NCBI GenBank assembly: GCA_947384285.1
Contig: CANDGI010000001.1
Location: 62,001 to 126,000 of the forward strand
Direction of reading: 5' to 3'
From: an uncultured Lachnospiraceae bacterium
GTDB lineage: Bacteria > Bacillota > Clostridia > Lachnospirales > Lachnospiraceae
DNA length: 64,000 nt
The translations under genes were made by a program, and so were the position numbers. The notes under the pieces were generated by a model that searched no databases, was not told the origin of the DNA, and saw only the letters and a list, made by a program, of their open reading frames with translations. How positions within the stretch are numbered: position 1 is the stretch's first letter; each line of letters opens with the position of its first letter. Positions 1-64,000 of the stretch are shown one piece after another.

Positions 1-1
1 G

Positions 2-289
2 AATTGTAAAGCATATATGTTTCCATGTATTTTTGAGGGATTTGGAATGCCACCCATTGAAGCAATGGCGTTTGAGGTTCCTGTGTTGACTACAAAGTGT
101 ACAAGCTTGTTGGAAGTGACGGAGGGGTTGTGTAATTATGTTGACAATCCATTGAATCCAAAAGAGTGGGTGGATAAGATGGAAGAAGAACTAAAACTAG
201 CAGAAAAAGAAAAAGTGATTGCTTTGATGGAAAAGTACCAAAGCAGAAACATTGCGGAACAATATATAGAATTGTTTCAACGATTGTAA
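2..289 (+). CDS. Glycosyltransferase family 4, C-terminal end (5' truncated)
   Basis: The window opens inside a gene; the frame is open from base 2 with no start visible. The translated segment carries the GT4/GT-B C-terminal signature (FEGFGMPPIEAMA followed by PVLTT), which is the EX7E-type region that binds the nucleotide-sugar donor. The rest is the usual helical tail ending at a TAA. It would be a cytoplasmic sugar transferase of the polysaccharide assembly line; donor and acceptor cannot be told from this fragment. It is followed by a dead transposase, so it probably ends its transcription unit here. Confidence 0.85.
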   Translation, partial: NCKAYMFPCIFEGFGMPPIEAMAFEVPVLTTKCTSLLEVTEGLCNYVDNPLNPKEWVDKMEEELKLAEKEKVIALMEKYQSRNIAEQYIELFQRL

Positions 290-388
290 AATAGACAGCA
301 CTTTACAAGTTTTTGAAAAAATGCCATCTGGGATACTTAGGTGTATAATAGGTTTGCACACAAAATTACGCAAAAGAAGTGATCTCAT

Positions 389-1541
389 ATGACAAACTTA
401 TTAAACAACGACAGGCTCATAATTGGTAGGCTTTATAAATATTTTTCTGTATATTTTGTTACATTCCCAGTCCCGACTGCTGAAACCCTGTTCCTGCTCA
501 TGTTGTCCATGCTGGCAATGGAATCCGCAGATTCCATACGCTCCCTTTACAGACGCTTTTTATCCGGCATAACCTTAAAATCTCTGAATGCTTTTTATTA
601 TGCCTGCTCCTATGCAAAAACTGACTACGTTCTTTTTATGAATGTCATTGCCAGGCTTGCTCTCCGGCTGATCCCTGATTTTCTGGAAATGTAGCCGGTC
701 TTCCTCTGCATAGACGATACCATGGTCTCAAAATTCGGCACAAAGTTCGAGGATGTGTCAAAATTTTTGACCATGCGGCGCATAATGGCTCCAATTACCT
801 CAATGGGCACTGCTTTGTCAGTGTTATGCTCTGCATCCCCGTCTGGAACATGCAGAAGAGATCCTATCTTGTCGGCCTACTCGGATACCGCATGTAGCGA
901 AAAAAGAGTCAAAACTCCAGCTTGCTGCCTCTATGGTGCGCAGGGCAATGCCTGAATTCAGCAGTAAAAGGAACGTCATCATCTTTGCGACAGCTGGTAT
1001 GTTAAAACAGGATCTCGTATGTGTCATGGATGAATACCCAAACCTTGACCTAATCGGTAATACAAGGTCTGACTCTGTCTTATAAGGCGGATTCAGGTGT
1101 CTGTTTTTCAGCATTGTATTCCCCAGCCAGCTGCAGATATTCTGCGCGTGGTGGGAGAAGGTGCCCTTAAACCGGACGAGGAGTGGCTGGATGCAGTATA
1201 TCTCGCTGTTTCTTTAGTCATTCCGGCGGAACATTGAGGTAAGCTATTATGAGCAGAAATGCTTCTGGTCGCTATACATCTATATGGTACGTAGCAGTAA
1301 AAGGGTCAAGATGCTGGTCAACTTATCAACATCAGTTGCTGTTCATGAAGCTGCTTCCATATGTAGAAGGATCGTTCTCATAATACAGGGATGCCAGGTA
1401 CGGGAATTCCACCTTCTCCTTAGTGGGCGGATACGCCAGCAGGTATTTTATGTAAATTTGGTGCAAAACATCGAAATCCATATAAAATCCAGTATCATTA
1501 TTAAAGCCTTGAAACAGCTATGTCTGAAACAAATGGGTTAA
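389..1541 (+). pseudogene. Decayed DDE transposase
   Basis: An ATG opens 101 codons, then a stop. The protein continues in other frames: CIDDTMVSKFG, then HAAHNGSNYLNGH and a PVWNMQKRSYLVGLLGYRM-like stretch, then a C-terminal part with YYEQK, MLVNL and IKALKQL. In order these read as one IS4-type DDE transposase of about 380-400 residues broken by several frameshifts and stops. The first D of the triad is probably in IDDT. No intact reading frame remains, so it is inactive. A much shorter relic of the same gene lies at 37650-37805. The family assignment rests on remembered similarity to clostridial transposases. Confidence 0.7.
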
Positions 1542-1560
1542 TCCAAATGTTGTAGAGTGG

Positions 1561-1949
1561 TGTTTTTTTACAGACATTTACTCAAATTATAAATCGCCCT
1601 TCTGGGACAATATTAAATGCAGCAGGAAATTTTAGGATGCAAAATATTTAGTGTTTTTCTTGCTAATTTTGACCATAGATTATTTTTAGTATATAAAAAT
1701 GGTTGGTAGTTAAAAGGTTTTGGCACTATATATGGACGAATTGTAGCATGGATCAGGAGATAAAAAGCGAAAGACAAAGGGCAGAGTATAATGCTGCTTA
1801 GAGAATATCCAGATGAATATTATAATGAAAATATTTCATTTCAAGCGGTTGCAGAGACTTTTGAATGGGAAAGAGAGCATTTTTGAGAATATTTAAAAAG
1901 TTGAGAGAAAAATATTAGATATTTTATAAAAGAAAGTTGAGGATGAAAA
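1561..1949 (+). other. Leader region before the GDP-fucose operon
   Basis: No intact gene is present. The stretch holds the promoter listed separately and a short open segment at about 1790-1885 (MLLREYPDEYYNENISF...) that ends at a stop and is preceded by no clear ribosome site. That segment may be the relic of a lost gene but is not recognised. Confidence 0.4.
1669..1697 (+). promoter_or_regulatory. Predicted sigma-A promoter for gmd-fcl-manC-manA
   Basis: TTGACC (-35) and TATAAA (-10) are separated by exactly 17 bp. It lies about 250 bp ahead of gmd, in AT-rich DNA with no gene between, so a long leader is implied. Confidence 0.5.
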
Positions 1950-2999
1950 ATGGGTAAATCAGTGTTGATTACAGGAATAACGGGTCAGGATGGATCCTAT
2001 TTGGCAGAGTTTTTATTGGAAAAGGGGTATGAGGTTCATGGGGTTGTACGTCGCGCATCTATCTCAAATATGGCGCGCATTGAGCATCTGATAGGCCAAA
2101 TTATATTACATGACGGAGATCTTTCAGATTCGTCTTCTTTGATACGGATTATCGGTTTGGTGCGTCCAGATGAGATTTACAATTTAGCAGCACAAAGCCA
2201 TGTCCAGGTTTCTTTTGATGTGCCAGAATATTCTGGGGATGTAGATGCGATTGGCGTACTGAGAATTTTGGAGGCTGTTCGTATCTTAGGACTTGCTCAG
2301 AACACAAAAGTGTATCAGGCTTCCACATCAGAGCTTTATGGTAAAGTGGAGGAAGTGCCTCAGAGAGAGACCACGCCATTTCATCCCTATTCTCCATATG
2401 CAGTAGCGAAGCAATATGGTTTTTGGATTGTAAAAGAGTATCGTGAAGCTTATAATATGTTTGCGGTAAATGGGATTTTGTTTAACCATGAAAGTGAAAG
2501 AAGAGGGGAAAATTTTGTTACAAGGAAGATTACATTGGCGGCTGGACGCATTGCAGAGGGATTACAGGAACATTTAGAACTGGGTAACTTGGATTCACTG
2601 CGTGATTGGGGGTATGCGAGGGATTATGTGGAGTGTATGTGGCTTATTATGCAACAGGAGAAACCAGAAGATTTTGTCATTGCTACAGGAGTTCAACATA
2701 CCGTAAGAGACTTTACGGAGAAAGCATTTGCAGCAAATGGAATTACCATTCGTTGGGAGGGAAGAGGTATAGAGGAAAAGGGGTATGATGCACAAACAGG
2801 AAAAATGCTTGTTTGTGTAAATCCACAATGGTTTCGTCCAACGGATGTAGATAATTTGTGGGGAGATCCAACAAAGGCTAAAACTGTTTTAGGTTGGAAT
2901 CCACAAAAGACAAGTTATGAAGAATTGGTTCAGATTATGTCAGAGCATGATAGAGAACTTGCAAAAAGTGAAAAGATAATGAAACAGAAAACAGAGTGA
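1950..2999 (+). CDS. gmd: GDP-mannose 4,6-dehydratase
   Basis: Converts GDP-D-mannose to GDP-4-keto-6-deoxy-D-mannose, the first step to GDP-L-fucose, in the cytoplasm. At 349 residues it is full length. It is an extended short-chain dehydrogenase: the NADP-binding GITGQDG is at residues 9-15, followed by the R-rich VVRRAS. The catalytic ASTSELYG segment supplies T126 and E128, and the Y150-x3-K154 pair lies in YSPYAVAK. The [15 protein letters not shown] segment and [11 protein letters not shown] are typical of Gmd. The ATG follows a GTTGAGGATG-type ribosome site. It is the first gene of a GDP-sugar operon with fcl directly downstream. Activity on GDP-mannose is a secure family inference and is supported by manC and manA nearby. 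Confidence 0.96.
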
Positions 3000-3052
3000 T
3001 AGAAAATTCTGATACAGTAGAATGCAGATTGCTAAAAGAGAGGAAATTAACA

Positions 3053-3997
3053 ATGATGGAAAAAGAGGCAAAAATATATGTCGCAGGGCATAGAGGTATG
3101 GTTGGCTCTGCAATTGTACGTGAATTGAACAAGCAAGGGTATCACAATCTTATTACTAGAACTCATAAAGAACTTAATCTTTGCAGACAAGATGAGGTGG
3201 AAAGGTTTTTTGATGAAGAGAAACCGGATTATGTATTTTTAGCGGCAGCTAAGGTTGGAGGGATTATTGCAAACCAGGAAGCTTTGGCAGATTTCATGTA
3301 TGATAATATGATTTTGGAAATGAATGTGATACATTCTGCTTGGAAAAATGACTGCAAGAAGCTGGAATTTTTAGGTTCGTCTTGTATTTATCCACGTATG
3401 GCTCCGCAGCCAATGACTGAGGGGTGTTTACTAACTGGTGAGTTAGAAAAGACAAATGAAGCCTATGCTTTGGCTAAAATTTCTGGGCTAAAATATTGCG
3501 AGTATTTGAATAAACAATATGGAACGGACTATATTTCAGTAATGCCAACGAATTTGTATGGGCCAAATGATAATTATCATCCAATGCATAGTCACGTCTT
3601 GCCTGCCTTAATTAGGCGTTTTCATGCGGCAAAAGAACAGGGGCAGCAGGAAGTGATATGCTGGGGGGATGGCTCTCCTCTCCGTGAATTTTTATATGTA
3701 GATGATTTAGCTAATTTATGTGTGTTCTTAATGAACAATTATAGTGGGAGTGAGACGGTGAATGCAGGTACGGGAAAAGAGCTGTCGATTAAAGAGTTAA
3801 CAGAATTGGTTGCTAAAGTAATTGGATATAGCGGAAAAATAAAATGGGATGTCAGCAAGCCGAATGGCACACCAAGGAAATTGCTTGATGTAAGTAAGGC
3901 AACTAGTCTGGGATGGAGATATAAGACAGAACTTGAGGATGGAATTCGCCTTTCTTATGAAGATTTTTTAAGTAACCCCACTAGGGCTGAAAGGTAA
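3053..3997 (+). CDS. fcl: GDP-L-fucose synthase
   Basis: Epimerises and reduces GDP-4-keto-6-deoxymannose to GDP-L-fucose with NADPH. The Rossmann motif is GHRGMVGS (about residues 12-19). The catalytic set seen in the E. coli enzyme is kept: S109 and C111 in GSSCIYP, and Y138-x3-K142 in EAYALAK. The length of 314 residues is normal. An open frame with a GTG start extends upstream to 2996, overlapping the gmd stop. The ATG at 3053 (a second ATG follows at once) has AGAGAGG in front and matches the family N-terminus, so it is preferred. A G6 run occurs inside the gene but the frame is intact. Confidence 0.95.
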   Translation: MMEKEAKIYVAGHRGMVGSAIVRELNKQGYHNLITRTHKELNLCRQDEVERFFDEEKPDYVFLAAAKVGGIIANQEALADFMYDNMILEMNVIHSAWKNDCKKLEFLGSSCIYPRMAPQPMTEGCLLTGELEKTNEAYALAKISGLKYCEYLNKQYGTDYISVMPTNLYGPNDNYHPMHSHVLPALIRRFHAAKEQGQQEVICWGDGSPLREFLYVDDLANLCVFLMNNYSGSETVNAGTGKELSIKELTELVAKVIGYSGKIKWDVSKPNGTPRKLLDVSKATSLGWRYKTELEDGIRLSYEDFLSNPTRAER

Positions 3998-4008
3998 TTG
4001 AGAAGTAT

Positions 4009-4053
4009 AAAATGAACCGTTGCATAATCAAGAATACTGTGACGGTTCATTTT
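4009..4053 (+). terminator. Hairpin between fcl and manC
   Basis: A perfect 12-bp inverted repeat (AAAATGAACCGT / ACGGTTCATTTT) encloses a 21-nt loop. The 3' arm ends in TTTT, but there is no longer U-run. It could be a weak terminator or attenuator between fcl and manC. Confidence 0.5.
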
Positions 4054-4091
4054 GTGTAGCAACAGCTTTTTTGTAAGGAGGAAGTAATTAT

Positions 4092-5408
4092 ATGAATATC
4101 GTATTATTGTCTGGTGGATCTGGTAAAAGGCTATGGCCCTTGTCAAATGATATTAGATCAAAACAATTTATTAAGATTTTTAAGAATGGAACAGATTCGT
4201 ATGAGTCTATGGTTCAGCGTGTATACCGTCAGATTAAGAAAGTAGATGCAGATGCGGTTGTAACGATTGCAACCAGTAAGACACAAGTATCTGCTATTTA
4301 TAATCAATTGGGTGATGAAGTGGGAATTTCTGTTGAACCTTGCAGAAAAGACACATTTCCAGCAATTGCATTGGCTACAGCATATTTGGTTGATGTGGAA
4401 GGAGTGGATCCGCGTGAGCCTGTGATTGTTTGTCCGGTAGATCCGTATGTTGAGGATGATTATTTTGTGGCATTGAAAAAACTCTCTGAACAAGCTGATA
4501 AGAGTACGGCAAATCTAGTGCTTATGGGTATTGAGCCTACTTATCCTAGTGAAAAGTATGGATATATTATTCCAACAACTTCAGATAAGATAGCAGTTGT
4601 TTCTAAATTTAAGGAAAAACCCACACAAGAGGTAGCCACTGCATACATTAACCAAGGAGCGTTATGGAATGCTGGCGTGTTTGCATATAAGTTAGAATAT
4701 GTATTAAAAAAGGCACATGAGCTTATTAAGTTTGAGGATTATGCAGATCTGTTTGCAAAATATGAAACATTGGATAAAAATTCTTTTGATTACTCTGTTG
4801 TAGAGAAAGAAGACAAAATAGAAGTTATGCGTTTTGCAGGGAAATGGAAGGATTTGGGAACCTGGAATACATTGACGGAAGCTATGGAAGAACATGTTGT
4901 CGGGAAAGGGATTATGAATGAAAAATGTAAGAATGTGCACATAATCAATGAAATGAATGTTCCGATTTTGGCGATGGGGATGCATGATGTCGTTATTTCT
5001 GCATCACCAGAAGGCATTCTTGTTTCGGATAAAGAACAAAGTTCTTATATCAAGCCGCTTGTTGATACAATCTCTCAGCAGGTTATGTTTGCTGAAAAGT
5101 CCTGGGGAAGTTTTAAAGTTATAGATGTTGAAGCTATGTCAATGACGATTAAGGTTACCTTAAATACAGGTCATTCCATGAACTATCACAGCCATAGGAA
5201 CCGTGATGAAGTTTGGGTAGTCATCAGTGGCATAGGAAAGACAATCGTGGACGGAATGGAACAAAACATAAAAGCTGGTGATGTAATTACCATGTCTGCT
5301 GGATGTCGCCATACAGTCATAGCAGAAACAGAATTGAAATTGATTGAGGTACAGCTTGGCGAAGAGATAACAGTGGAAGATAAACAAAAATTTGAATTGG
5401 AATATTGA
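4092..5408 (+). CDS. manC: Mannose-1-phosphate guanylyltransferase with C-terminal mannose-6-phosphate isomerase-type cupin
   Basis: Makes GDP-mannose from mannose-1-phosphate and GTP, supplying Gmd. The N-terminus has the nucleotidyltransferase signature GGSGKRLWPLS (residues 8-18) and K24 in SKQF. The sugar-binding region has CPVDPY, GYIIP and FKEKP. The last 110 residues form the cupin domain of type II phosphomannose isomerases, with NYHSHRNRDEVW as its metal-binding core. At 438 residues it is slightly short of the usual 460-480. A strong AAGGAGG site precedes the ATG. A separate class I isomerase follows, so the cupin may add little. It lies between fcl and manA in one direction. Confidence 0.92.
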   Translation: MNIVLLSGGSGKRLWPLSNDIRSKQFIKIFKNGTDSYESMVQRVYRQIKKVDADAVVTIATSKTQVSAIYNQLGDEVGISVEPCRKDTFPAIALATAYLVDVEGVDPREPVIVCPVDPYVEDDYFVALKKLSEQADKSTANLVLMGIEPTYPSEKYGYIIPTTSDKIAVVSKFKEKPTQEVATAYINQGALWNAGVFAYKLEYVLKKAHELIKFEDYADLFAKYETLDKNSFDYSVVEKEDKIEVMRFAGKWKDLGTWNTLTEAMEEHVVGKGIMNEKCKNVHIINEMNVPILAMGMHDVVISASPEGILVSDKEQSSYIKPLVDTISQQVMFAEKSWGSFKVIDVEAMSMTIKVTLNTGHSMNYHSHRNRDEVWVVISGIGKTIVDGMEQNIKAGDVITMSAGCRHTVIAETELKLIEVQLGEEITVEDKQKFELEY

Positions 5409-5454
5409 AAGTAAAAAAGGATATTTATTTTAGAGACCTTTTGGAGAGAATAGA

Positions 5455-6459
5455 ATGGAAAAAAATAGTGCAACTGGCTTAAATTCTCCTTTTTTTTTAA
5501 AACCTTCTGCTAAAGATTATTTATGGGGAGGAAGAAGGTTAAATGATGAATTTGCAAAAGATATAGATATGGAGCCGTTAGCGGAAACCTGGGAATGTTC
5601 CACTCATCCAGATGGCCCAAGTTTTGTAGTGTCCGGTGTATACAAGGGAAAAACTTTAACAGAGGTTTTAAAAGAGCATAAAGAGTATTTAGGGACACAT
5701 CCAAAGAGCAAAGGAGAATTGCCGATTCTTATTAAGTTTATTGATGCAGGAAAGGATTTGTCTATTCAAGTGCATCCAGATGATGCTTATGCAAAAAAGA
5801 ATGAGAACGGTCAATTAGGGAAGGTAGAGATGTGGTATGTTCTTGACGCGGACAAGGATGCGAAATTGGTTTATGGGCTGAGACATGATGTAGATGTTGA
5901 TACGTTGAAAAAGGCGGTAAAAAATAATACAATTGAGAAATATTTACAGAAAGTAAATGTTAAGAGAAATGATCTGTTTTATATTGAAGCGGGATTGATT
6001 CATGCAATTGGTGAGGGCGTGTTGTTAGCTGAAATACAGGAAAACAGTAATTTAACCTATAGGTTATATGATTATGACCGTATTGATAAAAAAGGCAATC
6101 GGCGAGAACTTCATATAGACAAAGCACTGGAAGTAGCGAATTTGAAAAGCAGCGCAGAACCCAAGCAGCCGCTTCGGGTTTTAAAATATACTGTGGGTTG
6201 TGCTTCTGAGTTGTTGTGCAGATGTCGGTATTTTGAAGTTTATCGAATGATAATTAATACAGAAAGGACTAAGAACATGGTAGAATATAGGGCAGATTCT
6301 GTTTCGTTTCGGGTTTTGCTTTGTATTAATGGTTGTGGTATGATCTTGTTTGAAAAAGAGAAATTGCCATTTTTTAAAGGAGATTGTATTTTTGTTCCAG
6401 CTGAGTCGACTATAGTAAAAATACATGGACAGGCTCAATTCTTAGATGTAAGAGGGTAG
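5455..6459 (+). CDS. manA: Mannose-6-phosphate isomerase, class I
   Basis: Interconverts fructose-6-phosphate and mannose-6-phosphate, feeding GDP-mannose synthesis. Family motifs are DYLWGG near the start, TWECSTHPDGPS, the zinc-binding QVHPDDAYA and EMWYVLDA, and IEAGLIHAIGEG with the third histidine. The NSNLTYRLYDYDR segment is the conserved substrate-site helix of the Firmicutes enzymes. The C-terminal cupin lobe is complete, giving 334 residues. A T9 run sits at codons 12-14 but the frame is intact. It is the last intact gene of the GDP-fucose module; a damaged gene follows. Confidence 0.93.
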   Translation: MEKNSATGLNSPFFLKPSAKDYLWGGRRLNDEFAKDIDMEPLAETWECSTHPDGPSFVVSGVYKGKTLTEVLKEHKEYLGTHPKSKGELPILIKFIDAGKDLSIQVHPDDAYAKKNENGQLGKVEMWYVLDADKDAKLVYGLRHDVDVDTLKKAVKNNTIEKYLQKVNVKRNDLFYIEAGLIHAIGEGVLLAEIQENSNLTYRLYDYDRIDKKGNRRELHIDKALEVANLKSSAEPKQPLRVLKYTVGCASELLCRCRYFEVYRMIINTERTKNMVEYRADSVSFRVLLCINGCGMILFEKEKLPFFKGDCIFVPAESTIVKIHGQAQFLDVRG

Positions 6460-6619
6460 TTTTGATGCAATATGAAAATGTTTAAGAACTGTTGTATTTT
6501 GGCTTTTGATATTGATTATCCTGATACGATTCGATTTTTATTTGCAATTATTGGAAAACTGTAGTAGAATAAAAAACAATGTATAAGTCCATGGAGTATT
6601 TGCGTTACAGGAGGAAAGG

Positions 6620-7614
6620 ATGAAACATCACATTTCGTTGTCTTTACCGCATATGAGTGAACAAGGATACGAGAGGAAATACGTGAAAGAAGCATTTGAT
6701 CTCAATATGATGGCAGCCCTTGGGGAAAATGTAACTGAGTTTGAGAATGGTATCATAGAAACTACGGGAGCTAAAAAGGCAGTTGCGCTTTCTTCTGGAA
6801 CGTCTGCCATACATATAGCTTTAAAAGCGGCAGGGGTAAGGAAAGGGGATGTGTGCACACATTGAGGAGATTGCAAATATCTGTAAAAAATATCAAGTTC
6901 CATTGATTGAAGATGCGGCAGAGAGCCTTGGAAGCGCCTTTCATGGAATGCATACAGGAACTTTTGGAGAATATGGGATTATTAGTTTTAATGGAAATAA
7001 GATTATCACCTGTTTTGGGGGAGGAATGTTGCTGGTGAATTCCGAAGATGCAGAAGAAAAAACTGTGAAAGTACGCTATTGGTTCATGCAGGCACAGAAA
7101 CCGGCACGTTGGTATCAACATACGGAAATAGGGTATAATTATCGTATGAGCAATATTGTTGCCGGGATTGGCAGAGGACAGCTAAAAGTGCTGGCCAGGC
7201 GTGTAGAGAAAAAACGTTATATCCATGCATATTACCAGGAGTATTTGGGGAGCCTGCCTGGGATTCATTTTATGTCTATGAATGGAAGATACTAGGAGCA
7301 ATTGTTGGCTCACATCTATTTTGCTGATTGAAGAGTGTGAAGTAAAACCCATGGATATTATACAGGTATTAGAAAAGGATGAAGTGTTTACCCTTGATAT
7401 AATGACGGACGCTTGGTGGGAGCATGATTTTTCAAAATATGAAGTGGTTTATCATGTTGCAGGCATTGCGTATGCAGGGGGTTCGGTTCTTTCTATGACA
7501 GATAGCAGTAAAGATATTGGTGATGTGGTAGAGAAAGGGGGATTTGGCTGGAAATGCTTAAGTAAAAGCAACAAAGATTTCGCTAATAAAGTTAAAAAAT
7601 ATAAATTTGGATGA
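6620..7614 (+). pseudogene. Mosaic relic: DegT/DnrJ aminotransferase joined to epimerase and glycosyltransferase fragments
   Basis: The first 80 codons are the N-terminus of a DegT/DnrJ/EryC1 sugar aminotransferase (KKAVALSSGTSAIHIALKAAG). About 60 residues are then missing and the frame shifts. The second frame resumes with LIEDAAESLGSAFHG, SFNGNKII (the PLP lysine) and the C-terminal domain until a stop. A third frame adds NCWLTSILL and VKPMDIIQVLEKDEV. That frame then runs straight into a dehydrogenase/epimerase piece (HDFSKYEVVYHVAGIAYA) and then a tail (VVEKGGFGWKCLSKSNKDF) like the end of a GT4. At least three ancestral genes are represented and none can work. The glycosyltransferase assignment of the last piece is the least sure. 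Confidence 0.8.
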
Positions 7615-7791
7615 TATAGGAATTTTGGAGTAAATACTTGGAAATATTTGAACGAACATTATACGGTAGATTATGTTTATCATATAATTTTAAGACATAT
7701 GGGGGCATAATAGTAAAAGAATTTTAGAAATAAATTTTGTGTTTTTGAGATGGGTAAGTTATATGGTTGCGAATCAGGAAGATGTATAGCG

Positions 7792-7820
7792 TTGACATAA
7801 AATTGATTTTGTGCTATTCT
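7792..7820 (+). promoter_or_regulatory. Predicted promoter with extended -10
   Basis: A consensus TTGACA, a 17-bp spacer, and TGC-TATTCT, where the TG gives an extended -10. Just downstream is a small hairpin (GTAAAAA / TTTTTAC). It lies about 400 bp ahead of the next intact gene and could drive the glycosyltransferase-dehydrogenase cluster. Confidence 0.5.
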
Positions 7821-7920
7821 TGTTTCGTCGTAAAAAGTAAATATTTTTACTATGATGACAGATGTTCGCAGAAGATTTATAGATATGAGTTTTCAGCAAT
7901 GGTTGTTTAAAGAGATATTG

Positions 7921-7948
7921 AAAAGACCAAAGTTATTTTGGCTTTTTT
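7921..7948 (+). terminator. Terminator-like hairpin in the leader
   Basis: AAAG-A-CCAAA pairs with TTTGG-CTTT with one bulged A, and six T follow. It lies about 100 nt downstream of the predicted promoter and before the next intact gene, so it may act as an attenuator or simply end a short transcript. Confidence 0.4.
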
Positions 7949-7984
7949 GTTAGATGTAAGGAATGTTTTGATAAAAGAGGAGCA

Positions 7985-8175
7985 ATGATTGGAGATGGGT
8001 TGGTATTGATATGTTTACTGTTGTAACAAAAGATGTATTGCCATATGCCATAGTATGAGAAAATTTTGCTCTTATTACTGGTTGTAGATTTTCAGATATA
8101 ATAATTCATAAATTTAGCAAAGATATGTTGATAAAAATATCTGTTGGGAGATTGAATATTTGTCTGAATTTGTAG
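7985..8175 (+). pseudogene. Relic of a hexapeptide-repeat acetyltransferase
   Basis: One frame reads VGIDMFTVVTKDVLPYAIV, a stop, then ENFALITGCRFSDIII. This matches the C-terminal hallmark of CatB/VatD-type acetyltransferases (VVTKDVPPYAIVGGNPA...YRF). The upstream coils are missing and a stop interrupts the core, so it is non-functional. The identification rests on a short but distinctive motif. Confidence 0.55.
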
Positions 8176-8215
8176 AAAATGTGATTAGTTTATGCGAAAG
8201 ACAGGAGTGTAGAAA

Positions 8216-9361
8216 ATGAGGATTCTTCATTTATGTTTAGCGAATTTTTATGTTGATGGTTATAATTATCAGGAAAATGTTTTGCCTAAACTTAATAAAT
8301 TAGATGGACATGAAGTTTTTATTTTGGCATCGACAGAGACATTTGTTGAAAATGTAAAACTTGGTTTCGTAAAACCAGGTGTATATACAACAGAAGATGG
8401 TATTAAGATAAAGAGATTGGCATATAAAAAATTTCTCAACCAATTTGTATCAGCAAAAATAAGAAAATATGAAGGTCTTTATAAAGAATTGGAGAAAATT
8501 AAACCGGATCTTATTTTTATGCACAATTTATGTTTTGGATCCGTTTTGGAAGTAGTGAAATACAAAAAGAAAAACCATGCTGTAAAATTATATGCGGATA
8601 CACATGCGGCATATTACAATAGTGGAAGAAATTGGCTCTCAATGAACTTGTTGCATAAAATTTACTATAAATATTTAATTCAAAAAACAGTACCGTTTTT
8701 GGAGAAATATTACTACATTGGAGCGAATGAGAAAAAATTTAGTATGGAGATATATAAGATTCCAAAATCTATTATGGAATTTTTCCCTTTGGGTGGGATT
8801 TTGCCAGAGAAAGAAAAATATGATTATTATAGAAAACGGAAGCGAGAAGAGTTAGGTTTGGCGGCAGATGAATTACTTTTAGTCCACACGGGAAAACTAG
8901 ATGCATTAAAGAAGACAGATGCTTTATTAAATGCTTTTTACTCTGTTAAAGGGTTAAAAGCTAAATTGATAATAATTGGTTCAATTCCAGACGAGAGAAA
9001 AGAAATAATGAAGAAATTAATTGAAAGAGATAAGAGAGTTATTTATTTGGGATGGAAAAAACCAGATGAAATGATGGAATATTTTTGTGCGTCGGATCTT
9101 TATTGTCAGCCAGGTAGTGTATCAGCGACGCTTCAGAATGCAATATGCAATTTTTTGCCTGCGCTTGCATATCCGTTTCAAACGTATTTGGATATAGATT
9201 GTGGTAATTTTATATGGGTTAGAAATCAAAAAAATATTACGGATATCTTTGAAGATATACGAGATGGAAAAATATCTCTGGATAAGTTGAAAAAGGAGTC
9301 AGTCAGATGTGCTCAGGATATTCTTGATTATAAGAAATTGGCAAAAAGGTATTATAAATAA
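8216..9361 (+). CDS. Glycosyltransferase family 4
   Basis: A 381-residue cytoplasmic GT-B enzyme. The N-terminal acceptor domain begins MRILHLCLANFYVDGYNYQ and has FMHNLCFG and the DTHAAYY acceptor loop. The C-terminal donor domain starts near residue 220 (LLVHTGKLDALKKTDALL) and continues with IIIGSIPD, YLGWKKPDEM and CASDLYCQPGSVSATLQNA. The last of these occupies the usual EX7E position but in a divergent form. The first gene of the Wzx/Wzy cluster, it is preceded by GACAGGAGTG. Donor and linkage cannot be predicted. Confidence 0.85.
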   Translation: MRILHLCLANFYVDGYNYQENVLPKLNKLDGHEVFILASTETFVENVKLGFVKPGVYTTEDGIKIKRLAYKKFLNQFVSAKIRKYEGLYKELEKIKPDLIFMHNLCFGSVLEVVKYKKKNHAVKLYADTHAAYYNSGRNWLSMNLLHKIYYKYLIQKTVPFLEKYYYIGANEKKFSMEIYKIPKSIMEFFPLGGILPEKEKYDYYRKRKREELGLAADELLLVHTGKLDALKKTDALLNAFYSVKGLKAKLIIIGSIPDERKEIMKKLIERDKRVIYLGWKKPDEMMEYFCASDLYCQPGSVSATLQNAICNFLPALAYPFQTYLDIDCGNFIWVRNQKNITDIFEDIRDGKISLDKLKKESVRCAQDILDYKKLAKRYYK

Positions 9362-9461
9362 CAGACCACAAAATGCATATCTAAGAAGTGTTATTTCAGT
9401 ATAAGAAAAGTTTGTGTGAACAGATTAAAGTGTTATAAAAATAAAGTTGTGGAGAAGAAAG

Positions 9462-10778
9462 ATGAAAGAAAAGCTTATAAAAAAAATCAATGATAGAGAG
9501 ATTATTGCAGGGGTAGTGGGATTGGGCTATGTAGGATTGCCCCTTGCTGTTGAGAAAGCGAAAGCAGGGTTTAAAACCATTGGCTTTGATGTGCAGAGTT
9601 CAAAGGTAAATATGGTAAATAGTGGGCACAATTATATTGGGGATGTAGTTGACACAGATTTAACAGAGTTGGTAGGCAGTGGGATGCTATCTGCAACGAA
9701 TGATTTTTCTTTTATAAAAGATGTAGATTTTGTAGCGATTTGCGTACCGACTCCTTTGGATGAGCATCAAGAGCCAGATATCAGTTATGTGAAGAATTCT
9801 GCTACAGCAATTTCAAAATATTTAAAACCGGGAACAATGGTAGTATTAGAATCAACTACTTATCCAGGTACAACGGAAGAATTGGTACAACCAATATTGG
9901 AAAAAGGATCCGGATTAAAGTGCGGCCAGGACTTCTTTTTAGGTTTTAGCCCAGAGCGGGTTGATCCAGGTAACTTAATTTATAAGACTAAAAATACACC
10001 AAAGGTTGTAGGAGCAGTTGGTAAGGATGCAGCAGAAATTATCAGTGCCATGTATCGTGCTGTTTTAGATGGTGAAGTGTATACAGTATCATCGCCAGCG
10101 GTTGCCGAAATGGAAAAAATTTTGGAAAATACTTATCGTAATATTAATATCGGGTTAGTTAATGAACTGGGGCGTTTGTGTCATGAAATGGGCATATCAA
10201 TCTGGGAGGTCATTGAGGCTGCAAAGACAAAACCATATGGTTTTCAACCTTTCTATCCAGGTCCAGGACTTGGAGGCCATTGTATTCCCTTAGATCCTTA
10301 TTATTTGACTTGGAAGGCAAGAGAATATGGTTTTCATACGACACTCATTGAAAATTCTATGGTAATTAATGACAGCCAGCCAGAATATTGTGTGGAACGT
10401 GCTATGCATATACTTAACCGTCATAAAAAGGCGATAAATGGTGCAAAAATTCTGATGTTGGGTGTATCATATAAAAATGACATTGATGATTATCGTGAAT
10501 CTCCTGCAATTCGTGTAATAAAAGAATTGCGAAAAGTTGGAGCAGATGTCGAATATTATGATCCATGGGTGTCAGAATTCAAAGATATGTATGGGCAAAG
10601 TGGTAAGAGCATAGATGAGCTGACACCGGAAATAGTGGCTGTATATGATCTTGTCATGATTACAGCGGCTCACCATAATGTAGATTATGATATGGTTCAA
10701 AAGAATGCGAAAGCAATATTTGATACTAAAAATGTCATGAGCATGGTTAAGGATCGAGATAATATTGAGGTGTTATAA
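9462..10778 (+). CDS. UDP-N-acetylglucosamine 6-dehydrogenase family (WbpA/WecC-like)
   Basis: Oxidises C6 of a UDP-HexNAc to the uronic acid with two NAD. The NAD-binding GLGYVGLPLA is at residues 20-29, VPTPLDEHQEPD and ESTTYPGTTEE are typical of the WbpA subgroup, and the catalytic cysteine is C274 in GGHCIPLDPYYL. At 439 residues it is complete. The ATG used has GGAGAAG upstream; an open frame continues back to a GTG at 9447. UDP-GlcNAc is favoured over UDP-ManNAc because WlbA-, WbpE- and WlbB-like genes follow in the cluster, which form the UDP-GlcNAc3NAcA pathway. It is one base from the next start. Confidence 0.9.
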   Translation: MKEKLIKKINDREIIAGVVGLGYVGLPLAVEKAKAGFKTIGFDVQSSKVNMVNSGHNYIGDVVDTDLTELVGSGMLSATNDFSFIKDVDFVAICVPTPLDEHQEPDISYVKNSATAISKYLKPGTMVVLESTTYPGTTEELVQPILEKGSGLKCGQDFFLGFSPERVDPGNLIYKTKNTPKVVGAVGKDAAEIISAMYRAVLDGEVYTVSSPAVAEMEKILENTYRNINIGLVNELGRLCHEMGISIWEVIEAAKTKPYGFQPFYPGPGLGGHCIPLDPYYLTWKAREYGFHTTLIENSMVINDSQPEYCVERAMHILNRHKKAINGAKILMLGVSYKNDIDDYRESPAIRVIKELRKVGADVEYYDPWVSEFKDMYGQSGKSIDELTPEIVAVYDLVMITAAHHNVDYDMVQKNAKAIFDTKNVMSMVKDRDNIEVL

Positions 10779-10779
10779 G

Positions 10780-11514
10780 ATGAAGTTCACATACCAATCA
10801 TATATAGGCTTGTTGAATAAATTGCAGGTACATGGATACCATATGGTAGGCTATGACAATTGGGAAGATTACGATCGCTGTGTAATACTCCGTCATGATA
10901 TTGATTATGATATAAAAAAGGCTGTTAATTTAGCTATTTTAGAACGAAAGTTTGGGGGGGGGGCAACGTATTTTGTCCTGTTAACATCTGATTTTTATAA
11001 TGTGTTTTCAAAAGAAAATGTTGAAAATCTAAGATATATTATGGACTGTGGGCATATGATAGGATTGCATTTTGATGAAGTTCGATATCCAGAAATTGCT
11101 GGTGATATGGAAGCAATTAGACATAAGATTGTAGAAGAAAAAAAAGTGTTAGAATCTGCAATTAATAGCCAGATTAAGTTCGTGTCAATGCATAGACCAA
11201 GTAAAATTGTGCTAGATGCGGATTTAGAAATACCAGGAATTATTAATAGTTATAGTCAGAGATTTTTCAAAGAATTCAAATACTTATCGGATTCGAGACG
11301 AAGATGGCGTGAACCGGTGGATGAAATTATTGATACTGAAAAATATGACAGATTGCATATTTTGACTCACGCTTTTTGGTATAATCAAGAAGAAATAGAT
11401 ATTCATGATTCGGTGTTAGGCTTCATAAATGATGGAAATCAAAAAAGGTATCATTTTATGAAATCTAATATTACAGATTTAGATTCTATTATGAAACGAA
11501 GAGAAGTGAAATAA
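10780..11514 (+). CDS. Polysaccharide deacetylase-like protein (WbmS-like), with in-frame poly-G tract
   Basis: The 244-residue protein has an RHDIDYD motif (H39, D40) near the N-terminus, GHMIGLHFD around residues 91-99, SMHRPSK, and a terminal HAFWYN. That spacing of Asp/His motifs resembles the catalytic and metal residues of NodB-type deacetylases as found in the WbmS-like group of O-antigen clusters. The exact reaction is unknown, perhaps removal of an acyl group from a sugar. A run of ten G encodes G59-G61 just before ATYF. The frame is open as read, but loss or gain of one G would stop the protein at about 60 residues. The ATG lies one base after the dehydrogenase stop, so they are co-transcribed. 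Confidence 0.7.
   Translation: MKFTYQSYIGLLNKLQVHGYHMVGYDNWEDYDRCVILRHDIDYDIKKAVNLAILERKFGGGATYFVLLTSDFYNVFSKENVENLRYIMDCGHMIGLHFDEVRYPEIAGDMEAIRHKIVEEKKVLESAINSQIKFVSMHRPSKIVLDADLEIPGIINSYSQRFFKEFKYLSDSRRRWREPVDEIIDTEKYDRLHILTHAFWYNQEEIDIHDSVLGFINDGNQKRYHFMKSNITDLDSIMKRREVK
10954..10963 (+). repeat. G10 homopolymer inside the deacetylase-like gene
   Basis: Ten consecutive G within the coding sequence, in the phase that keeps the gene open. Tracts of this length are prone to slipped-strand mispairing in organisms that use contingency loci. Confidence 0.9.
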
Positions 11515-11526
11515 GAAGAGGTAATT

Positions 11527-12435
11527 ATGCAAATCATAGAAATTTTGAAGTGGCTGGATAGCAGGGAATTTCAATATAAATTTAGTGGGGAAAGCGAAGC
11601 AGAGTTATTTGGTTTTTCTTCTCTTATGAATTATAAAGAAGGGACTCTTTCATGGATTAAGAAAGAGCAAATTTATAATGAACTTAACAGGCCATCTAAT
11701 ATAGCGTGTGCCGTTATTCAAAGCGGTATAGATGTTGATTTTACAAATACCATTGTGAGTGAAACATCTAAAGAGATTTTTTTTGCAATATTAAGAAATT
11801 TTTGGGGAACAAGATGCCAAGAAGGAGAAATTGGCGAAGGTACAGTAATAGATCAAAATGCCGATATTGATTCTACTGTATCTGTAGGCTGCAACTGCAG
11901 TATTTTGGGTAATGTGTTAATCGGAGCGCATACGGTAATTGATAATAATGTAGTAATTCAGGGAAATATCAAAATTGGAAGTAATTGTGTTATTCATTCA
12001 GGAACAGTAATAGGAACAGATGGTTTTGGTTATTTTTTTAAGGATGATGGAACAATTGGAAAAGTAGAGCATTTTGGAGGGGTAGTTATAGGGAATGATG
12101 TAGAGATTGGTGCAAATGTATGTATTGACAGGGGAACCATTGATGATACCTTTATTGATGACAATTCTAAAATAGATAATCTTGTTCATATAGCACATAA
12201 TGTTAAGATTGGGAAATCTGTATGTGTTGTAGCTGGAGCAGCGGTATGTGGCAGTGCGGTATTACATGACGGTGCATATATCGCTCCAGGTGGAATCGTG
12301 AAAAATCAACTTGAAGTAGGGAAGGATGGACTTGTGGGTCTTGGAGCTGTAGTAACTCAATCTGTAGCTGAAAAATCTGTTGTGGCTGGTATTCCAGCAA
12401 AACTAATTAGAGAGATACAAAAAGGAGATAAGTAA
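11527..12435 (+). CDS. LpxD-like hexapeptide acyltransferase
   Basis: Has the LpxD plan: an N-terminal domain of about 100 residues, then a left-handed parallel beta-helix of I/V-G-x-x-x repeats from residue 105 to 280. It keeps the LpxD signatures IGTDGFGY and DNLVHIAHNV, where H is the catalytic base. It ends with GIPAKLIREIQKG. Length is 302, slightly shorter than LpxD. The organism appears Gram-positive and no other lipid A gene is here, so it more likely N- or O-acylates a nucleotide sugar of this cluster. It sits between the deacetylase-like gene and the WlbA-like gene with gaps of 12 and 3 bp. Confidence 0.85.
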   Translation: MQIIEILKWLDSREFQYKFSGESEAELFGFSSLMNYKEGTLSWIKKEQIYNELNRPSNIACAVIQSGIDVDFTNTIVSETSKEIFFAILRNFWGTRCQEGEIGEGTVIDQNADIDSTVSVGCNCSILGNVLIGAHTVIDNNVVIQGNIKIGSNCVIHSGTVIGTDGFGYFFKDDGTIGKVEHFGGVVIGNDVEIGANVCIDRGTIDDTFIDDNSKIDNLVHIAHNVKIGKSVCVVAGAAVCGSAVLHDGAYIAPGGIVKNQLEVGKDGLVGLGAVVTQSVAEKSVVAGIPAKLIREIQKGDK

Positions 12436-12438
12436 AAA

Positions 12439-13527
12439 ATGAAGTATGCATTAATTGGATGTGGAAGAATATCGCCAAATCATATTGCAGCAGCAAAGAG
12501 CAATAATTTGGAATTTGTAGGGATTTGTGATATTGATAAAGATATGCTGTCTGATAAGGCATTAAAGTTCAATCTTGAGGGAGTTCATCAATATATAGAT
12601 TATCATGAAATGCTGGAGAAAGAAAAGCCGGAACTTGTGGCAATTGCCACAGAGAGTGGAAAACATGCAGCAATTGCTCTTGATTGTATAAATGCTGGTT
12701 GTAATTTGATTATTGAGAAGCCAATAGCTCTTTCAGTTTCAGATGCAGATGCAATTATAAAAGCAGCGAAAGAGAGAGGGGTAAAAGTATGTACTTCTCA
12801 TCAGAACCGTTTTAATAAATCCATACAAAAGATTCGTGAAGCTTTAGAGATGGATCGCTTTGGCCGAATGTTTTATGGAACTGCCCATATACGGTGGTGC
12901 AGGAATTATGAATACTATTCGAAAGCAAAATGGCGTGGCACGTGGGAACAGGATGGGGGTGCATTAATGAATCAGTGTATCCACAACATAGATTTACTGC
13001 GTTGGATGATGGGAGATGAGATAGAGGAAGTAGTGGGAATGACAGACAGGCTGAACCATGAGTATATAGAAGCAGAGGATCTGGGAATAGCACTTGTAAA
13101 ATTTAAAAATGGTTCATATGGTATTATTGAAGGCACTACCAATGTATACCCAAATAATTTGGAAGAAACACTTTATTTATTCGGCGAGAAAGGTACAGTA
13201 AAAGCCGGGGGACAGAGTGTGAACAAAATTGAAGAATGGAGATTTGCAGATAATTTGGATAATCCCCAAACAGTGATTGAAGAATTTGCAGAAAATCCTC
13301 CGAATGTGTATGGATTTGGCCATAGTCCGCTTTATGCAGATGTAATTGAAGCAATTGAGCAAGATAGAGAACCTTATGTAAATGCAGAGGCGGGAAAAAA
13401 GGCATTAGAACTTGTACTGGCAATTTATAAGTCAGCGGCAGAGGGGAGAACAGTGAAATTGCCACTGGAGGATTGTTCTACAATGAAATTTGCAGGAAGA
13501 TTTGAAAACAGAAAAGAGATAAAATAA
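12439..13527 (+). CDS. Gfo/Idh/MocA oxidoreductase, WlbA/WbpB-like
   Basis: Probably oxidises the C3 hydroxyl of UDP-N-acetyl-glucosaminuronic acid, giving the 3-keto sugar for transamination. The N-terminus has the nucleotide fold GCGRISPNH (residues 8-16). The catalytic lysine lies in LIIEKPIALS, and the substrate segment is GALMNQCIHNIDLLRWMMG. At 362 residues it is a bit longer than WlbA of Bordetella (about 350). The C-terminal GHSPLYADVIEAI and KALELVLAIYKSA are family-typical. Its stop overlaps the next start by one base. The assignment relies on the neighbouring dehydrogenase, aminotransferase and WlbB-like gene. Confidence 0.85.
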   Translation: MKYALIGCGRISPNHIAAAKSNNLEFVGICDIDKDMLSDKALKFNLEGVHQYIDYHEMLEKEKPELVAIATESGKHAAIALDCINAGCNLIIEKPIALSVSDADAIIKAAKERGVKVCTSHQNRFNKSIQKIREALEMDRFGRMFYGTAHIRWCRNYEYYSKAKWRGTWEQDGGALMNQCIHNIDLLRWMMGDEIEEVVGMTDRLNHEYIEAEDLGIALVKFKNGSYGIIEGTTNVYPNNLEETLYLFGEKGTVKAGGQSVNKIEEWRFADNLDNPQTVIEEFAENPPNVYGFGHSPLYADVIEAIEQDREPYVNAEAGKKALELVLAIYKSAAEGRTVKLPLEDCSTMKFAGRFENRKEIK

Positions 13528-14294
13528 TGGAAACCGTAAAGAAGCTGGATGAAAAATTTAATGAAAAGAGAATAGTTGTTTTGACTTATGATATGCCGCA
13601 TCAAAAAACGTATGATGTGTTTTGTTTACTAAAAGCAAGAGGATATAAGGATATACTGGTCTATGGAATAGATAAATACTATCAAAAGAAATATGTACCT
13701 TTGATAGAACATCGCCCAGAACTTACCACAGATATTCAACCAAGAGAATTATGCCATAATTTAGGATATTTTTATGAAAAGACGACGTACGAACAGTTAA
13801 ATATAGCGAATGGTAGTATTATTTTGATTGCAGGGGCAGGAATATTACCAGATGATTTTATTGAAAAGTATAAAATTATTAATTCCCATCCAGGATATAT
13901 ACCAAATTGCAGAGGCTTGGATGCATTAAAATGGGCTGTTTATGAAAGGCAACCGATAGGGGTTACAACTCATATGTTAGGGAAAGAGATTGATGCAGGA
14001 GAGATTATAGAAAGAAAAGTAATTCCTGTATATCAAAGTGATACTTTTCACCGATTATGCCAAAGGGTCTATCAGAATGAAGTTAAAATGTTGATTGATG
14101 CAATTGAAAAGGTTGGAGAGACACATGAATATATAGATGGTGGGAGTTATGTAATACACAGAAGAATGAAACACGAATATGAAGAAAAATTATTAGAAAG
14201 ATTTGAAGAAATAAAGAATAGCAAAAGTGGTTCGGGGGGTATAAAGCATAAGTTGCTTGTTTTCTCATCAGATTTCAATAGGGGGGTTGCATGA
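13527..14294 (+). CDS. Formyltransferase-fold protein, probable sugar N-formyltransferase
   Basis: The central domain shows the formyltransferase catalytic triad: N119 and H121 in [12 protein letters not shown], and D156 in KEIDAGEII. The GVTTHML and [10 protein letters not shown] segments are also typical. It would move a formyl group from 10-formyl-THF to an amino sugar, here most likely a 3-amino or 4-amino intermediate of the cluster. At 255 residues it lacks an added tRNA-binding domain, so it is not methionyl-tRNA formyltransferase. The last 30 residues are low in conservation and are encoded near two G6 runs. It overlaps both neighbours by 1-4 bases, so coupled translation is likely. 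Confidence 0.8.
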
Positions 14295-14842
14295 TGAGTA
14301 GCAATGATTGTTTTATACACGAGAGCAGCTATATAGATTATGATGTAGAGATAGGAACCGGAACAAAAGTATGGCATTTTTGTCATATACAGTCTGGAGC
14401 AATTATCGGAGAAAATTGTTCAATTGGACAAAATGTCAATATTTCTAATAATGTAAAAATTGGTAATGGTGTGAAAATACAAAATAATGTTTCTGTATAT
14501 GAAGGCGTGGAACTAGAAGACTGTGTATTTTGTGGTCCTTCGATGGTATTTACGAATGATACGACACCACGTGCGAGACATTCTAAAAATCATAAATATA
14601 AGAAAACATTGGTTAAGCATGATGCAACTTTGGGCGCAAATTGTACGATAGTTTGTGGTCACACGATAGGTGAGTATGCAACTATAGCAGCGGGAGCGGT
14701 GGTAACAAAGGATGTCGAGCCTCATGCATTAATGGTGGGAGTTCCTGCAAGAAGAATTGGTTGGGTATGCGAATGCGGACAGGTGTTGGATGGGAAATTA
14801 GTTTGTCCGGATTGTAAGAGGAAATTTGCAATGGATTGCTAA
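14291..14842 (+). CDS. N-acetyltransferase, WlbB/WbpD-like (left-handed beta-helix)
   Basis: A 183-residue hexapeptide-repeat protein with [13 protein letters not shown] at the start and [19 protein letters not shown]. The segment [18 protein letters not shown] is the signature loop of WlbB/WbpD, which acetylates the 3-amino group of UDP-GlcNAc3NA. The helix ends with [16 protein letters not shown], followed by a small C-x-C...C-x2-C tail (CPDCKRKF) that may bind zinc, as often seen in this family. Two ATG codons in tandem are possible starts; the first overlaps the previous gene by four bases (ATGA). It completes the diamino-uronic acid set. Confidence 0.9.
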
Positions 14843-14929
14843 AATATATGGCATTTTATTGGATGATGTGTCTATTTAATATTTGTTTGAAGGTGAATAT
14901 AATAGCAAATAGTGAGGTTTTATTGTAAA

Positions 14930-16168
14930 ATGAAAAAAGTAAAAATAAGTAATTTATGTGAATGGATGGTTGCATTGTGTGTATTCACGAATGGACTAGG
15001 TGTTGTTGTATATATTGCGGGTATAAATGTAGTTAATTATTTAACAATACTTGCATTTATTTTCATTATAGCTGATTTACTTAGAAACAATAAAACATTA
15101 AATTATTTTGCGGAGGGGAATAAATGGTTTCTTATAATATTTTTTATATTCTGGATATTTTATGCTTTTATACAAACAGTTTTTATAGATTTGAATAAAG
15201 AATTTTTTAATCTGGGTTTTCATCAGTTAATTACAAATGCAATGTTTGTTTTTTTTGTCTGCTATGTAATTCATGATGCCAGATCATTCGGTATTATAAG
15301 AAATGCAATGGTAGGTGTTTTGATAGTAAACACTATAATAGGAGTATTTGAAGTCATAACTGGGATCCATTTTAGTGAAACAGAGAGTATTTGGACTGCT
15401 AACAGTACTAGAGCGTTTCAGAGTAATCCAAATGAGTATGCAACAACATTATATTGTGCAATGATGGGAGTTATGTTACTTTCTTTACAAAAAAAGTTGG
15501 AATTGAAACTGAAAATACTTCTTGCATGTTCTATAATATGTATTATTACATCTCATTCAAGAGGAATTTTAGGTGCTGTTATTATTTTTTGTTTGGCATA
15601 TTGCCTTATGGAAATTTATTACTATTTTAAAGGAAACATTAATTTTATAAAATTATTATTAATTATTGGATTGGGTTTAGGGGGCTATATTGTAGTTTCA
15701 GGAATGTTAATGGATATATTGAACTGGCTAGCAGGAAATTTCTCTGGTAAAGGCAATTTTGCATCAGATATGTATCGTATCCGACTGATAAAGGGCGGTA
15801 TGGAACTTTTTCTGGAATCATGTGGGGTGGGTATTGGAGCTGGTCAAAGTATTTACTTGTTAAAAATGAATTTGCATAATTTTCTTTTGGAAATGCTGGT
15901 AGAGTATGGTATTGTTGTCTTTTTAGGGGTTCTTTTTATATTATGGTACATTTGGAGAATATCATTTGAGAAATGTATACCTCGAAAAAATAGATGCATT
16001 TATTTTGCATTGATCCCAAGTGTGATTATGGCGAGCATAACTTCCAGTAGCATTAATAAATTTAAAATTTTTTGGGTAATGTTGATTATGTTTTATATGT
16101 CGAAGTACTATTTAGCTGATAACAGAAATAAAACTAGTCAGGAGAGGAATGTATATGAAATTAGTTGA
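14930..16168 (+). CDS. O-antigen polymerase-like membrane protein (Wzy type)
   Basis: About 413 residues with 10-12 hydrophobic segments from residue 12 onward, and the Wzy/Wzc_C-type pattern with a long outer loop. A TSHSRGILGA motif sits near residue 205 and a GVGIGAGQSIYLLKMNLHN segment near residue 300. These match the O-antigen ligase/polymerase superfamily, where R and H residues in loops are functional. It would join repeat units outside the membrane. The first ATG with the expected N-terminus is used; a GTG 18 bases upstream is an alternative. It lies next to Wzx and a glycosyltransferase, as expected of a Wzx/Wzy pathway. Sequence-level assignment is by topology and context. Confidence 0.75.
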   Translation: MKKVKISNLCEWMVALCVFTNGLGVVVYIAGINVVNYLTILAFIFIIADLLRNNKTLNYFAEGNKWFLIIFFIFWIFYAFIQTVFIDLNKEFFNLGFHQLITNAMFVFFVCYVIHDARSFGIIRNAMVGVLIVNTIIGVFEVITGIHFSETESIWTANSTRAFQSNPNEYATTLYCAMMGVMLLSLQKKLELKLKILLACSIICIITSHSRGILGAVIIFCLAYCLMEIYYYFKGNINFIKLLLIIGLGLGGYIVVSGMLMDILNWLAGNFSGKGNFASDMYRIRLIKGGMELFLESCGVGIGAGQSIYLLKMNLHNFLLEMLVEYGIVVFLGVLFILWYIWRISFEKCIPRKNRCIYFALIPSVIMASITSSSINKFKIFWVMLIMFYMSKYYLADNRNKTSQERNVYEIS

Positions 16169-17399
16169 GATAACATTAGATTATCCATACAGTGGTGGAG
16201 AAACGTTTTGCAAGCAGGAACTGGAAGTTGCAGAAAAATATTTTGATGAAATATTACTAATTTCAATGTCAGGACATATAAATGAAAAAAACAAGCGGTA
16301 TATCCCATCAAATGCAAGATTAATTAACGCAAGAAAAAAGAAATATGAAATATCTGTTTTTTTAAAAGGATTTTTACAATTGTTTCAGATGCGGACAATA
16401 CAGGAAGTGCTTTTTGCAAAAAAAAGACTTAGAGTCAAAGAGAGTATGGTTCAAATACTCAAACAAATATTTATCTCTTATTATTATGAGAATCTTTTAA
16501 AACGTGTCTTTAAAAAGGAATTAATAGAAGCGGAGGATATTTTATATAGTTACTGGATGGTAGCACCTGCATATTATTTAGCAAGAAAGATAGGGAAAAA
16601 TCTAAAAGTGTCTAGAGCACACGGATTTGATTGTTTTATTGGTCGTGGTTACCAGCCTTTTCGGAGAGAAATTATAGAGGGGCTTGACTATATTATAAGT
16701 ATTAGTGAGGCTGGAAAGGAAGATATTGAAAAAAATTTATTTCCATGGACAAAATATTCACCAGAGAAAATTAAGGTGTCTCATTTAGGGATCATGAGAG
16801 AAAATATAAGAATAGATTTAGACGTAAAGAATGATAATTATTATACGGTTCTTACTTGTTCCAACATTAATGCGATAAAGAGATTAGATCTTATGATTGC
16901 AGCATTAGAAAAAATAGATATTCCTATTAATTGGATTCATATCGGGGAAGGAGATATGGGAGATCAAATTAGGGAGCAGGCAAAGATATTGGAATCTAAC
17001 AGCAATGTTAAATATGTATTTAAAGGTTCGTATACTCAACAGCAAATATACAGTTTTTATGAGGAAAATCATATAGATTTGTTTATAAATTGCAGTGATT
17101 CGGAAGGAGTACCAGTATCTATTATGGAGGCAATTTCTTTTGGTATACCAGTTATCGCAAGAAATGTCGGTGGTAACTGCGAGATTGTGGATAATGGGAA
17201 TGGAATGCTTCTTCCTGAAAATATCACTCCCAAAGAGTTAAGGGAAGCAATACGAACAATTTTATCATTGGAAGATGATAAATATATTCATTTGAGAGAA
17301 AATGCAGTTAGAAAGTATAAAGAATGCTTCATGGCAGTTGAAAATTATACTAATTTTTTTAAAATGCTTATACGTATGGCAAGAGAAAAACAAGAATAA
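16155..17399 (+). CDS. Glycosyltransferase family 4
   Basis: A 414-residue GT-B enzyme. The N-terminal part has DYPYSGGETFCKQE and the acceptor-domain motif SRAHGFDCFIGRG. The linker region SISEAGKEDI precedes the donor domain, which contains IHIGEGDMGDQI, FKGSYTQQQIYSFY and the EX7E element in SEGVPVSIMEAISFGIPVI. The gene overlaps the polymerase gene by 14 bases. Of two close ATG codons, the second is 7 nt from GGAGAGG and is chosen. Cytoplasmic; sugar specificity unknown. Confidence 0.88.
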   Translation: MKLVEITLDYPYSGGETFCKQELEVAEKYFDEILLISMSGHINEKNKRYIPSNARLINARKKKYEISVFLKGFLQLFQMRTIQEVLFAKKRLRVKESMVQILKQIFISYYYENLLKRVFKKELIEAEDILYSYWMVAPAYYLARKIGKNLKVSRAHGFDCFIGRGYQPFRREIIEGLDYIISISEAGKEDIEKNLFPWTKYSPEKIKVSHLGIMRENIRIDLDVKNDNYYTVLTCSNINAIKRLDLMIAALEKIDIPINWIHIGEGDMGDQIREQAKILESNSNVKYVFKGSYTQQQIYSFYEENHIDLFINCSDSEGVPVSIMEAISFGIPVIARNVGGNCEIVDNGNGMLLPENITPKELREAIRTILSLEDDKYIHLRENAVRKYKECFMAVENYTNFFKMLIRMAREKQE

Positions 17400-17426
17400 A
17401 TATAAACATAGAAGTTGGTAAACAAT

Positions 17427-18860
17427 ATGAACAAAAATAGTATTATTAAGCATTTTGCAACAATTGGTGGTGGAACAATTATCGTTTTGTTGGTAAATAT
17501 TATTACGGTGCCAATTATAACTAGATTAGTTGATCCAGGGGAATATGGGCTTCAGTCCATATTTACTATGTATGCAACTCTTGCAGCATCTTTTCTTTAT
17601 TTAGGGCAAGATCAGTCCTTACTAAGATTTTTCTATATAAAGGAAGGGGAGGAATATAAAAGGACTCTACTGTATAGATGTATAAAATATCCGTTATTAC
17701 TTTGTGTTGTGGCAATCGGGGTGGTATTTGTAATAAAGTGGAGTAACATTTTTGAAGATAAATACGAAAATTGGATTTTGATTTGTCTATGTATCTATAC
17801 AACAGTTCTTGTAATTGACAGATTTGCGTCTTTGTTATTGCGTTTAACTTATAACACAAAAATGTTTTCAGCGGTAAATATTGTGTATCGATTGTCATAT
17901 CTACTGGTTTCAGTAGCACTGATATGTTGGGTAAGGAGTTATTATTCGCAAATACTTATCATTACAACTACGGTGGCGGCTATATTGAGTATGGTGCTTA
18001 ATATTTTTTGTCAAAGAAATCTTTGGAGGTTTAAAAAAGGATGTAATGATAGGGACTGTGTTTCTTCACTTGATATTTTAAAATATGGAATGCCGTTTAT
18101 CATATCAAGTGGTGTAGCTTCAATATTTAATGTAACAGACAAAATGGTAGTAAAGGCTTATGGGACTTATTCGGATGTAGGGATATATTCATCAGCTCTT
18201 AGTATGGTCAATGCTTTTGCCGTTATACAAACTACTTTTTGCACATTGTGGACACCGCTTACTTTTGAAAATTATGAGAAAGATCCAGATGACAGAAGTT
18301 TATATATAAAGGGGCATAATATTATAACAATAATTGTATTTGCGGCAGGTTTGACAATGATTTGTGGAAAAGATATTTTTGTTTATATGCTTGGAGAAAA
18401 ATATAGAGAAGCGTCATATCTTCTTCCATTTTTAATTTTTAATCCTATAATGTATACAGTTTCAGAGACTACCGTTTCCGGTTTATATTTTATGAAAAAA
18501 TCGAATATGCAGATAATTCCTTCTTTAGTAGCATGTATAGTCAATCTTGTAGGAAACATTATTCTTGTTCAAATGCTAGGATATAAAGGGGCGGCAATTT
18601 CGACTGGTCTTTCTTATATTGTATTTTTTACAGTTAGAACGGTTCTTGGAAGATATTACTATTATATAGGTTTTAATCTCAAATCATACTATATTATGAC
18701 TGCCTTTTTTATAATATATGCAGTTTATAATACATTCTTCCCATTTAATGTTTGTACAATTATTGGCTATTTTTTGTGTTTGCTTATTCTTATTTTGTTA
18801 TATAGGCAGACGATGAAAGAAATATTATTTTATTTCAGAGATATTATTCAAAACAGATAG
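17427..18860 (+). CDS. wzx: Polysaccharide flippase, Wzx/MATE-like
   Basis: About 477 residues with 12-14 predicted membrane spans. The N-terminus (KHFATIGGGTIIVLLVNI, then ITRLVDPGEYG) matches the polysaccharide-synthase/Wzx family. So does the central DILKYGMPFIISSG followed by TDKMVVKAYG, the start of the second half. It would carry undecaprenyl-linked repeat units across the membrane. An upstream in-frame TTG is possible, but the ATG fits the family N-terminus better. It lies 27 bp after the GT4. Confidence 0.88.
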   Translation: MNKNSIIKHFATIGGGTIIVLLVNIITVPIITRLVDPGEYGLQSIFTMYATLAASFLYLGQDQSLLRFFYIKEGEEYKRTLLYRCIKYPLLLCVVAIGVVFVIKWSNIFEDKYENWILICLCIYTTVLVIDRFASLLLRLTYNTKMFSAVNIVYRLSYLLVSVALICWVRSYYSQILIITTTVAAILSMVLNIFCQRNLWRFKKGCNDRDCVSSLDILKYGMPFIISSGVASIFNVTDKMVVKAYGTYSDVGIYSSALSMVNAFAVIQTTFCTLWTPLTFENYEKDPDDRSLYIKGHNIITIIVFAAGLTMICGKDIFVYMLGEKYREASYLLPFLIFNPIMYTVSETTVSGLYFMKKSNMQIIPSLVACIVNLVGNIILVQMLGYKGAAISTGLSYIVFFTVRTVLGRYYYYIGFNLKSYYIMTAFFIIYAVYNTFFPFNVCTIIGYFLCLLILILLYRQTMKEILFYFRDIIQNR

Positions 18861-18888
18861 CATAAATAATTGGTTGTTTTGTAGTTAC

Positions 18889-18906
18889 AGGAGGAGAAAA
18901 ATGTGA
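18889..18906 (+). other. Strong ribosome site followed by ATG-TGA
   Basis: AGGAGGAG stands five bases before an ATG that is immediately followed by TGA. It may be the surviving start of a lost gene or a minimal start-stop element. No longer frame continues from it. Confidence 0.35.
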
Positions 18907-18963
18907 ATTGTTTTAGGCAGTTAGATTGTATTTAAATAATAATTACAAAGGAGTAGTTTAAAA

Positions 18964-19392
18964 ATGAGTAGTTTTAATGGAGCAACATTATTAATTACTG
19001 GCGGTACAGGTTCTTTTGGGAACACTGTCCTTAAATATTTTTTAGAAACCGATGTTGGGGAAATCCGAATATTTAGCCGGAATGAAAAGAAACAAGATGA
19101 TATGAGACATGGACTCCAAGTAAGTCATCTAGAGCAAGCCAAGAAAGTCAAGTTTTATATTGGAAATACTGAGAGACCAGAAGCATTGGATAAGGGATGT
19201 TTCATACTGTCAGGGATTACTACAAAGGGATTGCTGCAGTCAGTGGAACTAGCAGTAGCGATGAATGCGAATGGAGATTACAGGATTTCAGTGCCAGATT
19301 ATAAAGATACTAATGTCAGCGCTAAAGTTGTAAAAATTATACAATCTTATAAAGATACAATTAATCGTTTTGTATGGCGTAAAGAAATATAG
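18964..19392 (+). pseudogene. Internally deleted UDP-GlcNAc 4,6-dehydratase/FnlA-CapE-like gene
   Basis: The first 85 residues are the NAD(P)-binding half of a CapE/FnlA-type dehydratase: LLITGGTGSFGN, EIRIFSRNEKKQDDMRH and KVKFYIGN. The expected D-x-R motif, the S/YxxxK active site and the UDP-sugar domain are missing. The frame continues into a C-terminal piece (VELAVAMNANGDYRISVPDYKD) that looks like the end of the same family. At 142 instead of about 340 residues it cannot be catalytic. A good AAAGGAG ribosome site is retained. Confidence 0.75.
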
Positions 19393-19408
19393 AATATGGA
19401 GAAAAATA

Positions 19409-20548
19409 ATGGAGTTCAGAGATTTAAAACGACAATATGAAAAGCTAAAGACTTCTATTGATAATAATATTGAAAATATTATTTCATCCACCCAATTTAT
19501 ATCAGGAGAAGCAGTTATTGCAATTGAAGAAGCACTGGCAGAATATACGGGGGCGAGATATTGTATAAGTTGTGGTAATGGAACAGATGCAATTTCTATA
19601 GCGTTGCTTGCCTATAATATTGGGCCAGGGGATGCAGTATTTGTCCCCGATTTTACTTTCTTTTCAAGTGGAGAGTGTCCAGCTGCAATTGGCGCGACAC
19701 CTGTTTTTGTAGATGTAAGGAAGGATACTTATAATATTGATGTAGAGTCACTGGAATGTACAATTAAGAAGGTGATTAAGGAGGGGAAATTGATTCCCCG
19801 TGTAGTAGTTGCAGTCGATCTGTTTGGGCTTCCAGCTGATTATGATGCAATCCGTTCTATTTGTAATAAATATAATCTTCTATTATTAGAGGATGCTGCA
19901 CAGGGGTTCGGTGGTATTTATAAAGGTAGAAAAGTTTGTAGCCTTGGAGATATTTCTACTACATCTTTTTTCCCGGCGAAGCCATTGGGGTGTTATGGAG
20001 ATGGTGGTGCAATATTTACAGATGACGAAAAGATTGCCGCCTTATGTCGTTCTATTGCAGTTCATGGTAAAAATGCAGATGACAAATATGATAATGTGAG
20101 AATTGGCATGAATAGTAGATTAGATACGATTCAGGCTGCAGTTTTGATGCCGAAGTTAGAGGCTTTTAAAAATTACGAGTTAGAGGATGTAAATAAAGTT
20201 GCGGATTTTTATACAGAAAAACTGAAAGGTGTTGAAGGATTAATTCTTCCCAAAATACCAGATGGTTATTATTCCTCATGGGCACAGTACACAGTACAAC
20301 TGCCCATTAAAGTTAATCGCAAAGCTATACAGGAATTTTTAAAAAATAGAGGTATTCCGACAAATATTTATTACATTAAACCGATGCATAGGCAGGGGGC
20401 ATTTTTAAATACGTATAGTGCCATGGCCGAGTGTCCAAGAACAGATGAATTATGCGAGCGTGTGCTGTGTTTACCGATTCATCCATATTTGAAAGAAAAT
20501 GAAGTGGATGAGGTAGCACGAACCCTAAAAGAAGCTCTTTATGGCTAA
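19409..20548 (+). CDS. DegT/DnrJ/EryC1 aminotransferase, WbpE/WlbC-like
   Basis: PLP-dependent sugar aminotransferase of 379 residues. It has SCGNGTDAISIAL near residue 53, VPDFTFFSSGE, LEDAAQGFGG with D162, and the PLP-binding lysine K191 in FFPAKPLGCYGDGG. The C-terminal KNRGIPTNIYYIKPMH and LCLPIHPYL are the substrate-closing segments. These features match WbpE, which aminates the 3-keto UDP-GlcNAc-uronic acid. It is therefore probably the partner of the WlbA-like dehydrogenase and the WlbB-like acetyltransferase. The chosen ATG follows TATGGAGA; the frame is open further upstream across the end of the preceding pseudogene. Confidence 0.88.
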   Translation: MEFRDLKRQYEKLKTSIDNNIENIISSTQFISGEAVIAIEEALAEYTGARYCISCGNGTDAISIALLAYNIGPGDAVFVPDFTFFSSGECPAAIGATPVFVDVRKDTYNIDVESLECTIKKVIKEGKLIPRVVVAVDLFGLPADYDAIRSICNKYNLLLLEDAAQGFGGIYKGRKVCSLGDISTTSFFPAKPLGCYGDGGAIFTDDEKIAALCRSIAVHGKNADDKYDNVRIGMNSRLDTIQAAVLMPKLEAFKNYELEDVNKVADFYTEKLKGVEGLILPKIPDGYYSSWAQYTVQLPIKVNRKAIQEFLKNRGIPTNIYYIKPMHRQGAFLNTYSAMAECPRTDELCERVLCLPIHPYLKENEVDEVARTLKEALYG

Positions 20549-20648
20549 CAGGTGTTGAACATGCTTGATGTTGATAAGAATGATAAGAATTAGATTATTA
20601 GATACGATGTAGATTGATGTGTATAAGAAGAGTTTGGAGGATACATGG

Positions 20649-22055
20649 ATGGGAACTCAGGAGAAAATGGAACGTGAGATAAGTATAATGGATTTATTTT
20701 GGGACATTTTGTTTCATTGGAGAGAAATTATTTGCTTTGGTGTGTTGGCTGCTGTGCTAATTGGCGGTATGAAGTATGTTCATGATATGAAAGTTTATCG
20801 TGCAATGCAGAATGTAGAGGTAGAACAGGAGAAGCAGTTGACTGCTGAGGAGCAGGAACAGCTTGAAGATGCCAGGTTGCTGATGGAACGGATTGAAAAT
20901 TATGAAAACTATTTAAATGAGTCTGCGCTGATGCAGATTGATCCATATAATAAGCCTATTATTGAGTTACAGTATTATGTGGAATCTAATTATACCTATA
21001 ATTATACTCAGGACAATCGAAGGGATTATACGGATAACTTAATGTCTTTATATTGTAATTATATCAAAAGTGGGGAGATGAGTAATAAACTGATAGAGGC
21101 AACAAAAATTTCTATTAGTCAAGCTGATTTTAGCGAGTTATGTACGGTGACACAAAATGGTGGTACCATGGCGATTACATTTACATGGGCTGAGGAAGAG
21201 AAGTTGGAGGAAATTTCCGAGTTTATAAAAACTCAGTTAATTCAAAAAGAGAAAGAGTTTCAGAAAGTTGGTTCACATGAATTAAATTTATTGAGAGAAT
21301 CACAGAATACGATTGCAGATACTGTGTTAGCGGAGACGAAAAACACGTATGCTAACAATATCAGTTATATAAATACACAATTGACTACTTTGAAAAATAA
21401 TATGTCGGAGGAACAGTTAATATTACTGGATGGTAAAGAAAAAATAGAGGGTGCTGGAGATAAGGACAAAATCATAAAGCCAGGCATTAGTAAAAGATAT
21501 TTGTTACTCGGAGCCGTTCTAGGGGTTTTTCTGGTATGTGCATGGGTAGTTTGCAGGATGTTTTTCACTGCCAGACTTCAGAGGGCAGAAGAAATTCGCA
21601 CTCTTTATAACATTCGGTTATTAGGGGAGATCACTTTGCAATGCCAGAGAAAACGTTTTTTATCTGCCATTGATGAAAAACTTTTGGCAATCAGGAACAG
21701 AAGAAAGAAAAAGATGTCTGTGGAACAGCAAATCAAAGTGATAGCTACTAATATAGCCCTTTCATGTAAACAACAAGAAATAGGGCAAATATATATGACA
21801 GGTAGTGAATATGATAATATGGATATGGGTATACTGGATATGCTTAAACGAGAGTTAGCAGCACAGAATATTCAAGTAAGTGAAGGCGGAAATATATTCT
21901 ATGATGCAAGCTCTTTAAAACAGGGTACAGAAATCGGAAATATACTCTTTATAGAACAAACAGGAAAGTCCATTTATGATGAAATATCTAATGAACTGAA
22001 TCTGGTCAAAGAGCAGAAAAACCAGATGTTAGGAGTTGTGGTACTTGTATCTTAA
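20649..22055 (+). CDS. Wzz-like chain-length determinant protein
   Basis: The 468-residue protein has the Wzz topology: a short cytoplasmic start (EISIMDLFWDILFHW), a first membrane span near residues 25-40, a long external, partly coiled-coil part, and a second span near residues 281-303 (LLLGAVLGVFLVCAWVVC). The C-terminal 160 residues are cytoplasmic and resemble the region where tyrosine-kinase domains attach, but no Walker A is seen. It probably sets polymer length for the Wzx/Wzy system. GGAGG lies 8 nt before the ATG; a GTG 30 bases upstream is less likely. Confidence 0.75.
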   Translation: MGTQEKMEREISIMDLFWDILFHWREIICFGVLAAVLIGGMKYVHDMKVYRAMQNVEVEQEKQLTAEEQEQLEDARLLMERIENYENYLNESALMQIDPYNKPIIELQYYVESNYTYNYTQDNRRDYTDNLMSLYCNYIKSGEMSNKLIEATKISISQADFSELCTVTQNGGTMAITFTWAEEEKLEEISEFIKTQLIQKEKEFQKVGSHELNLLRESQNTIADTVLAETKNTYANNISYINTQLTTLKNNMSEEQLILLDGKEKIEGAGDKDKIIKPGISKRYLLLGAVLGVFLVCAWVVCRMFFTARLQRAEEIRTLYNIRLLGEITLQCQRKRFLSAIDEKLLAIRNRRKKKMSVEQQIKVIATNIALSCKQQEIGQIYMTGSEYDNMDMGILDMLKRELAAQNIQVSEGGNIFYDASSLKQGTEIGNILFIEQTGKSIYDEISNELNLVKEQKNQMLGVVVLVS

Positions 22056-22085
22056 AATTTGGAGATAACATTACTTCATCAAAAA

Positions 22086-22127
22086 TCCTGCCGAATTCCA
22101 GATGATTCTGAGGTCGGGCAGGGTTCT
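22086..22127 (+). terminator. Imperfect hairpin after the Wzz-like gene
   Basis: CCTGCCGA pairs with TCGGGCAGG with one bulge around a loop of about 25 nt. There is no strong U-run, so termination is uncertain. Confidence 0.3.
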
Positions 22128-22268
22128 GAAAAAACTGTTTTATCGCCATTAAGTAAAAAATATGATGAATGGCATACACTTTTAGCTTTGTATATAGAGG
22201 TAACTATTTAAAGAAAAGCCTGTAAAATCAATAATTTAGGGCTTGACATTATTGGGAAGGAAAACACG

Positions 22269-23362
22269 ATGAGAGAAAAAAGATTTCCTGTGGTTGTAGT
22301 GATTCCCTCGCTAAATCCTGACCAGAGGTTGGAAAAGACAATTGATGGACTAATTTTAGGGGGGGGGGTAAAAACGTAGATATAATTTTGGTTGATGATG
22401 GCAGTAGACAGGAGTGCCAGGTTTTTTTTGAAAACATTGAAAAGAAAGATGGCTGTACAGTTATCCATCATAAAGTGAATCGGGGGAAAGGCCGGGCATT
22501 AAAAACAGCATTTGAATATTATCTACATAATTTTGATACAGGTTATTATAAGGGGGTGGTTACTGCAGATGCAGATGGGCAGCATTCGACAGAAGACATA
22601 TATCGGGCAGCAGAATGTTTATGCGGATACGGACAAGAAGATGTTTTAGTGCTTGGAACCAGGAACTTTAATGAAGAACAAGTGCCATTTAAAAGCAGGA
22701 AGGGCAATAAAATTACTAGGAGAATTTTTCAGTTACTTTATGGGAAACATATCCAAGATACGCAGACGGGATTAAGAGCAATTTCTAATAAGTTTATTAA
22801 TAGGTGTGTATCTTTGGACGGAGAACGGTTCGAGTATGAAATTAATATGCTGATCGCAGCTGTATGTAGAAAAGTTAATATTGTTGAAGTGCCAATACAA
22901 ACGGTCTATTTTGAGGATAATAGAGAGACTCATTTTGACCCAATTAAAGATTCCATAAAAATATATAAAGTGATGTTTGCATCATTTTTTGTATTTGTTT
23001 GTTCTGGTTTAGTTTCAATGCTAGTAGATCAAGGGCTATTTGCAGTTTTACAAAAGTTATGTTTAAGCAGTATACCCAAAGTAGTTTCTATTCCAATAGC
23101 TACATTATTTGCTAGAATAGGATCCTCATACTTGAATTATTCCATAAATAAAAGAATCGTATTTAATGCTAAGGAAAAGAGAGCGATTGTACGCTATTAT
23201 ATTTTGTGCATCATACAGATGTTCACTTCTGCGATGTGTGTTTATTTGCTGTATACTATAAGCAGATTTGATACGTCCCTATTGAAAATTTTAGTGGATA
23301 CGGTTTTGTTTTTTGGGAGTTATTGTATTCAACGTATGTGGGTGTTTAAGGAGGGGCAATGA
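22269..23362 (+). CDS. GT2 (GtrB-like) fused to GtrA-like membrane domain, out of frame at a G10 tract
   Basis: The ATG with GGAAGG upstream starts MREKRFPVVVVIPSLNP, typical of polyprenyl-phosphate glycosyltransferases. After LILGGG the frame ends within a few codons because of a run of ten G. The protein resumes one frame away with KNVDIILVDDGS, TADADGQH, QDTQTGLRAIS and GERFEYEINML. It then has a GtrA-type four-span domain (residues about 230-355) with SYLNYSINKRIVFN. G8 or G11 would join the halves into about 365 residues, so as read the gene is OFF. The intact downstream part alone has only a TTG start at 22388. It would charge a lipid carrier with a sugar and flip it, feeding the next membrane protein. 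Confidence 0.85.
22359..22368 (+). repeat. G10 homopolymer that breaks the GT2-GtrA gene
   Basis: Ten G directly after the codons for LIL. The N-terminal frame and the C-terminal frame are joined only if the run is 8 or 11 long. This is the classic layout of a translational phase-variation switch. Confidence 0.9.
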
Positions 23363-25254
23363 TGGGGGCGATTTTGGGATTACTCGTGTTACTTTCTGCA
23401 GGCGGTTTTTATGCGGTAACATATTTTGGAAAAAAATATGAAGAAACCTTACCGATTTCTATATTTATAGGTATTGAAATTGTATTTATATTTGGTTTGT
23501 TCGACCAGTTAAAACTGGGGGTGTATGCTTTATTTGCTATTGCTATAATTTTATATATTCTGGCAATTTACCGAATCGTTATATTAAAAACATGGAAAGC
23601 AACTATCACAAATATGGTTACACCTGCGTTTTGTATTTTTATTATATGCAGTTTCGTTTATGCGATTGCTATTATGGGAAGAGTGGCATGGAGAAATGAT
23701 GAATTTTCTTTTTGGGCTGTTAGTGTAAAGAAAATGTTGTATTTGGATGCTTTTCATTGTGTACCAGAGGCAGAGCCATATTTTGCTGAATATCCACCAG
23801 GTATGCAGATATTTGAATATATTTTACAGGTTCTGAATGGAAAATTTTCTGAATGGCATCTTAACGTTTCTTATATGGTATATGTATTTGCATTGTTTGT
23901 GCCATTTTTGAAAGGCTTGAAATACAAAAATATTATGAAAAATGTCCTAATATCTGCTATGGTTTTTTGTGTTGGGACAATTATTTACTCAGATGCACTG
24001 GAAAATTTAATGGTTGATTTTGCATTAGGGACAACATTTGCGTTTGGCATGGCTCTTGTGTATTGCCCACCTTCAGAGGATGGAAAGTATGATTTTTTCA
24101 TTTTCCTAAATATAGCAATGGTTATCAATATGTTGGTTTTGATAAAATCAGCAGGAAAGTTTTTGGCATTTATTGTATTCATTGCGTTTGCCTTCAGCGT
24201 AATCAAAGAAGGGCAAGGGAAATTATGGTCAAAGTTAAAAGAGGAAAAAAAGGCGGTTGGATTGGGTGGTTTAATCAGCATACTGCCTATTATGACAGCC
24301 ATATTATGGAAGGTGAAATATACGCATTATCAAACGCATGTAGCATTTGAAGCAAATTATAATATAATGGAGTTTGTCCAAATATTATTGGGGAAAAATA
24401 GAGAAACCTATCGAAGTATGGTAAAAGATAACTTTATATCTTTTTTAATAAATGAAAGGGGTGAGATTGGATCCTTTTCAATGACAAACTTGCAATTATC
24501 AGTGTTGTTGATAGTGCTATGTTTATTTATCCATTTTAGTTATGTGCAAGTGGACAGTTTTAAACATGTTATTTCTATTAAAGTGATGTTGTTATTTTTA
24601 CCTATTTACTGGCTGGGGCTTATGGCTAGTTATATGTATACCTTTTCAGAAAAAGAGGGTGTGGCATTGGCTAGCATGCAAAGATATCTTAACATTTATT
24701 TCAGCGGTATTTTATTGATGGTAATTTTTTTGGTTTTGAAACGTAACTCATTTTATCAAAGTGATGTTTGGAAGTTTTATATAATGGCATTGTGTATACT
24801 TTGCTTTGTTTCTTGGACAGACGTAAATGAATTGCTTTCAGGAAAAGCGGTTGAGGCAAGTATAGAATTGCGGAAACCATTTTCGGTGTTGGAAGAGCAG
24901 ATTAAGGCGGATAAAAAAAATGCAGCACAGAAAGAAACTGTTCTATTAATATATAGAAGCGGCTATCCGCATACACCAGTAAATCAATTTAGCTATCTGT
25001 TATGGCCGGAATATATTGTTCCGTGGGAATGCAGTTATGGCAGTACGTTATTATTTGAGGGTGATGGCTATACGAAAATTTTTACGGACATACAATTTAA
25101 GGAACATTTGCAGGAATTAGGAGTCAAATATATTGCCATTGGATATGTTGACCAGAATTTTATTGATATGTATGGGCATATGTTCGAACAACCATTACAG
25201 AGTGGGCAGGTTTTTAAAGTGGAGGAAGGAGTTAAGGTTTTTAAACTGATGTAG
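23359..25254 (+). CDS. Polytopic membrane protein, probable GT-C-type glycosyltransferase (GtrC-like role)
   Basis: A 631-residue protein with about 11-12 membrane spans in the first 500 residues and a soluble C-terminal part of about 130 residues. After the third or fourth span there is WRNDEFSFWAVSVKKM. Its acidic pair in an outer loop is where GT-C enzymes hold their catalytic Asp/Glu. YPPGMQIFEYI follows as in GT39/GT-C loops. No named family was recognised with certainty. It overlaps the GT2-GtrA stop (ATGA, then a second ATG), so translation is coupled. The pair recalls gtrA-gtrB plus gtrC of serotype-converting operons, in which the third protein moves the sugar from lipid carrier to polymer. 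Confidence 0.7.
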   Translation: MMGAILGLLVLLSAGGFYAVTYFGKKYEETLPISIFIGIEIVFIFGLFDQLKLGVYALFAIAIILYILAIYRIVILKTWKATITNMVTPAFCIFIICSFVYAIAIMGRVAWRNDEFSFWAVSVKKMLYLDAFHCVPEAEPYFAEYPPGMQIFEYILQVLNGKFSEWHLNVSYMVYVFALFVPFLKGLKYKNIMKNVLISAMVFCVGTIIYSDALENLMVDFALGTTFAFGMALVYCPPSEDGKYDFFIFLNIAMVINMLVLIKSAGKFLAFIVFIAFAFSVIKEGQGKLWSKLKEEKKAVGLGGLISILPIMTAILWKVKYTHYQTHVAFEANYNIMEFVQILLGKNRETYRSMVKDNFISFLINERGEIGSFSMTNLQLSVLLIVLCLFIHFSYVQVDSFKHVISIKVMLLFLPIYWLGLMASYMYTFSEKEGVALASMQRYLNIYFSGILLMVIFLVLKRNSFYQSDVWKFYIMALCILCFVSWTDVNELLSGKAVEASIELRKPFSVLEEQIKADKKNAAQKETVLLIYRSGYPHTPVNQFSYLLWPEYIVPWECSYGSTLLFEGDGYTKIFTDIQFKEHLQELGVKYIAIGYVDQNFIDMYGHMFEQPLQSGQVFKVEEGVKVFKLM

Positions 25255-26025
25255 TAGTGTCCCATCTAGACGGTTTTTGGGAAATTGTAAAGAATCTTGT
25301 GTCAAAAAAATTTAACTGAATCTCTAATAAGTTCTCGCCGGAGATGAGAAGAGCATGATAAGAAGCAGCATTGCTTAAGGTATCAAATAAAAAGCTCTGC
25401 TATATAAATGATAATGGTGTAGGCAACCAAACTTAAGAGAACAGGTGTATCCTAAATGAGTGATTTAAGTTTAATATATGCAAAGTATAAGTGCGTGTAC
25501 ATGTTGTTTTGTCCCCAAATGTCACAGGAAAGTAATGTATGGAAAGCTTGGGTAGGAAGTAGGGGAGGTAAAGAGGGCGCGTAAATAAATATATAATGGA
25601 AGGATAAATGTCTCTTTTAAGAGGCTGTTAAGTCCAATGGTCATGGACTGATTTTGTAATTGGGAATTTCAGGAAGGAAAAGATGATCAAATATGGATCA
25701 ACATATATAATTGCTGGTTTGGGATGAGTTTCTTTATAGTTTTTATATTAAGATGGTTGATTATTTAAAAAAGCCTTAAATTTACAGGCATACAAGTGGG
25801 ATTTCAAGCTGAATTTACTACCAATTTACTGCTTTTGAGGGAGAGAGTCTTGATATGCTGCCCGGAACCCTGCCAGCCACTAGCACACAGCATAGAGAAA
25901 AAATAGATGAAAACGGAATACGACGCAGACACGGCGTTTCTCTATTCCTATACAGGAAGAGCGGGAACGCCGCTTTTTTATGCCTTCATGTTACGCAGTA
26001 GGGGTGAGAAGAGCCTTGTTATAAG
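25255..26025. other. Non-coding stretch between GT-C gene and IS66 cluster
   Basis: No credible gene on either strand; short open segments lack ribosome sites and recognisable motifs. It holds one strong terminator (listed). The part at 25855-25930 is richer in GC and structure, but no known riboswitch or RNA class was recognised. Confidence 0.5.
25931..25979 (+). terminator. Rho-independent terminator
   Basis: CGGCGTT pairs with AACGCCG, with a further inner pairing TTCCT/AGGAA, followed by six T. It probably ends the transcript that begins upstream of the GT2-GtrA pair or a small RNA from this stretch. Confidence 0.65.
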
Positions 26026-26070
26026 GTAACCGGATAGTGCGTACGTAGTAAACGGTAAATAGTGAGTACC
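26026..26070 (+). repeat. Two degenerate IS66-type left ends in tandem
   Basis: GTAAACGGTAAATAGTGAGTACC at 26048-26070 differs at two positions from the left terminal repeat of the IS66 copy just downstream. A more degenerate version (GTAACC-GGATAGTGCGTACG) lies at 26026-26045. They are the left ends of older IS66 insertions. The one at 26048 fits as the left end of the + strand copy whose genes resume at 29071. Confidence 0.65.
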
Positions 26071-26155
26071 GTGCATAAAATAAAAGATCACTGTATAATG
26101 GCCTTGAGAATCAATGTAAAGTAAACGGTAGATAGTGCGTACCTATACAAAACAA

Positions 26156-26188
26156 GAGCAAACCTGTATGATAGAAACAGATTTGCTC
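26156..26188 (-). terminator. Terminator of the IS66 copy 1 operon
   Basis: GAGCAAA pairs with TTTGCTC, with an inner CTGT/ACAG pairing. Read on the - strand it follows the tnpC stop and is followed by TTGTTTTG. Confidence 0.55.
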
Positions 26189-26194
26189 CAGTCT

Positions 26195-27817
26195 TTATTT
26201 CACTTCACGTTTATCAGGCTTTCGGCAATTCGCTGGCAGGCCTGGAGACCAGGGGAGCAGGTCATCCAGAAAACTGCGGTCTGTATCATCCAGATGTTTC
26301 GGGATCTCGGTAAGCAGATACTCAAAGTAATCATACGGTTTCAGATTGTTTGCTTTTGCGGTTTCCGCAATGCTGTAGATGATGGCGCTGGACTTTGCAC
26401 CGGCAATGGTATCGATCATCACCCAGTTTTTCTTGCCGATGCAGAATCCGCGGATGGACTGTTCCGCAGCGTTATTGTCCATCGGCACTTCGCCGTCGTC
26501 CAGGAACACTTTCAGGTATTTCTCCTGGTTCAGGGAATAATTGAAACCTTCCCACGTCTTGCTTTTCTGCGGCACTTTCGGGAGGTTTTCACGAACCCAT
26601 GTGAAATAAGCCTCCACCAGGGGCTTTACACTCAGCTGGCGGCGGTTTTTCCGTTCTTGTGCTGGGAGATCCTTTAGCTGTTTTTCCTCCCGGTAGATCG
26701 CCTGTATCATCGCCAGCGCAAGGTACGCGCGGCTGTCTTTCCGCTTCTGCTTAGGCAGGGCTTTCACTGCCTCGTCAAACCTCCGCCTCGCATGGGACCA
26801 GCACCCGGCAATCTTCAGATCTTCCCGTTCCTCTTCGATCGTATGATAAACCTGATATCCGTCCGTGACGCATACCCCGCTGAAATCCTTCAGGAATTCC
26901 CTTGGATGGCTGGCGTTGCGCGTCCTTTGGTATTCATACAGGACGATCTGGCATTCCGTATACATCCGTCCGGTGCGGTATACCCGCATGTAGCTTTTGC
27001 TCCCGGCAGGGCGGCCGTCCTTATTCACCTGCACGGGCGTTTCGTCTGCCTGCAGGACATGGTAGCCGTACAGCTTTTCGTGGAGGTGGTCATAAAGGAC
27101 CGCAAGGTAACGGTCTGCGCATTGGACCGTCCAGTTCGCCATGTTCTGTCTTGAAATGTGCAGGCCATAACGTTCAAACTCCTGTTCCTGCCGGTAAAGC
27201 GGGACGGCATTGACATATTTGGCGTTCATTACCGCTGCCTCCAGCGAAGGGGAAACAAGGCTCCCCCTTAATAAAGCCTGCGGATGCGGCGCTTTGATGA
27301 CCTCTTCCGTTTCTTTCCCGGCATATACCTTGACATGGTGTTCCTCCACTTCGATCTTCGCCGGGGTAAAGCTGTGCCTGCGGTATACTTCATCCGGGAG
27401 CTGTTTCCAGCCGTCTTTTCCAAATTTATCTTCCAGTTCCCCATCCGTCATGGAATGTTCTACCACAACTACCGGAACCCCCTCTAGATCCTCTTCCCGT
27501 TTCCCCTGTTTTTTCTTCGGTTTTGTGCGGGAAACACTTTCTACTTCCTCCTGTGTGTTTCCTTCTTCAGTGACGGCTTCAGATTCGTTAAAGAATACGA
27601 CCTTCCCATCCATTTCCATAAAGGAAACCTGGCCTTCGGCCTCATGTTTTTCCGATGACCTGCCAAACCGGTGCCGTTTTAGATCCGCCATCTGTTCCAA
27701 AACAAGCTGAAGCGTATGGTCGATATTTTCAAGCTGCTCCTGCTGCGACAGGAACAGCCGGATAAGCGTTTCCCTGTCAAGGCTGTTCAGTTGTTCTTCC
27801 GTATATTTTAATGCCAT
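26195..27817 (-). CDS. tnpC: IS66 transposase TnpC
   Basis: A 540-residue DDE transposase in the usual IS66 layout. An N-terminal leucine-zipper region (residues 10-50, followed by RFGRSSEKHE) precedes a zinc-finger-like domain and a helix-turn-helix region (SLVSPSLEAAVMNAKY). The catalytic domain has D in LQADETPVQV, D in VCVTDGYQVY and E in MDNNAAEQSIRGFCIGKKNW. The C-terminal IS66 domain ends with PKHLDDTDRSFLDDLLPW. It moves the element with TnpA and TnpB. No damage is visible, so this copy may be active. GC content is clearly above the surrounding capsule genes, marking recent arrival. Confidence 0.95.
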   Translation of the reverse strand: MALKYTEEQLNSLDRETLIRLFLSQQEQLENIDHTLQLVLEQMADLKRHRFGRSSEKHEAEGQVSFMEMDGKVVFFNESEAVTEEGNTQEEVESVSRTKPKKKQGKREEDLEGVPVVVVEHSMTDGELEDKFGKDGWKQLPDEVYRRHSFTPAKIEVEEHHVKVYAGKETEEVIKAPHPQALLRGSLVSPSLEAAVMNAKYVNAVPLYRQEQEFERYGLHISRQNMANWTVQCADRYLAVLYDHLHEKLYGYHVLQADETPVQVNKDGRPAGSKSYMRVYRTGRMYTECQIVLYEYQRTRNASHPREFLKDFSGVCVTDGYQVYHTIEEEREDLKIAGCWSHARRRFDEAVKALPKQKRKDSRAYLALAMIQAIYREEKQLKDLPAQERKNRRQLSVKPLVEAYFTWVRENLPKVPQKSKTWEGFNYSLNQEKYLKVFLDDGEVPMDNNAAEQSIRGFCIGKKNWVMIDTIAGAKSSAIIYSIAETAKANNLKPYDYFEYLLTEIPKHLDDTDRSFLDDLLPWSPGLPANCRKPDKREVK

Positions 27818-28091
27818 GCTGTCTTCTCCCGTTATCCTGATAGCCTTATGATACCATGGATACGGAATTTTTGCGAACCCGGCGCTGCCGGATGTCCGTC
27901 ATAATGGCTATGGTTAAAACAGCGGATACTGCCTTTGTACAATGCTGTTTCCAGAACCTTTTTCGGGAAGGAAAAGTATGTTTGCGTCCATTCTAGACTC
28001 TTTTATGGTGTGCGCAGTGGCCCCGCAGGGACGGGGCGGGACATTTTTTCAGCAGGAAAACAGTCTGAAAATTTCTCCGTTTTGCACAAAG

Positions 28092-28454
28092 TCATCCCAT
28101 GTATTCCGGCGGTTCCACCGGCCTGACGGATTTCTTGGGAGTAACTGTCAGGCCTTCCATCAGCCATCGGAACTGCTGCTGTGTCAGCAGGCGCACCTCC
28201 TCCGGACTGCGCGGCCATTGGAAGCAGCTTTCGGAGAGCCTCTTGTATAACAGGAGCCATCCGTCCCCCTCCCACACAAGCCCTTTGATGCGGTCTGTAC
28301 GCCTGCCGCAGAACAGGTAAAGTGTGTCGGGGACATATGGCCTGTTCCCGGTCTGCGCCTCCACCAGCGCCGCCAGCCGGTCCATGCCGGAGCGCAGATC
28401 GGTGTAACCGCAGACAATGTAGACAGCTTTAAAGCAGGTGGCATCATTGAGCAT
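28092..28454 (-). CDS. tnpB: IS66 accessory protein TnpB (Orf2)
   Basis: The 120-residue IS66 Orf2 protein starts MLNDATCFKAVYIVCGYTDL and contains YLFCGRRTDRIKGLVWEGDGW, the family core. The protein is required for IS66 transposition but its role is not known. The start chosen matches the family; the frame is open nine codons further upstream inside tnpA, overlapping it by about 11 bases, which suggests coupled translation. Between tnpB and tnpC is a gap of about 270 bp. Confidence 0.93.
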   Translation of the reverse strand: MLNDATCFKAVYIVCGYTDLRSGMDRLAALVEAQTGNRPYVPDTLYLFCGRRTDRIKGLVWEGDGWLLLYKRLSESCFQWPRSPEEVRLLTQQQFRWLMEGLTVTPKKSVRPVEPPEYMG

Positions 28455-28818
28455 CCCGCACCACCTTAAGGACTGTCGCAAGCAGCGGCATGGGTGTGGA
28501 TTCCGTTACGTGGACGGAAAAACCGTTTACAGAAACGGAAAGCCCCTGCTGGATACCGTTGCCGCTTTGCGTTTCCTGCTGTAGGAGGCAGGTGTTTACC
28601 GGGACGATCTGCTGTGTCGAAGCCTCCGGCGGAAGGTTTTCCAGACATGTCTGCCTTACACGGTGCAGCCTGTAATAGTAGTTCGCTTTCGTAATGCCGT
28701 GGCTGGCACACCAATCAACGACACTCATACCTGCGGGCCGGTTCTGGCATTCCCTGATCTGCTCTGCCCACTCTTTTAAACGGTATTGTACAGCTGCTGC
28801 TGTTGTTACTGAGTTCAT
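28444..28818 (-). CDS. tnpA: IS66 accessory protein TnpA (Orf1)
   Basis: A 124-residue IS66 Orf1 protein. Its N-terminal helix-turn-helix segment has WAEQIRECQNRPAGMSV, WCASHGITKANYYYRLH and then a variable linker. The C-terminal part, VNGFSVHVTESTPMPLLATVLKVVRD, is the conserved tail. It probably binds element ends. It is the first gene of the element on this strand and starts about 100 bp inside the right terminal repeat. Confidence 0.92.
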   Translation of the reverse strand: MNSVTTAAAVQYRLKEWAEQIRECQNRPAGMSVVDWCASHGITKANYYYRLHRVRQTCLENLPPEASTQQIVPVNTCLLQQETQSGNGIQQGLSVSVNGFSVHVTESTPMPLLATVLKVVRDAQ

Positions 28819-29070
28819 AGACTTACCTCCGTATAACGGTATTAAAAGTTAAGCCTTAACTTTTAATACTGATGATAGAAATATAGTCTATTGTCACATA
28901 TTTTTCTCTCGTAGTCGAGGTACGCACTATCTACCGTTTACGAATCAATTATGGTTTTCAAAGTCATTTCCAGTTTCAATAGCTACTATGAAAACTGCAC
29001 ATTAGTTTTCACAGTAGATGTACATGACTTTGAAAACTCTTACCAGTTTTAAAAGTGAGGTGTACAGCAG

Positions 29071-29421
29071 ATGTCAGATTTAAAGCATGATGTAATCGCA
29101 CAACGCTGGGTGGCGTTGATACAGGAGCGCCTGGACAGCGGTATGACCATTAAAGAATGGTGCCTTGAGAGAAATATCAAAGAATCCCAGTATTATTATT
29201 GGCTAAAAACACTCCGCAAAGAAGAATTGGCTGCGGCGGATCAGGAGCGTCAGGTTTCCCCTTTTGTGGAACTGCCGGATATTTGCAGGGAACAGGAACC
29301 TGCGCAGGGAAAACCCGCAGCCATTATCCGAAAGGGGGGGGGTATAGCAATAGAAGTCACAGAATCCGCTTCTGCGGGATTCATTGCAAAGATCATGGAG
29401 GCGCTGTCCTATGCTCAATGA
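29071..29421 (+). CDS. tnpA: IS66 accessory protein TnpA (Orf1), copy 2, with G9 tract
   Basis: A 116-residue Orf1 protein with RWVALIQERLDSGMTIKEWC, then ESQYYYWLKTLR, and the tail GIAIEVTESASAGFIAKIME. Only the tail and helix-turn-helix part resemble copy 1, so the two elements belong to different IS66 subtypes. A run of nine G encodes KGGG just before the conserved tail. The frame is open as read, but a one-base slip would remove the tail and could change coupling to tnpB, which starts inside the end of this gene. Confidence 0.9.
   Translation: MSDLKHDVIAQRWVALIQERLDSGMTIKEWCLERNIKESQYYYWLKTLRKEELAAADQERQVSPFVELPDICREQEPAQGKPAAIIRKGGGIAIEVTESASAGFIAKIMEALSYAQ
29334..29342 (+). repeat. G9 homopolymer in tnpA of IS66 copy 2
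   Basis: Nine G in the current ON phase. Copy 1 has no such run at the same place. Confidence 0.85.
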
Positions 29422-29770
29422 CGCGAAACAGTACAGCCGGATCTATCTAGCATATGGCTATACAGACCTCCGTTTCGGGATAGACGGCCTTGCCAGGGTT
29501 GTACAAGACAATTTCAGCCTGGATCCGTTCCAGAAAGGCATCCTGTTCCTGTTCTGCGGCAGACGGGCGGACCGGGTCAAAGGGCTCCTGTGGGAAGGCG
29601 ACGGGTTCCTGCTCGTCTATAAGAGGCTTGAGTCAGGCCGGTTTAAATGGCCGAGGACGGCGTCCGAAGCCCGCGAAGTCACGCCGGAGCAGTTCACGTG
29701 GCTGATGCAGGGGCTTGCCGTGGAGCAGAAAACACGGATCAAAGAAGCGGAGCCCAAAAGGACATGCTAA
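29411..29770 (+). CDS. tnpB: IS66 accessory protein TnpB (Orf2), copy 2
   Basis: 119 residues starting MLNDAKQYSRIYLAYGYTDL, with FLFCGRRADRVKGLLWEGDGF as the core and TPEQFTWLMQGL near the end. It is close in sequence to the copy 1 protein. It overlaps tnpA by 11 bases. An upstream in-frame start nine codons earlier is possible but does not match the family N-terminus. Confidence 0.92.
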   Translation: MLNDAKQYSRIYLAYGYTDLRFGIDGLARVVQDNFSLDPFQKGILFLFCGRRADRVKGLLWEGDGFLLVYKRLESGRFKWPRTASEAREVTPEQFTWLMQGLAVEQKTRIKEAEPKRTC

Positions 29771-29843
29771 CGAAAGTACTGAATTTTGATGGGGCCTGCA
29801 AAAAAATATGGCAGGACTATCCAGCCTGTGCTATAATTGCCGC

Positions 29844-31457
29844 ATGGAAAAGAAAGTTTACACAACGGATGAACTGAATAATGCCAGCAGGGAGAATCTG
29901 GTCGGGATTGTCCTTTCCCAGCAGGGCAGCATTGCGCGGATGATGGAAAACCAGGAACTGATCATGGAGCAGATATCCCTACTGCGCCAGCAGCGTTTCG
30001 GCCGCCATTCTGAAAAAATGGATGTCATTGACGGGCAGATCAGCCTGTTCTTCAACGAACCGGAAGCAGATGCGGCGCAACCAGGCAGCGGGGCGCAGGA
30101 GCCGGAATTAGAGGAAGTTGTCATCCGCAGGAAAAAGAGGAAAAAAGGAAAACGGGAAGACGACTTAAAAGATATACCGGTTACTGTTGTTGAGCATACG
30201 ATGTCAGAAGACGAACTGGAAGCAGCGTTTCCGGACGGAAAATACAAACGGCTCCCGGATGAAGTTTATAAAAGGCTGGAGTTCCACCCGGCCTCTTTTG
30301 AAGTGAAAGAACACCATGTAGCAGTTTACGCTGGCATGGACAACGAAACAATCATAAAAGCGGAACACCCGAAAGACCTGCTGCGGGGCAGCATTACCAC
30401 GCCTTCCTTAGAAGCGGCCATCATCAATGGAAAATATGTAAATTCCATGCCGCTTTACCGCATGGAGCAGGAATTCAAACGGAATGATGTGAACCTGAAC
30501 CGCCAGAACATGGCGAACTGGATCATTCAATGTGCAGACCGTTACCTTGCAGTCCTGTATGACCGCCTGTATAAGCTGCTGTACGGATGCCATGTGCTGC
30601 AGGCCGACGAGACGCCTGTGGAAGTCACGAAAGATGGCAGGCCTGCCGGCGCAAAGAGCTACATGTGGATTTACCGTACCGGGAAATCTTATAAGGAAGC
30701 CATTGTCCTGTATGAATACCAAAAAGATAGGAAGGCAGACCATCCGGAAGAGTTCCTCAAAGGGTTCCTGGGAGTATGCGTCACAGACGGATACCAGGCA
30801 TACCATTCCCTTGAGGGAAAAACACCCGGCCTGACAATCGCTGGATGCTGGGCACATGCCAGACGCAAGTATGCAGAAGCACTGAAAGCCATCAGGGATA
30901 AAGAAAAGCGTAAGGGCACGCTTGCGTATGACGCCCTCAAACAGATCGGGGCAATGTATAAACTTGATAACGAGCTTGCAGGCCTGGAGCCTGTGGAACG
31001 GCAGCATCGGAGACAGCTGGAGCTGAAACCACTGACTGATGCTTATCTTGCATGGATAAAAGAACACCAGTGTGAAGTCCCGCCAAAATCCCAGACAGGA
31101 AAGGCGTTTGCTTATTCCATAAACCAAGAAAAATACCTGCGTGTATTTCTGGATGATGGCGAAGTCCCGTTAGACAACAACGCGACAGAGTCTGCCCTGC
31201 GCGGCTTCTGTATCGGGAAGCACAACTGGCGGCTGATCGATACCGTCCGTGGGGCAAAATCCAGCGCCATCATCTACAGTATCACAGAAACTGCAAAAGC
31301 AAACGGGTTAAAAGTCTATGAATATGTGGAGCATCTGCTGACGGAGATACCGAAGCACATGGATGACACAGACCTGTCATTTCTGGATGACCTGCTCCCA
31401 TGGTCTCCGAACCTGCCAGAGCGTTGCCGGAAATCCAATAAATATGAAGTAAAATAA
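29844..31457 (+). CDS. tnpC: IS66 transposase TnpC, copy 2
   Basis: A 537-residue DDE transposase, colinear with the copy 1 protein but clearly diverged. It has RFGRHSEKMD after the zipper, SITTPSLEAAIINGKYVN, then D in LQADETPVEV, D in VCVTDGYQAYH and E in LDNNATESALRGFCIGKHNW. Its end is PKHMDDTDLSFLDDLLPW. The ATG matches the family start; an open frame runs 12 codons further upstream. Intact, but the element lacks its own right end. Confidence 0.94.
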   Translation: MEKKVYTTDELNNASRENLVGIVLSQQGSIARMMENQELIMEQISLLRQQRFGRHSEKMDVIDGQISLFFNEPEADAAQPGSGAQEPELEEVVIRRKKRKKGKREDDLKDIPVTVVEHTMSEDELEAAFPDGKYKRLPDEVYKRLEFHPASFEVKEHHVAVYAGMDNETIIKAEHPKDLLRGSITTPSLEAAIINGKYVNSMPLYRMEQEFKRNDVNLNRQNMANWIIQCADRYLAVLYDRLYKLLYGCHVLQADETPVEVTKDGRPAGAKSYMWIYRTGKSYKEAIVLYEYQKDRKADHPEEFLKGFLGVCVTDGYQAYHSLEGKTPGLTIAGCWAHARRKYAEALKAIRDKEKRKGTLAYDALKQIGAMYKLDNELAGLEPVERQHRRQLELKPLTDAYLAWIKEHQCEVPPKSQTGKAFAYSINQEKYLRVFLDDGEVPLDNNATESALRGFCIGKHNWRLIDTVRGAKSSAIIYSITETAKANGLKVYEYVEHLLTEIPKHMDDTDLSFLDDLLPWSPNLPERCRKSNKYEVK

Positions 31458-31503
31458 AGACTGGAGTAAACCTGTATGATAGAAACAGATTTGCTCCAGT
31501 CTT
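31457..31503. terminator. Palindromic terminator joining two convergent IS66 copies
   Basis: AAGACTGGAG and CTCCAGTCTT form a perfect 10-bp repeat around an inner CCTGT/ACAG pairing. It stands exactly between the stop of the + strand tnpC and the stop of the - strand tnpC relic, and can work in both directions. Confidence 0.6.
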
Positions 31504-32463
31504 ATTTCACTTTATCCTTACCAGGCTTCCGGCAGTTGGCAGGGAGGTTTGGTGACCAGGGAAGCAGATCATCCAGAATCCCACGGTCAGTATCATCCAG
31601 ATGCTTCGGTATCTCAGTGAGCAGATACTCAAAGTAATCGTATGGCTTCAGGTTGTTTGCTTTTGCTGTTTCTGCAATGCCGTAAATGATGGCACTGGAC
31701 TTTGCACCGGCAACTGTATCGATCATCACCCAGCTCTTCTTTCCGATACAGAATCCACGGATCGACTGTTCCGCAGCGTTATTGTCCATTGGAACTTCGC
31801 CGTCATCCAGGAATACCTCCAGATATTTCTCCTGGTTGATGGAATGATTGAAGCCTTCCTAGGTTTTGCTTTTCTGCGGTACTTTTTGGAGATTTTTACG
31901 TATCCACGTGAAATAAGCCTCCACCAGTCTGAAGGATTTTTTGGGGTGTGATCGCCAGCCCTTCCATCAACCAGCGGAACTGTTGCTGCGTCAACGAACG
32001 TACTTCCTCCAGGCTGCGCGGCCACTGGAAACGGATTTCAGACAGCCTCTTATATAACAAGAGCCACCTGTATTCCTCCCATACAAGCCCTTTGATGCGG
32101 TCTGGCCGCCTGCCGCAGAAAAGATAAAGCGTATCAGGGACATATGGCCTGTTCCCGGTCTGTGCTTCTACCAACGCCGCAAGTCGGTCCATGCCGGAAC
32201 GCAGATAAGTATATTCATAGACGATATACACGGCTTTAAACAGATGGCGTCATTAAGCATGCTGCACCGCCTTAAGCACCGATTCCAGAAAGAGCATGGA
32301 CGTGGATTCCGTTACATGGATGGAGAACTGTTTTTTGTGGAAATATCCAATCCTGATTGCGGATTTCCATCTTCCGGTTTCTGATGCAGTGAAAATTCAG
32401 ACTGCACAGGAATTGTCACACATTTTTCCCTCGCAGTTGAGGTATGCACTATCTACCGTTTAC
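31502..32463 (-). pseudogene. IS66 copy 3 relic (fused tnpC and tnpB pieces, right end kept)
   Basis: Read on the - strand, the right terminal repeat GGTATGCACTATCTACCGTT + TAC lies at 32441-32463. A damaged tnpA tail follows, then most of tnpB (YIVYEYTYLRSGMDRLAALV, YLFCGRRPDRIKGLVW), then a sudden join to the last 140 residues of tnpC (VEAYFTWI..., MDNNAAEQSIRGFCIGKKSW). The tnpC piece has a nonsense codon where copy 1 has a Trp (near 31860). About 1.4 kb is deleted between tnpB and tnpC. It is more like copy 1 than copy 2 and is inactive. Confidence 0.85.
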
Positions 32464-32604
32464 CTAGCTACTATGGTGGGGCATTGTGGAGACTGTTTTG
32501 ATGTGTTCACTGGCGGCAAATGGAAGCCGACCCGTATTGAAATGGACATGGCGCAGGAATGGGACTTTGGTGTAAGTATATATGGTGGATGCATGGCTGC
32601 AAAT

Positions 32605-32978
32605 TCAGTTTTTATCAGATGCCCCTGGACATAATTGTTATAGAGGGAGACCCATTCTCCTATACAGTATTTTGCAAGGAGCCTGTGTATGACGCTTTCT
32701 GAAAAAGTCCGTCATTTGCATTTCGTTCATTATCCCAGAAGTTCCAGACTAGCTCTGCCAGAAACTTCGCTTCCGTCACCATAAAGGGGACGTCCGTAAA
32801 GGTTGGTCTTGCATTTGAATTTAGTGGCAGTGAAAAGGCACAGCAGGATGTCAAAAGGGACATGGTGGTTGTCTTTGCGCTTATTTGGAAGAGCCTGGGA
32901 GAGAATATCTTTAAGCCCCCATCTTTTCATTGTAAGGATAATATCATCTATCAGGTTGGGGAATGACATTTCTGCCAC
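32605..32978 (-). pseudogene. Transposase N-terminal relic (family A)
   Basis: The - strand reads MSFPNLIDDIILTMKRWG, then KDILSQALPNKRKDNHHVPF and ILLCLFTATKFKCKTNLY, the beginning of a clostridial transposase. The frame then shifts; VPFMVTEAKFLAELVWNFWD follows in a second frame. A related and more decayed copy lies at 39500-40330. Only about 110 residues of the gene remain. Confidence 0.6.
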
Positions 32979-33188
32979 ATCTATCTTCTCCGTTCTTATC
33001 GCTTCGTAAACCTTTTCTTTATCTTTTCGTCATATCTGTAATCACAAGTTGTCTCTGCTTATGTTTAATGGGAATCCCTTATTCATTATAGCAGATTTTT
33101 TATGACTTATCCAAAAGACTTATTCAAGATATTTTTACAGCCTTGAAAGGTAAAAATAATTCGCACTAATCATATAGAAAACAAGCTT

Positions 33189-33234
33189 CTTTGCGAAAAA
33201 GTAGTAAAATAAAAGAAAAAACTTTTTCGCAAAG
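33189..33234 (+). repeat. Perfect 14-bp inverted repeat before a transposase gene
   Basis: CTTTGCGAAAAAGT and ACTTTTTCGCAAAG are separated by 18 nt and end 16 bases before the start codon. The hairpin would place the ribosome site just outside its 3' arm, so it may control transposase expression or be part of the element end. Confidence 0.6.
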
Positions 33235-33249
33235 GAGTCTGGTTTATAT

Positions 33250-34584
33250 ATGAGTAGGGAACAAGAGAGAATCCGTAGGAAATTAGAAAAAAATCCAATT
33301 ATGGAATGCAATAAGGTCAGACAAAAGCATTGCCCAAACTTGTTTCAGGATTTTGCAGACACAAAAGATCCAAGGAATTTAAGCTATGCAGATTATTCCA
33401 ACGGGGAGCTGCTGGGAACTGTGTTTTACAAAGGAATTGCAGGAATAGAAAGCATGCAGTCCATGACTTATGAATTTAACAAAGAAAAAGTCGTGAAAAA
33501 TTTATACCGGTTTATGGGAAAAAAGGAGAAAACATATCTCCCGCATGCAGTTACAATTAATGAATATTTAGAACGGATGGAGCCGGAGGAACTGCAAAAG
33601 GCACAGCAGAAACAGGTATACGGACTGCTCCGCAGTAAAGTCTTTTATGATGCAAGATTTATGAAAAAATGGCTGGTAATCGTAGACGGGACACAGACTT
33701 ATTCCGGGGGCCGGAAACTCAATGACGGGTGTTTGGAACGCCATTACAATAAGGGAACAGAAGAAGAAACAGTGAATTACCATTGTGGTGTACTGGAAGC
33801 AAAAATTGTGCTTGGAGAGAGCCTGGTTGTGAGTATAGCCAGCGAATTTATAGAAAATAACGGGGAAGATGCTGAAAGACAGAAACATATGAATGAAGAA
33901 GAAAAGAAGCAGGACTGTGAAACAAAGGCATTCAAAAGACTGGCTGGAAAGTTGAAAAAAGCATTTCCGAGACTGCCCATCATACTACTGGCGGACAGCC
34001 TGTACGCATCAGAACCGGTAATGGATATCTGCCGGGATAACGGCTGGGAATCCATCATCCGTTATAAGATGGGAAGCATCCCGAGCATCACGGAGGAATA
34101 TGAAAAAATCCCTGAAAAGGAGACGTCAGGGCATGCAGAATTCGTTAATGAGATTGATTATAATGGAAAGTCAGTAAACATGCTGCGGTTCTGGGAAGAA
34201 AAGGTTGTAAAAGGGGCTCCCACGCGTGTGGGGTTCCAGTGGCTGACAAGCATAAGGATAACAAAAAAGAATGCAGGGAAGCTTGCGGAAGCAGGAAGAA
34301 AACGCTGGAAGATAGAGAACGAGGGATTTAACCGGCAGAAGAACTGGCAGGGGGACATCACCCATGCCTGCAGCTGGAATGCCACTGCGATGAAAAACCA
34401 TTACCTGATGGCGCAGATATCGGACATGGTAAAGCAGCTGTATGAATGGTTCTTTTTAAAGAAGAATGGGATAAAAAAGAAGCAAAAAAATATATCTTCC
34501 GAACTGTTAGAAAGCTTTGCCCAGCAGATAACAGAAACAGAAGATATATCCCGGAATGATACGCTCAGCGTACCAGTCAACTGA
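33250..34584 (+). CDS. DDE transposase (IS4-like)
   Basis: A 444-residue protein. The catalytic triad can be read as D in VIVDGTQTYSGG, D in ILLADSLYASEPV and E in RKRWKIENEGFNRQKNW, with the last in the Y/R-x2-E-x6-K-like arrangement of IS4-type enzymes. HACSWNATAMKNHYLMAQI near the end is typical of a clostridial transposase group. The frame is intact and GC content is higher than the flanks. AAGGAG precedes the ATG. No terminal repeats could be assigned beyond the upstream palindrome, so element limits are unknown. Confidence 0.85.
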   Translation: MSREQERIRRKLEKNPIMECNKVRQKHCPNLFQDFADTKDPRNLSYADYSNGELLGTVFYKGIAGIESMQSMTYEFNKEKVVKNLYRFMGKKEKTYLPHAVTINEYLERMEPEELQKAQQKQVYGLLRSKVFYDARFMKKWLVIVDGTQTYSGGRKLNDGCLERHYNKGTEEETVNYHCGVLEAKIVLGESLVVSIASEFIENNGEDAERQKHMNEEEKKQDCETKAFKRLAGKLKKAFPRLPIILLADSLYASEPVMDICRDNGWESIIRYKMGSIPSITEEYEKIPEKETSGHAEFVNEIDYNGKSVNMLRFWEEKVVKGAPTRVGFQWLTSIRITKKNAGKLAEAGRKRWKIENEGFNRQKNWQGDITHACSWNATAMKNHYLMAQISDMVKQLYEWFFLKKNGIKKKQKNISSELLESFAQQITETEDISRNDTLSVPVN

Positions 34585-34800
34585 ATTAAGTATAGCAAAG
34601 GAAGTGATGCCTGCCAAGAGGGAAATGAAAAAATCTAATATTTAATATATCCACAAAAAGCAAAAATGGTGCAGGAATATAGCCATAGGATGTGGATAAC
34701 TTTTCAGATCCCACGTGAAACCCTAGATAAAGAAATTTAGAGTGGAAAAGGCAGGATATAAAGAAATTTACCTTTCAAGACTGATATTTTTATGTTTAAC
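34585..34800. other. Spacer between transposase and phase-variable promoter
   Basis: No gene, hairpin or repeat of note was seen. The flank may include the unrecognised right end of the transposase element. Confidence 0.4.
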
Positions 34801-34828
34801 TTGACAAATTTAGTGGGGGGGGTAAACT
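34801..34828 (+). promoter_or_regulatory. Promoter with G8 tract in the spacer (predicted phase-variable)
   Basis: Consensus TTGACA, a 16-bp spacer whose last eight bases are G, and TAAACT as -10. The arrangement is the same as at 40396, where the spacer is also 16 bp. A change of one G would move the spacer to 15 or 17 bp and alter strength. It faces a GT2/GT-C pair that begins 510 bp downstream. Confidence 0.65.
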
Positions 34829-34997
34829 AATTTGAGATTAGTAGGATTAAACTGTACCCTTTGTCAAGGACAAATTTTTTGACCCCATGGGTATAGGGTC
34901 ATATTCCCTGTCCATAAGTGTGGTATTTAGTTGTCGTTTGGTTCTTCGTATTCTGGGATGGCGTAATATTTCCATTGGTAACTGATATTAGCCTGTT

Positions 34998-35166
34998 AGA
35001 GCGTGTTTGAAAATTGCTTTCTCCAAGATGTACGTCACAGTTTGTGGGAAATCTGTGTCCAAATGAAGGGTGCGTAGTGGGCTTGGGCTATGTAACCTGA
35101 ATTTGGCGCAAATATCGTGCAAAGTGGGGCGTGCAGATTGTGGGAATGAATTTTTAAATACGCTCT
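34998..35166. repeat. MITE-like element
   Basis: Imperfect terminal inverted repeats, AGAGCGTGTTTGAAAATTGC on the left and AGAGCGTATTTAAAAATTCA (reverse strand) on the right, agree at 18 of 23 positions over their full length. They enclose 169 bp with no coding capacity. No certain target duplication is visible. It sits in the leader between the G8 promoter and the GT2 gene. Confidence 0.5.
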
Positions 35167-35339
35167 GGTATATATTTGCAATTCATTTTTGGGATATGTT
35201 AATTAGGAAAAGTATTTTGATTTATTAAAGTAGAAATAGTTATTCAAAAATTATTAAAAGTATAATCGCGGAAACTCCGTGAGATTTTTGTAAAAATAAA
35301 TATTATGGAATTTTTTATAAGATTGTGAGGAAGGAAAAA

Positions 35340-36077
35340 ATGGGAGAATGTTTGTATATTGTTGTACCAGCATATAATGAGGTTGAAAATATTCCAAGGT
35401 TAATTGAGAATTGGTATCCAATAGTAGAAAAATATAGTGATAGTGATAAATCGCGTCTTGTTATTATAGATGATGGGAGTAAGGATAATACATATAATCT
35501 TATTTGTGAATATGCCAAAACTAGGCCTATGATTGTTCCTATTACGAAAACCAATGGCGGTCATGGGGCAACAGTATTGTTTGGTTATAGATATGCTATT
35601 CAAAATGGCGCAGATTATATTTTTCAAACTGATGCAGATGGTCAGACAGATCCTTTAGAGTTTGAGCAATTTTGGGATTTAAGAAATGAATATAGTGCTA
35701 TTATTGGGAATCGATCTACAAGGCAGGACGGTTTCTCTCGTAAGTTTGTGGAAGGAACATTGTTAGCAATTCTTAAAATAATTTTTGGTGTAAAGATACC
35801 TGATTCAAATGCACCATTTCGGCTTATGAGAAAAGAATTACTTGAAAAATATATTAAAAAGATGCCAGATGATTTTAATCTTCCAAATGTAATGTTTACA
35901 ACATATTTTAGTTATTTCCATGAAAAAATAAAATTTTTAGATATTACATTTAAGTCTCGGCAAGGAGGCAAGAATTCTATTAATTTTAGGAAAATTACCA
36001 AAATTGGGTGGAAAGCTCTAAGGGATTTTTATAATTTAAAGAAAAACATTGATGTTTGGGAACAGGAACGAAGATAA
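35340..36077 (+). CDS. GT2 polyprenyl-phosphate glycosyltransferase (DPM1/GtrB-like)
   Basis: A 245-residue GT-A enzyme. IVVPAYNEVENIPRLIENW opens the fold, DDGSKDNT holds the UDP-sugar, and KTNGGHGATVLFGYRYA and QTDADGQTDP supply the metal-binding DxD. SNAPFRLMRKELL is typical of dolichol- or undecaprenyl-phosphate sugar synthases. There is no C-terminal membrane domain, unlike the GT2 enzymes at 40472 and 49255. GAGGAAGG precedes the ATG. A GT-C-like gene follows after 30 bp, so the two probably load a carrier and then transfer the sugar outside. Confidence 0.9.
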   Translation: MGECLYIVVPAYNEVENIPRLIENWYPIVEKYSDSDKSRLVIIDDGSKDNTYNLICEYAKTRPMIVPITKTNGGHGATVLFGYRYAIQNGADYIFQTDADGQTDPLEFEQFWDLRNEYSAIIGNRSTRQDGFSRKFVEGTLLAILKIIFGVKIPDSNAPFRLMRKELLEKYIKKMPDDFNLPNVMFTTYFSYFHEKIKFLDITFKSRQGGKNSINFRKITKIGWKALRDFYNLKKNIDVWEQERR

Positions 36078-36107
36078 ACATTTATAATTAAATGATGGAG
36101 ATTATGT

Positions 36108-37628
36108 ATGCTTTTTGAAAATTGTAATCTGGGGAAAAAAGGAAAATTATTCAATCATATTCTGGAGAAACTATTGATAGGGATTTTTATTTTTTTTATT
36201 TCATTTATATTTGCGCTTCAAAGTAGCAATGATATATGGCATACTGGAATTACTTATACGGATTCAAGTGTCTTTAAATATGTTGCAAGGGTGATAATTG
36301 CTGGTGGGATGCCATATCGTGATACTTTTGATCATAAAGGTCCTTTAATATATTTGATAGATGTAGTTGGTATTTTGATTGATAAGGAGAGGGGAATATG
36401 GATTCTTGAATTATTAACGATTTGTTCAACATTTGTTTTTTTATATATGATTGCCAGATTAAAGTGCAATAAACTTGTTTCGTTATTAATATTATTACTT
36501 TCTTCAGCTTCATTATTTAAATATTTTGAGGGTGGAAATTTAGTAGAGGAATTTGCATTGCCTTTTATTGCTATTTCCATTTTCATATTTTTAGATTATT
36601 TTTTGAATAGTCGGATCAATGTGTGCCGTCTGATTGTTTGTGGATTTTCTTTTGGGTCAGTATGCATGTTGAGAATAAATATGGTAGCTATATGGTTTGT
36701 AATGTGTTTGGGTGTTTTGTATCAAAATATTCGAAAGGGCAATTATAAAGAATTATTAAGGTTTTGTTATTTTTTTATGATTGGTATAGCTATTATATGT
36801 GTGCCTATTATAATATGGTTGATTTATAATCATGCTTTTTTGGAATTTATTGATGATTATTTTGTGTTTAATAATTTGTATTCCAAAGCAATGGGAATGG
36901 GATCAGAGATGAAGATTACAATGCGAGGACAAGCATTTATTACCTTTCTTAATGATGGTGTTGTGCTGTTTTCAATATGTATTTTGATTTACAACTATAT
37001 TAGGGAAAAACAGATTTTTGATTTTTTTTATTTAGCATATATATTTGTTAATGTGATGACAGTTGCATTGTCTGGGAGAAGCTTTATGCATTATGGGATG
37101 GTTTTGGTTCCTGCTTTAGTTTATCCTTTTGCATGTTTAGGAAAATGGTGTAATAATGATAAAAAAGGAAATATGGAGATACCTTTATTTTTAATTTATA
37201 TGATGGTGGTTTTTGCACTTCCTAGTTGGCTTAATGCTGCTAATAATGCTCTTCAGGAGTATGCAGGAAGGGATGGAAACTATATTGATGATTTGACGTT
37301 ACAGGTTACAAATATTGTAAAAGAGAATTCGACAGAGAGTGATGAAATTATTGTATGTGGAAATTGGAATATTATTTATAATATGGCTGAACGTTTTTCT
37401 GCTTCAAAGTACTCTTACCAAAATATGCCCTGTACGATAGATGCGAATAGGCTGGAGGAATATTGTACAGAAGTAGAACAAAAGCAACCCAAGATAATTG
37501 TTTTGACATTAACAAATGGATCCCTTTATAATCGTACGATGGAAATTGTAAATAGGTGTGGATATAAAGAAATTTTTAACTATCCTGGAAGCGAGACACA
37601 AGGATCTGTATGTGTGTATGGAAAATAA
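36108..37628 (+). CDS. GT-C-type membrane glycosyltransferase (GT39-like)
   Basis: A 506-residue protein with about 10-11 spans followed by an extracellular domain of about 120 residues. The first outer loop carries YTDSSVFKYVARVI, then GGMPYRDTFDHKGPLIYLID. This is the hallmark of a large group of Firmicutes GT-C enzymes, in which the loop Asp residues are catalytic. It would use a lipid-phosphate sugar made by the GT2 just upstream and add it to a surface polymer or protein. It shares the GT2 operon and the G8 promoter region. Confidence 0.8.
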   Translation: MLFENCNLGKKGKLFNHILEKLLIGIFIFFISFIFALQSSNDIWHTGITYTDSSVFKYVARVIIAGGMPYRDTFDHKGPLIYLIDVVGILIDKERGIWILELLTICSTFVFLYMIARLKCNKLVSLLILLLSSASLFKYFEGGNLVEEFALPFIAISIFIFLDYFLNSRINVCRLIVCGFSFGSVCMLRINMVAIWFVMCLGVLYQNIRKGNYKELLRFCYFFMIGIAIICVPIIIWLIYNHAFLEFIDDYFVFNNLYSKAMGMGSEMKITMRGQAFITFLNDGVVLFSICILIYNYIREKQIFDFFYLAYIFVNVMTVALSGRSFMHYGMVLVPALVYPFACLGKWCNNDKKGNMEIPLFLIYMMVVFALPSWLNAANNALQEYAGRDGNYIDDLTLQVTNIVKENSTESDEIIVCGNWNIIYNMAERFSASKYSYQNMPCTIDANRLEEYCTEVEQKQPKIIVLTLTNGSLYNRTMEIVNRCGYKEIFNYPGSETQGSVCVYGK

Positions 37629-37649
37629 GGACTATTTTTTCCATTCTCG

Positions 37650-37805
37650 GCTTTGACGGCAGAAAGTAAACTATTATGAACAGAAATTTTTCACCCCTTT
37701 GCAGTTGCAAAGGGGTGAAATGCTGGTCAATCTTACTAATATCATTTTCAAAATCTTGAAATGGCTGTATCTGAAACAAATGAATTGCTTCAAATATTGT
37801 AAAGT
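37650..37805 (+). pseudogene. Short relic of the same transposase as at 389-1541
   Basis: The segment keeps the order CTATTATGAACAGAAATTTTT, ATGCTGGTCAA and CTTGAAATGGCTGTATCTGA, all closely matching the C-terminal end of the first relic. About 200 bp between them is deleted. A small palindrome (CCCCTTTGCAGTTGCAAAGGGG) marks the deletion site. Confidence 0.6.
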
Positions 37806-37875
37806 GTTTTCATTTTATGAAATTTTTTGCTCTGAATACAATTAACGTTGAAGGAAATATATTTTGTATTTATTT

Positions 37876-39344
37876 ATATTTGTTAGGTATCTCCCCAGCG
37901 TACTGTCTCTTGACCCTGTTCCCGCTCCGCTACCGGATCCACGCTTTTTCACAAGATCCTTCGGCTTTTTCTCTGCAATTGGGGCAGAAGGTGGATTTGC
38001 AACTGCGAGAGGATATTCACCCGTGATGCGGAACTGGTAGTATTCATTGGGCGACAGCTTGGCCAGTTGCTACTGGTAACGATCATTGTTATAGTAATCA
38101 ATGTAATCATCTACGATCACTTTAATTTGGATAAACTCCGTTGCTTCCTTGAGATCATCCTTTACAGAGTCCTTCATGTGGTCAAAAAGGCTTTCCTGCG
38201 GCGCATTGTCCCAGTAGTTGCCCTTTGTAGGACAATGACTGGCAAGCCTTTTATCATGGAGGCTCTCAATCAACCTGTAACTCGTATAATGACATCCCTG
38301 GTCACTGTGAAGGATGGTCTCCTGGCTGAGTGAAACGCCATGGTCTCTGATGAGGGTATCTACTGTCTCAAGCACGAAATCTACCTCCAGCGATCTACTG
38401 ACCACATATGCCAGCACCTGTTTTGTAAAGGTGTCAAGTATCGTAGACAAGTAAGCAAATGTCCTCTTATAGAGCAGATACGTAATGTCTGTAAGGAGAG
38501 CTATTCTCGGACCGTAACTTTCAAACTCTCTCTGCAAGGGATTGCCGGCGACTTTGTTTGTCTTTAATGCCTTTGCCATGCGGCACCGGTAAGCATTTGC
38601 TTATGGGGCATACAAGCCCGTGCTTTTTCATCAGCCGTCTGATTTTCTTGAGGTTCATCGTCATGGGAGGATTCTTGTGGAGCAGGTTCATGTATATGGT
38701 TTCTGTACCTTTCTTGTAACCACGTATCTTATAGGCTTCAAGGATAAAATCAAAATCCCTGCGGTTCTGTTTCTTGGCTGCTTCCCGTACTGGGGCAGCT
38801 TTGAGCCAGGCATAGTAGCCGCTCCGTGATACACTGGCTGTTTTTCACAGTTCCTTAACAGGCCGGTGGTTACTGCTGTCTTTGACTGTTCTGTTAATGA
38901 CTTCAAACACACAGAAAGATTCATTCATAAGCAAAGCACCTGCCTTCTTGCAGTTCTGCTTGAAGAAGTTTTTTAAAAACTCAATTTCCTACCGGAGGTA
39001 TTCCACCTCTTCCTGCAGCTTATTGACACGCTTCTCCGTAGTCTGGGCATTTCCATCTGGAGACTTCCCGGATCTGGGCATGGCACTTCGCGGAGTCCTC
39101 TAGGGCTGTGGTATTGTTTTTTTATGGTATGTGCGATGCCCCATATGCGCTCTTTGCCAAGGATGTCTGCGGGATAACCGTATTGTTCCAGAATCTGGCG
39201 CGGTATGGCACCGGACTGGTATTTCTCCCAGAAGAGTTCTTTGAACTCTTTGGTAAAGGACAGTATATGTGGAGTAACTGCAAAAATGTACTTATTGTCC
39301 CTAAGCATCTCCACTTTCTCTGGTGTGAACACTTTCTTGCTCAT
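37876..39344 (-). pseudogene. Decayed IS3-family transposase (orfA and orfB)
   Basis: On the - strand orfA starts MSKKVFTPEKVEMLRDNKYI, with SFTKEFKELFWEKYQSG, and loses its frame near its coiled-coil end. OrfB is broken upstream. It then has the rve domain with TDITYLLY, HSDQGCHYTS (D of DDE) and WDNAPQESLFDHMK (E of DDE). A nonsense codon after YNNDRYQ interrupts it; QLAKLSPNEYYQFRI and a long degraded tail continue. Enough is left to identify an IS150-type IS3 element, but several stops and frameshifts exclude activity. Confidence 0.8.
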
Positions 39345-39499
39345 GATGCACATCCTCCTGTTCTTAAGATAGAGTACCATACGAAAGCAGCTTTGTGTCC
39401 ATTATCTTGGGCAAAAGATTTGAGCCATTGTATCCTGTGTCCAATCAGATGGATAGACAGAATCAGAATTGAGGTATATGTCCATTAGGAGGGATACTA

Positions 39500-40330
39500 A
39501 AAACTTTTCTTGTCCACGCCTATGGGTTTATTAAATCACCAGCTGGATTTCCTGATTTTTTCGTTTCTGGTTGGGGTGTCTTGCCATTTTCCGTTGTCAG
39601 TTGTCAATTTTATAGCATCCTGGTAAATGACCATGTTTTCTCTTGCCGGGATGTAGACATCTACTTTGTGAGTTGTTTTCAGATAGTTGTTCAATTCTCA
39701 TGACAGGTATCCTCTGTCCTTAATCAGCATGTTGTTTTCGTAGAAACAGGAAGTGCTACGCAGCGTTTTCCGACATTATTCCATAGCATGAGTTTTGAGT
39801 GTGCTGAATATATTTTTTTCTGAAATTCTAGAGTCATCCAGGACATTTCTCAAAACCCCAAGCTTACATTTGTGCGTTGTTTTCCAATCTATCTTTCATA
39901 CAGAAGAATTTTCATAATTATCATTATCAAGATTGCTAAGAACCTTTCATACAGCCCAGTATGTGGTTACACAGCTGTAGCTTCAGTTTTTTGGACAGAT
40001 ATTCCTGGACATAATGCTTATAGAAAGACAACCATTATCCATTGCTGTGCTTCAAAAGGAGCTTGCGCATGACACTTTCTGAAGAAGCTCTTTATTTACA
40101 ACCCGTTTATTGTCCAAGAGATTTCAGTCCAGTTTTGCCAGTAGTTCCTTTTTCATCACCGTAAAAGGGACATCTGTAAAGCTGGTCTTATGTCTTAGTT
40201 TGGTTGCAACAGCCAGACACAGTAGGAAATCAAAAGAGACATGGTTGATATACCTACGCTTATCTGGAAAAACCTGTGAGAGAATATCTGTATCATAAAT
40301 CACATTTGTTTTGTCATAATGTAAATCTTC
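39500..40330 (-). pseudogene. Decayed transposase (family A, second copy)
   Basis: On the - strand the N-terminal region (ILSQVFPDKRRYINHVSFDF, CLAVATKLRHKTSFTDVPF) resembles the relic at 32605-32978. Farther on, NMLIKDRGYLS, a stop, ELNNYLKTTHKVDVYIPA and MVIYQDAIKLTTENGKWQ read as the C-terminal half of the same type of protein. Several stops and frame changes exclude function. The relic ends about 70 bp ahead of the G9 promoter. Confidence 0.6.
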
Positions 40331-40395
40331 TAATTCTTTATAGAAAGTTTTTTACTACTTGGATAAAAGACTAATTGAAACATTGCTCTTTATAG

Positions 40396-40423
40396 TTGAC
40401 AAAATACCGGGGGGGGGTAAAAT
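40396..40423 (+). promoter_or_regulatory. Promoter with G9 tract in the spacer (predicted phase-variable)
   Basis: Consensus TTGACA, a 16-bp spacer ending in nine G, and TAAAAT as -10 (five of six consensus bases). The GT2 start is only about 50 bp downstream. G10 would give the optimal 17-bp spacer. The layout matches the promoter at 34801 and the poly-spacer switches known from Neisseria porA and opc. Confidence 0.75.
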
Positions 40424-40471
40424 CAAGTAAGAATTTTTACAAATATTTTTTAATATTAGGGGAAATTAAGA

Positions 40472-41428
40472 ATGGATAAAATTGCAGTATTGATTCCGTG
40501 TTATAACGAAAGCAAAACCATAGGGAAAGTAGTGAGTGACTGGAAGAAGGAATTGCCGGAAGCGGCAGTATATGTATATGATAATAATTCTATAGACAAA
40601 ACAGCGGTAATTGCCAGCGAGGCTGGCGCAATCGTCAGGCATGAATATATGCAGGGAAAAGGCAATGTGATACGACGGATGTTTCGGGAGATAGATGCAG
40701 AAGTATATATCATGGTAGATGGGGATGATACATATCCAGCTGAATATGGGCGGCAGATGGCGGAATTGGTATTGACAAAAAAAGTGGATATGGTAGTTGG
40801 TGACAGGCTGTCGTCCACATATTTTCAGGCAAATAAAAGGCCGTTTCATAATTTTGGCAATTCTTTGGTCAAGGGATGTATCAATCTGCTTTTCCACTCT
40901 GAGATAAAAGATATAATGACAGGGTATCGTGCCTTTAGTTATTTATTTGCCAAATCATTCCCTGTTTTGTCAAAAGGGTTTGAGATTGAGACGGAAATGA
41001 CAATACATGCGCTTGATAAGAACATGTATATGGAAAATGTGGTCATTGATTATCGTGACAGGCCGGGCGGCAGTGAATCCAAACTCAATACATATTCAGA
41101 TGGATTTAAAGTGCTGCACACGATTGTAAAATTATTTCGGAATTACAGGCCGCTTATGTTCTTTGGGAGCATTGCTGGGATATTGGCCGCCCTATCATTA
41201 GTATTTATGGTTCCAGTAGTAAGTATTTACCTAAATACTGGGAAAGTCCCTAATTTTCCAACGCTGATCGTTTGTGGGTTTACGATGTTAGCAGCACTGC
41301 ATTCTCTGTTTGCAGGGTTACAGCTTCAAAATGCGGTGCAGAAAAATAGGCAGGACTTTGAATTTCATTTGCTGTTGGTAGAAAAGATGCAGGGAAGGCG
41401 TATAGAGAGGGAAGAAAATGAGCAGTAG
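40472..41428 (+). CDS. GT2 polyprenyl-phosphate glycosyltransferase with two C-terminal membrane spans
   Basis: A 318-residue enzyme beginning MDKIAVLIPCYNESKTIGKV. VYDNNSIDKTA is the nucleotide-binding turn, MVDGDDTYPAEYG supplies the DxD-type metal site, and DIMTGYRAFS and GFEIETEMTIHAL follow in the order typical of the DPM1-like family. Two hydrophobic spans (about residues 230-255 and 265-290) anchor the C-terminus. It would make a lipid-phosphate sugar for the membrane protein that overlaps its end by 11 bases. AGGGGA stands 8 nt before the ATG, and the G9 promoter is just upstream. Confidence 0.92.
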   Translation: MDKIAVLIPCYNESKTIGKVVSDWKKELPEAAVYVYDNNSIDKTAVIASEAGAIVRHEYMQGKGNVIRRMFREIDAEVYIMVDGDDTYPAEYGRQMAELVLTKKVDMVVGDRLSSTYFQANKRPFHNFGNSLVKGCINLLFHSEIKDIMTGYRAFSYLFAKSFPVLSKGFEIETEMTIHALDKNMYMENVVIDYRDRPGGSESKLNTYSDGFKVLHTIVKLFRNYRPLMFFGSIAGILAALSLVFMVPVVSIYLNTGKVPNFPTLIVCGFTMLAALHSLFAGLQLQNAVQKNRQDFEFHLLLVEKMQGRRIEREENEQ

Positions 41429-43271
41429 GAACAAGGGAAAAGTTATCAAGGGGAAATCTAGTGCAGTATTTGCTGCAACGCTTATGGCAGCATTTTATGC
41501 AGTGTCCTATCTATTAACTGAATTTTCTGGAATTAATACAGTTGAATATTCGTTCGTTTATGTTTTAGCATTTATTGGAATTGGCTGTGTTTTAAAATTT
41601 GGGATTCAATTTAGGGATGTGTTCATAGAGGATAAATGGTTATGGATATTGGCAGTTTTACTGTCGGTATCCACAATCACAGGCTTTTTTTTTGATCATG
41701 GATTGCCATTTGAAAATATGAAAATAAAAGAATGTATCAATTATTTGATTTGTATTATTGGTTTTGTGCCTTTATGCAGGGTTTTGTTTGTTGTATTTTT
41801 TTACTATATGCACCAATGGTCAAGCAGCCAGCGCAGCAGCACACTTGGCAGCTATCATGGCACAAAGACTTTTTTCATGGCATTCATAGTTATATTAATA
41901 TGCTGGCTTCCTGTTTGGCTGGCTTATTACCCTGGTCTTTGGAATTATGATCCAGGGCAGGCGTGGGAATTTGTAAATAAGCGTTATGGCAAACACCATC
42001 CGCTTATACATACTCTGTTGCTGGGATTTTGTTATTCTATAGGTTTGGAGCGGAATAACTGCAATGTCGGGGTCATTTTATATGATGTGATTCAAATGCT
42101 TATCATGGCAGGGATATTTGCTTATACGTATACATATATTTGCAAGCATATTTATAGCAGATTTTTTCGGGCGGTGGTTTTGGCTTTTTATGCTATTTTC
42201 CCAATAAATTCTATACTTGCCATAAGTTCCACAAAGGATGTGCTGTTTTCTGGGTTAGTGTTGTTATGCATGGTTCTTTCTATGCAGATAGCAGAAATTG
42301 ATGCTGTGCCAAAGAGGAGGAAGCTGGCAGTTGTCCTATTACCTTTGTGTGTACTGATGCTGTCATTTAGGAATAATACTGTTTATGCTTTTTACATATT
42401 TATGATTTGCCTGTGTGTGTTTGTGTGTACAAAAGATTCTGAAATAAAAATGCATTTTCAGGTGGCAGGGACAAAAATTTTACTATACTGTACTTGCTGT
42501 CTCATGCTGTTTAAATTGTTCGATATAGGGCTGGCAAAGTATTTGGATGCTTCAAACGGTTCTGCTAGAGAGATGTTTAGTGTTACCAGCCAGCAATTTG
42601 GAAGAATTTATACTGCTGTGAATGAAAAAGGGACGGATTTGCAGACACTGGAAATTATCAATTCGTATTATGATATGAGCAAGTCAGGATATAATCCCCG
42701 TTTGTCTGATCCTATGAAAGGAACGCTTAATGTGGAAAACCGAGAGGATATTATAAAGTATTTGAAGGATTCCATAAAACTGTTTTGCAAATATCCTGTG
42801 GTTAGTTTAGATTCATTTCTTTATTTGACCGAGGGAAGCTGGAATATCAATGATATATCGCATGCAAATATATACGGGGCAGGATTGGAAGGGAGGCAGG
42901 GATATCTTCTTACAGATGTGAAAAATGGTTTTAACATTATTCATAAGAGCAAGTTTTCTAAATTAGAAATATTTATGGAACGTGCATTTTCTGATAATGA
43001 ATATCAAACGTGGCCTGTTTTATCCTTGCTGTTTTCACCCGCATTATATTTTTGGATATTAATCATATGCACTCTGGTGTTCTTTAAGACGAATTCATAT
43101 GGCCTGTTGCTGCTTTCTAGTTTTCTGTGGGGACTGTATCTGACAATATTGCTGGGGCCTTGTATTTTGATACGTTATTTCTATCCATTCGTTGTATGCA
43201 GCCCGCTTCTGGTATGCATGGCGAATTGCTCAATTCGTAAACAACGAGAGGGTGAAAAGTCTCGTGGATGA
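41418..43271 (+). CDS. DUF6020-like polytopic membrane protein, probable GT-C enzyme
   Basis: A 617-residue protein with about 12-13 membrane spans. After the fourth span comes LAYYPGLWNYDPGQAWEF and KHHPLIHTLLLG, the signature outer loop of the DUF6020-type family, with an Asp in a position like the catalytic residue of GT-C enzymes. SSTKDVLFSGLVLL is a second conserved part. A soluble insertion spans residues 380-520. The function of the family is not established. Pairing with the GT2 by overlap suggests transfer of a lipid-phosphate sugar to a surface acceptor. A strong terminator follows. Confidence 0.8.
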   Translation: MSSRNKGKVIKGKSSAVFAATLMAAFYAVSYLLTEFSGINTVEYSFVYVLAFIGIGCVLKFGIQFRDVFIEDKWLWILAVLLSVSTITGFFFDHGLPFENMKIKECINYLICIIGFVPLCRVLFVVFFYYMHQWSSSQRSSTLGSYHGTKTFFMAFIVILICWLPVWLAYYPGLWNYDPGQAWEFVNKRYGKHHPLIHTLLLGFCYSIGLERNNCNVGVILYDVIQMLIMAGIFAYTYTYICKHIYSRFFRAVVLAFYAIFPINSILAISSTKDVLFSGLVLLCMVLSMQIAEIDAVPKRRKLAVVLLPLCVLMLSFRNNTVYAFYIFMICLCVFVCTKDSEIKMHFQVAGTKILLYCTCCLMLFKLFDIGLAKYLDASNGSAREMFSVTSQQFGRIYTAVNEKGTDLQTLEIINSYYDMSKSGYNPRLSDPMKGTLNVENREDIIKYLKDSIKLFCKYPVVSLDSFLYLTEGSWNINDISHANIYGAGLEGRQGYLLTDVKNGFNIIHKSKFSKLEIFMERAFSDNEYQTWPVLSLLFSPALYFWILIICTLVFFKTNSYGLLLLSSFLWGLYLTILLGPCILIRYFYPFVVCSPLLVCMANCSIRKQREGEKSRG

Positions 43272-43334
43272 AAAAGGATAACGGAGTATCTATGAAAAAA
43301 CAGCTGTAGAATAACTTATGCATTACTCAAAAGG

Positions 43335-43381
43335 CACTTGCAAATAAACGCAGTATCATGCGTTTTTTGCAAGTGTTTTTT
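43335..43381 (+). terminator. Rho-independent terminator of the GT2/GT-C pair
   Basis: CACTTGCAAA pairs perfectly with TTTGCAAGTG around an inner perfect AAACGCA/TGCGTTT stem with a six-base loop, followed by six T. It separates the glycosylation genes from the TIR region. Confidence 0.9.
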
Positions 43382-43392
43382 GGAAAAAGTTG

Positions 43393-43421
43393 TTGATATA
43401 TAGGAAAAATAGTACTATAAT
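43393..43421 (+). promoter_or_regulatory. Predicted sigma-A promoter
   Basis: TTGATA, a 17-bp spacer and a perfect TATAAT, placed directly after the terminator and 43 bp ahead of the broken membrane-protein gene. Confidence 0.6.
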
Positions 43422-43463
43422 AGCATTATGGGATAGTATGAATGGAAAAATACGGGGTGTAAA

Positions 43464-44487
43464 ATGAAAAAAATCCTTAGGCATATTTTAAAATTTTTTT
43501 AGAAAAATTATAGCATGTGCAGTGGAAAAATCGGATATATTTGGAAATGCAACAAGGATTTTCTGACAAATTTCTACATTTGGATAAAGCATATATGCAG
43601 GGAACTGCTGCTTAAAGTTTATAGCGTCAAGTTTCGGTATGCTGCCATGTTGTATGCTGTAGTATTCTTCATAGGAAGGACATCAGCCTTTGCTTTGATA
43701 AGCTTGACAAAGCGAGGTTGTCCCCTGTAAATTTCTTTGTCCCTATTTTCCCTGTAATTTTTTTATTCAAGTAAGTAAGGAAATGGCTTTTGTCCCATTG
43801 GCAGGCGTGAGGTATTTTATGATATATTTTTCTGCGTCTGCATTTTATATTTCCCTGATTGCCTATTGGCAGCTGCTGTTGTCAACAAGAATGATATACA
43901 GTTTGACCAGGATTGAAAATATCAAGCTGCCCTTTCGCTATCCCAGCGATTTGCTGAAAGTTCCCAGATGGCTGAAAAACTTTGCGGATCTTTACCGGAG
44001 AGCACAATTTTCCTTCTTTTCAGTTGGGATGATATTTACAATGGAATTTATATTGCTGATGCCAAGTGGCATTGATATTCTAGATGGCAGAGGCGGTTTT
44101 AATAAATCGTTGCGTATGGGATTTTGGGAAACCTGGATCATAATTCTTGTCTTTATTATCATTGCATTTCCTATTTGCTGGACAATCCTGAAAAGGCTGC
44201 TGATAAAGTTGACAATGAATTTTAACCAAAGGGCAGTGTATAGACTGGAAGATGTTAAAAGTGGCAGCGAGCCGTCTGATTTGACATCCATATGGTCATA
44301 TTACCAGCGGATAAACCATGCGGTTAAATTTGATAAAAAACTTTTTATCAAACACAATTATTATCCTGCGGTAGCTGCCGCAGTGAGTTTTATTCCCTTC
44401 ACGGGTTTAATACCCCGCTGCTTGCAGCGTTCTGAAGAAGGAAGCCAGGGCAGGATACCCCGTAGCTTGCTGTGGGGTGGTTCATAA
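43464..44487 (+). pseudogene. Broken membrane-protein gene upstream of the TIR operon
   Basis: After the promoter an ATG gives MKKILRHILKFF and a stop. The same frame continues as a basic, then hydrophobic segment (LLKVYSVKFRYAAMLYAVVF). A frameshift leads into a 230-residue part with at least four spans (YFMIYFSASAFYISLIAYWQ, then FFSVGMIFTMEFILLM and IILVFIIIAFPICW). The last 25 codons read through REP-like palindromes, so the natural end is lost too. Not recognised. It may once have belonged to the TIR operon that starts 170 bp later. Confidence 0.6.
44411..44478. repeat. Two REP-like palindromes
   Basis: TACCCCGCTGCTTGCAGCG and, 25 bases on, TACCCCGTAGCTTGCTGTGG + GGT are near-copies that each fold on themselves. 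They resemble the GC-rich palindromic repeats scattered in clostridial genomes. They form the false C-terminus of the broken membrane-protein frame. Confidence 0.5.
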
Positions 44488-44534
44488 AATTTCCCCTTAA
44501 ACTGTAGGCATTTTATAATACGTTTTCGGAAAAG

Positions 44535-44563
44535 TTGACGAAGATGTAAATGTAAGCTATAAT
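44535..44563 (+). promoter_or_regulatory. Predicted sigma-A promoter of the TIR operon
   Basis: TTGACG, a 17-bp spacer and a perfect TATAAT lie 93 bp ahead of the TIR gene, with no competing gene between. Confidence 0.7.
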
Positions 44564-44656
44564 GGAAAAAATTACCAATGAAGAACGGGTTTGTTTGCCA
44601 ATAAGGGGAAATTCACAAATGGAATTATGTGAAGCAATGGGGAGGAGTGCTGAATT

Positions 44657-45259
44657 ATGCAAAATGTACAAGAACCGCTGAAGGTTTTTATTTCTTATTC
44701 CCATAAGGATAAGCAGATGAAGGAAAAATTAATGGCTCATATGAACTCACTAATCCGACAGAAATACATTTCATTGTGGTTTGACAATATGATTCTGCCG
44801 GGAAAAGAGATTGACAAAGAGGTGTTAATTGCGCTTGAAAGCAGCCAGATTGTGCTCCTTTTGCTCAGTTGTGATTATCTTGCATCAGACTATTGTTATC
44901 AAATTGAGATGGAGAAAGCATTGATTCTGTGTAAGGAGGAAAAGTTGGAAGTAGTCCCAATTTTGTTAAGGCCGGTAGATTTAATAGGGACGCCGATTGA
45001 TCATCTGATGACTTTGCCGGAGGACAGGAAAGCAGTAACTTTATTCAAGAATGAGGATAAGGCCTATAAGAATATTGCGGAAGGAATCCGAAGGGTTGTA
45101 GAAAGCTGGTATCGGAGATCCATCCCAATCCTGAATGGTGATGGAACAGGACAGCCTATAGGGAACAAAGATAAGAGTGGAATAAGACAGCCATATAACA
45201 ATTATGGGATTCAGATTAATGGCAATGTCCATGGAGGGAACTTTGAGATAAAAAATTAA
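44657..45259 (+). CDS. TIR-domain protein
   Basis: Residues 7-140 form a TIR fold: KVFISYSHKDKQMKEKL (strand A and helix A), WFDNMILPGKEIDKEVLIAL (the BB loop and helix) and IVLLLLSCDYLASDYCYQIE. In the last, E84 after YCYQI takes the place of the catalytic glutamate of NAD-cleaving TIR proteins. VVPILLRPV is strand E. The remaining 60 residues are a linker with a closing motif GIQINGNVHGGNFEI. No sensor domain is fused, so sensing must come from partners. In bacteria such proteins serve as NADase or signal-making effectors in anti-phage systems. First of four closely spaced genes, with its own promoter and a GGAGGAG ribosome site. Confidence 0.85.
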   Translation: MQNVQEPLKVFISYSHKDKQMKEKLMAHMNSLIRQKYISLWFDNMILPGKEIDKEVLIALESSQIVLLLLSCDYLASDYCYQIEMEKALILCKEEKLEVVPILLRPVDLIGTPIDHLMTLPEDRKAVTLFKNEDKAYKNIAEGIRRVVESWYRRSIPILNGDGTGQPIGNKDKSGIRQPYNNYGIQINGNVHGGNFEIKN

Positions 45260-45274
45260 CGGGGGAGCAGCAGC

Positions 45275-47146
45275 GTGGATTGGAATAAAACGTATAAGGG
45301 CAAAGAACCAGAAGGCATGGTACATAAGAAGGATGGGAGCCAGGACATAGCGCAGGCAATGCCAGGGGACATGTCAGCAGATAATATAGCAGTGGAAGAT
45401 GCAGTGGCATCAGGACAGGGGAAAAACACAGAAGATACAGTGATGCCAGGGCAGAAGAAAGCGATAGATGATACAGCGGCATCTACCCAGGGAAAAGCGG
45501 TAAATGATATAGAGGCATCCGGCCAAGAAAAAACGTCGGATGATATAATGGAATCCAACCAGGAACAGGCAGTAGCAGATACAGGAACATCAGAACAGGA
45601 GCAAAAAGTTTCGGAGAAAGAGTCTGATCAGGGCTATGGCAAAGGAGATGAGTTGTTAAATCGGTATCGGGAAAACCGGAAGAATGTGGAATCTGATACA
45701 GGAGAAGATTCGGTATCACAGATAGAACTTTTACGCCAGGAATTAGAGAACTGGGGGATGAAGTTTGCCGGATCAACCATTCAAAATTCTACATTTGTAG
45801 TAAATAATGTGGGGCACAAGGAATATCAGGGAGAAGATGCAAAGAAAAATTTACTTGGTGAAGCAGCTGAGGGGGAGATGCTGGATTGGTGTTCCCAGCA
45901 TTACCAAGACTTGCATTTCTCCATGCTTCTGGCAGTATGCATTCTGGACAGGCAGCCATATCAAACCATCTATCAGATGGCAAGGGAATTACAAAAAATT
46001 TTCGCAGCAGGTACAGAGAAACAAGATGAGGAGAAGAGCGGAAAAACATTTAAATCCCAGATTTCAGAGACTTTGGGTATTATAGGATATTCAGACTTTA
46101 CTTCTGTCCGAGGTGTTATGACTGAGACAGATTTTTTGCGTTTGCCGGTGCATGAGCAGGCAGAGCGTTATATTCAGCTTATGGTAAAAGAGTTTCCAGA
46201 ATTAAAATTTACTTTGAGTGATTATTTGGTGAACAAAATAATTGCAGTATATGACAGCAGGCATAATTATAATGTTATTAGCGGCTGCATGGAAGCTCTT
46301 GTATTTATTGCAGCAACTGATCTGCAGTTTTTTAATGGACGCGTTGTTACACGTTTCCTTCGTAAAAAGGCGACGGAGATGGATTTTTGTTTATCTGTTC
46401 TTTTAGGCAAATTATATCATCGCAGAGGGTGTAGAGATTTTGTGAAAGCCTGTGTCGTGCAATGGGGACAGTTGAAAAATAATCCTCATTGTTCACTGAC
46501 GGCATTGTATGTTTGCAGTATGCTGGGAAAACAGGAAAGCCTGGTGCGTGATATTTGGATACGGATACTTGACAGGCTGATAGAAGAATTTACAGAAGAA
46601 TTTACAGAAGAATCAATAACTGGCAAACTTTATTTTGATATTTTACCAGAATTGTTTTGCAGTGGTAATCTGGATATCAGCTATTATAAAGGTGTGATCC
46701 ATGCGTTTTATATACAGATTGTGGCTGCGGAAAAGAAACAGGAGAGAGTACGCTGGGAGTTTCTCAATTTGATTTTCTTACTTTTTATAGAGGAGGACTA
46801 TGATAATTGCGATCTTTCAGAGGGGAAACCAAACAAACGAGATATGGTTTGGATTAAAATTTTTAAAAAGTTAGATAGGCAGACAGGGGAAGAGCTTACG
46901 GAACTATGGTACCTGGTGCTGGATAACCGGATGTACCCCAGAGAAATATGGGAATTGTTGGAAGCTTATTTAGCAGAATATCAAGACTATGGAACGGATG
47001 ATATAGAGAAACTGGCTTTCTTTTTTTATCATATAAACCAGAGGATGGGAAGAAACAGGGGGCTTTTTTTCTTAAAAGAATGCTCGGAAAGAAGCCTTCA
47101 CCCAAATCCAATGGCAAAACAGATATACAATAGAATAAAGGGGTAA
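45275..47146 (+). CDS. Unrecognised TIR-operon protein with 12-residue tandem repeats and helical C-terminal domain
   Basis: Not recognised as a family. The first 120 residues are acidic and low-complexity, with six tandem 12-residue units of the type ASGQGKNTEDTV (residues 45-116). Residues 145-185 contain GSTIQNSTFVVNNVGHKEY, which recalls the closing motif of the TIR protein. The remaining 430 residues look all-helical (QTIYQMARELQKIF, KAKWG-free but rich in L, Y and charged residues) and could form a repeat solenoid. No membrane span, nuclease or ATPase motif was seen. The GTG start has GGGGGA in front, 15 bp after the TIR stop. It is a candidate scaffold or sensor. Confidence 0.7.
   Translation: MDWNKTYKGKEPEGMVHKKDGSQDIAQAMPGDMSADNIAVEDAVASGQGKNTEDTVMPGQKKAIDDTAASTQGKAVNDIEASGQEKTSDDIMESNQEQAVADTGTSEQEQKVSEKESDQGYGKGDELLNRYRENRKNVESDTGEDSVSQIELLRQELENWGMKFAGSTIQNSTFVVNNVGHKEYQGEDAKKNLLGEAAEGEMLDWCSQHYQDLHFSMLLAVCILDRQPYQTIYQMARELQKIFAAGTEKQDEEKSGKTFKSQISETLGIIGYSDFTSVRGVMTETDFLRLPVHEQAERYIQLMVKEFPELKFTLSDYLVNKIIAVYDSRHNYNVISGCMEALVFIAATDLQFFNGRVVTRFLRKKATEMDFCLSVLLGKLYHRRGCRDFVKACVVQWGQLKNNPHCSLTALYVCSMLGKQESLVRDIWIRILDRLIEEFTEEFTEESITGKLYFDILPELFCSGNLDISYYKGVIHAFYIQIVAAEKKQERVRWEFLNLIFLLFIEEDYDNCDLSEGKPNKRDMVWIKIFKKLDRQTGEELTELWYLVLDNRMYPREIWELLEAYLAEYQDYGTDDIEKLAFFFYHINQRMGRNRGLFFLKECSERSLHPNPMAKQIYNRIKG
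45407..45622 (+). repeat. Six 36-bp tandem repeats (12 codons each)
   Basis: The units read ASGQGKNTEDTV, MPGQKKAIDDTA, ASTQGKAVNDIE, ASGQEKTSDDIM, ESNQEQAVADTG and TSEQEQKVSEKE. The unit number can change by recombination without breaking the frame. Confidence 0.75.
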
Positions 47147-47151
47147 GGGAC

Positions 47152-48180
47152 ATGAAAGACAAAATTGTAGAGATCAAAGAATTGGAGAAGACGTTGACTG
47201 GTTTTCAAAGCGTGCCAAAGGGTGATGCGAACACGGCTTATGTATTTTTTCAGTCAAAGGATAATAGCAAATATGCTGTATCCACGGAAAAGCGGAAAAT
47301 CATGTCAGCAGAATTGAGAAGAGGGAAATTTGATCGCATTATGACCATTTATTGTGGTGAGTTTGCGGAATCTTTTGAAAAAGAGATTGCCTGTGAGGAA
47401 GATGGGCATAGTTTCTTTACAAAAATCGGCATAAGATATTTTATCACAGATCCAGAAAAGATTTATTTGGATCGCATTTATCAGATGGATGTGGAATTGG
47501 CAAGAAGCCTGTCAGATTTGGAATTTGAGTTTGGGCAGCAATATGGCTTTCGGGATAGAATTGGCTTTACAAAGGATATGAAGCAGATAGTGGCGAAGAA
47601 ACTTGGGCAATTGTCTTTTTTGAAATGTTCTTTTCAACTGCAAGTCGATATTGATGAAACAGCCAAGACAATTATCCAGAGGGAACAGAAGCATAAGGTT
47701 ACAGTAAATGATGCGGATTTGTCTGTCATAGAAGAGCAGGTTAAGATGGGAAATTCTTATGATCTAAAGCAGATGCAATTGGAAAGAGAAGTGGAAGTTG
47801 CAAGGCTTGAAGCAGAGGTGAAATCTGTAAAAGTGGATGCTGTAGGAGATCTTATCCGAAAATATGGTATTAATGCAGGGAACATGATTGGCCATGCCGA
47901 TGGACAAATGACAGGCGAAGAATTGTCTAAAGCAATAGCGGATACACTCAAGGAAAGCAGAAGCGATCAGTTTACCATGATAACGAAATTATACAAAGAC
48001 GGAATACTTCCGAGGGATCTGCTTGAAGGAGCAGTTACTAAGCTGTTGGGGACGGATGACGGAAGAGATATCAAAGGGGTGTTGGAAGCGAAAGAAAATG
48101 TAGAAGAAAAAGAACAGCAGCCAGAAATCGAAGCTTTCCAATGGAATGATGTAGATACGGAGGATGGTGCAATAGAATGA
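47152..48180 (+). CDS. SPFH/band-7-like protein of the TIR operon
   Basis: The 342-residue protein has a beta-rich first part (residues 10-110) and then a long helical part. AKTIIQREQKHKVTVNDADL followed by DLKQMQLEREVEVARLEAEV, predicted as coiled coil, recalls the end of SPFH/band-7 domains and their oligomerising helices. The C-terminal part includes LYKDGILPRDLLEGAVTKLL and an acidic tail. No membrane span is seen, so membrane contact would be through the next protein. The SPFH call is tentative. It lies 5 bp after the repeat protein and overlaps the next gene. Confidence 0.5.
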   Translation: MKDKIVEIKELEKTLTGFQSVPKGDANTAYVFFQSKDNSKYAVSTEKRKIMSAELRRGKFDRIMTIYCGEFAESFEKEIACEEDGHSFFTKIGIRYFITDPEKIYLDRIYQMDVELARSLSDLEFEFGQQYGFRDRIGFTKDMKQIVAKKLGQLSFLKCSFQLQVDIDETAKTIIQREQKHKVTVNDADLSVIEEQVKMGNSYDLKQMQLEREVEVARLEAEVKSVKVDAVGDLIRKYGINAGNMIGHADGQMTGEELSKAIADTLKESRSDQFTMITKLYKDGILPRDLLEGAVTKLLGTDDGRDIKGVLEAKENVEEKEQQPEIEAFQWNDVDTEDGAIE

Positions 48181-49013
48181 TACATATGGTTACGGATATT
48201 GTGAAACTATATACGGCCATGTTATTATCCTATGTTTTAAAATGGCCTTATGTTTTAAAAGTTATTGTTTGTGTGGAGTTTATTTTTTTTGCCGTGTATC
48301 TACTCACAAAATCAGCAATTTTTCTGGCCAGAAAAATCGGAATACCGTTTCTTTTTGGTATTTTTAAGTATGTAATCTATATTCTTCAATGGATTATTTT
48401 TCAATTATCCAAGGTTAATCCCAAGTTTCAGGAGAGAGGCGGGCAGTTTGATGAATCCCTAAATACCTTGGGAATGAAGTTAGAGGAATGGAATAATAAG
48501 TTGAAGGTAGAACCATTGCAGAAAGCGGTAAAGCGGAAAGTGAAATGGGGCGGTTCCGTTATAGTGTTAGCCATCTCTATTGTCTTCATCATTGTTCCTT
48601 ATTATATGGAACCTGTGCTTTCTGGAAGTGCAAAGAATGCCTGCGATAAAATCAACCAGTTAAGTGCGGATTTTGAGGGAAATATCCGCAGCTATGCAAA
48701 CCGTTATTATACCCCTGCGAAACCTGTAATCTTAGAGGAATCAGAGGAGGAATCCATAGAGGAGGAAGGTGTGAAGCAAGTGCTGCATTTGGGCGGACAA
48801 GGGTATGATGGAGCAAATTTGAGAAGTGCGCCTGAAAAGGGAGGAAATGTTATCACAATCATATCAGGGGATATTGAATTGTTTTATGAAAATGAAATGG
48901 CAGAGGGTGACACAACGATATGGCTGAAGGTCAGTACAGAGGGTATAGAGGAGGCATGGATTAGTAAAAAAGTAATTCGCGAAGAGGATTTGGAAAAGAT
49001 CGGGATACAATAA
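48177..49013 (+). CDS. Membrane protein with C-terminal SH3b domain, TIR operon
   Basis: Of 278 residues, two or three hydrophobic spans lie at about residues 10-50 and 60-80 and another at about 128-147 (GGSVIVLAISIVFIIVPYYM). An acidic linker (EESEEESIEEE) leads to an SH3-type domain, identified by GANLRSAPEKGGNVITIISG and TTIWLKVS...AWISKKVI. Such SH3b domains often bind cell-wall peptide or polymers, which would place the domain outside the membrane. The ATG overlaps the previous stop (ATGA). It is the last gene of the operon; a large hairpin follows. Confidence 0.75.
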   Translation: MIHMVTDIVKLYTAMLLSYVLKWPYVLKVIVCVEFIFFAVYLLTKSAIFLARKIGIPFLFGIFKYVIYILQWIIFQLSKVNPKFQERGGQFDESLNTLGMKLEEWNNKLKVEPLQKAVKRKVKWGGSVIVLAISIVFIIVPYYMEPVLSGSAKNACDKINQLSADFEGNIRSYANRYYTPAKPVILEESEEESIEEEGVKQVLHLGGQGYDGANLRSAPEKGGNVITIISGDIELFYENEMAEGDTTIWLKVSTEGIEEAWISKKVIREEDLEKIGIQ

Positions 49014-49090
49014 TAATGAAGTTTCTTTTATGCTGTTAGCAATTAATTTAGGAAAGGACAGTGTAAGTAAGCTTTTTTTGAAAATAAACG

Positions 49091-49137
49091 CTCCTTTTTG
49101 GTAAAATTTAGGATAAAAAATTTTCACCAAAAAGGAG
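49091..49137 (+). terminator. Long hairpin after the TIR operon
   Basis: CTCCTTTTTGGT and ACCAAAAAGGAG form a perfect 12-bp stem, extended inward by AAAATTT/AAATTTT with a bulged C. There is no following U-run, so it may end transcription only weakly or be a small mobile palindrome. Confidence 0.5.
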
Positions 49138-49165
49138 TATTTATGTGCCGCGATGGGTATATTTG

Positions 49166-49207
49166 TTGCATTTACAAGATAAGTGTGATATATTTAGGAA
49201 AATGTGG
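49166..49207 (+). promoter_or_regulatory. Repeated promoter-like module, copy 1
   Basis: A 42-bp segment found again at 51562-51603 with three differences. It contains TTGCAT, a 17-bp spacer and TGA-TATATT, an extended -10. It stands directly ahead of a GT2 gene. Confidence 0.5.
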
Positions 49208-49254
49208 TAACCTATACGATAGAGACATATGAGATAGAATACGGAGGAAAAAAA

Positions 49255-50274
49255 GTGAAATTAATCATACAGATACCCTGTTTTAATGAAGCGGAAACTC
49301 TTGAGGTGGCATTGAACGACCTGCCTAAGCATATAGAGGGCATTGATGAGATTGAATATCTGATTATCAATGACGGAAGCAAGGATAATACCGTAGAGGT
49401 GGCAAGAAAATGGGGCGTTCACTATGTGGTAGACTTAAAAAGGAATAAAGGCCTTGCAAAAGGGTTTATGGCAGGCCTGGACGCGTGTCTGCGCAATGGA
49501 GCGGACATTATTGTGAATACGGACGCCGACAACCAGTATTGCGCGGATGATATAGAGAAGCTGGTGCGTCCTATTATGGAAGGAAAAACAGATATTGTGA
49601 TTGGAGAAAGGCCGGTGGATGATACGGAGCACTGGTCTCCGCTGAAGAAAAAGCTGCAGCATTTTGGAAGCTGGGTGGTCCGCAAGGCTTCCAGGAGCGA
49701 CATTCCAGATGCGCCAAGCGGATTCCGTGCCTACAGCCGGGAGGCTGCTATGCGGCTCAATGTTGTGAATGAATATACGTATACGCTGGAAACTATCGTA
49801 CAGGCAGGAAGAAGCAAAATTGCCATGGAATCTGTACCCATCCGTACGAATGCAGAATTAAGGCCGTCCCGTCTGTTTAACAGCATGTTTGGCTATGTGA
49901 AGAAATCCATGCTCACAATCCTGCGGGCGTTCATGATGTACAGGCCATTAATGGTGTTCTCTATTATTGGAAGTTTGATTTTTCTGGGAGGCTTTGCCAT
50001 AGGGATACGTTTCCTGGTATTTTATTTCGGAGGAAGCGGTGCAGGGCATATGCAGTCCCTGATCCTGGCAAGTATTCTGATGCTTCTGGGGTTCCAGACC
50101 TTTATTGTGGGTCTTCAGGCAGACATTATATCTGCCAACCGAAAGATTCTGGAAGATGTACAATATCATGTGAGAAAGCTGGATTTTGACAAGGACGCGG
50201 AAAAGAAGAAAATAGAAGGCGCCAGCAGACAGGAAGAGCAGGAGCATGAAAGAAAAGGTAAAGGAAAAGTGTGA
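49255..50274 (+). CDS. GT2 polyprenyl-phosphate glycosyltransferase with C-terminal membrane spans
   Basis: A 339-residue DPM1-like enzyme. IIQIPCFNEAETLEVALNDL opens the fold, INDGSKDNTVEVA binds the nucleotide, and VNTDADNQYCADD supplies the metal site. IGERPVDDTEHWSP and SGFRAYSREAAMRL are subgroup-typical. Two membrane spans follow (about residues 240-265 and 275-305), then a highly charged tail. A GTG 7 nt after GGAGG is the likely start; an ATG-less frame extends upstream into the promoter repeat. A pseudogene of a GT-C protein follows, so the presumed partner of this enzyme is lost here. Confidence 0.92.
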   Translation: MKLIIQIPCFNEAETLEVALNDLPKHIEGIDEIEYLIINDGSKDNTVEVARKWGVHYVVDLKRNKGLAKGFMAGLDACLRNGADIIVNTDADNQYCADDIEKLVRPIMEGKTDIVIGERPVDDTEHWSPLKKKLQHFGSWVVRKASRSDIPDAPSGFRAYSREAAMRLNVVNEYTYTLETIVQAGRSKIAMESVPIRTNAELRPSRLFNSMFGYVKKSMLTILRAFMMYRPLMVFSIIGSLIFLGGFAIGIRFLVFYFGGSGAGHMQSLILASILMLLGFQTFIVGLQADIISANRKILEDVQYHVRKLDFDKDAEKKKIEGASRQEEQEHERKGKGKV

Positions 50275-50319
50275 AAAATTGAGATTGTCGTTTCCAGTTG
50301 TAATTGAGACATAAAACGG

Positions 50320-50365
50320 AACCTTTCGGGAAATGTGGCCAACTGCCTAACTTTCCTGAAAGGTT
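50320..50365 (+). terminator. Hairpin after GT2 gene
   Basis: AACCTTTCGGGAAA pairs with TTTCCTGAAAGGTT over 14 positions with one G-U pair, around an 18-nt loop. TTTGTTC follows. It covers the region where the next, broken gene would start. Confidence 0.6.
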
Positions 50366-50370
50366 TGTTC

Positions 50371-51541
50371 ATGTATGCAGCGGTTGCTATTTTTAAGATA
50401 GTGTTTGTCATTGGAAATAATGATATGCCACAGGTATCTGATGGATTTAATTATATACGTTTTAGTAAAGACCTGTTAGTGAAAGGAAGTTATAATAGTA
50501 CACAATACCCGATATTATATCCGATAGCCTTGCTGCCTGCGTTGGCGTTTGGGGAATATCATTTCCTGGTAATGAAAGTGCTGAATGTACTATATTCATC
50601 ATTGACGCCAATAATTGTGTATTTTTTGGGAAAACTATATTTAAATAGAAAAAATGCTATGACATGTTCGGTTTTTTCAGCGTTGGTTCCTTATAATTTT
50701 GTTATGCCTATGGCAATTATGAGTGAGGATATATATTCTCCAATCCTTATGCTTACAATATATATTTTATCAAAGGCATTCTTGGAGGGCATTTTATAGC
50801 TATCCTGTTTTTAAGAAAATAGAAGGGCGTTATGTAATATATATACCGGCCCGGATGTTTTTGCTGGTTATGGTAAGCTTGTTTTCAACAGAGGAAAGAA
50901 GGCGGATAAAAAATAATGCTGTTAATATAATTGCTGCTTATGTAATGCCGGCATGTTTGTTGGCGATGGGGTATTTAATAGACGTATATGGGATTATTCA
51001 ACCGTTAGCCAGGACTTTTATTGGTGCTGTGGAGTCATCTGGCGGACAGAGGATGAAGTTTCTAAATATCTGGTATAGTATGGCCTGTTGTTTGTTTATG
51101 TGCCTTTTCCAAATTGGATATGAATATGGAACAAAGTATAAAGAGTGCGTATTGATTGCAGCTTTTGTGGCTGGAGCAGGTTTGCTGCAGATACAGGGAA
51201 TGCCGAGTTATTATGCGTATCTGGAGAATAGGAATGAAGGATATAGAAACGTGAGGGATAAACTGTTTCTGGAATTGAAAGCAGCTTTGGATAATAAGGG
51301 ACAGATAAGCGGCCGGTGATTTACATGGGCGGTTTAGCCAGGGTAACAGAGCGTTTATAAAAGGGGCTTTTGAATTCTATAATTGTTCCAAGGTAGTAGT
51401 TGTCAGTGGCTTATCTATAATAACTTCAAAGACATATTTTATTTTGACGGATGATGTACAGAAATACGAATTTGATGAAATTATGGGGAATTATAATGGG
51501 AATACCAAGGAATATTATTTATTGCAATTAACGAAGAAGTA
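50371..51541 (+). pseudogene. Broken GT-C-like membrane protein gene
   Basis: The first frame gives MYAAVAIFKIVFVIGNNDMP, QVSDGFNYIRFSKDLLVKG and YPILYPIALLPA. This resembles GT39/DUF2142-like proteins, whose first outer loop holds a catalytic Asp, but it lacks the usual N-terminal span. It stops after AFLEGIL; a second frame (from about 50795) gives PVFKKIEGRYVIYIPARMF and three or four spans to GQISGR. A third piece near 51500 (KYEFDEIMGNYNGNTKEYYL) looks like the C-terminal end. Several hundred bases are lost overall. It would have partnered the preceding GT2. Confidence 0.65.
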
Positions 51542-51561
51542 GTATGGCATGGATGATATTA

Positions 51562-51603
51562 TTGCATTTACAGGATAAGTGTGATATATTTAGAAAAATA
51601 TGG
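51562..51603 (+). promoter_or_regulatory. Repeated promoter-like module, copy 2
   Basis: Second copy of the 42-bp segment at 49166 (39 of 42 bases identical). It again lies immediately ahead of a GT2 gene and keeps TTGCAT, the 17-bp spacer and TGA-TATATT. Confidence 0.5.
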
Positions 51604-51629
51604 AAATGTCATGTGCAGAGGATGGAAAA

Positions 51630-52793
51630 ATGGTAAAAGTTTCAGTAATTGTTCCAGTATATAATATGGAAAGATATTTAAGGCAGTGTATGGACAGTAT
51701 TTTAGGGCAGACGCTTAGGGATATTGAGGTTTTTTGTATCAATGACGGTTCTGTGGATGCATCGCTGGCAATCCTTCAGCAGTACCAGCAGGAGGACGGG
51801 CGTGTCACGATTGTGGATCAGAAGAACCAGGGTGCGGCAAGATCCAGAAACACAGGCATCCGCCAGGCCAAGGGAAAGTATGTGATCTTTATGGACTCAG
51901 ACGACTGGTATCCGTCAGAGGGGATATTGGAAATGCTTTATCAGGCTGCGGAACAGCATCAGGTTGGCATTGCTGGCGGGAGCTTCATGGATTACCATGA
52001 TGGAATATATAATGAAGAATTTGAGGACAGATATTATGGCTACCATTTCGAAAAGGATGGTGTAATAGAATATAAAGATTATCAGTTTGATTTTGGATAT
52101 CAAAGGTTTCTTTTCCAGCGGGAAATGCTTTTGGACAATGGGATTTTCTTTAAGGAATATGTACGGTATCAGGATCCGCCGTTTATGGCGGAAGCCATGA
52201 TCCATGCTGGAAAGTTTTATGGAATTGATAAGCCTTCTTATTGTTACCGCTATGGGCACGAAACGATAACCTGGAATGAGCAGAAGGTTTGTGATGTATT
52301 AAAGGGAATTCAGGACAATCTTGATATTTCCAGGAAATATGGGCTGGAAAGGCTGCATCAGTTATGTGTGAGGCGTTTGAACGAGGAGTACCGGCAGCTT
52401 ATAGGGGACAGTATCTTTTATGAGGATTATGCGGTTCCCGTATATGAGGCTCTGATGGAGACGCTGTTTCATGTTGAACCGAAAATGCTTGGCGGGATGG
52501 ATGGAAATGTTACACAGATATTGAGTCCAATTGTTGCAAGAGTCCGCGAAAATGCCAAAGAATCCAGAAGGGAAATAGCAGAACTGCAGGAAAAGTGCGC
52601 CCAAAAGGAGCGGGAGAAAACAGGGCTTAGAAGTGAGATTGCCAATCTTACCATTGCGATGCGTTATCTTGATAATGACAGGAAGTATCTGGAGGACGAT
52701 AACCGTGCGGTTTATGAATCTTTTTCTTATCGGTTTGGACATAGCGTGACGGGGATTCCACGCTGGATATACCGAAAACTGGGAGGAAGTTAA
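51630..52793 (+). CDS. Glycosyltransferase family 2
   Basis: A 387-residue GT-A enzyme with VSVIVPVYNMERYLRQCMD at the N-terminus, CINDGSVDAS, DQKNQGAARSRNTGIRQAKG and FMDSDDWYPSEG, the metal-binding DxD. The catalytic region continues to about residue 250. A coiled-coil (residues 310-365) and a short basic tail follow, as often seen in rhamnan or teichoic glycosyltransferases. It stands at the head of a run of seven genes through the Wzt and GlfT2-like enzymes. The ATG in front of VKVSV is chosen over an in-frame ATG ten codons earlier within the promoter repeat. Confidence 0.92.
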   Translation: MVKVSVIVPVYNMERYLRQCMDSILGQTLRDIEVFCINDGSVDASLAILQQYQQEDGRVTIVDQKNQGAARSRNTGIRQAKGKYVIFMDSDDWYPSEGILEMLYQAAEQHQVGIAGGSFMDYHDGIYNEEFEDRYYGYHFEKDGVIEYKDYQFDFGYQRFLFQREMLLDNGIFFKEYVRYQDPPFMAEAMIHAGKFYGIDKPSYCYRYGHETITWNEQKVCDVLKGIQDNLDISRKYGLERLHQLCVRRLNEEYRQLIGDSIFYEDYAVPVYEALMETLFHVEPKMLGGMDGNVTQILSPIVARVRENAKESRREIAELQEKCAQKEREKTGLRSEIANLTIAMRYLDNDRKYLEDDNRAVYESFSYRFGHSVTGIPRWIYRKLGGS

Positions 52794-52796
52794 GGG

Positions 52797-53795
52797 ATGG
52801 AAAAGCTGTTGAGCGTTATAGTTCCCACCTATAATGTAGAGAGGTACCTGAATCAGTGTTTGGACTCCCTGTGTATGGGAGAGGCAAAAGATAAGATGGA
52901 GGTACTTCTTATCAATGATGGTTCTACGGACAGCTCTGCGGATATTGCCCTAGGATACACCCAAAGGCATCCAGAGGTATTCCGCCTTATCAATAAGGAA
53001 AATGGCGGCCATGGATCTACGATTAACCGTGGGATTCAGGAGGCGGCAGGCAGATATTTTAAAGTGTTGGACAGCGATGACTGGGTGGATCCAGAGGCGC
53101 TTGACAAGCTGCTGGGATATCTGGAACACTGTACCTCGGATATTGTTTACACAAATTTTTACCATGTAGATCATAAAAGCGGCAGAAAAACCATTGAATT
53201 TGTCCAGCCGTTCCCAGGAGTGGAGTATGGAAGGAAATATCATTTTTCAGAGTTAAAGAATAATTTTTTTATGAAAATGCATGGATATACAATAAGAACA
53301 GAGCTTTTAAAGAATATGCCAAAGATTGATGAACACTGTTTTTATGTGGATATGGAATATGTGCTTTTTCCGATTCCACAGGTTCAGACAATCACATTTC
53401 TGGATATTTTTGTATACCAGTACAGGGTGGGGCTGCCGGGGCAGAGCATGAGCATCCAGAGAATGAAGCGGAATGCGGATGATTATGACCGGGTGCTGGA
53501 ACGTGTATTAGGTTTTTACAGCCAGTGGATGCCAAAGCTGCAGCCTGAGAAGCTGGGCTATATGGAACATGTGCTGGGGCGTATGGCTGCCAGCAGGATT
53601 AAGATTTATTTAAGCCAGCCCTATGGCAGAGAAAACAGGGAGGCCATAGAAGCCTTTGAGGATACTATGAAGAGGGATTATCCAGCAGTGTACCATGCTG
53701 TGGGCAATAAAGCTGTTTTGCTGCTGCGGCGCAGCCACTACAGGCTGTATCCGGCGGCAAGGGCTGCATATTATTGGAAGGAAAGGTTAAGTTAG
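52797..53795 (+). CDS. Glycosyltransferase family 2
   Basis: 332 residues. LSVIVPTYNVERYLNQCLDS starts the GT-A fold, LINDGSTDSSADIA is the nucleotide-binding turn, INKENGGHGSTINRGIQ follows, and VLDSDDWVDPEAL supplies the DxD. The rest is a variable acceptor domain with YNFYH-like and YQYRVG segments. It lies 3 bp after the preceding GT2 and 1 bp before the ABC permease, so translation is probably coupled. Sugar specificity is unknown; it may start or extend the chain exported by the ABC transporter. Confidence 0.93.
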   Translation: MEKLLSVIVPTYNVERYLNQCLDSLCMGEAKDKMEVLLINDGSTDSSADIALGYTQRHPEVFRLINKENGGHGSTINRGIQEAAGRYFKVLDSDDWVDPEALDKLLGYLEHCTSDIVYTNFYHVDHKSGRKTIEFVQPFPGVEYGRKYHFSELKNNFFMKMHGYTIRTELLKNMPKIDEHCFYVDMEYVLFPIPQVQTITFLDIFVYQYRVGLPGQSMSIQRMKRNADDYDRVLERVLGFYSQWMPKLQPEKLGYMEHVLGRMAASRIKIYLSQPYGRENREAIEAFEDTMKRDYPAVYHAVGNKAVLLLRRSHYRLYPAARAAYYWKERLS

Positions 53796-53796
53796 C

Positions 53797-54597
53797 ATGG
53801 ATAAAGGGAAGACGAAGGTTAGGATAGAGACTTTCATTAAATATACAGAACTGATGAAACAGTTGGTAGTCAGGGATTTAAAGCTGAAATACCGCAGAAG
53901 CCTTTTAGGGTATGTGTGGAGTATTTTAAATCCCCTTCTGATTATGCTTGTCATGGTAGCGGTTTTCTCAAATCTTTTTGACCGCAGCGGCTCTATTCAG
54001 AATTTTGCGGTTTATCTTATCTCGGGCAGAACGGTGTTTGAGTTCATTACGGGTTCCACCAATGACGCCATGCGCTCCATCATTGGCAACTCGGCGCTGC
54101 TCAAGAAGGTGTATGTGCCCAAATATGTATTTACCCTGGCAAAGGTAACCAGCGGGCTGGTGAATATGGTGTTTTCCATGGGCGCCCTGCTGATTGTAAT
54201 GGTGTGTACCGGTTCAAAATTCACAGGGTATTTTCTTCTGTTTCCGGTAGTGTTGGTACAGCTGTATATCTTCTGCTGCGGTATGGGATTTTTCCTTGCC
54301 CAGGCTAACGTATTCTTCCGGGACGTCCAATATATTTATAAGGCCTTTACCACTGCATGGATGTATATTACGCCCATTTTCTATTCGGTAGAACAGATGC
54401 ACGGCAAGGTACGGTTTATCATTGAGTACTTAAATCCGGCCTATTACTATGTAAAGCAGTTCCGGTGCTTTGTGTATGAAGGCTGCCTGCCGGATATCCG
54501 GATTTTTGCAGGCGGGTGTATCATATCGTTGCTTTCCTTTGCAATAGGGCTTTTTTTCTTTAAAAAGTCACAGGATAAGTTTATTTTATATATATAG
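53797..54597 (+). CDS. Polysaccharide ABC exporter, permease (Wzm-like)
   Basis: A 266-residue ABC-2 type permease with six spans. The amphipathic start is YTELMKQLVVRDLKLKYR, then RSLLGYVWSILNPLLIMLVM, typical of Wzm/TagG/RfbD. FLAQANVFFRDVQYIYKA and WMYITPIFYSVEQM mark the middle and end, with LNPAYYYVKQFR before the last span. With the ATPase downstream it exports a finished, lipid-linked polysaccharide. It begins one base after the glycosyltransferase stop. Confidence 0.94.
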   Translation: MDKGKTKVRIETFIKYTELMKQLVVRDLKLKYRRSLLGYVWSILNPLLIMLVMVAVFSNLFDRSGSIQNFAVYLISGRTVFEFITGSTNDAMRSIIGNSALLKKVYVPKYVFTLAKVTSGLVNMVFSMGALLIVMVCTGSKFTGYFLLFPVVLVQLYIFCCGMGFFLAQANVFFRDVQYIYKAFTTAWMYITPIFYSVEQMHGKVRFIIEYLNPAYYYVKQFRCFVYEGCLPDIRIFAGGCIISLLSFAIGLFFFKKSQDKFILYI

Positions 54598-54606
54598 GTG
54601 AGTAAT

Positions 54607-55362
54607 ATGGAAGAAAGAATAATGATTGATGTTGACCATGTGACAATACGCTTTAATAAAGCAAACCAGAAGATAGATAATCTCAAGGATTATGCCGTTA
54701 AACTCATCAAGAGGGAGCTGATGTTCCAGGAATTTCTGGCGCTGCAGGATATTACGTTCCAGGTACGTAAAGGAGAAGGGTGGGGGCTGATTGGAACCAA
54801 TGGCTCTGGAAAAAGCACGATGCTCAAAGCGATTGCAGGAATTATGAAACCATATAAAGGGAAGATTACTACCAGCGGGTCGATTGCCCCGTTGATTGAA
54901 CTGGGGGCGGGTTTTGATTCAAACTTGACGGCCAGGGAGAATATCTACCTTAACGGTGCCGTTTTGGGATATTCCAAGCAGTTTATGAAGGAACATTTTG
55001 AAGAGATTGTGGAATTTGCGGATATCCGGAATTTTCTGGATTCACCCATTAAAAATTATTCTTCCGGTATGAAGGCGAGGCTTGGATTTTCTGTTGCCAC
55101 AGTGGTAAATCCGGACATTCTGATTGTAGATGAGGTGCTGTCGGTAGGGGATGCCAAATTTAGGAAAAAGTGCAACCAGAGAATGACAGAGCTGTTAGCC
55201 AATGATACCACGCTGCTCTATGTTTCGCATAATATTAAATCAGTTTTAAAGCTTTGCACCCATGCTTTGTGGATTGACAAAGGACATGCCGTAATGCAGG
55301 GCAGGGTAGAGGAAGTATGTGAGAAATATATGGAATCACAGGGACTGACGATGGAAGATTAA
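54607..55362 (+). CDS. Polysaccharide ABC exporter, ATP-binding protein (Wzt-like)
   Basis: A 251-residue ATPase. Walker A is GTNGSGKST (residues 63-71), the signature is YSSGMKARLGFS, and Walker B is PDILIVDEVLSVGD, with H in YVSHN as the switch. It belongs to the Wzt/TagH type by its AKFRKKCNQRM segment. It lacks the C-terminal carbohydrate-binding domain of the O9a-type Wzt, so export probably does not need recognition of a capped chain end. A GTG 9 bases upstream is another possible start. Ten bases after the permease. Confidence 0.94.
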   Translation: MEERIMIDVDHVTIRFNKANQKIDNLKDYAVKLIKRELMFQEFLALQDITFQVRKGEGWGLIGTNGSGKSTMLKAIAGIMKPYKGKITTSGSIAPLIELGAGFDSNLTARENIYLNGAVLGYSKQFMKEHFEEIVEFADIRNFLDSPIKNYSSGMKARLGFSVATVVNPDILIVDEVLSVGDAKFRKKCNQRMTELLANDTTLLYVSHNIKSVLKLCTHALWIDKGHAVMQGRVEEVCEKYMESQGLTMED

Positions 55363-55374
55363 AGGAGAAAGAAG

Positions 55375-57237
55375 ATGAGATTACAACAGTTAATTCTGCG
55401 CGATGTGACCCGGGAAAATATTTTGCTGCCATTATACGTTACGGAGGAAAATATCCGAAGGAAGAGGATGGTAACGGAGGAATTATATGCACGCATGGAG
55501 GAGGCTTCCTTTCTCTCATATGGAATAGAAGGAATTTATTTCAGGGAAGGCGGGCAGGTGGGTTTTGATACTTTCCAGAATGGCTTTTCCTGTGGCAAAT
55601 GGAAAAAATATACCATCATAGAGCATGTGTTTATCACGCTGGATCTGGAGGGGCATTTTAGGCTTCGGCTGATGCATTCTTGCCTGCAGGACGGTGAAGT
55701 TGTGGAAACACAGATTTCAGAGCGGGAGATTCATACAGATGGGCCGCTTAAGGTGACGGAAGAATTTGGCGGTTTGCAGGATGAGGGAATCTTTTATGTC
55801 GTTTTGGAGGCTTTGCAGGGGGGGAGTTATCTATATTCCGGGTTCTACGGGACAGAAGAGCTTAATCCCACACAGGATGTGAAGCTGGCAATTGATATAT
55901 GCACGTTTAAACGGGAGCAGTATGTTGCCAGGAACATGAAGATTTTAAAGCGTGACATCCTGGAGAATGAGGCTTCTCCCTGTTACGGCAGGGTGTGGGT
56001 GCATATCTCGGATAACGCCTCATCGCTGGATGGGATTGTGGATTCCCAGGAGAATATAACTGTAGATAAGAATGCAAACCTGGGTGGAGTAGGCGGCTTT
56101 ACCCGGGGAATTATAGAGACCCTGAAGCGGGTAAAGGATCAGGGCTTTACCCATGTTTTGGTGATGGATGATGACGCAACAATCAGTTCCGCCGCGATAG
56201 AAGCAAATTACCTTCTGCTTTCCTATTTAAAGCCAGAGTATTTTGGATATACGGTAGGGGGAAAGCTATTAGTCCTTGGAAATCCCTTTATGCAGTTTGA
56301 GGTGGGCGCCCAGTGGAATGCGGGCGACATTGAAGCATTGAAAAACAACCGGGATATACGTCTGCGATGGGAAGTGCTGGACAGTGAGCGGGAGGATGAG
56401 ACCGTAGAATACCAAGGCTGGTGGTACAGCTGTATCCCTCTTCAGGAAATTGATGAAAATAATCTGCCGCTTCCTATTTTTATCCACAGGGATGATATAG
56501 AATATGGCTTGAGGACGGGGAAAGAGCGTTTTATTTATATGAACAGGATCTGTATCTGGCATGAAGCCTTTGCAGGAAAGATGCCAGGTGTGCTGGACTA
56601 CTATGACATCCGTAACCTCTGTATCACCAATGCCATTCACTGTCCCCAATATACGAAGGAAGATTTTAAGAAATTCTTTTCCAAATGGGTGTGGGGCAAT
56701 ATTGGGAAATACCGCTATAAATATGTAGATTATAATATCAAGGCGGTGGAAGATTTCTGTAAGGGGATTGACTGGCTTCTTGGCACGGACGCTTTTTTGC
56801 TGCACCAGGAGCTGTTCGCCATGAATTATAAGGCAAAGCCTGTTGCAGAATGGGTTGGTTTTGAGGGATTGACAAAAGAGCAGCTTGAGGATCGGGAGAA
56901 AGGATTTAAAAATCCAGGCCGCCTCAGGCGCAGATTGCATATCTTGACGGCGAATGGATGCTTCTTTCCGCCTAAGAAAGGCAAAGTTGTTATCTCAGAG
57001 CCTTATGGGAACGTCCATATTTTATACCGCAGGCCAAGGACAATTGTCGTTGACAGTTATGGGAACGGCTTGTATCTGGAACGGGACAGGAAGCAATTCT
57101 GGGAATGCAAGCGTAAGCTGGATGCAGCTTTGAAACTGATAGATGAAAAATATGACGCTGCGGCAAAGAGTTACCATGACAGGTATCAGGAACTGGTAAG
57201 CCTGGAATTCTGGGAAAAATATCTGGGATTGAAGTAG
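55375..57237 (+). CDS. GlfT2-like galactofuranosyltransferase
   Basis: A 620-residue enzyme in the GlfT2 plan. Residues 1-170 are an N-terminal beta-rich domain. The GT-A domain follows with NANLGGVGGFTRG (residues 233-245), the DDD triplet D265-D267 in VLVMDDDATIS, WWYSCIPLQE, and PIFIHRDDIEYGLR, where the Asp pair is the likely base. WHEAF completes the metal site. The C-terminal 200 residues are helical. GlfT2 polymerises galactofuranose from UDP-Galf; glf, 4 kb downstream, makes that donor. A run of seven G encodes part of residues 148-150, in frame. A glycosyltransferase for the polymer exported by the ABC system just upstream. Confidence 0.9.
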   Translation: MRLQQLILRDVTRENILLPLYVTEENIRRKRMVTEELYARMEEASFLSYGIEGIYFREGGQVGFDTFQNGFSCGKWKKYTIIEHVFITLDLEGHFRLRLMHSCLQDGEVVETQISEREIHTDGPLKVTEEFGGLQDEGIFYVVLEALQGGSYLYSGFYGTEELNPTQDVKLAIDICTFKREQYVARNMKILKRDILENEASPCYGRVWVHISDNASSLDGIVDSQENITVDKNANLGGVGGFTRGIIETLKRVKDQGFTHVLVMDDDATISSAAIEANYLLLSYLKPEYFGYTVGGKLLVLGNPFMQFEVGAQWNAGDIEALKNNRDIRLRWEVLDSEREDETVEYQGWWYSCIPLQEIDENNLPLPIFIHRDDIEYGLRTGKERFIYMNRICIWHEAFAGKMPGVLDYYDIRNLCITNAIHCPQYTKEDFKKFFSKWVWGNIGKYRYKYVDYNIKAVEDFCKGIDWLLGTDAFLLHQELFAMNYKAKPVAEWVGFEGLTKEQLEDREKGFKNPGRLRRRLHILTANGCFFPPKKGKVVISEPYGNVHILYRRPRTIVVDSYGNGLYLERDRKQFWECKRKLDAALKLIDEKYDAAAKSYHDRYQELVSLEFWEKYLGLK

Positions 57238-57246
57238 GAGAGATAT

Positions 57247-60200
57247 ATGGAAAATAAAAATGGGCAGGAAATGAAAGAAAAAATTGAAGAATTAGAGGGG
57301 AAGCATTTTGATATTGGGCTGGCCGGAGTCTGGTATGGTGCAAATTATGGGAGTGTCTTAACCTATTATGCGCTTTATCAGACACTGGTAAAATTAGGGT
57401 ACTCTGTTCTGATGATTGATAAGCTTTACAAAGAGGACAATGACTGGGAGCGGAATGCGAAAGTTCATTCCCGGGTGTTTGCTGCAAAGCATTATGGAGG
57501 AATTGCGCCTTCCTTGAAACCAGATGAGATGAAGCTTTTGAACCGTTATTGCGATATATTCCTTATGGGCTGCGATCAGGTATGGAATTATGGGATTGCC
57601 AGCAATTTCGGGCTGAATAATTATTTTGACTATGTGGAAGATAATAAGAAAAAGCTTTCCTACGCTTCTTCCTTTGGGCATGCCGTGTCTTTTACCCCAA
57701 CGGAAAAGCTGCCAATAGTTACAAAGCTGTTTCACAGATTTGATGGGATTTCCGTCCGGGAAGCAGATGCGGTGCAGATATTGAAGAATGAATTCGGGGT
57801 GGAAGGCACGCAGGTATTGGATCCGGTTTTTCTTCTGGATAAAGAGGAATATAAGGAAATCCTCGCGGACAGCAAGGCAGAGGAGACGGAAAAGTTTATC
57901 CTTTCTTATATCTTAGACCCCACGCCTGAAATACGGGAAGCATTGCTGTATACAGCAGAAAAAAAAGGTCTTAAGCTTGTCAATATGCTGGACGGCAGGG
58001 GAGACAAAAAGAAAAATAAAGAGATATTGAATTTACCGAATATTGTGGAAAATCTGGATGCGCCCACCTGGCTGTGGTATATGATGCACGCGGAGTTTGT
58101 GATTACGGACTCCTGCCACGGCGCTAGTTTTTCTTTGATTTTTGAGAAACCCTTTATTGCCATTGCAAATAAGCGGCGGGGAGTGTCCCGTTTTGAATCC
58201 TTGGTGGATATGCTGGGAATCCGGAAGCGTTATATCCATGATGTGGGGCGTGTGCAGCGGGAAGACAGCCTTTTATCCCCTATGGACTATACTGAAATCA
58301 ATAGGATATTTGCTATGGAGCGGGAGCGTTCCCTAAAATGGCTGAAGGATGCGCTGGCCAGTGAGAAAAAGCAGGCGGTTACCGTAAAGGACTGTGTCAG
58401 CAAGAAAGAGTGCTGTGGGTGCGGCGCATGTTTCCAGGCCTGTCCATCAGACGCTATCCGCATGGACTATGATGAAGAAGGTATCCTGTATCCCTTGGTG
58501 GACGAGGAAAAATGTATCCGCTGTGGGAAGTGCGTGAAGGTATGTCCGGCTCTTCATCCATACAACCGCAGCAAAACGCAGCCGGAATGTTACGCGGCAT
58601 ATGCAGAGGATGATATACGCGCGGCCAGCTCGTCCGGCGGAATCTTTACCCTGGTGGCAGAACAGGTATTGGAGGACGGCGGTGCAGTGTGCGGCGCGGT
58701 CTTTGATGATAAATTCGAGTTGTTCCAGAAAGTCATTTATGCCAAAGAAGAACTGCCAGCTCTTCGAGGATCTAAGTATATACAGAGTAATACAAAAAAG
58801 ACGTTCCAGGAGATAAAAAAAGTACTGGAGGAGGGGAGACCGGCGCTGTATGTAGGAACTCCCTGTCTGGTTGCGGGGCTTAGAGGCTATCTTGGCAAGG
58901 AATATGAGCAGCTTTTTACCATTGATCTGCTGTGCCATGGCGGGCCGTCCCCGGTTGCTTTTCAGAGATACCTGCAGGAAATCCATGGAAAGAAGGAAGT
59001 GGATTACGTGGGATTCCGGGATAAGGATGCCTTTAAATGGGGAATTAATGCCACAGGGATGACAGTGAAGTATAAGGATGGCAGCAGTTACCGGCGGATC
59101 AAAGGGGAGGACTTATATTACCGGGCATTTAATCCGTCATTAATGGTACGTCCGCAATGCCAGGTATGTAATTATGCGAAGCTGCCAAGGCTTGGAGATT
59201 TCACGCTTGGAGATTTCTGGGGAGTGGAAAAATATAATCCAAAGCTGACAGATGGAAAGGGAACCTCCATTCTTACGGTTAACAGTGAGAAAGGATCTGC
59301 AATGCTTGACAAAATAAGGCGTAAGCTGCTGCTCCTGGAGGAGGTAGATATCAATCATATTCTGACCCATGGACAGCCTTTTGCAAAACCCTTTAAGAAT
59401 AATCCCAGGAGAACCCGCTTTTTACGGATGTTAAGAGATTGCTCTTTTGAAAAAAGCCTGGAATGCTGTGCAGAAAACAAATTCGATTTTGCGCTGATTG
59501 GAATGAATGGGGATTCTTATGGAGAAATTTTTGGTTTTTATGCCCTTTACCGAACCATTGCGGGCAGGAATCATTCTGTACTCATGGTAAAAAGGCCCCA
59601 GGAAATGAATCAGCAGGTGACACCTTTGAAATACCGTTTGACAAGCTTTGGAAACCGTTATTATCCCCTTGTAAGCGCTCGTGAACGATTGGGACAGATT
59701 TCAACGCTTCAGGAGGTCTGCCGAGGCTGCTTGATAGATAATATAGGTGCATATGGCAAGTATCTGGGTGAAAGTAAGTTTGTTATGGATTATGTACAGG
59801 CCTTAGAAGGGCTTGATAAAGAATTTCTGCTGGACAGGCAGGCATATGAGGAGTTTACGGTTTATGCGGATTGTGGACAGCAAGGGAAATATATCGCATA
59901 TGACTGCAGGAACATTCCAGAAGAGACAGAGGAGAGGATCCGCAGATATGCAGAGGATGCGGCTCTGTCTGTTGTCCAGCTTTCAGAGGATATGATGGCA
60001 GAAAATTGGCTCCAGTATATCAGACAGGCAGATTGTGTGGTCAGCAGCCAGAGGGATGTCATAAATTTTGCAGTTATATTTGAAAAGAAGCTCCTAATCC
60101 CGGAAGAGGGGTTAGAGGAAGCCATAAGGCTTCACATACTGGATATTCAGATGGGCGGGCGCATCCTGGGAAGGACAGAGGATATTCAGAAGAAATTGTC

Positions 60201-60423
60201 CATGATTGAAGGCCTGGGATATGGAAACGTCCATGAGGCAGTTAGCGGGAAATGTGCCTGTGCACAGAAAGCATTGGACAGGCAGCTGAAAATTGTATAC
60301 AAGAATATTCAGCGCAAGGACAACTGTATGTCTGCCCGGATGAAAAGAGGCAGCATTCGTATTTTAAAAAGAGTGCTTCCCCCGTCGGTAAAGAACAGGG
60401 TGAAGAAATTGATTCAAAAATAG
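57247..60423 (+). CDS. Pyruvyltransferase / iron-sulfur / FrhB-like fusion with a second pyruvyltransferase-like domain
   Basis: A 1058-residue protein with at least three units. Residues 20-330 are a polysaccharide pyruvyltransferase (GVWYGANYGSVLTYYALYQ, then TDSCHGASFSLIFEKPFIAI). Residues 377-435 have two 4Fe-4S motifs (CCGCGACFQACP and CIRCGKCVKVCP). Residues 440-700 resemble FrhB/coenzyme F420 hydrogenase beta subunits (SSSGGIFTLVAEQVL, GTPCLVAGL, LCHGGPSPVAF, LGDFTLGDFWG). Residues 745-1000 again look like a pyruvyltransferase (FALIGMNGDSYGEIFGFYAL, then VVSSQRDVINFAVIFEKKLL) but with diverged motifs. It probably ketalises sugars with pyruvate and has an added redox step of unknown kind. 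It is tightly placed between GlfT2 and a second pyruvyltransferase. Confidence 0.88.
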   Translation: MENKNGQEMKEKIEELEGKHFDIGLAGVWYGANYGSVLTYYALYQTLVKLGYSVLMIDKLYKEDNDWERNAKVHSRVFAAKHYGGIAPSLKPDEMKLLNRYCDIFLMGCDQVWNYGIASNFGLNNYFDYVEDNKKKLSYASSFGHAVSFTPTEKLPIVTKLFHRFDGISVREADAVQILKNEFGVEGTQVLDPVFLLDKEEYKEILADSKAEETEKFILSYILDPTPEIREALLYTAEKKGLKLVNMLDGRGDKKKNKEILNLPNIVENLDAPTWLWYMMHAEFVITDSCHGASFSLIFEKPFIAIANKRRGVSRFESLVDMLGIRKRYIHDVGRVQREDSLLSPMDYTEINRIFAMERERSLKWLKDALASEKKQAVTVKDCVSKKECCGCGACFQACPSDAIRMDYDEEGILYPLVDEEKCIRCGKCVKVCPALHPYNRSKTQPECYAAYAEDDIRAASSSGGIFTLVAEQVLEDGGAVCGAVFDDKFELFQKVIYAKEELPALRGSKYIQSNTKKTFQEIKKVLEEGRPALYVGTPCLVAGLRGYLGKEYEQLFTIDLLCHGGPSPVAFQRYLQEIHGKKEVDYVGFRDKDAFKWGINATGMTVKYKDGSSYRRIKGEDLYYRAFNPSLMVRPQCQVCNYAKLPRLGDFTLGDFWGVEKYNPKLTDGKGTSILTVNSEKGSAMLDKIRRKLLLLEEVDINHILTHGQPFAKPFKNNPRRTRFLRMLRDCSFEKSLECCAENKFDFALIGMNGDSYGEIFGFYALYRTIAGRNHSVLMVKRPQEMNQQVTPLKYRLTSFGNRYYPLVSARERLGQISTLQEVCRGCLIDNIGAYGKYLGESKFVMDYVQALEGLDKEFLLDRQAYEEFTVYADCGQQGKYIAYDCRNIPEETEERIRRYAEDAALSVVQLSEDMMAENWLQYIRQADCVVSSQRDVINFAVIFEKKLLIPEEGLEEAIRLHILDIQMGGRILGRTEDIQKKLSMIEGLGYGNVHEAVSGKCACAQKALDRQLKIVYKNIQRKDNCMSARMKRGSIRILKRVLPPSVKNRVKKLIQK

Positions 60424-60447
60424 GGATAGGGTGTGGGAGGAAGGATT

Positions 60448-61635
60448 ATGGCTGAAAAATATGATGTTGCCATTCTGGGCGTGTGGTATGGATGTAATTA
60501 TGGCAGTATCGCAACGTACTATGCCCTTCACTGTGCAGTAAGGGATATGGGCAAGAGCGTCCTTATGATACACCGGCCCTGGATAGAACCATTTAATGAA
60601 AAGCAGATGGAAAAAAGGCATGCCATGAAGTTCGCAAGGGCGCATTATAATATCAGCAAAGCCTACAATGTAGAAGAGATATCTGAGTTGAATGAGATAT
60701 GCGATGCCTTTCTGCTGGGTTCAGACCAGCTTTGGAATTACGGCGTCACAAAAATTTTTGGGCACAGCTACTTTCTGGATTTTGCACAGGATGATAAGAA
60801 TAAAGTGGCTTATGCCACATCCTTTGGCGGAGACCGCTTTCTGGCGCCAGGGTCTTATGCCTGGAAAGCGCTTTCCTGTATGCGCAGGATGAATTATATT
60901 TCCGTCAGGGAAGAAGCCAATGTCAATATGTGCAAAAAGCTTTTTGGCGTAGAAGCAGTGCATGTATTGGATCCCATACTGTTGGGAAAGGCAGAACGCC
61001 TGGCTGAGATTGCAAAGGAATCATGCAGGGAGAAGAAGGAAAGGTATATTGCGGCATATGTATTGGATCCTACGCCGGAAAAGACCAAGTCGCTGCTTTG
61101 GCTGGCAGAAAAATTGGATAAAGAAATTGTAGTCCTGCTGGATGGATGGCCTCATTTATTTAAGAAAAACAAGGAGAAGATGGGGCTGCCGGAATACACG
61201 ATTTCTAATCTTACCGTGAACGACTGGACTTTTTATATAAAAAACAGTGATTTTGTACTGACGGATTCTTTTCACGGCACCTGTATGGCGCTTCTGTTTG
61301 AAAAGGAGTTTTATGCTATTTCCAATCCCGGAAGGGGTGCAAGCCGGTTTGAATCGCTGGTGGGAGAATTTGGGCTGCAGAATAATTATGTGCATGCTCC
61401 AGGGGAAATTATGCAAAGGGAGCTGCCCAAGCCGCTGGACTATAAAAAGATAAACGGAATATTGGAGGAAAAGAGAGAATCCTCCCTGGAGTGGCTTAGA
61501 AAAGCAATCTGTGAGCCACAACAGGGACATTCCTCCATAGTAAGAAAAGAGAAATTGTATCCACTGCGGATGCTGAAATCCATTTTGATTTATAAAACAA
61601 ACAGGATGTTAAAATCATTTTGCGTCACGAAATAA
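60448..61635 (+). CDS. Polysaccharide pyruvyl transferase
   Basis: A 395-residue pyruvyltransferase with AILGVWYGCNYGSIATYYAL at the N-terminus, FLLGSDQLWNYG in the first lobe, and TDSFHGTCMALLFEKEFYAI with the conserved SFHG. It is close in sequence to the first domain of the preceding fusion protein, so one probably arose by duplication. It transfers pyruvate from phosphoenolpyruvate to a sugar, giving an acidic polymer. The ATG follows GGGAGGAAGG. It lacks iron-sulfur or FrhB parts. Confidence 0.93.
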   Translation: MAEKYDVAILGVWYGCNYGSIATYYALHCAVRDMGKSVLMIHRPWIEPFNEKQMEKRHAMKFARAHYNISKAYNVEEISELNEICDAFLLGSDQLWNYGVTKIFGHSYFLDFAQDDKNKVAYATSFGGDRFLAPGSYAWKALSCMRRMNYISVREEANVNMCKKLFGVEAVHVLDPILLGKAERLAEIAKESCREKKERYIAAYVLDPTPEKTKSLLWLAEKLDKEIVVLLDGWPHLFKKNKEKMGLPEYTISNLTVNDWTFYIKNSDFVLTDSFHGTCMALLFEKEFYAISNPGRGASRFESLVGEFGLQNNYVHAPGEIMQRELPKPLDYKKINGILEEKRESSLEWLRKAICEPQQGHSSIVRKEKLYPLRMLKSILIYKTNRMLKSFCVTK

Positions 61636-61684
61636 ACAATAGATAAGTTATTGTTTAAATAAATAGAAGGATAAAGGAAACGAT

Positions 61685-62782
61685 ATGAAATATGATTATT
61701 TAATTGTGGGTGCCGGCCTGTTTGGGGCGGTATTTGCCTACGAAGCAAAAAGAGCTGGAAAAAAATGTTTGGTAATTGATAAGCGGAACCATATTGCAGG
61801 CAATATTTACTGTGAAAACGTAGAAGGTATCAATGTGCACAAATATGGCGCCCATATTTTCCATACCAGCAATCAAGAGGTGTGGGATTATGTCAGCCAA
61901 TTTGCGGAATTTAACCATTATATCAATTCTCCGGTAGCGGTATATAAGGATGAGACTTATAATCTTCCTTTTAATATGAATACCTTCAGCAAGCTCTGGG
62001 GAATCCGCACGCCGCAGGAGGCTAAGGACATTATTGAGAAGCAGAGAGCAGAATATGGCGTGGCTGATCCTGAGAATCTGGAGGAACAGGCCTTATCCCT
62101 GGCTGGGAAGGACGTCTATGAGAAACTGATTAAAGGATATACAGAGAAGCAGTGGGGAAGGCCCTGTACGGAGCTTCCTGCTTTTATTATAAAGAGGCTG
62201 CCCTTCCGGTTTATTTATGACAACAATTATTTTAATGACAGGTATCAGGGGATTCCCATTGGGGGCTATACCCAGATTGTGGAAAAGATGCTAGAGGGCA
62301 TTGAGGTGAGACTTGAGACAGATTATTTTGACTTTATCAAGGGGAATCCAGATGCTGCAGATGTCACATTGTTTACGGGCATGATTGATGAATTCTATGG
62401 CTATAGATTAGGAACCCTTCAGTACCGTACCGTACGTTTTGAGACAGAGGTGCTTGATTGTGAAAATTACCAGGGAAATGCCGTAGTGAATTATACGGAA
62501 CGGGAAGTGCCCTATACCAGGATTATTGAGCATAAGCATTTTGAATTTGGGAAACAGCAAAAGACTGTAATTTCCAGGGAATATTCTTCCGAGTGGAAGC
62601 CGGGCATTGAGCCTTATTATCCCATCAACAATGAGGAAAATAATGGATTATATGCTAAGTACAGGGAGCTGGCGGACAAAGAAGAAAATGTCATCTTCGG
62701 CGGAAGATTAGGCCATTATAAATATTATGATATGGATAAAGTGATAGAGGCGGCTCTGGAATTGGTGAAGGAGGAGCTTTAA
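61685..62782 (+). CDS. glf: UDP-galactopyranose mutase
   Basis: Converts UDP-galactopyranose to UDP-galactofuranose with a reduced FAD. 365 residues. The FAD-binding VGAGLFGAVFAYEAKRAG is at the N-terminus, then DKRNHIAGN, and KYGAHIFHTSNQEVW with the conserved His loop. YTEKQWGRPCTELPA and RYQGIPIGGYTQIVEKML complete the active site, and the C-terminal GGRLGHYKYYDMD is the family signature. It follows the pyruvyltransferase after 49 bp. It supplies UDP-Galf to the GlfT2-like enzyme upstream. Confidence 0.97.
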   Translation: MKYDYLIVGAGLFGAVFAYEAKRAGKKCLVIDKRNHIAGNIYCENVEGINVHKYGAHIFHTSNQEVWDYVSQFAEFNHYINSPVAVYKDETYNLPFNMNTFSKLWGIRTPQEAKDIIEKQRAEYGVADPENLEEQALSLAGKDVYEKLIKGYTEKQWGRPCTELPAFIIKRLPFRFIYDNNYFNDRYQGIPIGGYTQIVEKMLEGIEVRLETDYFDFIKGNPDAADVTLFTGMIDEFYGYRLGTLQYRTVRFETEVLDCENYQGNAVVNYTEREVPYTRIIEHKHFEFGKQQKTVISREYSSEWKPGIEPYYPINNEENNGLYAKYRELADKEENVIFGGRLGHYKYYDMDKVIEAALELVKEEL

Positions 62783-62828
62783 AAAATATGTTTCAGAAAG
62801 AAAAAGAAGGGCAGAGGTCTATTTGAAA

Positions 62829-64000
62829 ATGAATGAAGGGAAAAACTGCAGATGGGATAAGCAGATTGTTTTTTTGATAGCTTTTATACCGAGATTGATT
62901 TTGATATTATGTTTTGCCGGAATTTTCCGGACTCCGATGGATGAGATGAGTACCTTGGCTACCGGTGCATATTTTGGAGGGAAAGACTGGACCACACTTA
63001 CATCATATGCCAAATTCTATTACGGCGGCGGTTTTTCCATTCTATTTGCCCCATTTTACCGTCTGATTGACGATTCGGTGGTGGTATATTATATTATCCT
63101 CAGCGTGTGTGCTGCGCTGCAGAGCATCAGCGCGCCTATCAGCTATGCAGTAATGCAAAAGTTTATGAAAATTGAGAATCGGAGGTATCTCATCCTTTCG
63201 TCTTTGGCATGCTCCTACATGGTTGTAACAAGGGCTATGATGGTGTTCAATGAGCATGTTATTATTGCTTGCGTATGGATTTGTGTATGGATTTTATGTA
63301 AGCTGATAGAGGATGATAAACATAAGCCAGCGTATTCCGTGGCGTTAATGCTGGTTTTTTCCTATATGCTGACAACTCATGCAAGGACGAAAGTAATCTG
63401 GATTGCTTTTGGAATGGTAGTTGTATGTTACCGCATCCTTTATAAAAAATGGCTGGTATCCCTTGTGCCCGCCATACTATCAGGTGCAGGGGGATATTTT
63501 CTGGCAGGAAGGTTTAATTATATGGTGAAGACGTTAATCTGGGACTGGCAGGAAGGAGAATTTCTGCGGAATTCTAGTGTGAGCGTTAATTTGTCTTTAT
63601 CAGATTTAAAGGATCCGGTTTTCTGGCAGGGAATTTCCTCCATAATATCCGGGCAAATCAATACGGCGCTTATATTTACGGGAGGGATTGCGGCAATTTT
63701 TGTCACTATCCTGGTATATTTTTATTGTGATAACATCAAAGTGTGGTTTGCAGAGCATTTAGCTAAGAAAAAGGAACAAGAGAATGCAGGGGCAGAAGAT
63801 GGTGCAAGGGATATAATAAAAGAAATCAGCCCATATGTCATGGCGGTATCCCTGGTGTTTTTGCTTTGCGCCGGCGCGATGATTGCAGCCCAGAGCATTA
63901 CCTGGCTGGACAGGACAGCAAATGTTTTAAAAAATAGTACATATGCCAGCAGTGCATACAGTTTCAAAGCATTGACATATGTACGTTATATGGGACCCTT
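62829..64000 (+). CDS. Polytopic membrane protein, 3' truncated by the window
   Basis: The frame is open from an ATG to the last base, more than 390 residues, without a stop. About nine spans are visible (VFLIAFIPRLILILCFAGIF, then VYYIILSVCAALQSI and so on). RTPMDEMSTLATGAYF in the first outer loop has an acidic pair like GT-C enzymes, and a hydrophilic insertion lies near residue 240. It may be a GT-C glycosyltransferase working on the same polymer, but no named family is certain. A second ATG a few bases on is out of frame. Confidence 0.7.
   Translation, partial: MNEGKNCRWDKQIVFLIAFIPRLILILCFAGIFRTPMDEMSTLATGAYFGGKDWTTLTSYAKFYYGGGFSILFAPFYRLIDDSVVVYYIILSVCAALQSISAPISYAVMQKFMKIENRRYLILSSLACSYMVVTRAMMVFNEHVIIACVWICVWILCKLIEDDKHKPAYSVALMLVFSYMLTTHARTKVIWIAFGMVVVCYRILYKKWLVSLVPAILSGAGGYFLAGRFNYMVKTLIWDWQEGEFLRNSSVSVNLSLSDLKDPVFWQGISSIISGQINTALIFTGGIAAIFVTILVYFYCDNIKVWFAEHLAKKKEQENAGAEDGARDIIKEISPYVMAVSLVFLLCAGAMIAAQSITWLDRTANVLKNSTYASSAYSFKALTYVRYMGP

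Follow-up and report, generated by a model that had tools for sequence, protein, structure and literature searches.

The window, by which we mean the whole stretch of 64,000 nucleotides (64 kb) that was analysed, comes from a Lachnospiraceae assembly of 3.23 Mb in 74 contigs (83% complete) and consists of two polysaccharide gene groups, between which lie transposase genes and three GT2/large-membrane-protein pairs, here called modules 1 to 3. An earlier note on this DNA had described these pairs, each with a poly-G tract, and a fourth pair with no tract and a dead GT-C-type partner. For the three, the open reading frames (ORFs) and the G10, G8 and G9 tracts are all present, and the description of the fourth pair was likewise accurate, as no run of at least eight Gs lies at its GT2 gene or partner and the partner gene is broken up into two ORFs, of 154 and 198 aa, which overlap. 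Runs of at least eight Gs start at five places in the window (10954, 22359, 29334, 34815 and 40409) out of ten distinct runs in the whole genome, which places half of them within 2% of its length. None of the five outside the window fits the promoter-spacer pattern TTGACA-N-G8+-TAnnnT, which was matched twice in this genome, both times in the window, while the reversed pattern gave no match. The features are as follows.

~1950-22055: polysaccharide group 1, with sugar-nucleotide, Wzx/Wzy-like and formyltransferase genes
10954-10963 (+): G10, in frame in ORF 10765-11514
17415-18860: Wzx-like gene, within the window, outside the modules
22269-22379 (+): 5' fragment of the module 1 GT2 gene, from ATG to an early stop past the tract
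22359-22368 (+): G10 in the module 1 GT2 coding sequence
22388-23362 (+): remainder of the module 1 GT2 gene with fused GtrA_DPMS_TM; Pfam GT2 (partial) and GtrA_DPMS_TM
23359-25254 (+): module 1 large membrane protein, 12 hydrophobic segments, putative GT-C type
29334-29342: G9, in frame in the small ORF 29071-29421, beside an IS66-like (by eye) transposase gene
34801-34828 (+): module 2 promoter TTGACA-N8-G8-TAAACT, spacer 16, -10 at 34823-34828
34815-34822 (+): G8 in the module 2 promoter spacer
34998-35168 (no strand assigned): dispersed hairpin element, MITE-like, between the promoter and the module 2 gene
35266-35282 (+): terminator-like hairpin with T-rich tail, upstream of the module 2 GT2 gene
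35325-36077 (+): module 2 GT2, GTG start, ATG at 35340; Pfam GT2
36108-37628 (+): module 2 large membrane protein, 10 hydrophobic segments, putative GT-C type
40396-40423 (+): module 3 promoter TTGACA-N7-G9-TAAAAT, spacer 16
40409-40417 (+): G9 in the module 3 promoter spacer
40472-41428 (+): module 3 GT2, Pfam GT2, two C-terminal hydrophobic segments, DPM-synthase-like
41418-43271 (+): module 3 DUF6020 membrane protein, Pfam DUF6020, 13 hydrophobic segments, putative GT-C type
49204-50274 (+): fourth GT2, intact
50335-51319 (+): remnants of the fourth pair's membrane partner, in two overlapping ORFs
~51600-60423: polysaccharide group 2, with ABC exporter, GlfT2-like and pyruvyltransferase genes

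The hydrophobic segments listed, 10 to 13 per membrane protein, come from a simple hydropathy count; it is these and the pairing of the genes that suggest the putative GT-C type. The remnants of the fourth pair's partner gave a single Pfam match, to PMT_2, partial and below cutoff, and an Rfam scan of the window returned no match at gathering scores. From 44657 to 49013, between the modules, a gene for a TIR-like protein (assigned by eye) is followed by three uncharacterised genes, a stretch that is possibly a defence island.

In module 1 translation from the ATG at 22269 crosses the G10 tract and ends after 36 codons, and the GT2 domain goes on in another frame; the frame is broken as assembled, and the module appears to be off in this assembly. 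The membrane protein encoded at 23359-25254 has no Pfam match, the loose threshold included. The genus holds ten homologue loci of the GT2 gene, nine at 36-45% identity and one a short match at 55%, and some of these copies contain one stop within the matched stretch. Because none of the ten carries a run of at least seven Gs in the GT2 gene, the module 1 tract looks like a local addition, and in the five homologues with a readable N-terminal region the gene starts without a tract. Three genus members have a G9 run in a membrane-protein gene, apparently the same one in each, that neighbours GT2-GtrA homologues (L158 3571, L159 3597, L160 356).

The promoter of module 3 ranks second by consensus matches (11/12) among 38 promoter-like sites in 34500-43400, a number of sites that does not exceed the mean of shuffled sequence (33.6, sd 5.3). 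Its GT2 matches dolichol-phosphate-mannose synthase in a PDB search. When a species-genome collection was searched with this GT2 and the best 80 of 318 relatives were kept, the two closest of these 80, also the nearest named relatives at this gene, were Lachnospiraceae bacterium A2 (84%) and strain 3-2 (82%). The putative switch is present in both orthologues: each has a poly-G spacer promoter, with G9 and a spacer of 16 in A2 and G10 and a spacer of 18 in strain 3-2, and the tract starts 68 and 72 nt upstream of the GT2 match, respectively, compared with 63 nt in the window. The other 78 of the best 80 have no poly-G spacer promoter within 400 nt upstream, five of these loci holding less than 400 nt; one has a bare G7 run upstream. 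The DUF6020 partner is only 25% and 26% identical in A2 and strain 3-2, and a neighbour recognisably like it is found in 27 of the 80 loci, at 21-27% identity. If the partner sets the destination of the sugar, the expected logic would be just this, a carrier-charging enzyme that is conserved and a transferase that changes fast. A PDB search with a profile of the DUF6020 relatives returned receptor-type noise only and no glycosyltransferase. Within the coding sequence of the DUF6020 protein a T9 run (41685-41693) is a possible further slippage site. Relatives carry G10-G12 tracts within coding sequence or next to it, close to glycan genes and also close to a DUF6020 homologue (L095 1257, 4443; L220 3205, 4209, 6056; L224 2425; L236 5938).

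The module 2 promoter, with 10 of 12 consensus matches, is joint third of the same 38 sites (tied with three others). A gap of ~500 nt separates it from its gene and contains the hairpin element and the terminator-like site. The element is 171 nt long, and segments of it recur on about ten further contigs of this genome. Its whole length folds into a single hairpin (-81.9 kcal/mol, z -9.9, RNA fold), of which a simple inverted-repeat search detects the inner arms only. Terminator-like sites number four in the region against 6.4 expected in shuffles. In the PDB the GT2 matches transferases of the undecaprenyl-phosphate aminoarabinose pathway and sll0501, which we take to be GtrB; its partner at 36108-37628 has no Pfam match, the loose threshold included. 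Two further members of the genus also have the two genes side by side, though in divergent orientation (with this genome, 3 of 29), at 66-70% identity for the GT2 and 46-48% for the partner, and since they have been kept as neighbours there, the data support their being a functional pair. Neither of these homologue loci has a run of at least seven Gs. The proposal that module 2 is switched through its promoter spacer thus stands in part: the promoter with its G8 spacer is intact, but the distance and the two interposed structures weaken its link to the gene. Because the hairpin element and then the terminator-like site separate promoter and gene, poly-G promoter control is the least certain of the three for this module. 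The module 2 membrane gene has a perfect-consensus promoter (TTGACA-18-TATAAT) at its end (37503-37532).

The promoter pattern recurs well beyond this genome. Across 41 genomes (this one, its genus and its order) it gave 17 sites in nine, and the reversed pattern, used as the control, gave none. When the spacer could take any length from 8 up, 397 genomes of the family gave 57 sites in 39, compared with one site for the reversed pattern, three sites in three genomes for a C-tract version and two for the reverse of the latter. A search of the genus that allowed G7 returned 15 sites (control 0), each with at least eight Gs; they lie in 7 of the 29 genomes, and the other 22 have none. Sites are rarer in the wider class, occurring in 6 of 278 genomes when the order is left out and in 8 of 291 overall. 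The total spacer measures 16-20 in 45 of the 57 family sites, and positions 4 and 5 of the -10 hexamer, which the pattern leaves unconstrained, are A in 42 and 45 of the 57, matching the consensus. Site counts far above those of the reversed and C-tract controls, together with this spacer clustering and -10 consensus, indicate from sequence that TTGACA-G8+-TAnnnT is a genuine promoter design, specific to one strand and enriched in the family. Some of the 12 of 57 sites with spacers outside 16-20 are chance matches or lie far from the optimum.

The tract length of orthologous promoters differs between species. It is G9, G9 and G10 at module 3, G11 and G9 upstream of orthologous ABC ATPase genes (81% identity), and G10 and G12 upstream of a large membrane protein in two genus members at ~80-85% DNA identity. 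In the last pair the rest of the spacer differs too, with totals of 19 and 18, and the G12 copy is without ~120 nt and, in the stretch read, has no clean frame close to its start. These between-species differences fit slippage, and slippage within a population is a further step that they do not prove.

Many of the first genes downstream of poly-G promoters start with signal- or lipoprotein-like leaders. By a crude hydropathy rule, which probably mislabelled at least one control gene (MurA-like by eye) as secreted, the first gene is of the secreted type at 26 of 43 poly-G sites and at 3 of 27 ordinary consensus promoters (Fisher p 4.6e-5). The 43 were classified from 55 family sites, the two of this genome being left out, after eight with a spacer outside 14-21, two inside ORFs and two without an ORF were dropped; the 27 come from 30 control loci, three of them inside ORFs, which are part of 388 sites in eight genomes. 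One genome, G014, which we take to be A2 because both have the same gene at an identical coordinate and identical promoter strings, has five poly-G promoters within 26 kb of a glycan locus. Three of them lead DUF6056 with GT2, YfhO with GT2, and GT2 with DUF6020; the fourth leads a stretch that holds an MBOAT gene and also a HAD match, weak and below cutoff, and the fifth a small protein that has a membrane segment but matches nothing in Pfam. With E 1.4e-136, the YfhO match is, at the level of sequence, the tie between these cassettes and characterised Gram-positive transmembrane glycosylation.

We estimate a probability of about three in four (0.74) that the three pairs of the window are transmembrane glycosylation modules, each under a poly-G contingency tract. 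The GT2 would load a lipid-phosphate carrier with a presumed sugar, and the partner membrane transferase, of putative GT-C fold, would move that sugar to a surface polymer, the likely acceptor, outside the membrane. All three modules have a Pfam GT2 domain, and modules 2 and 3 have synthase-type matches in the PDB. Candidates for the flippase are the GtrA domain fused in module 1 and the Wzx-like protein of 17415-18860; within modules 2 and 3 no GtrA- or Wzx-type flippase was found. Slippage of the tract in module 1 would shift the reading frame of the GT2 and turn the module on or off. In modules 2 and 3, where the tract fills the spacer between -35 and -10, slippage by one G would shift the spacer around its optimum and move transcription up or down. 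The division into one frame-type and two promoter-spacer tracts, as the earlier note had it, is borne out by the positions of the tracts, the orthologous promoters and the family-wide signature. The architecture, its recurrence, its strand specificity and the clustering of spacers are observed; slippage in cells and an effect on expression are what we infer. For Lachnospiraceae and some neighbouring Clostridia as a whole, we lean towards the view that a large contingency system, apparently not described before, is built on one promoter design (TTGACA-N6..10-G8..12-TAnnnT) and switches surface genes at random, glycan-decorating GT2/GT-C cassettes being one cargo that can be exchanged and a clone being a population of mixed surface types.

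The G runs might instead be fixed structural parts of strong promoters, acting for example through the conformation of the spacer, with no switching at all. The clustering of spacer lengths at 16-20 agrees with this, as do the spacers of 16, 16 and 18 kept by module 3 and its two orthologues and the near-constant totals of the G10/G12 pair, in which the rest of the spacer compensates. Orthologues nevertheless differ in tract length, the downstream genes are often of the surface type, as at known contingency loci, and a promoter needs no pure G run, given that only two TTGACA-TATAAT sites among the matches listed for three genomes carry one; we consider such a fixed role unlikely. A narrower form of switching, limited to module 3 and, by frame, module 1, would make the module 2 promoter a relic stranded behind the hairpin element and the terminator-like site. 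We hold this to be possible, at appreciably less than even odds: the ~500-nt gap with its two structures and the homologous pairs without a tract in two genomes speak for it, whereas both hexamers and the tract of that promoter are intact and some other poly-G promoters also have leaders of 300 nt or more.

A reading of the tracts as chance homopolymers, or as errors of assembly in a region rich in IS elements, is highly improbable. The assembly is in 74 contigs at 83% completeness and another G9 lies in a transposase-linked ORF, but the controls gave one and three sites against 57, and the promoter-gene arrangement of module 3 recurs in separate assemblies. Chance homopolymers were set aside on the reversed-pattern and C-tract searches, and an origin of the tracts as parts of IS elements was set aside as only the G9 at 29334, one of the five in the window, is in a transposase-linked ORF.

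Gtr is a prophage three-gene operon for O-antigen glucosylation (gtrA-gtrB-gtr(type)). The modules resemble it in joining a conserved carrier-charging enzyme to a variable transferase partner, but they have no separate gtrA and other transferases, and no prophage link came to light, a search of 50,697 phage records with 34500-43300 giving no near match. A plain Gtr operon was set aside, the modules being two-gene pairs with GtrA only as a fusion in one. The label Gtr-like, which the earlier note had used, is loose, Gram-positive CsbB/GtcA/YfhO-type multi-component systems being nearer. These carry out GT-A/GT-C sugar decoration in Listeria, Bacillus, Lactococcus and others, and share with the modules a GT-A-fold lipid-phosphate sugar synthase and a large membrane protein, here of putative GT-C type (PMC8035078). 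The GtrA-type domain of module 1 and the YfhO behind a poly-G promoter in G014 are further likenesses. The modules differ in that the partners are DUF6020 proteins or have no assigned family, the GtrA domain occurs only in module 1, fused to the GT2, and each module adjoins a poly-G tract; the string 'phase vari' has no hits in the main text of PMC8035078.

Homopolymers in the -35/-10 spacers of Neisseria fetA and porA give transcriptional phase variation, and two promoters here likewise have a homopolymer between -35 and -10 whose length sets their spacing (PMC5320596). Unlike fetA and porA, the present design is found in many genera of Lachnospiraceae, has G on the coding strand and precedes glycosylation modules and secreted proteins. 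In Bifidobacterium breve poly-G slippage switches sortase-dependent pili (PMC9187656), which likewise combines a G tract with a surface structure in a Gram-positive gut commensal, replication slippage being our supposition here; the mechanism there is a frameshift, whereas promoter-spacer tracts are the widespread form in our survey. PMC2831843 deals with homopolymers within coding genes, and the part of it available to us has no hits for 'firmicutes' or 'clostridium' and no report of poly-G promoter switching in Lachnospiraceae; PMC6437147, in its available part, treats poly-G in Campylobacter, with Lachnospiraceae only as affected microbiota and no report of promoter switching there. Our literature search, which was thin on subscription journals and bioRxiv and is weak evidence of absence, found no report of poly-G promoter switching in Lachnospiraceae, nor one combining spacer homopolymers, G-tract slippage and GT-A/GT-C systems in this family. 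What appears to be new is the combination in Lachnospiraceae of elements each known elsewhere, from Neisseria, Bifidobacterium and Gram-positive glycosylation. Multi-locus homopolymer switching has mostly been described from Gram-negative pathogens. If our reading is true, a single clone of a common gut commensal would be a mixture of surface types. The promoter signature can be scanned for in any genome of the Lachnospiraceae, which makes stochastic surface variation in such commensals directly testable, and it yields candidates for variation in phage receptors and antibody targets.

Independent switching of the three modules had been taken to allow up to eight surface types. Because another G10 lies in frame in ORF 10765-11514 (+), that number may be an undercount. 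This ORF, polysaccharide-deacetylase-like by eye only and without a Pfam match, is possibly a fourth switched locus, and it sits between genes for a UDP-sugar dehydrogenase and a hexapeptide transferase. Elsewhere in the same genome (L024 1501-1511, C15:59663) a C11 run lies shortly upstream of a promoter-like site, TTGACA-18-TATCAT.
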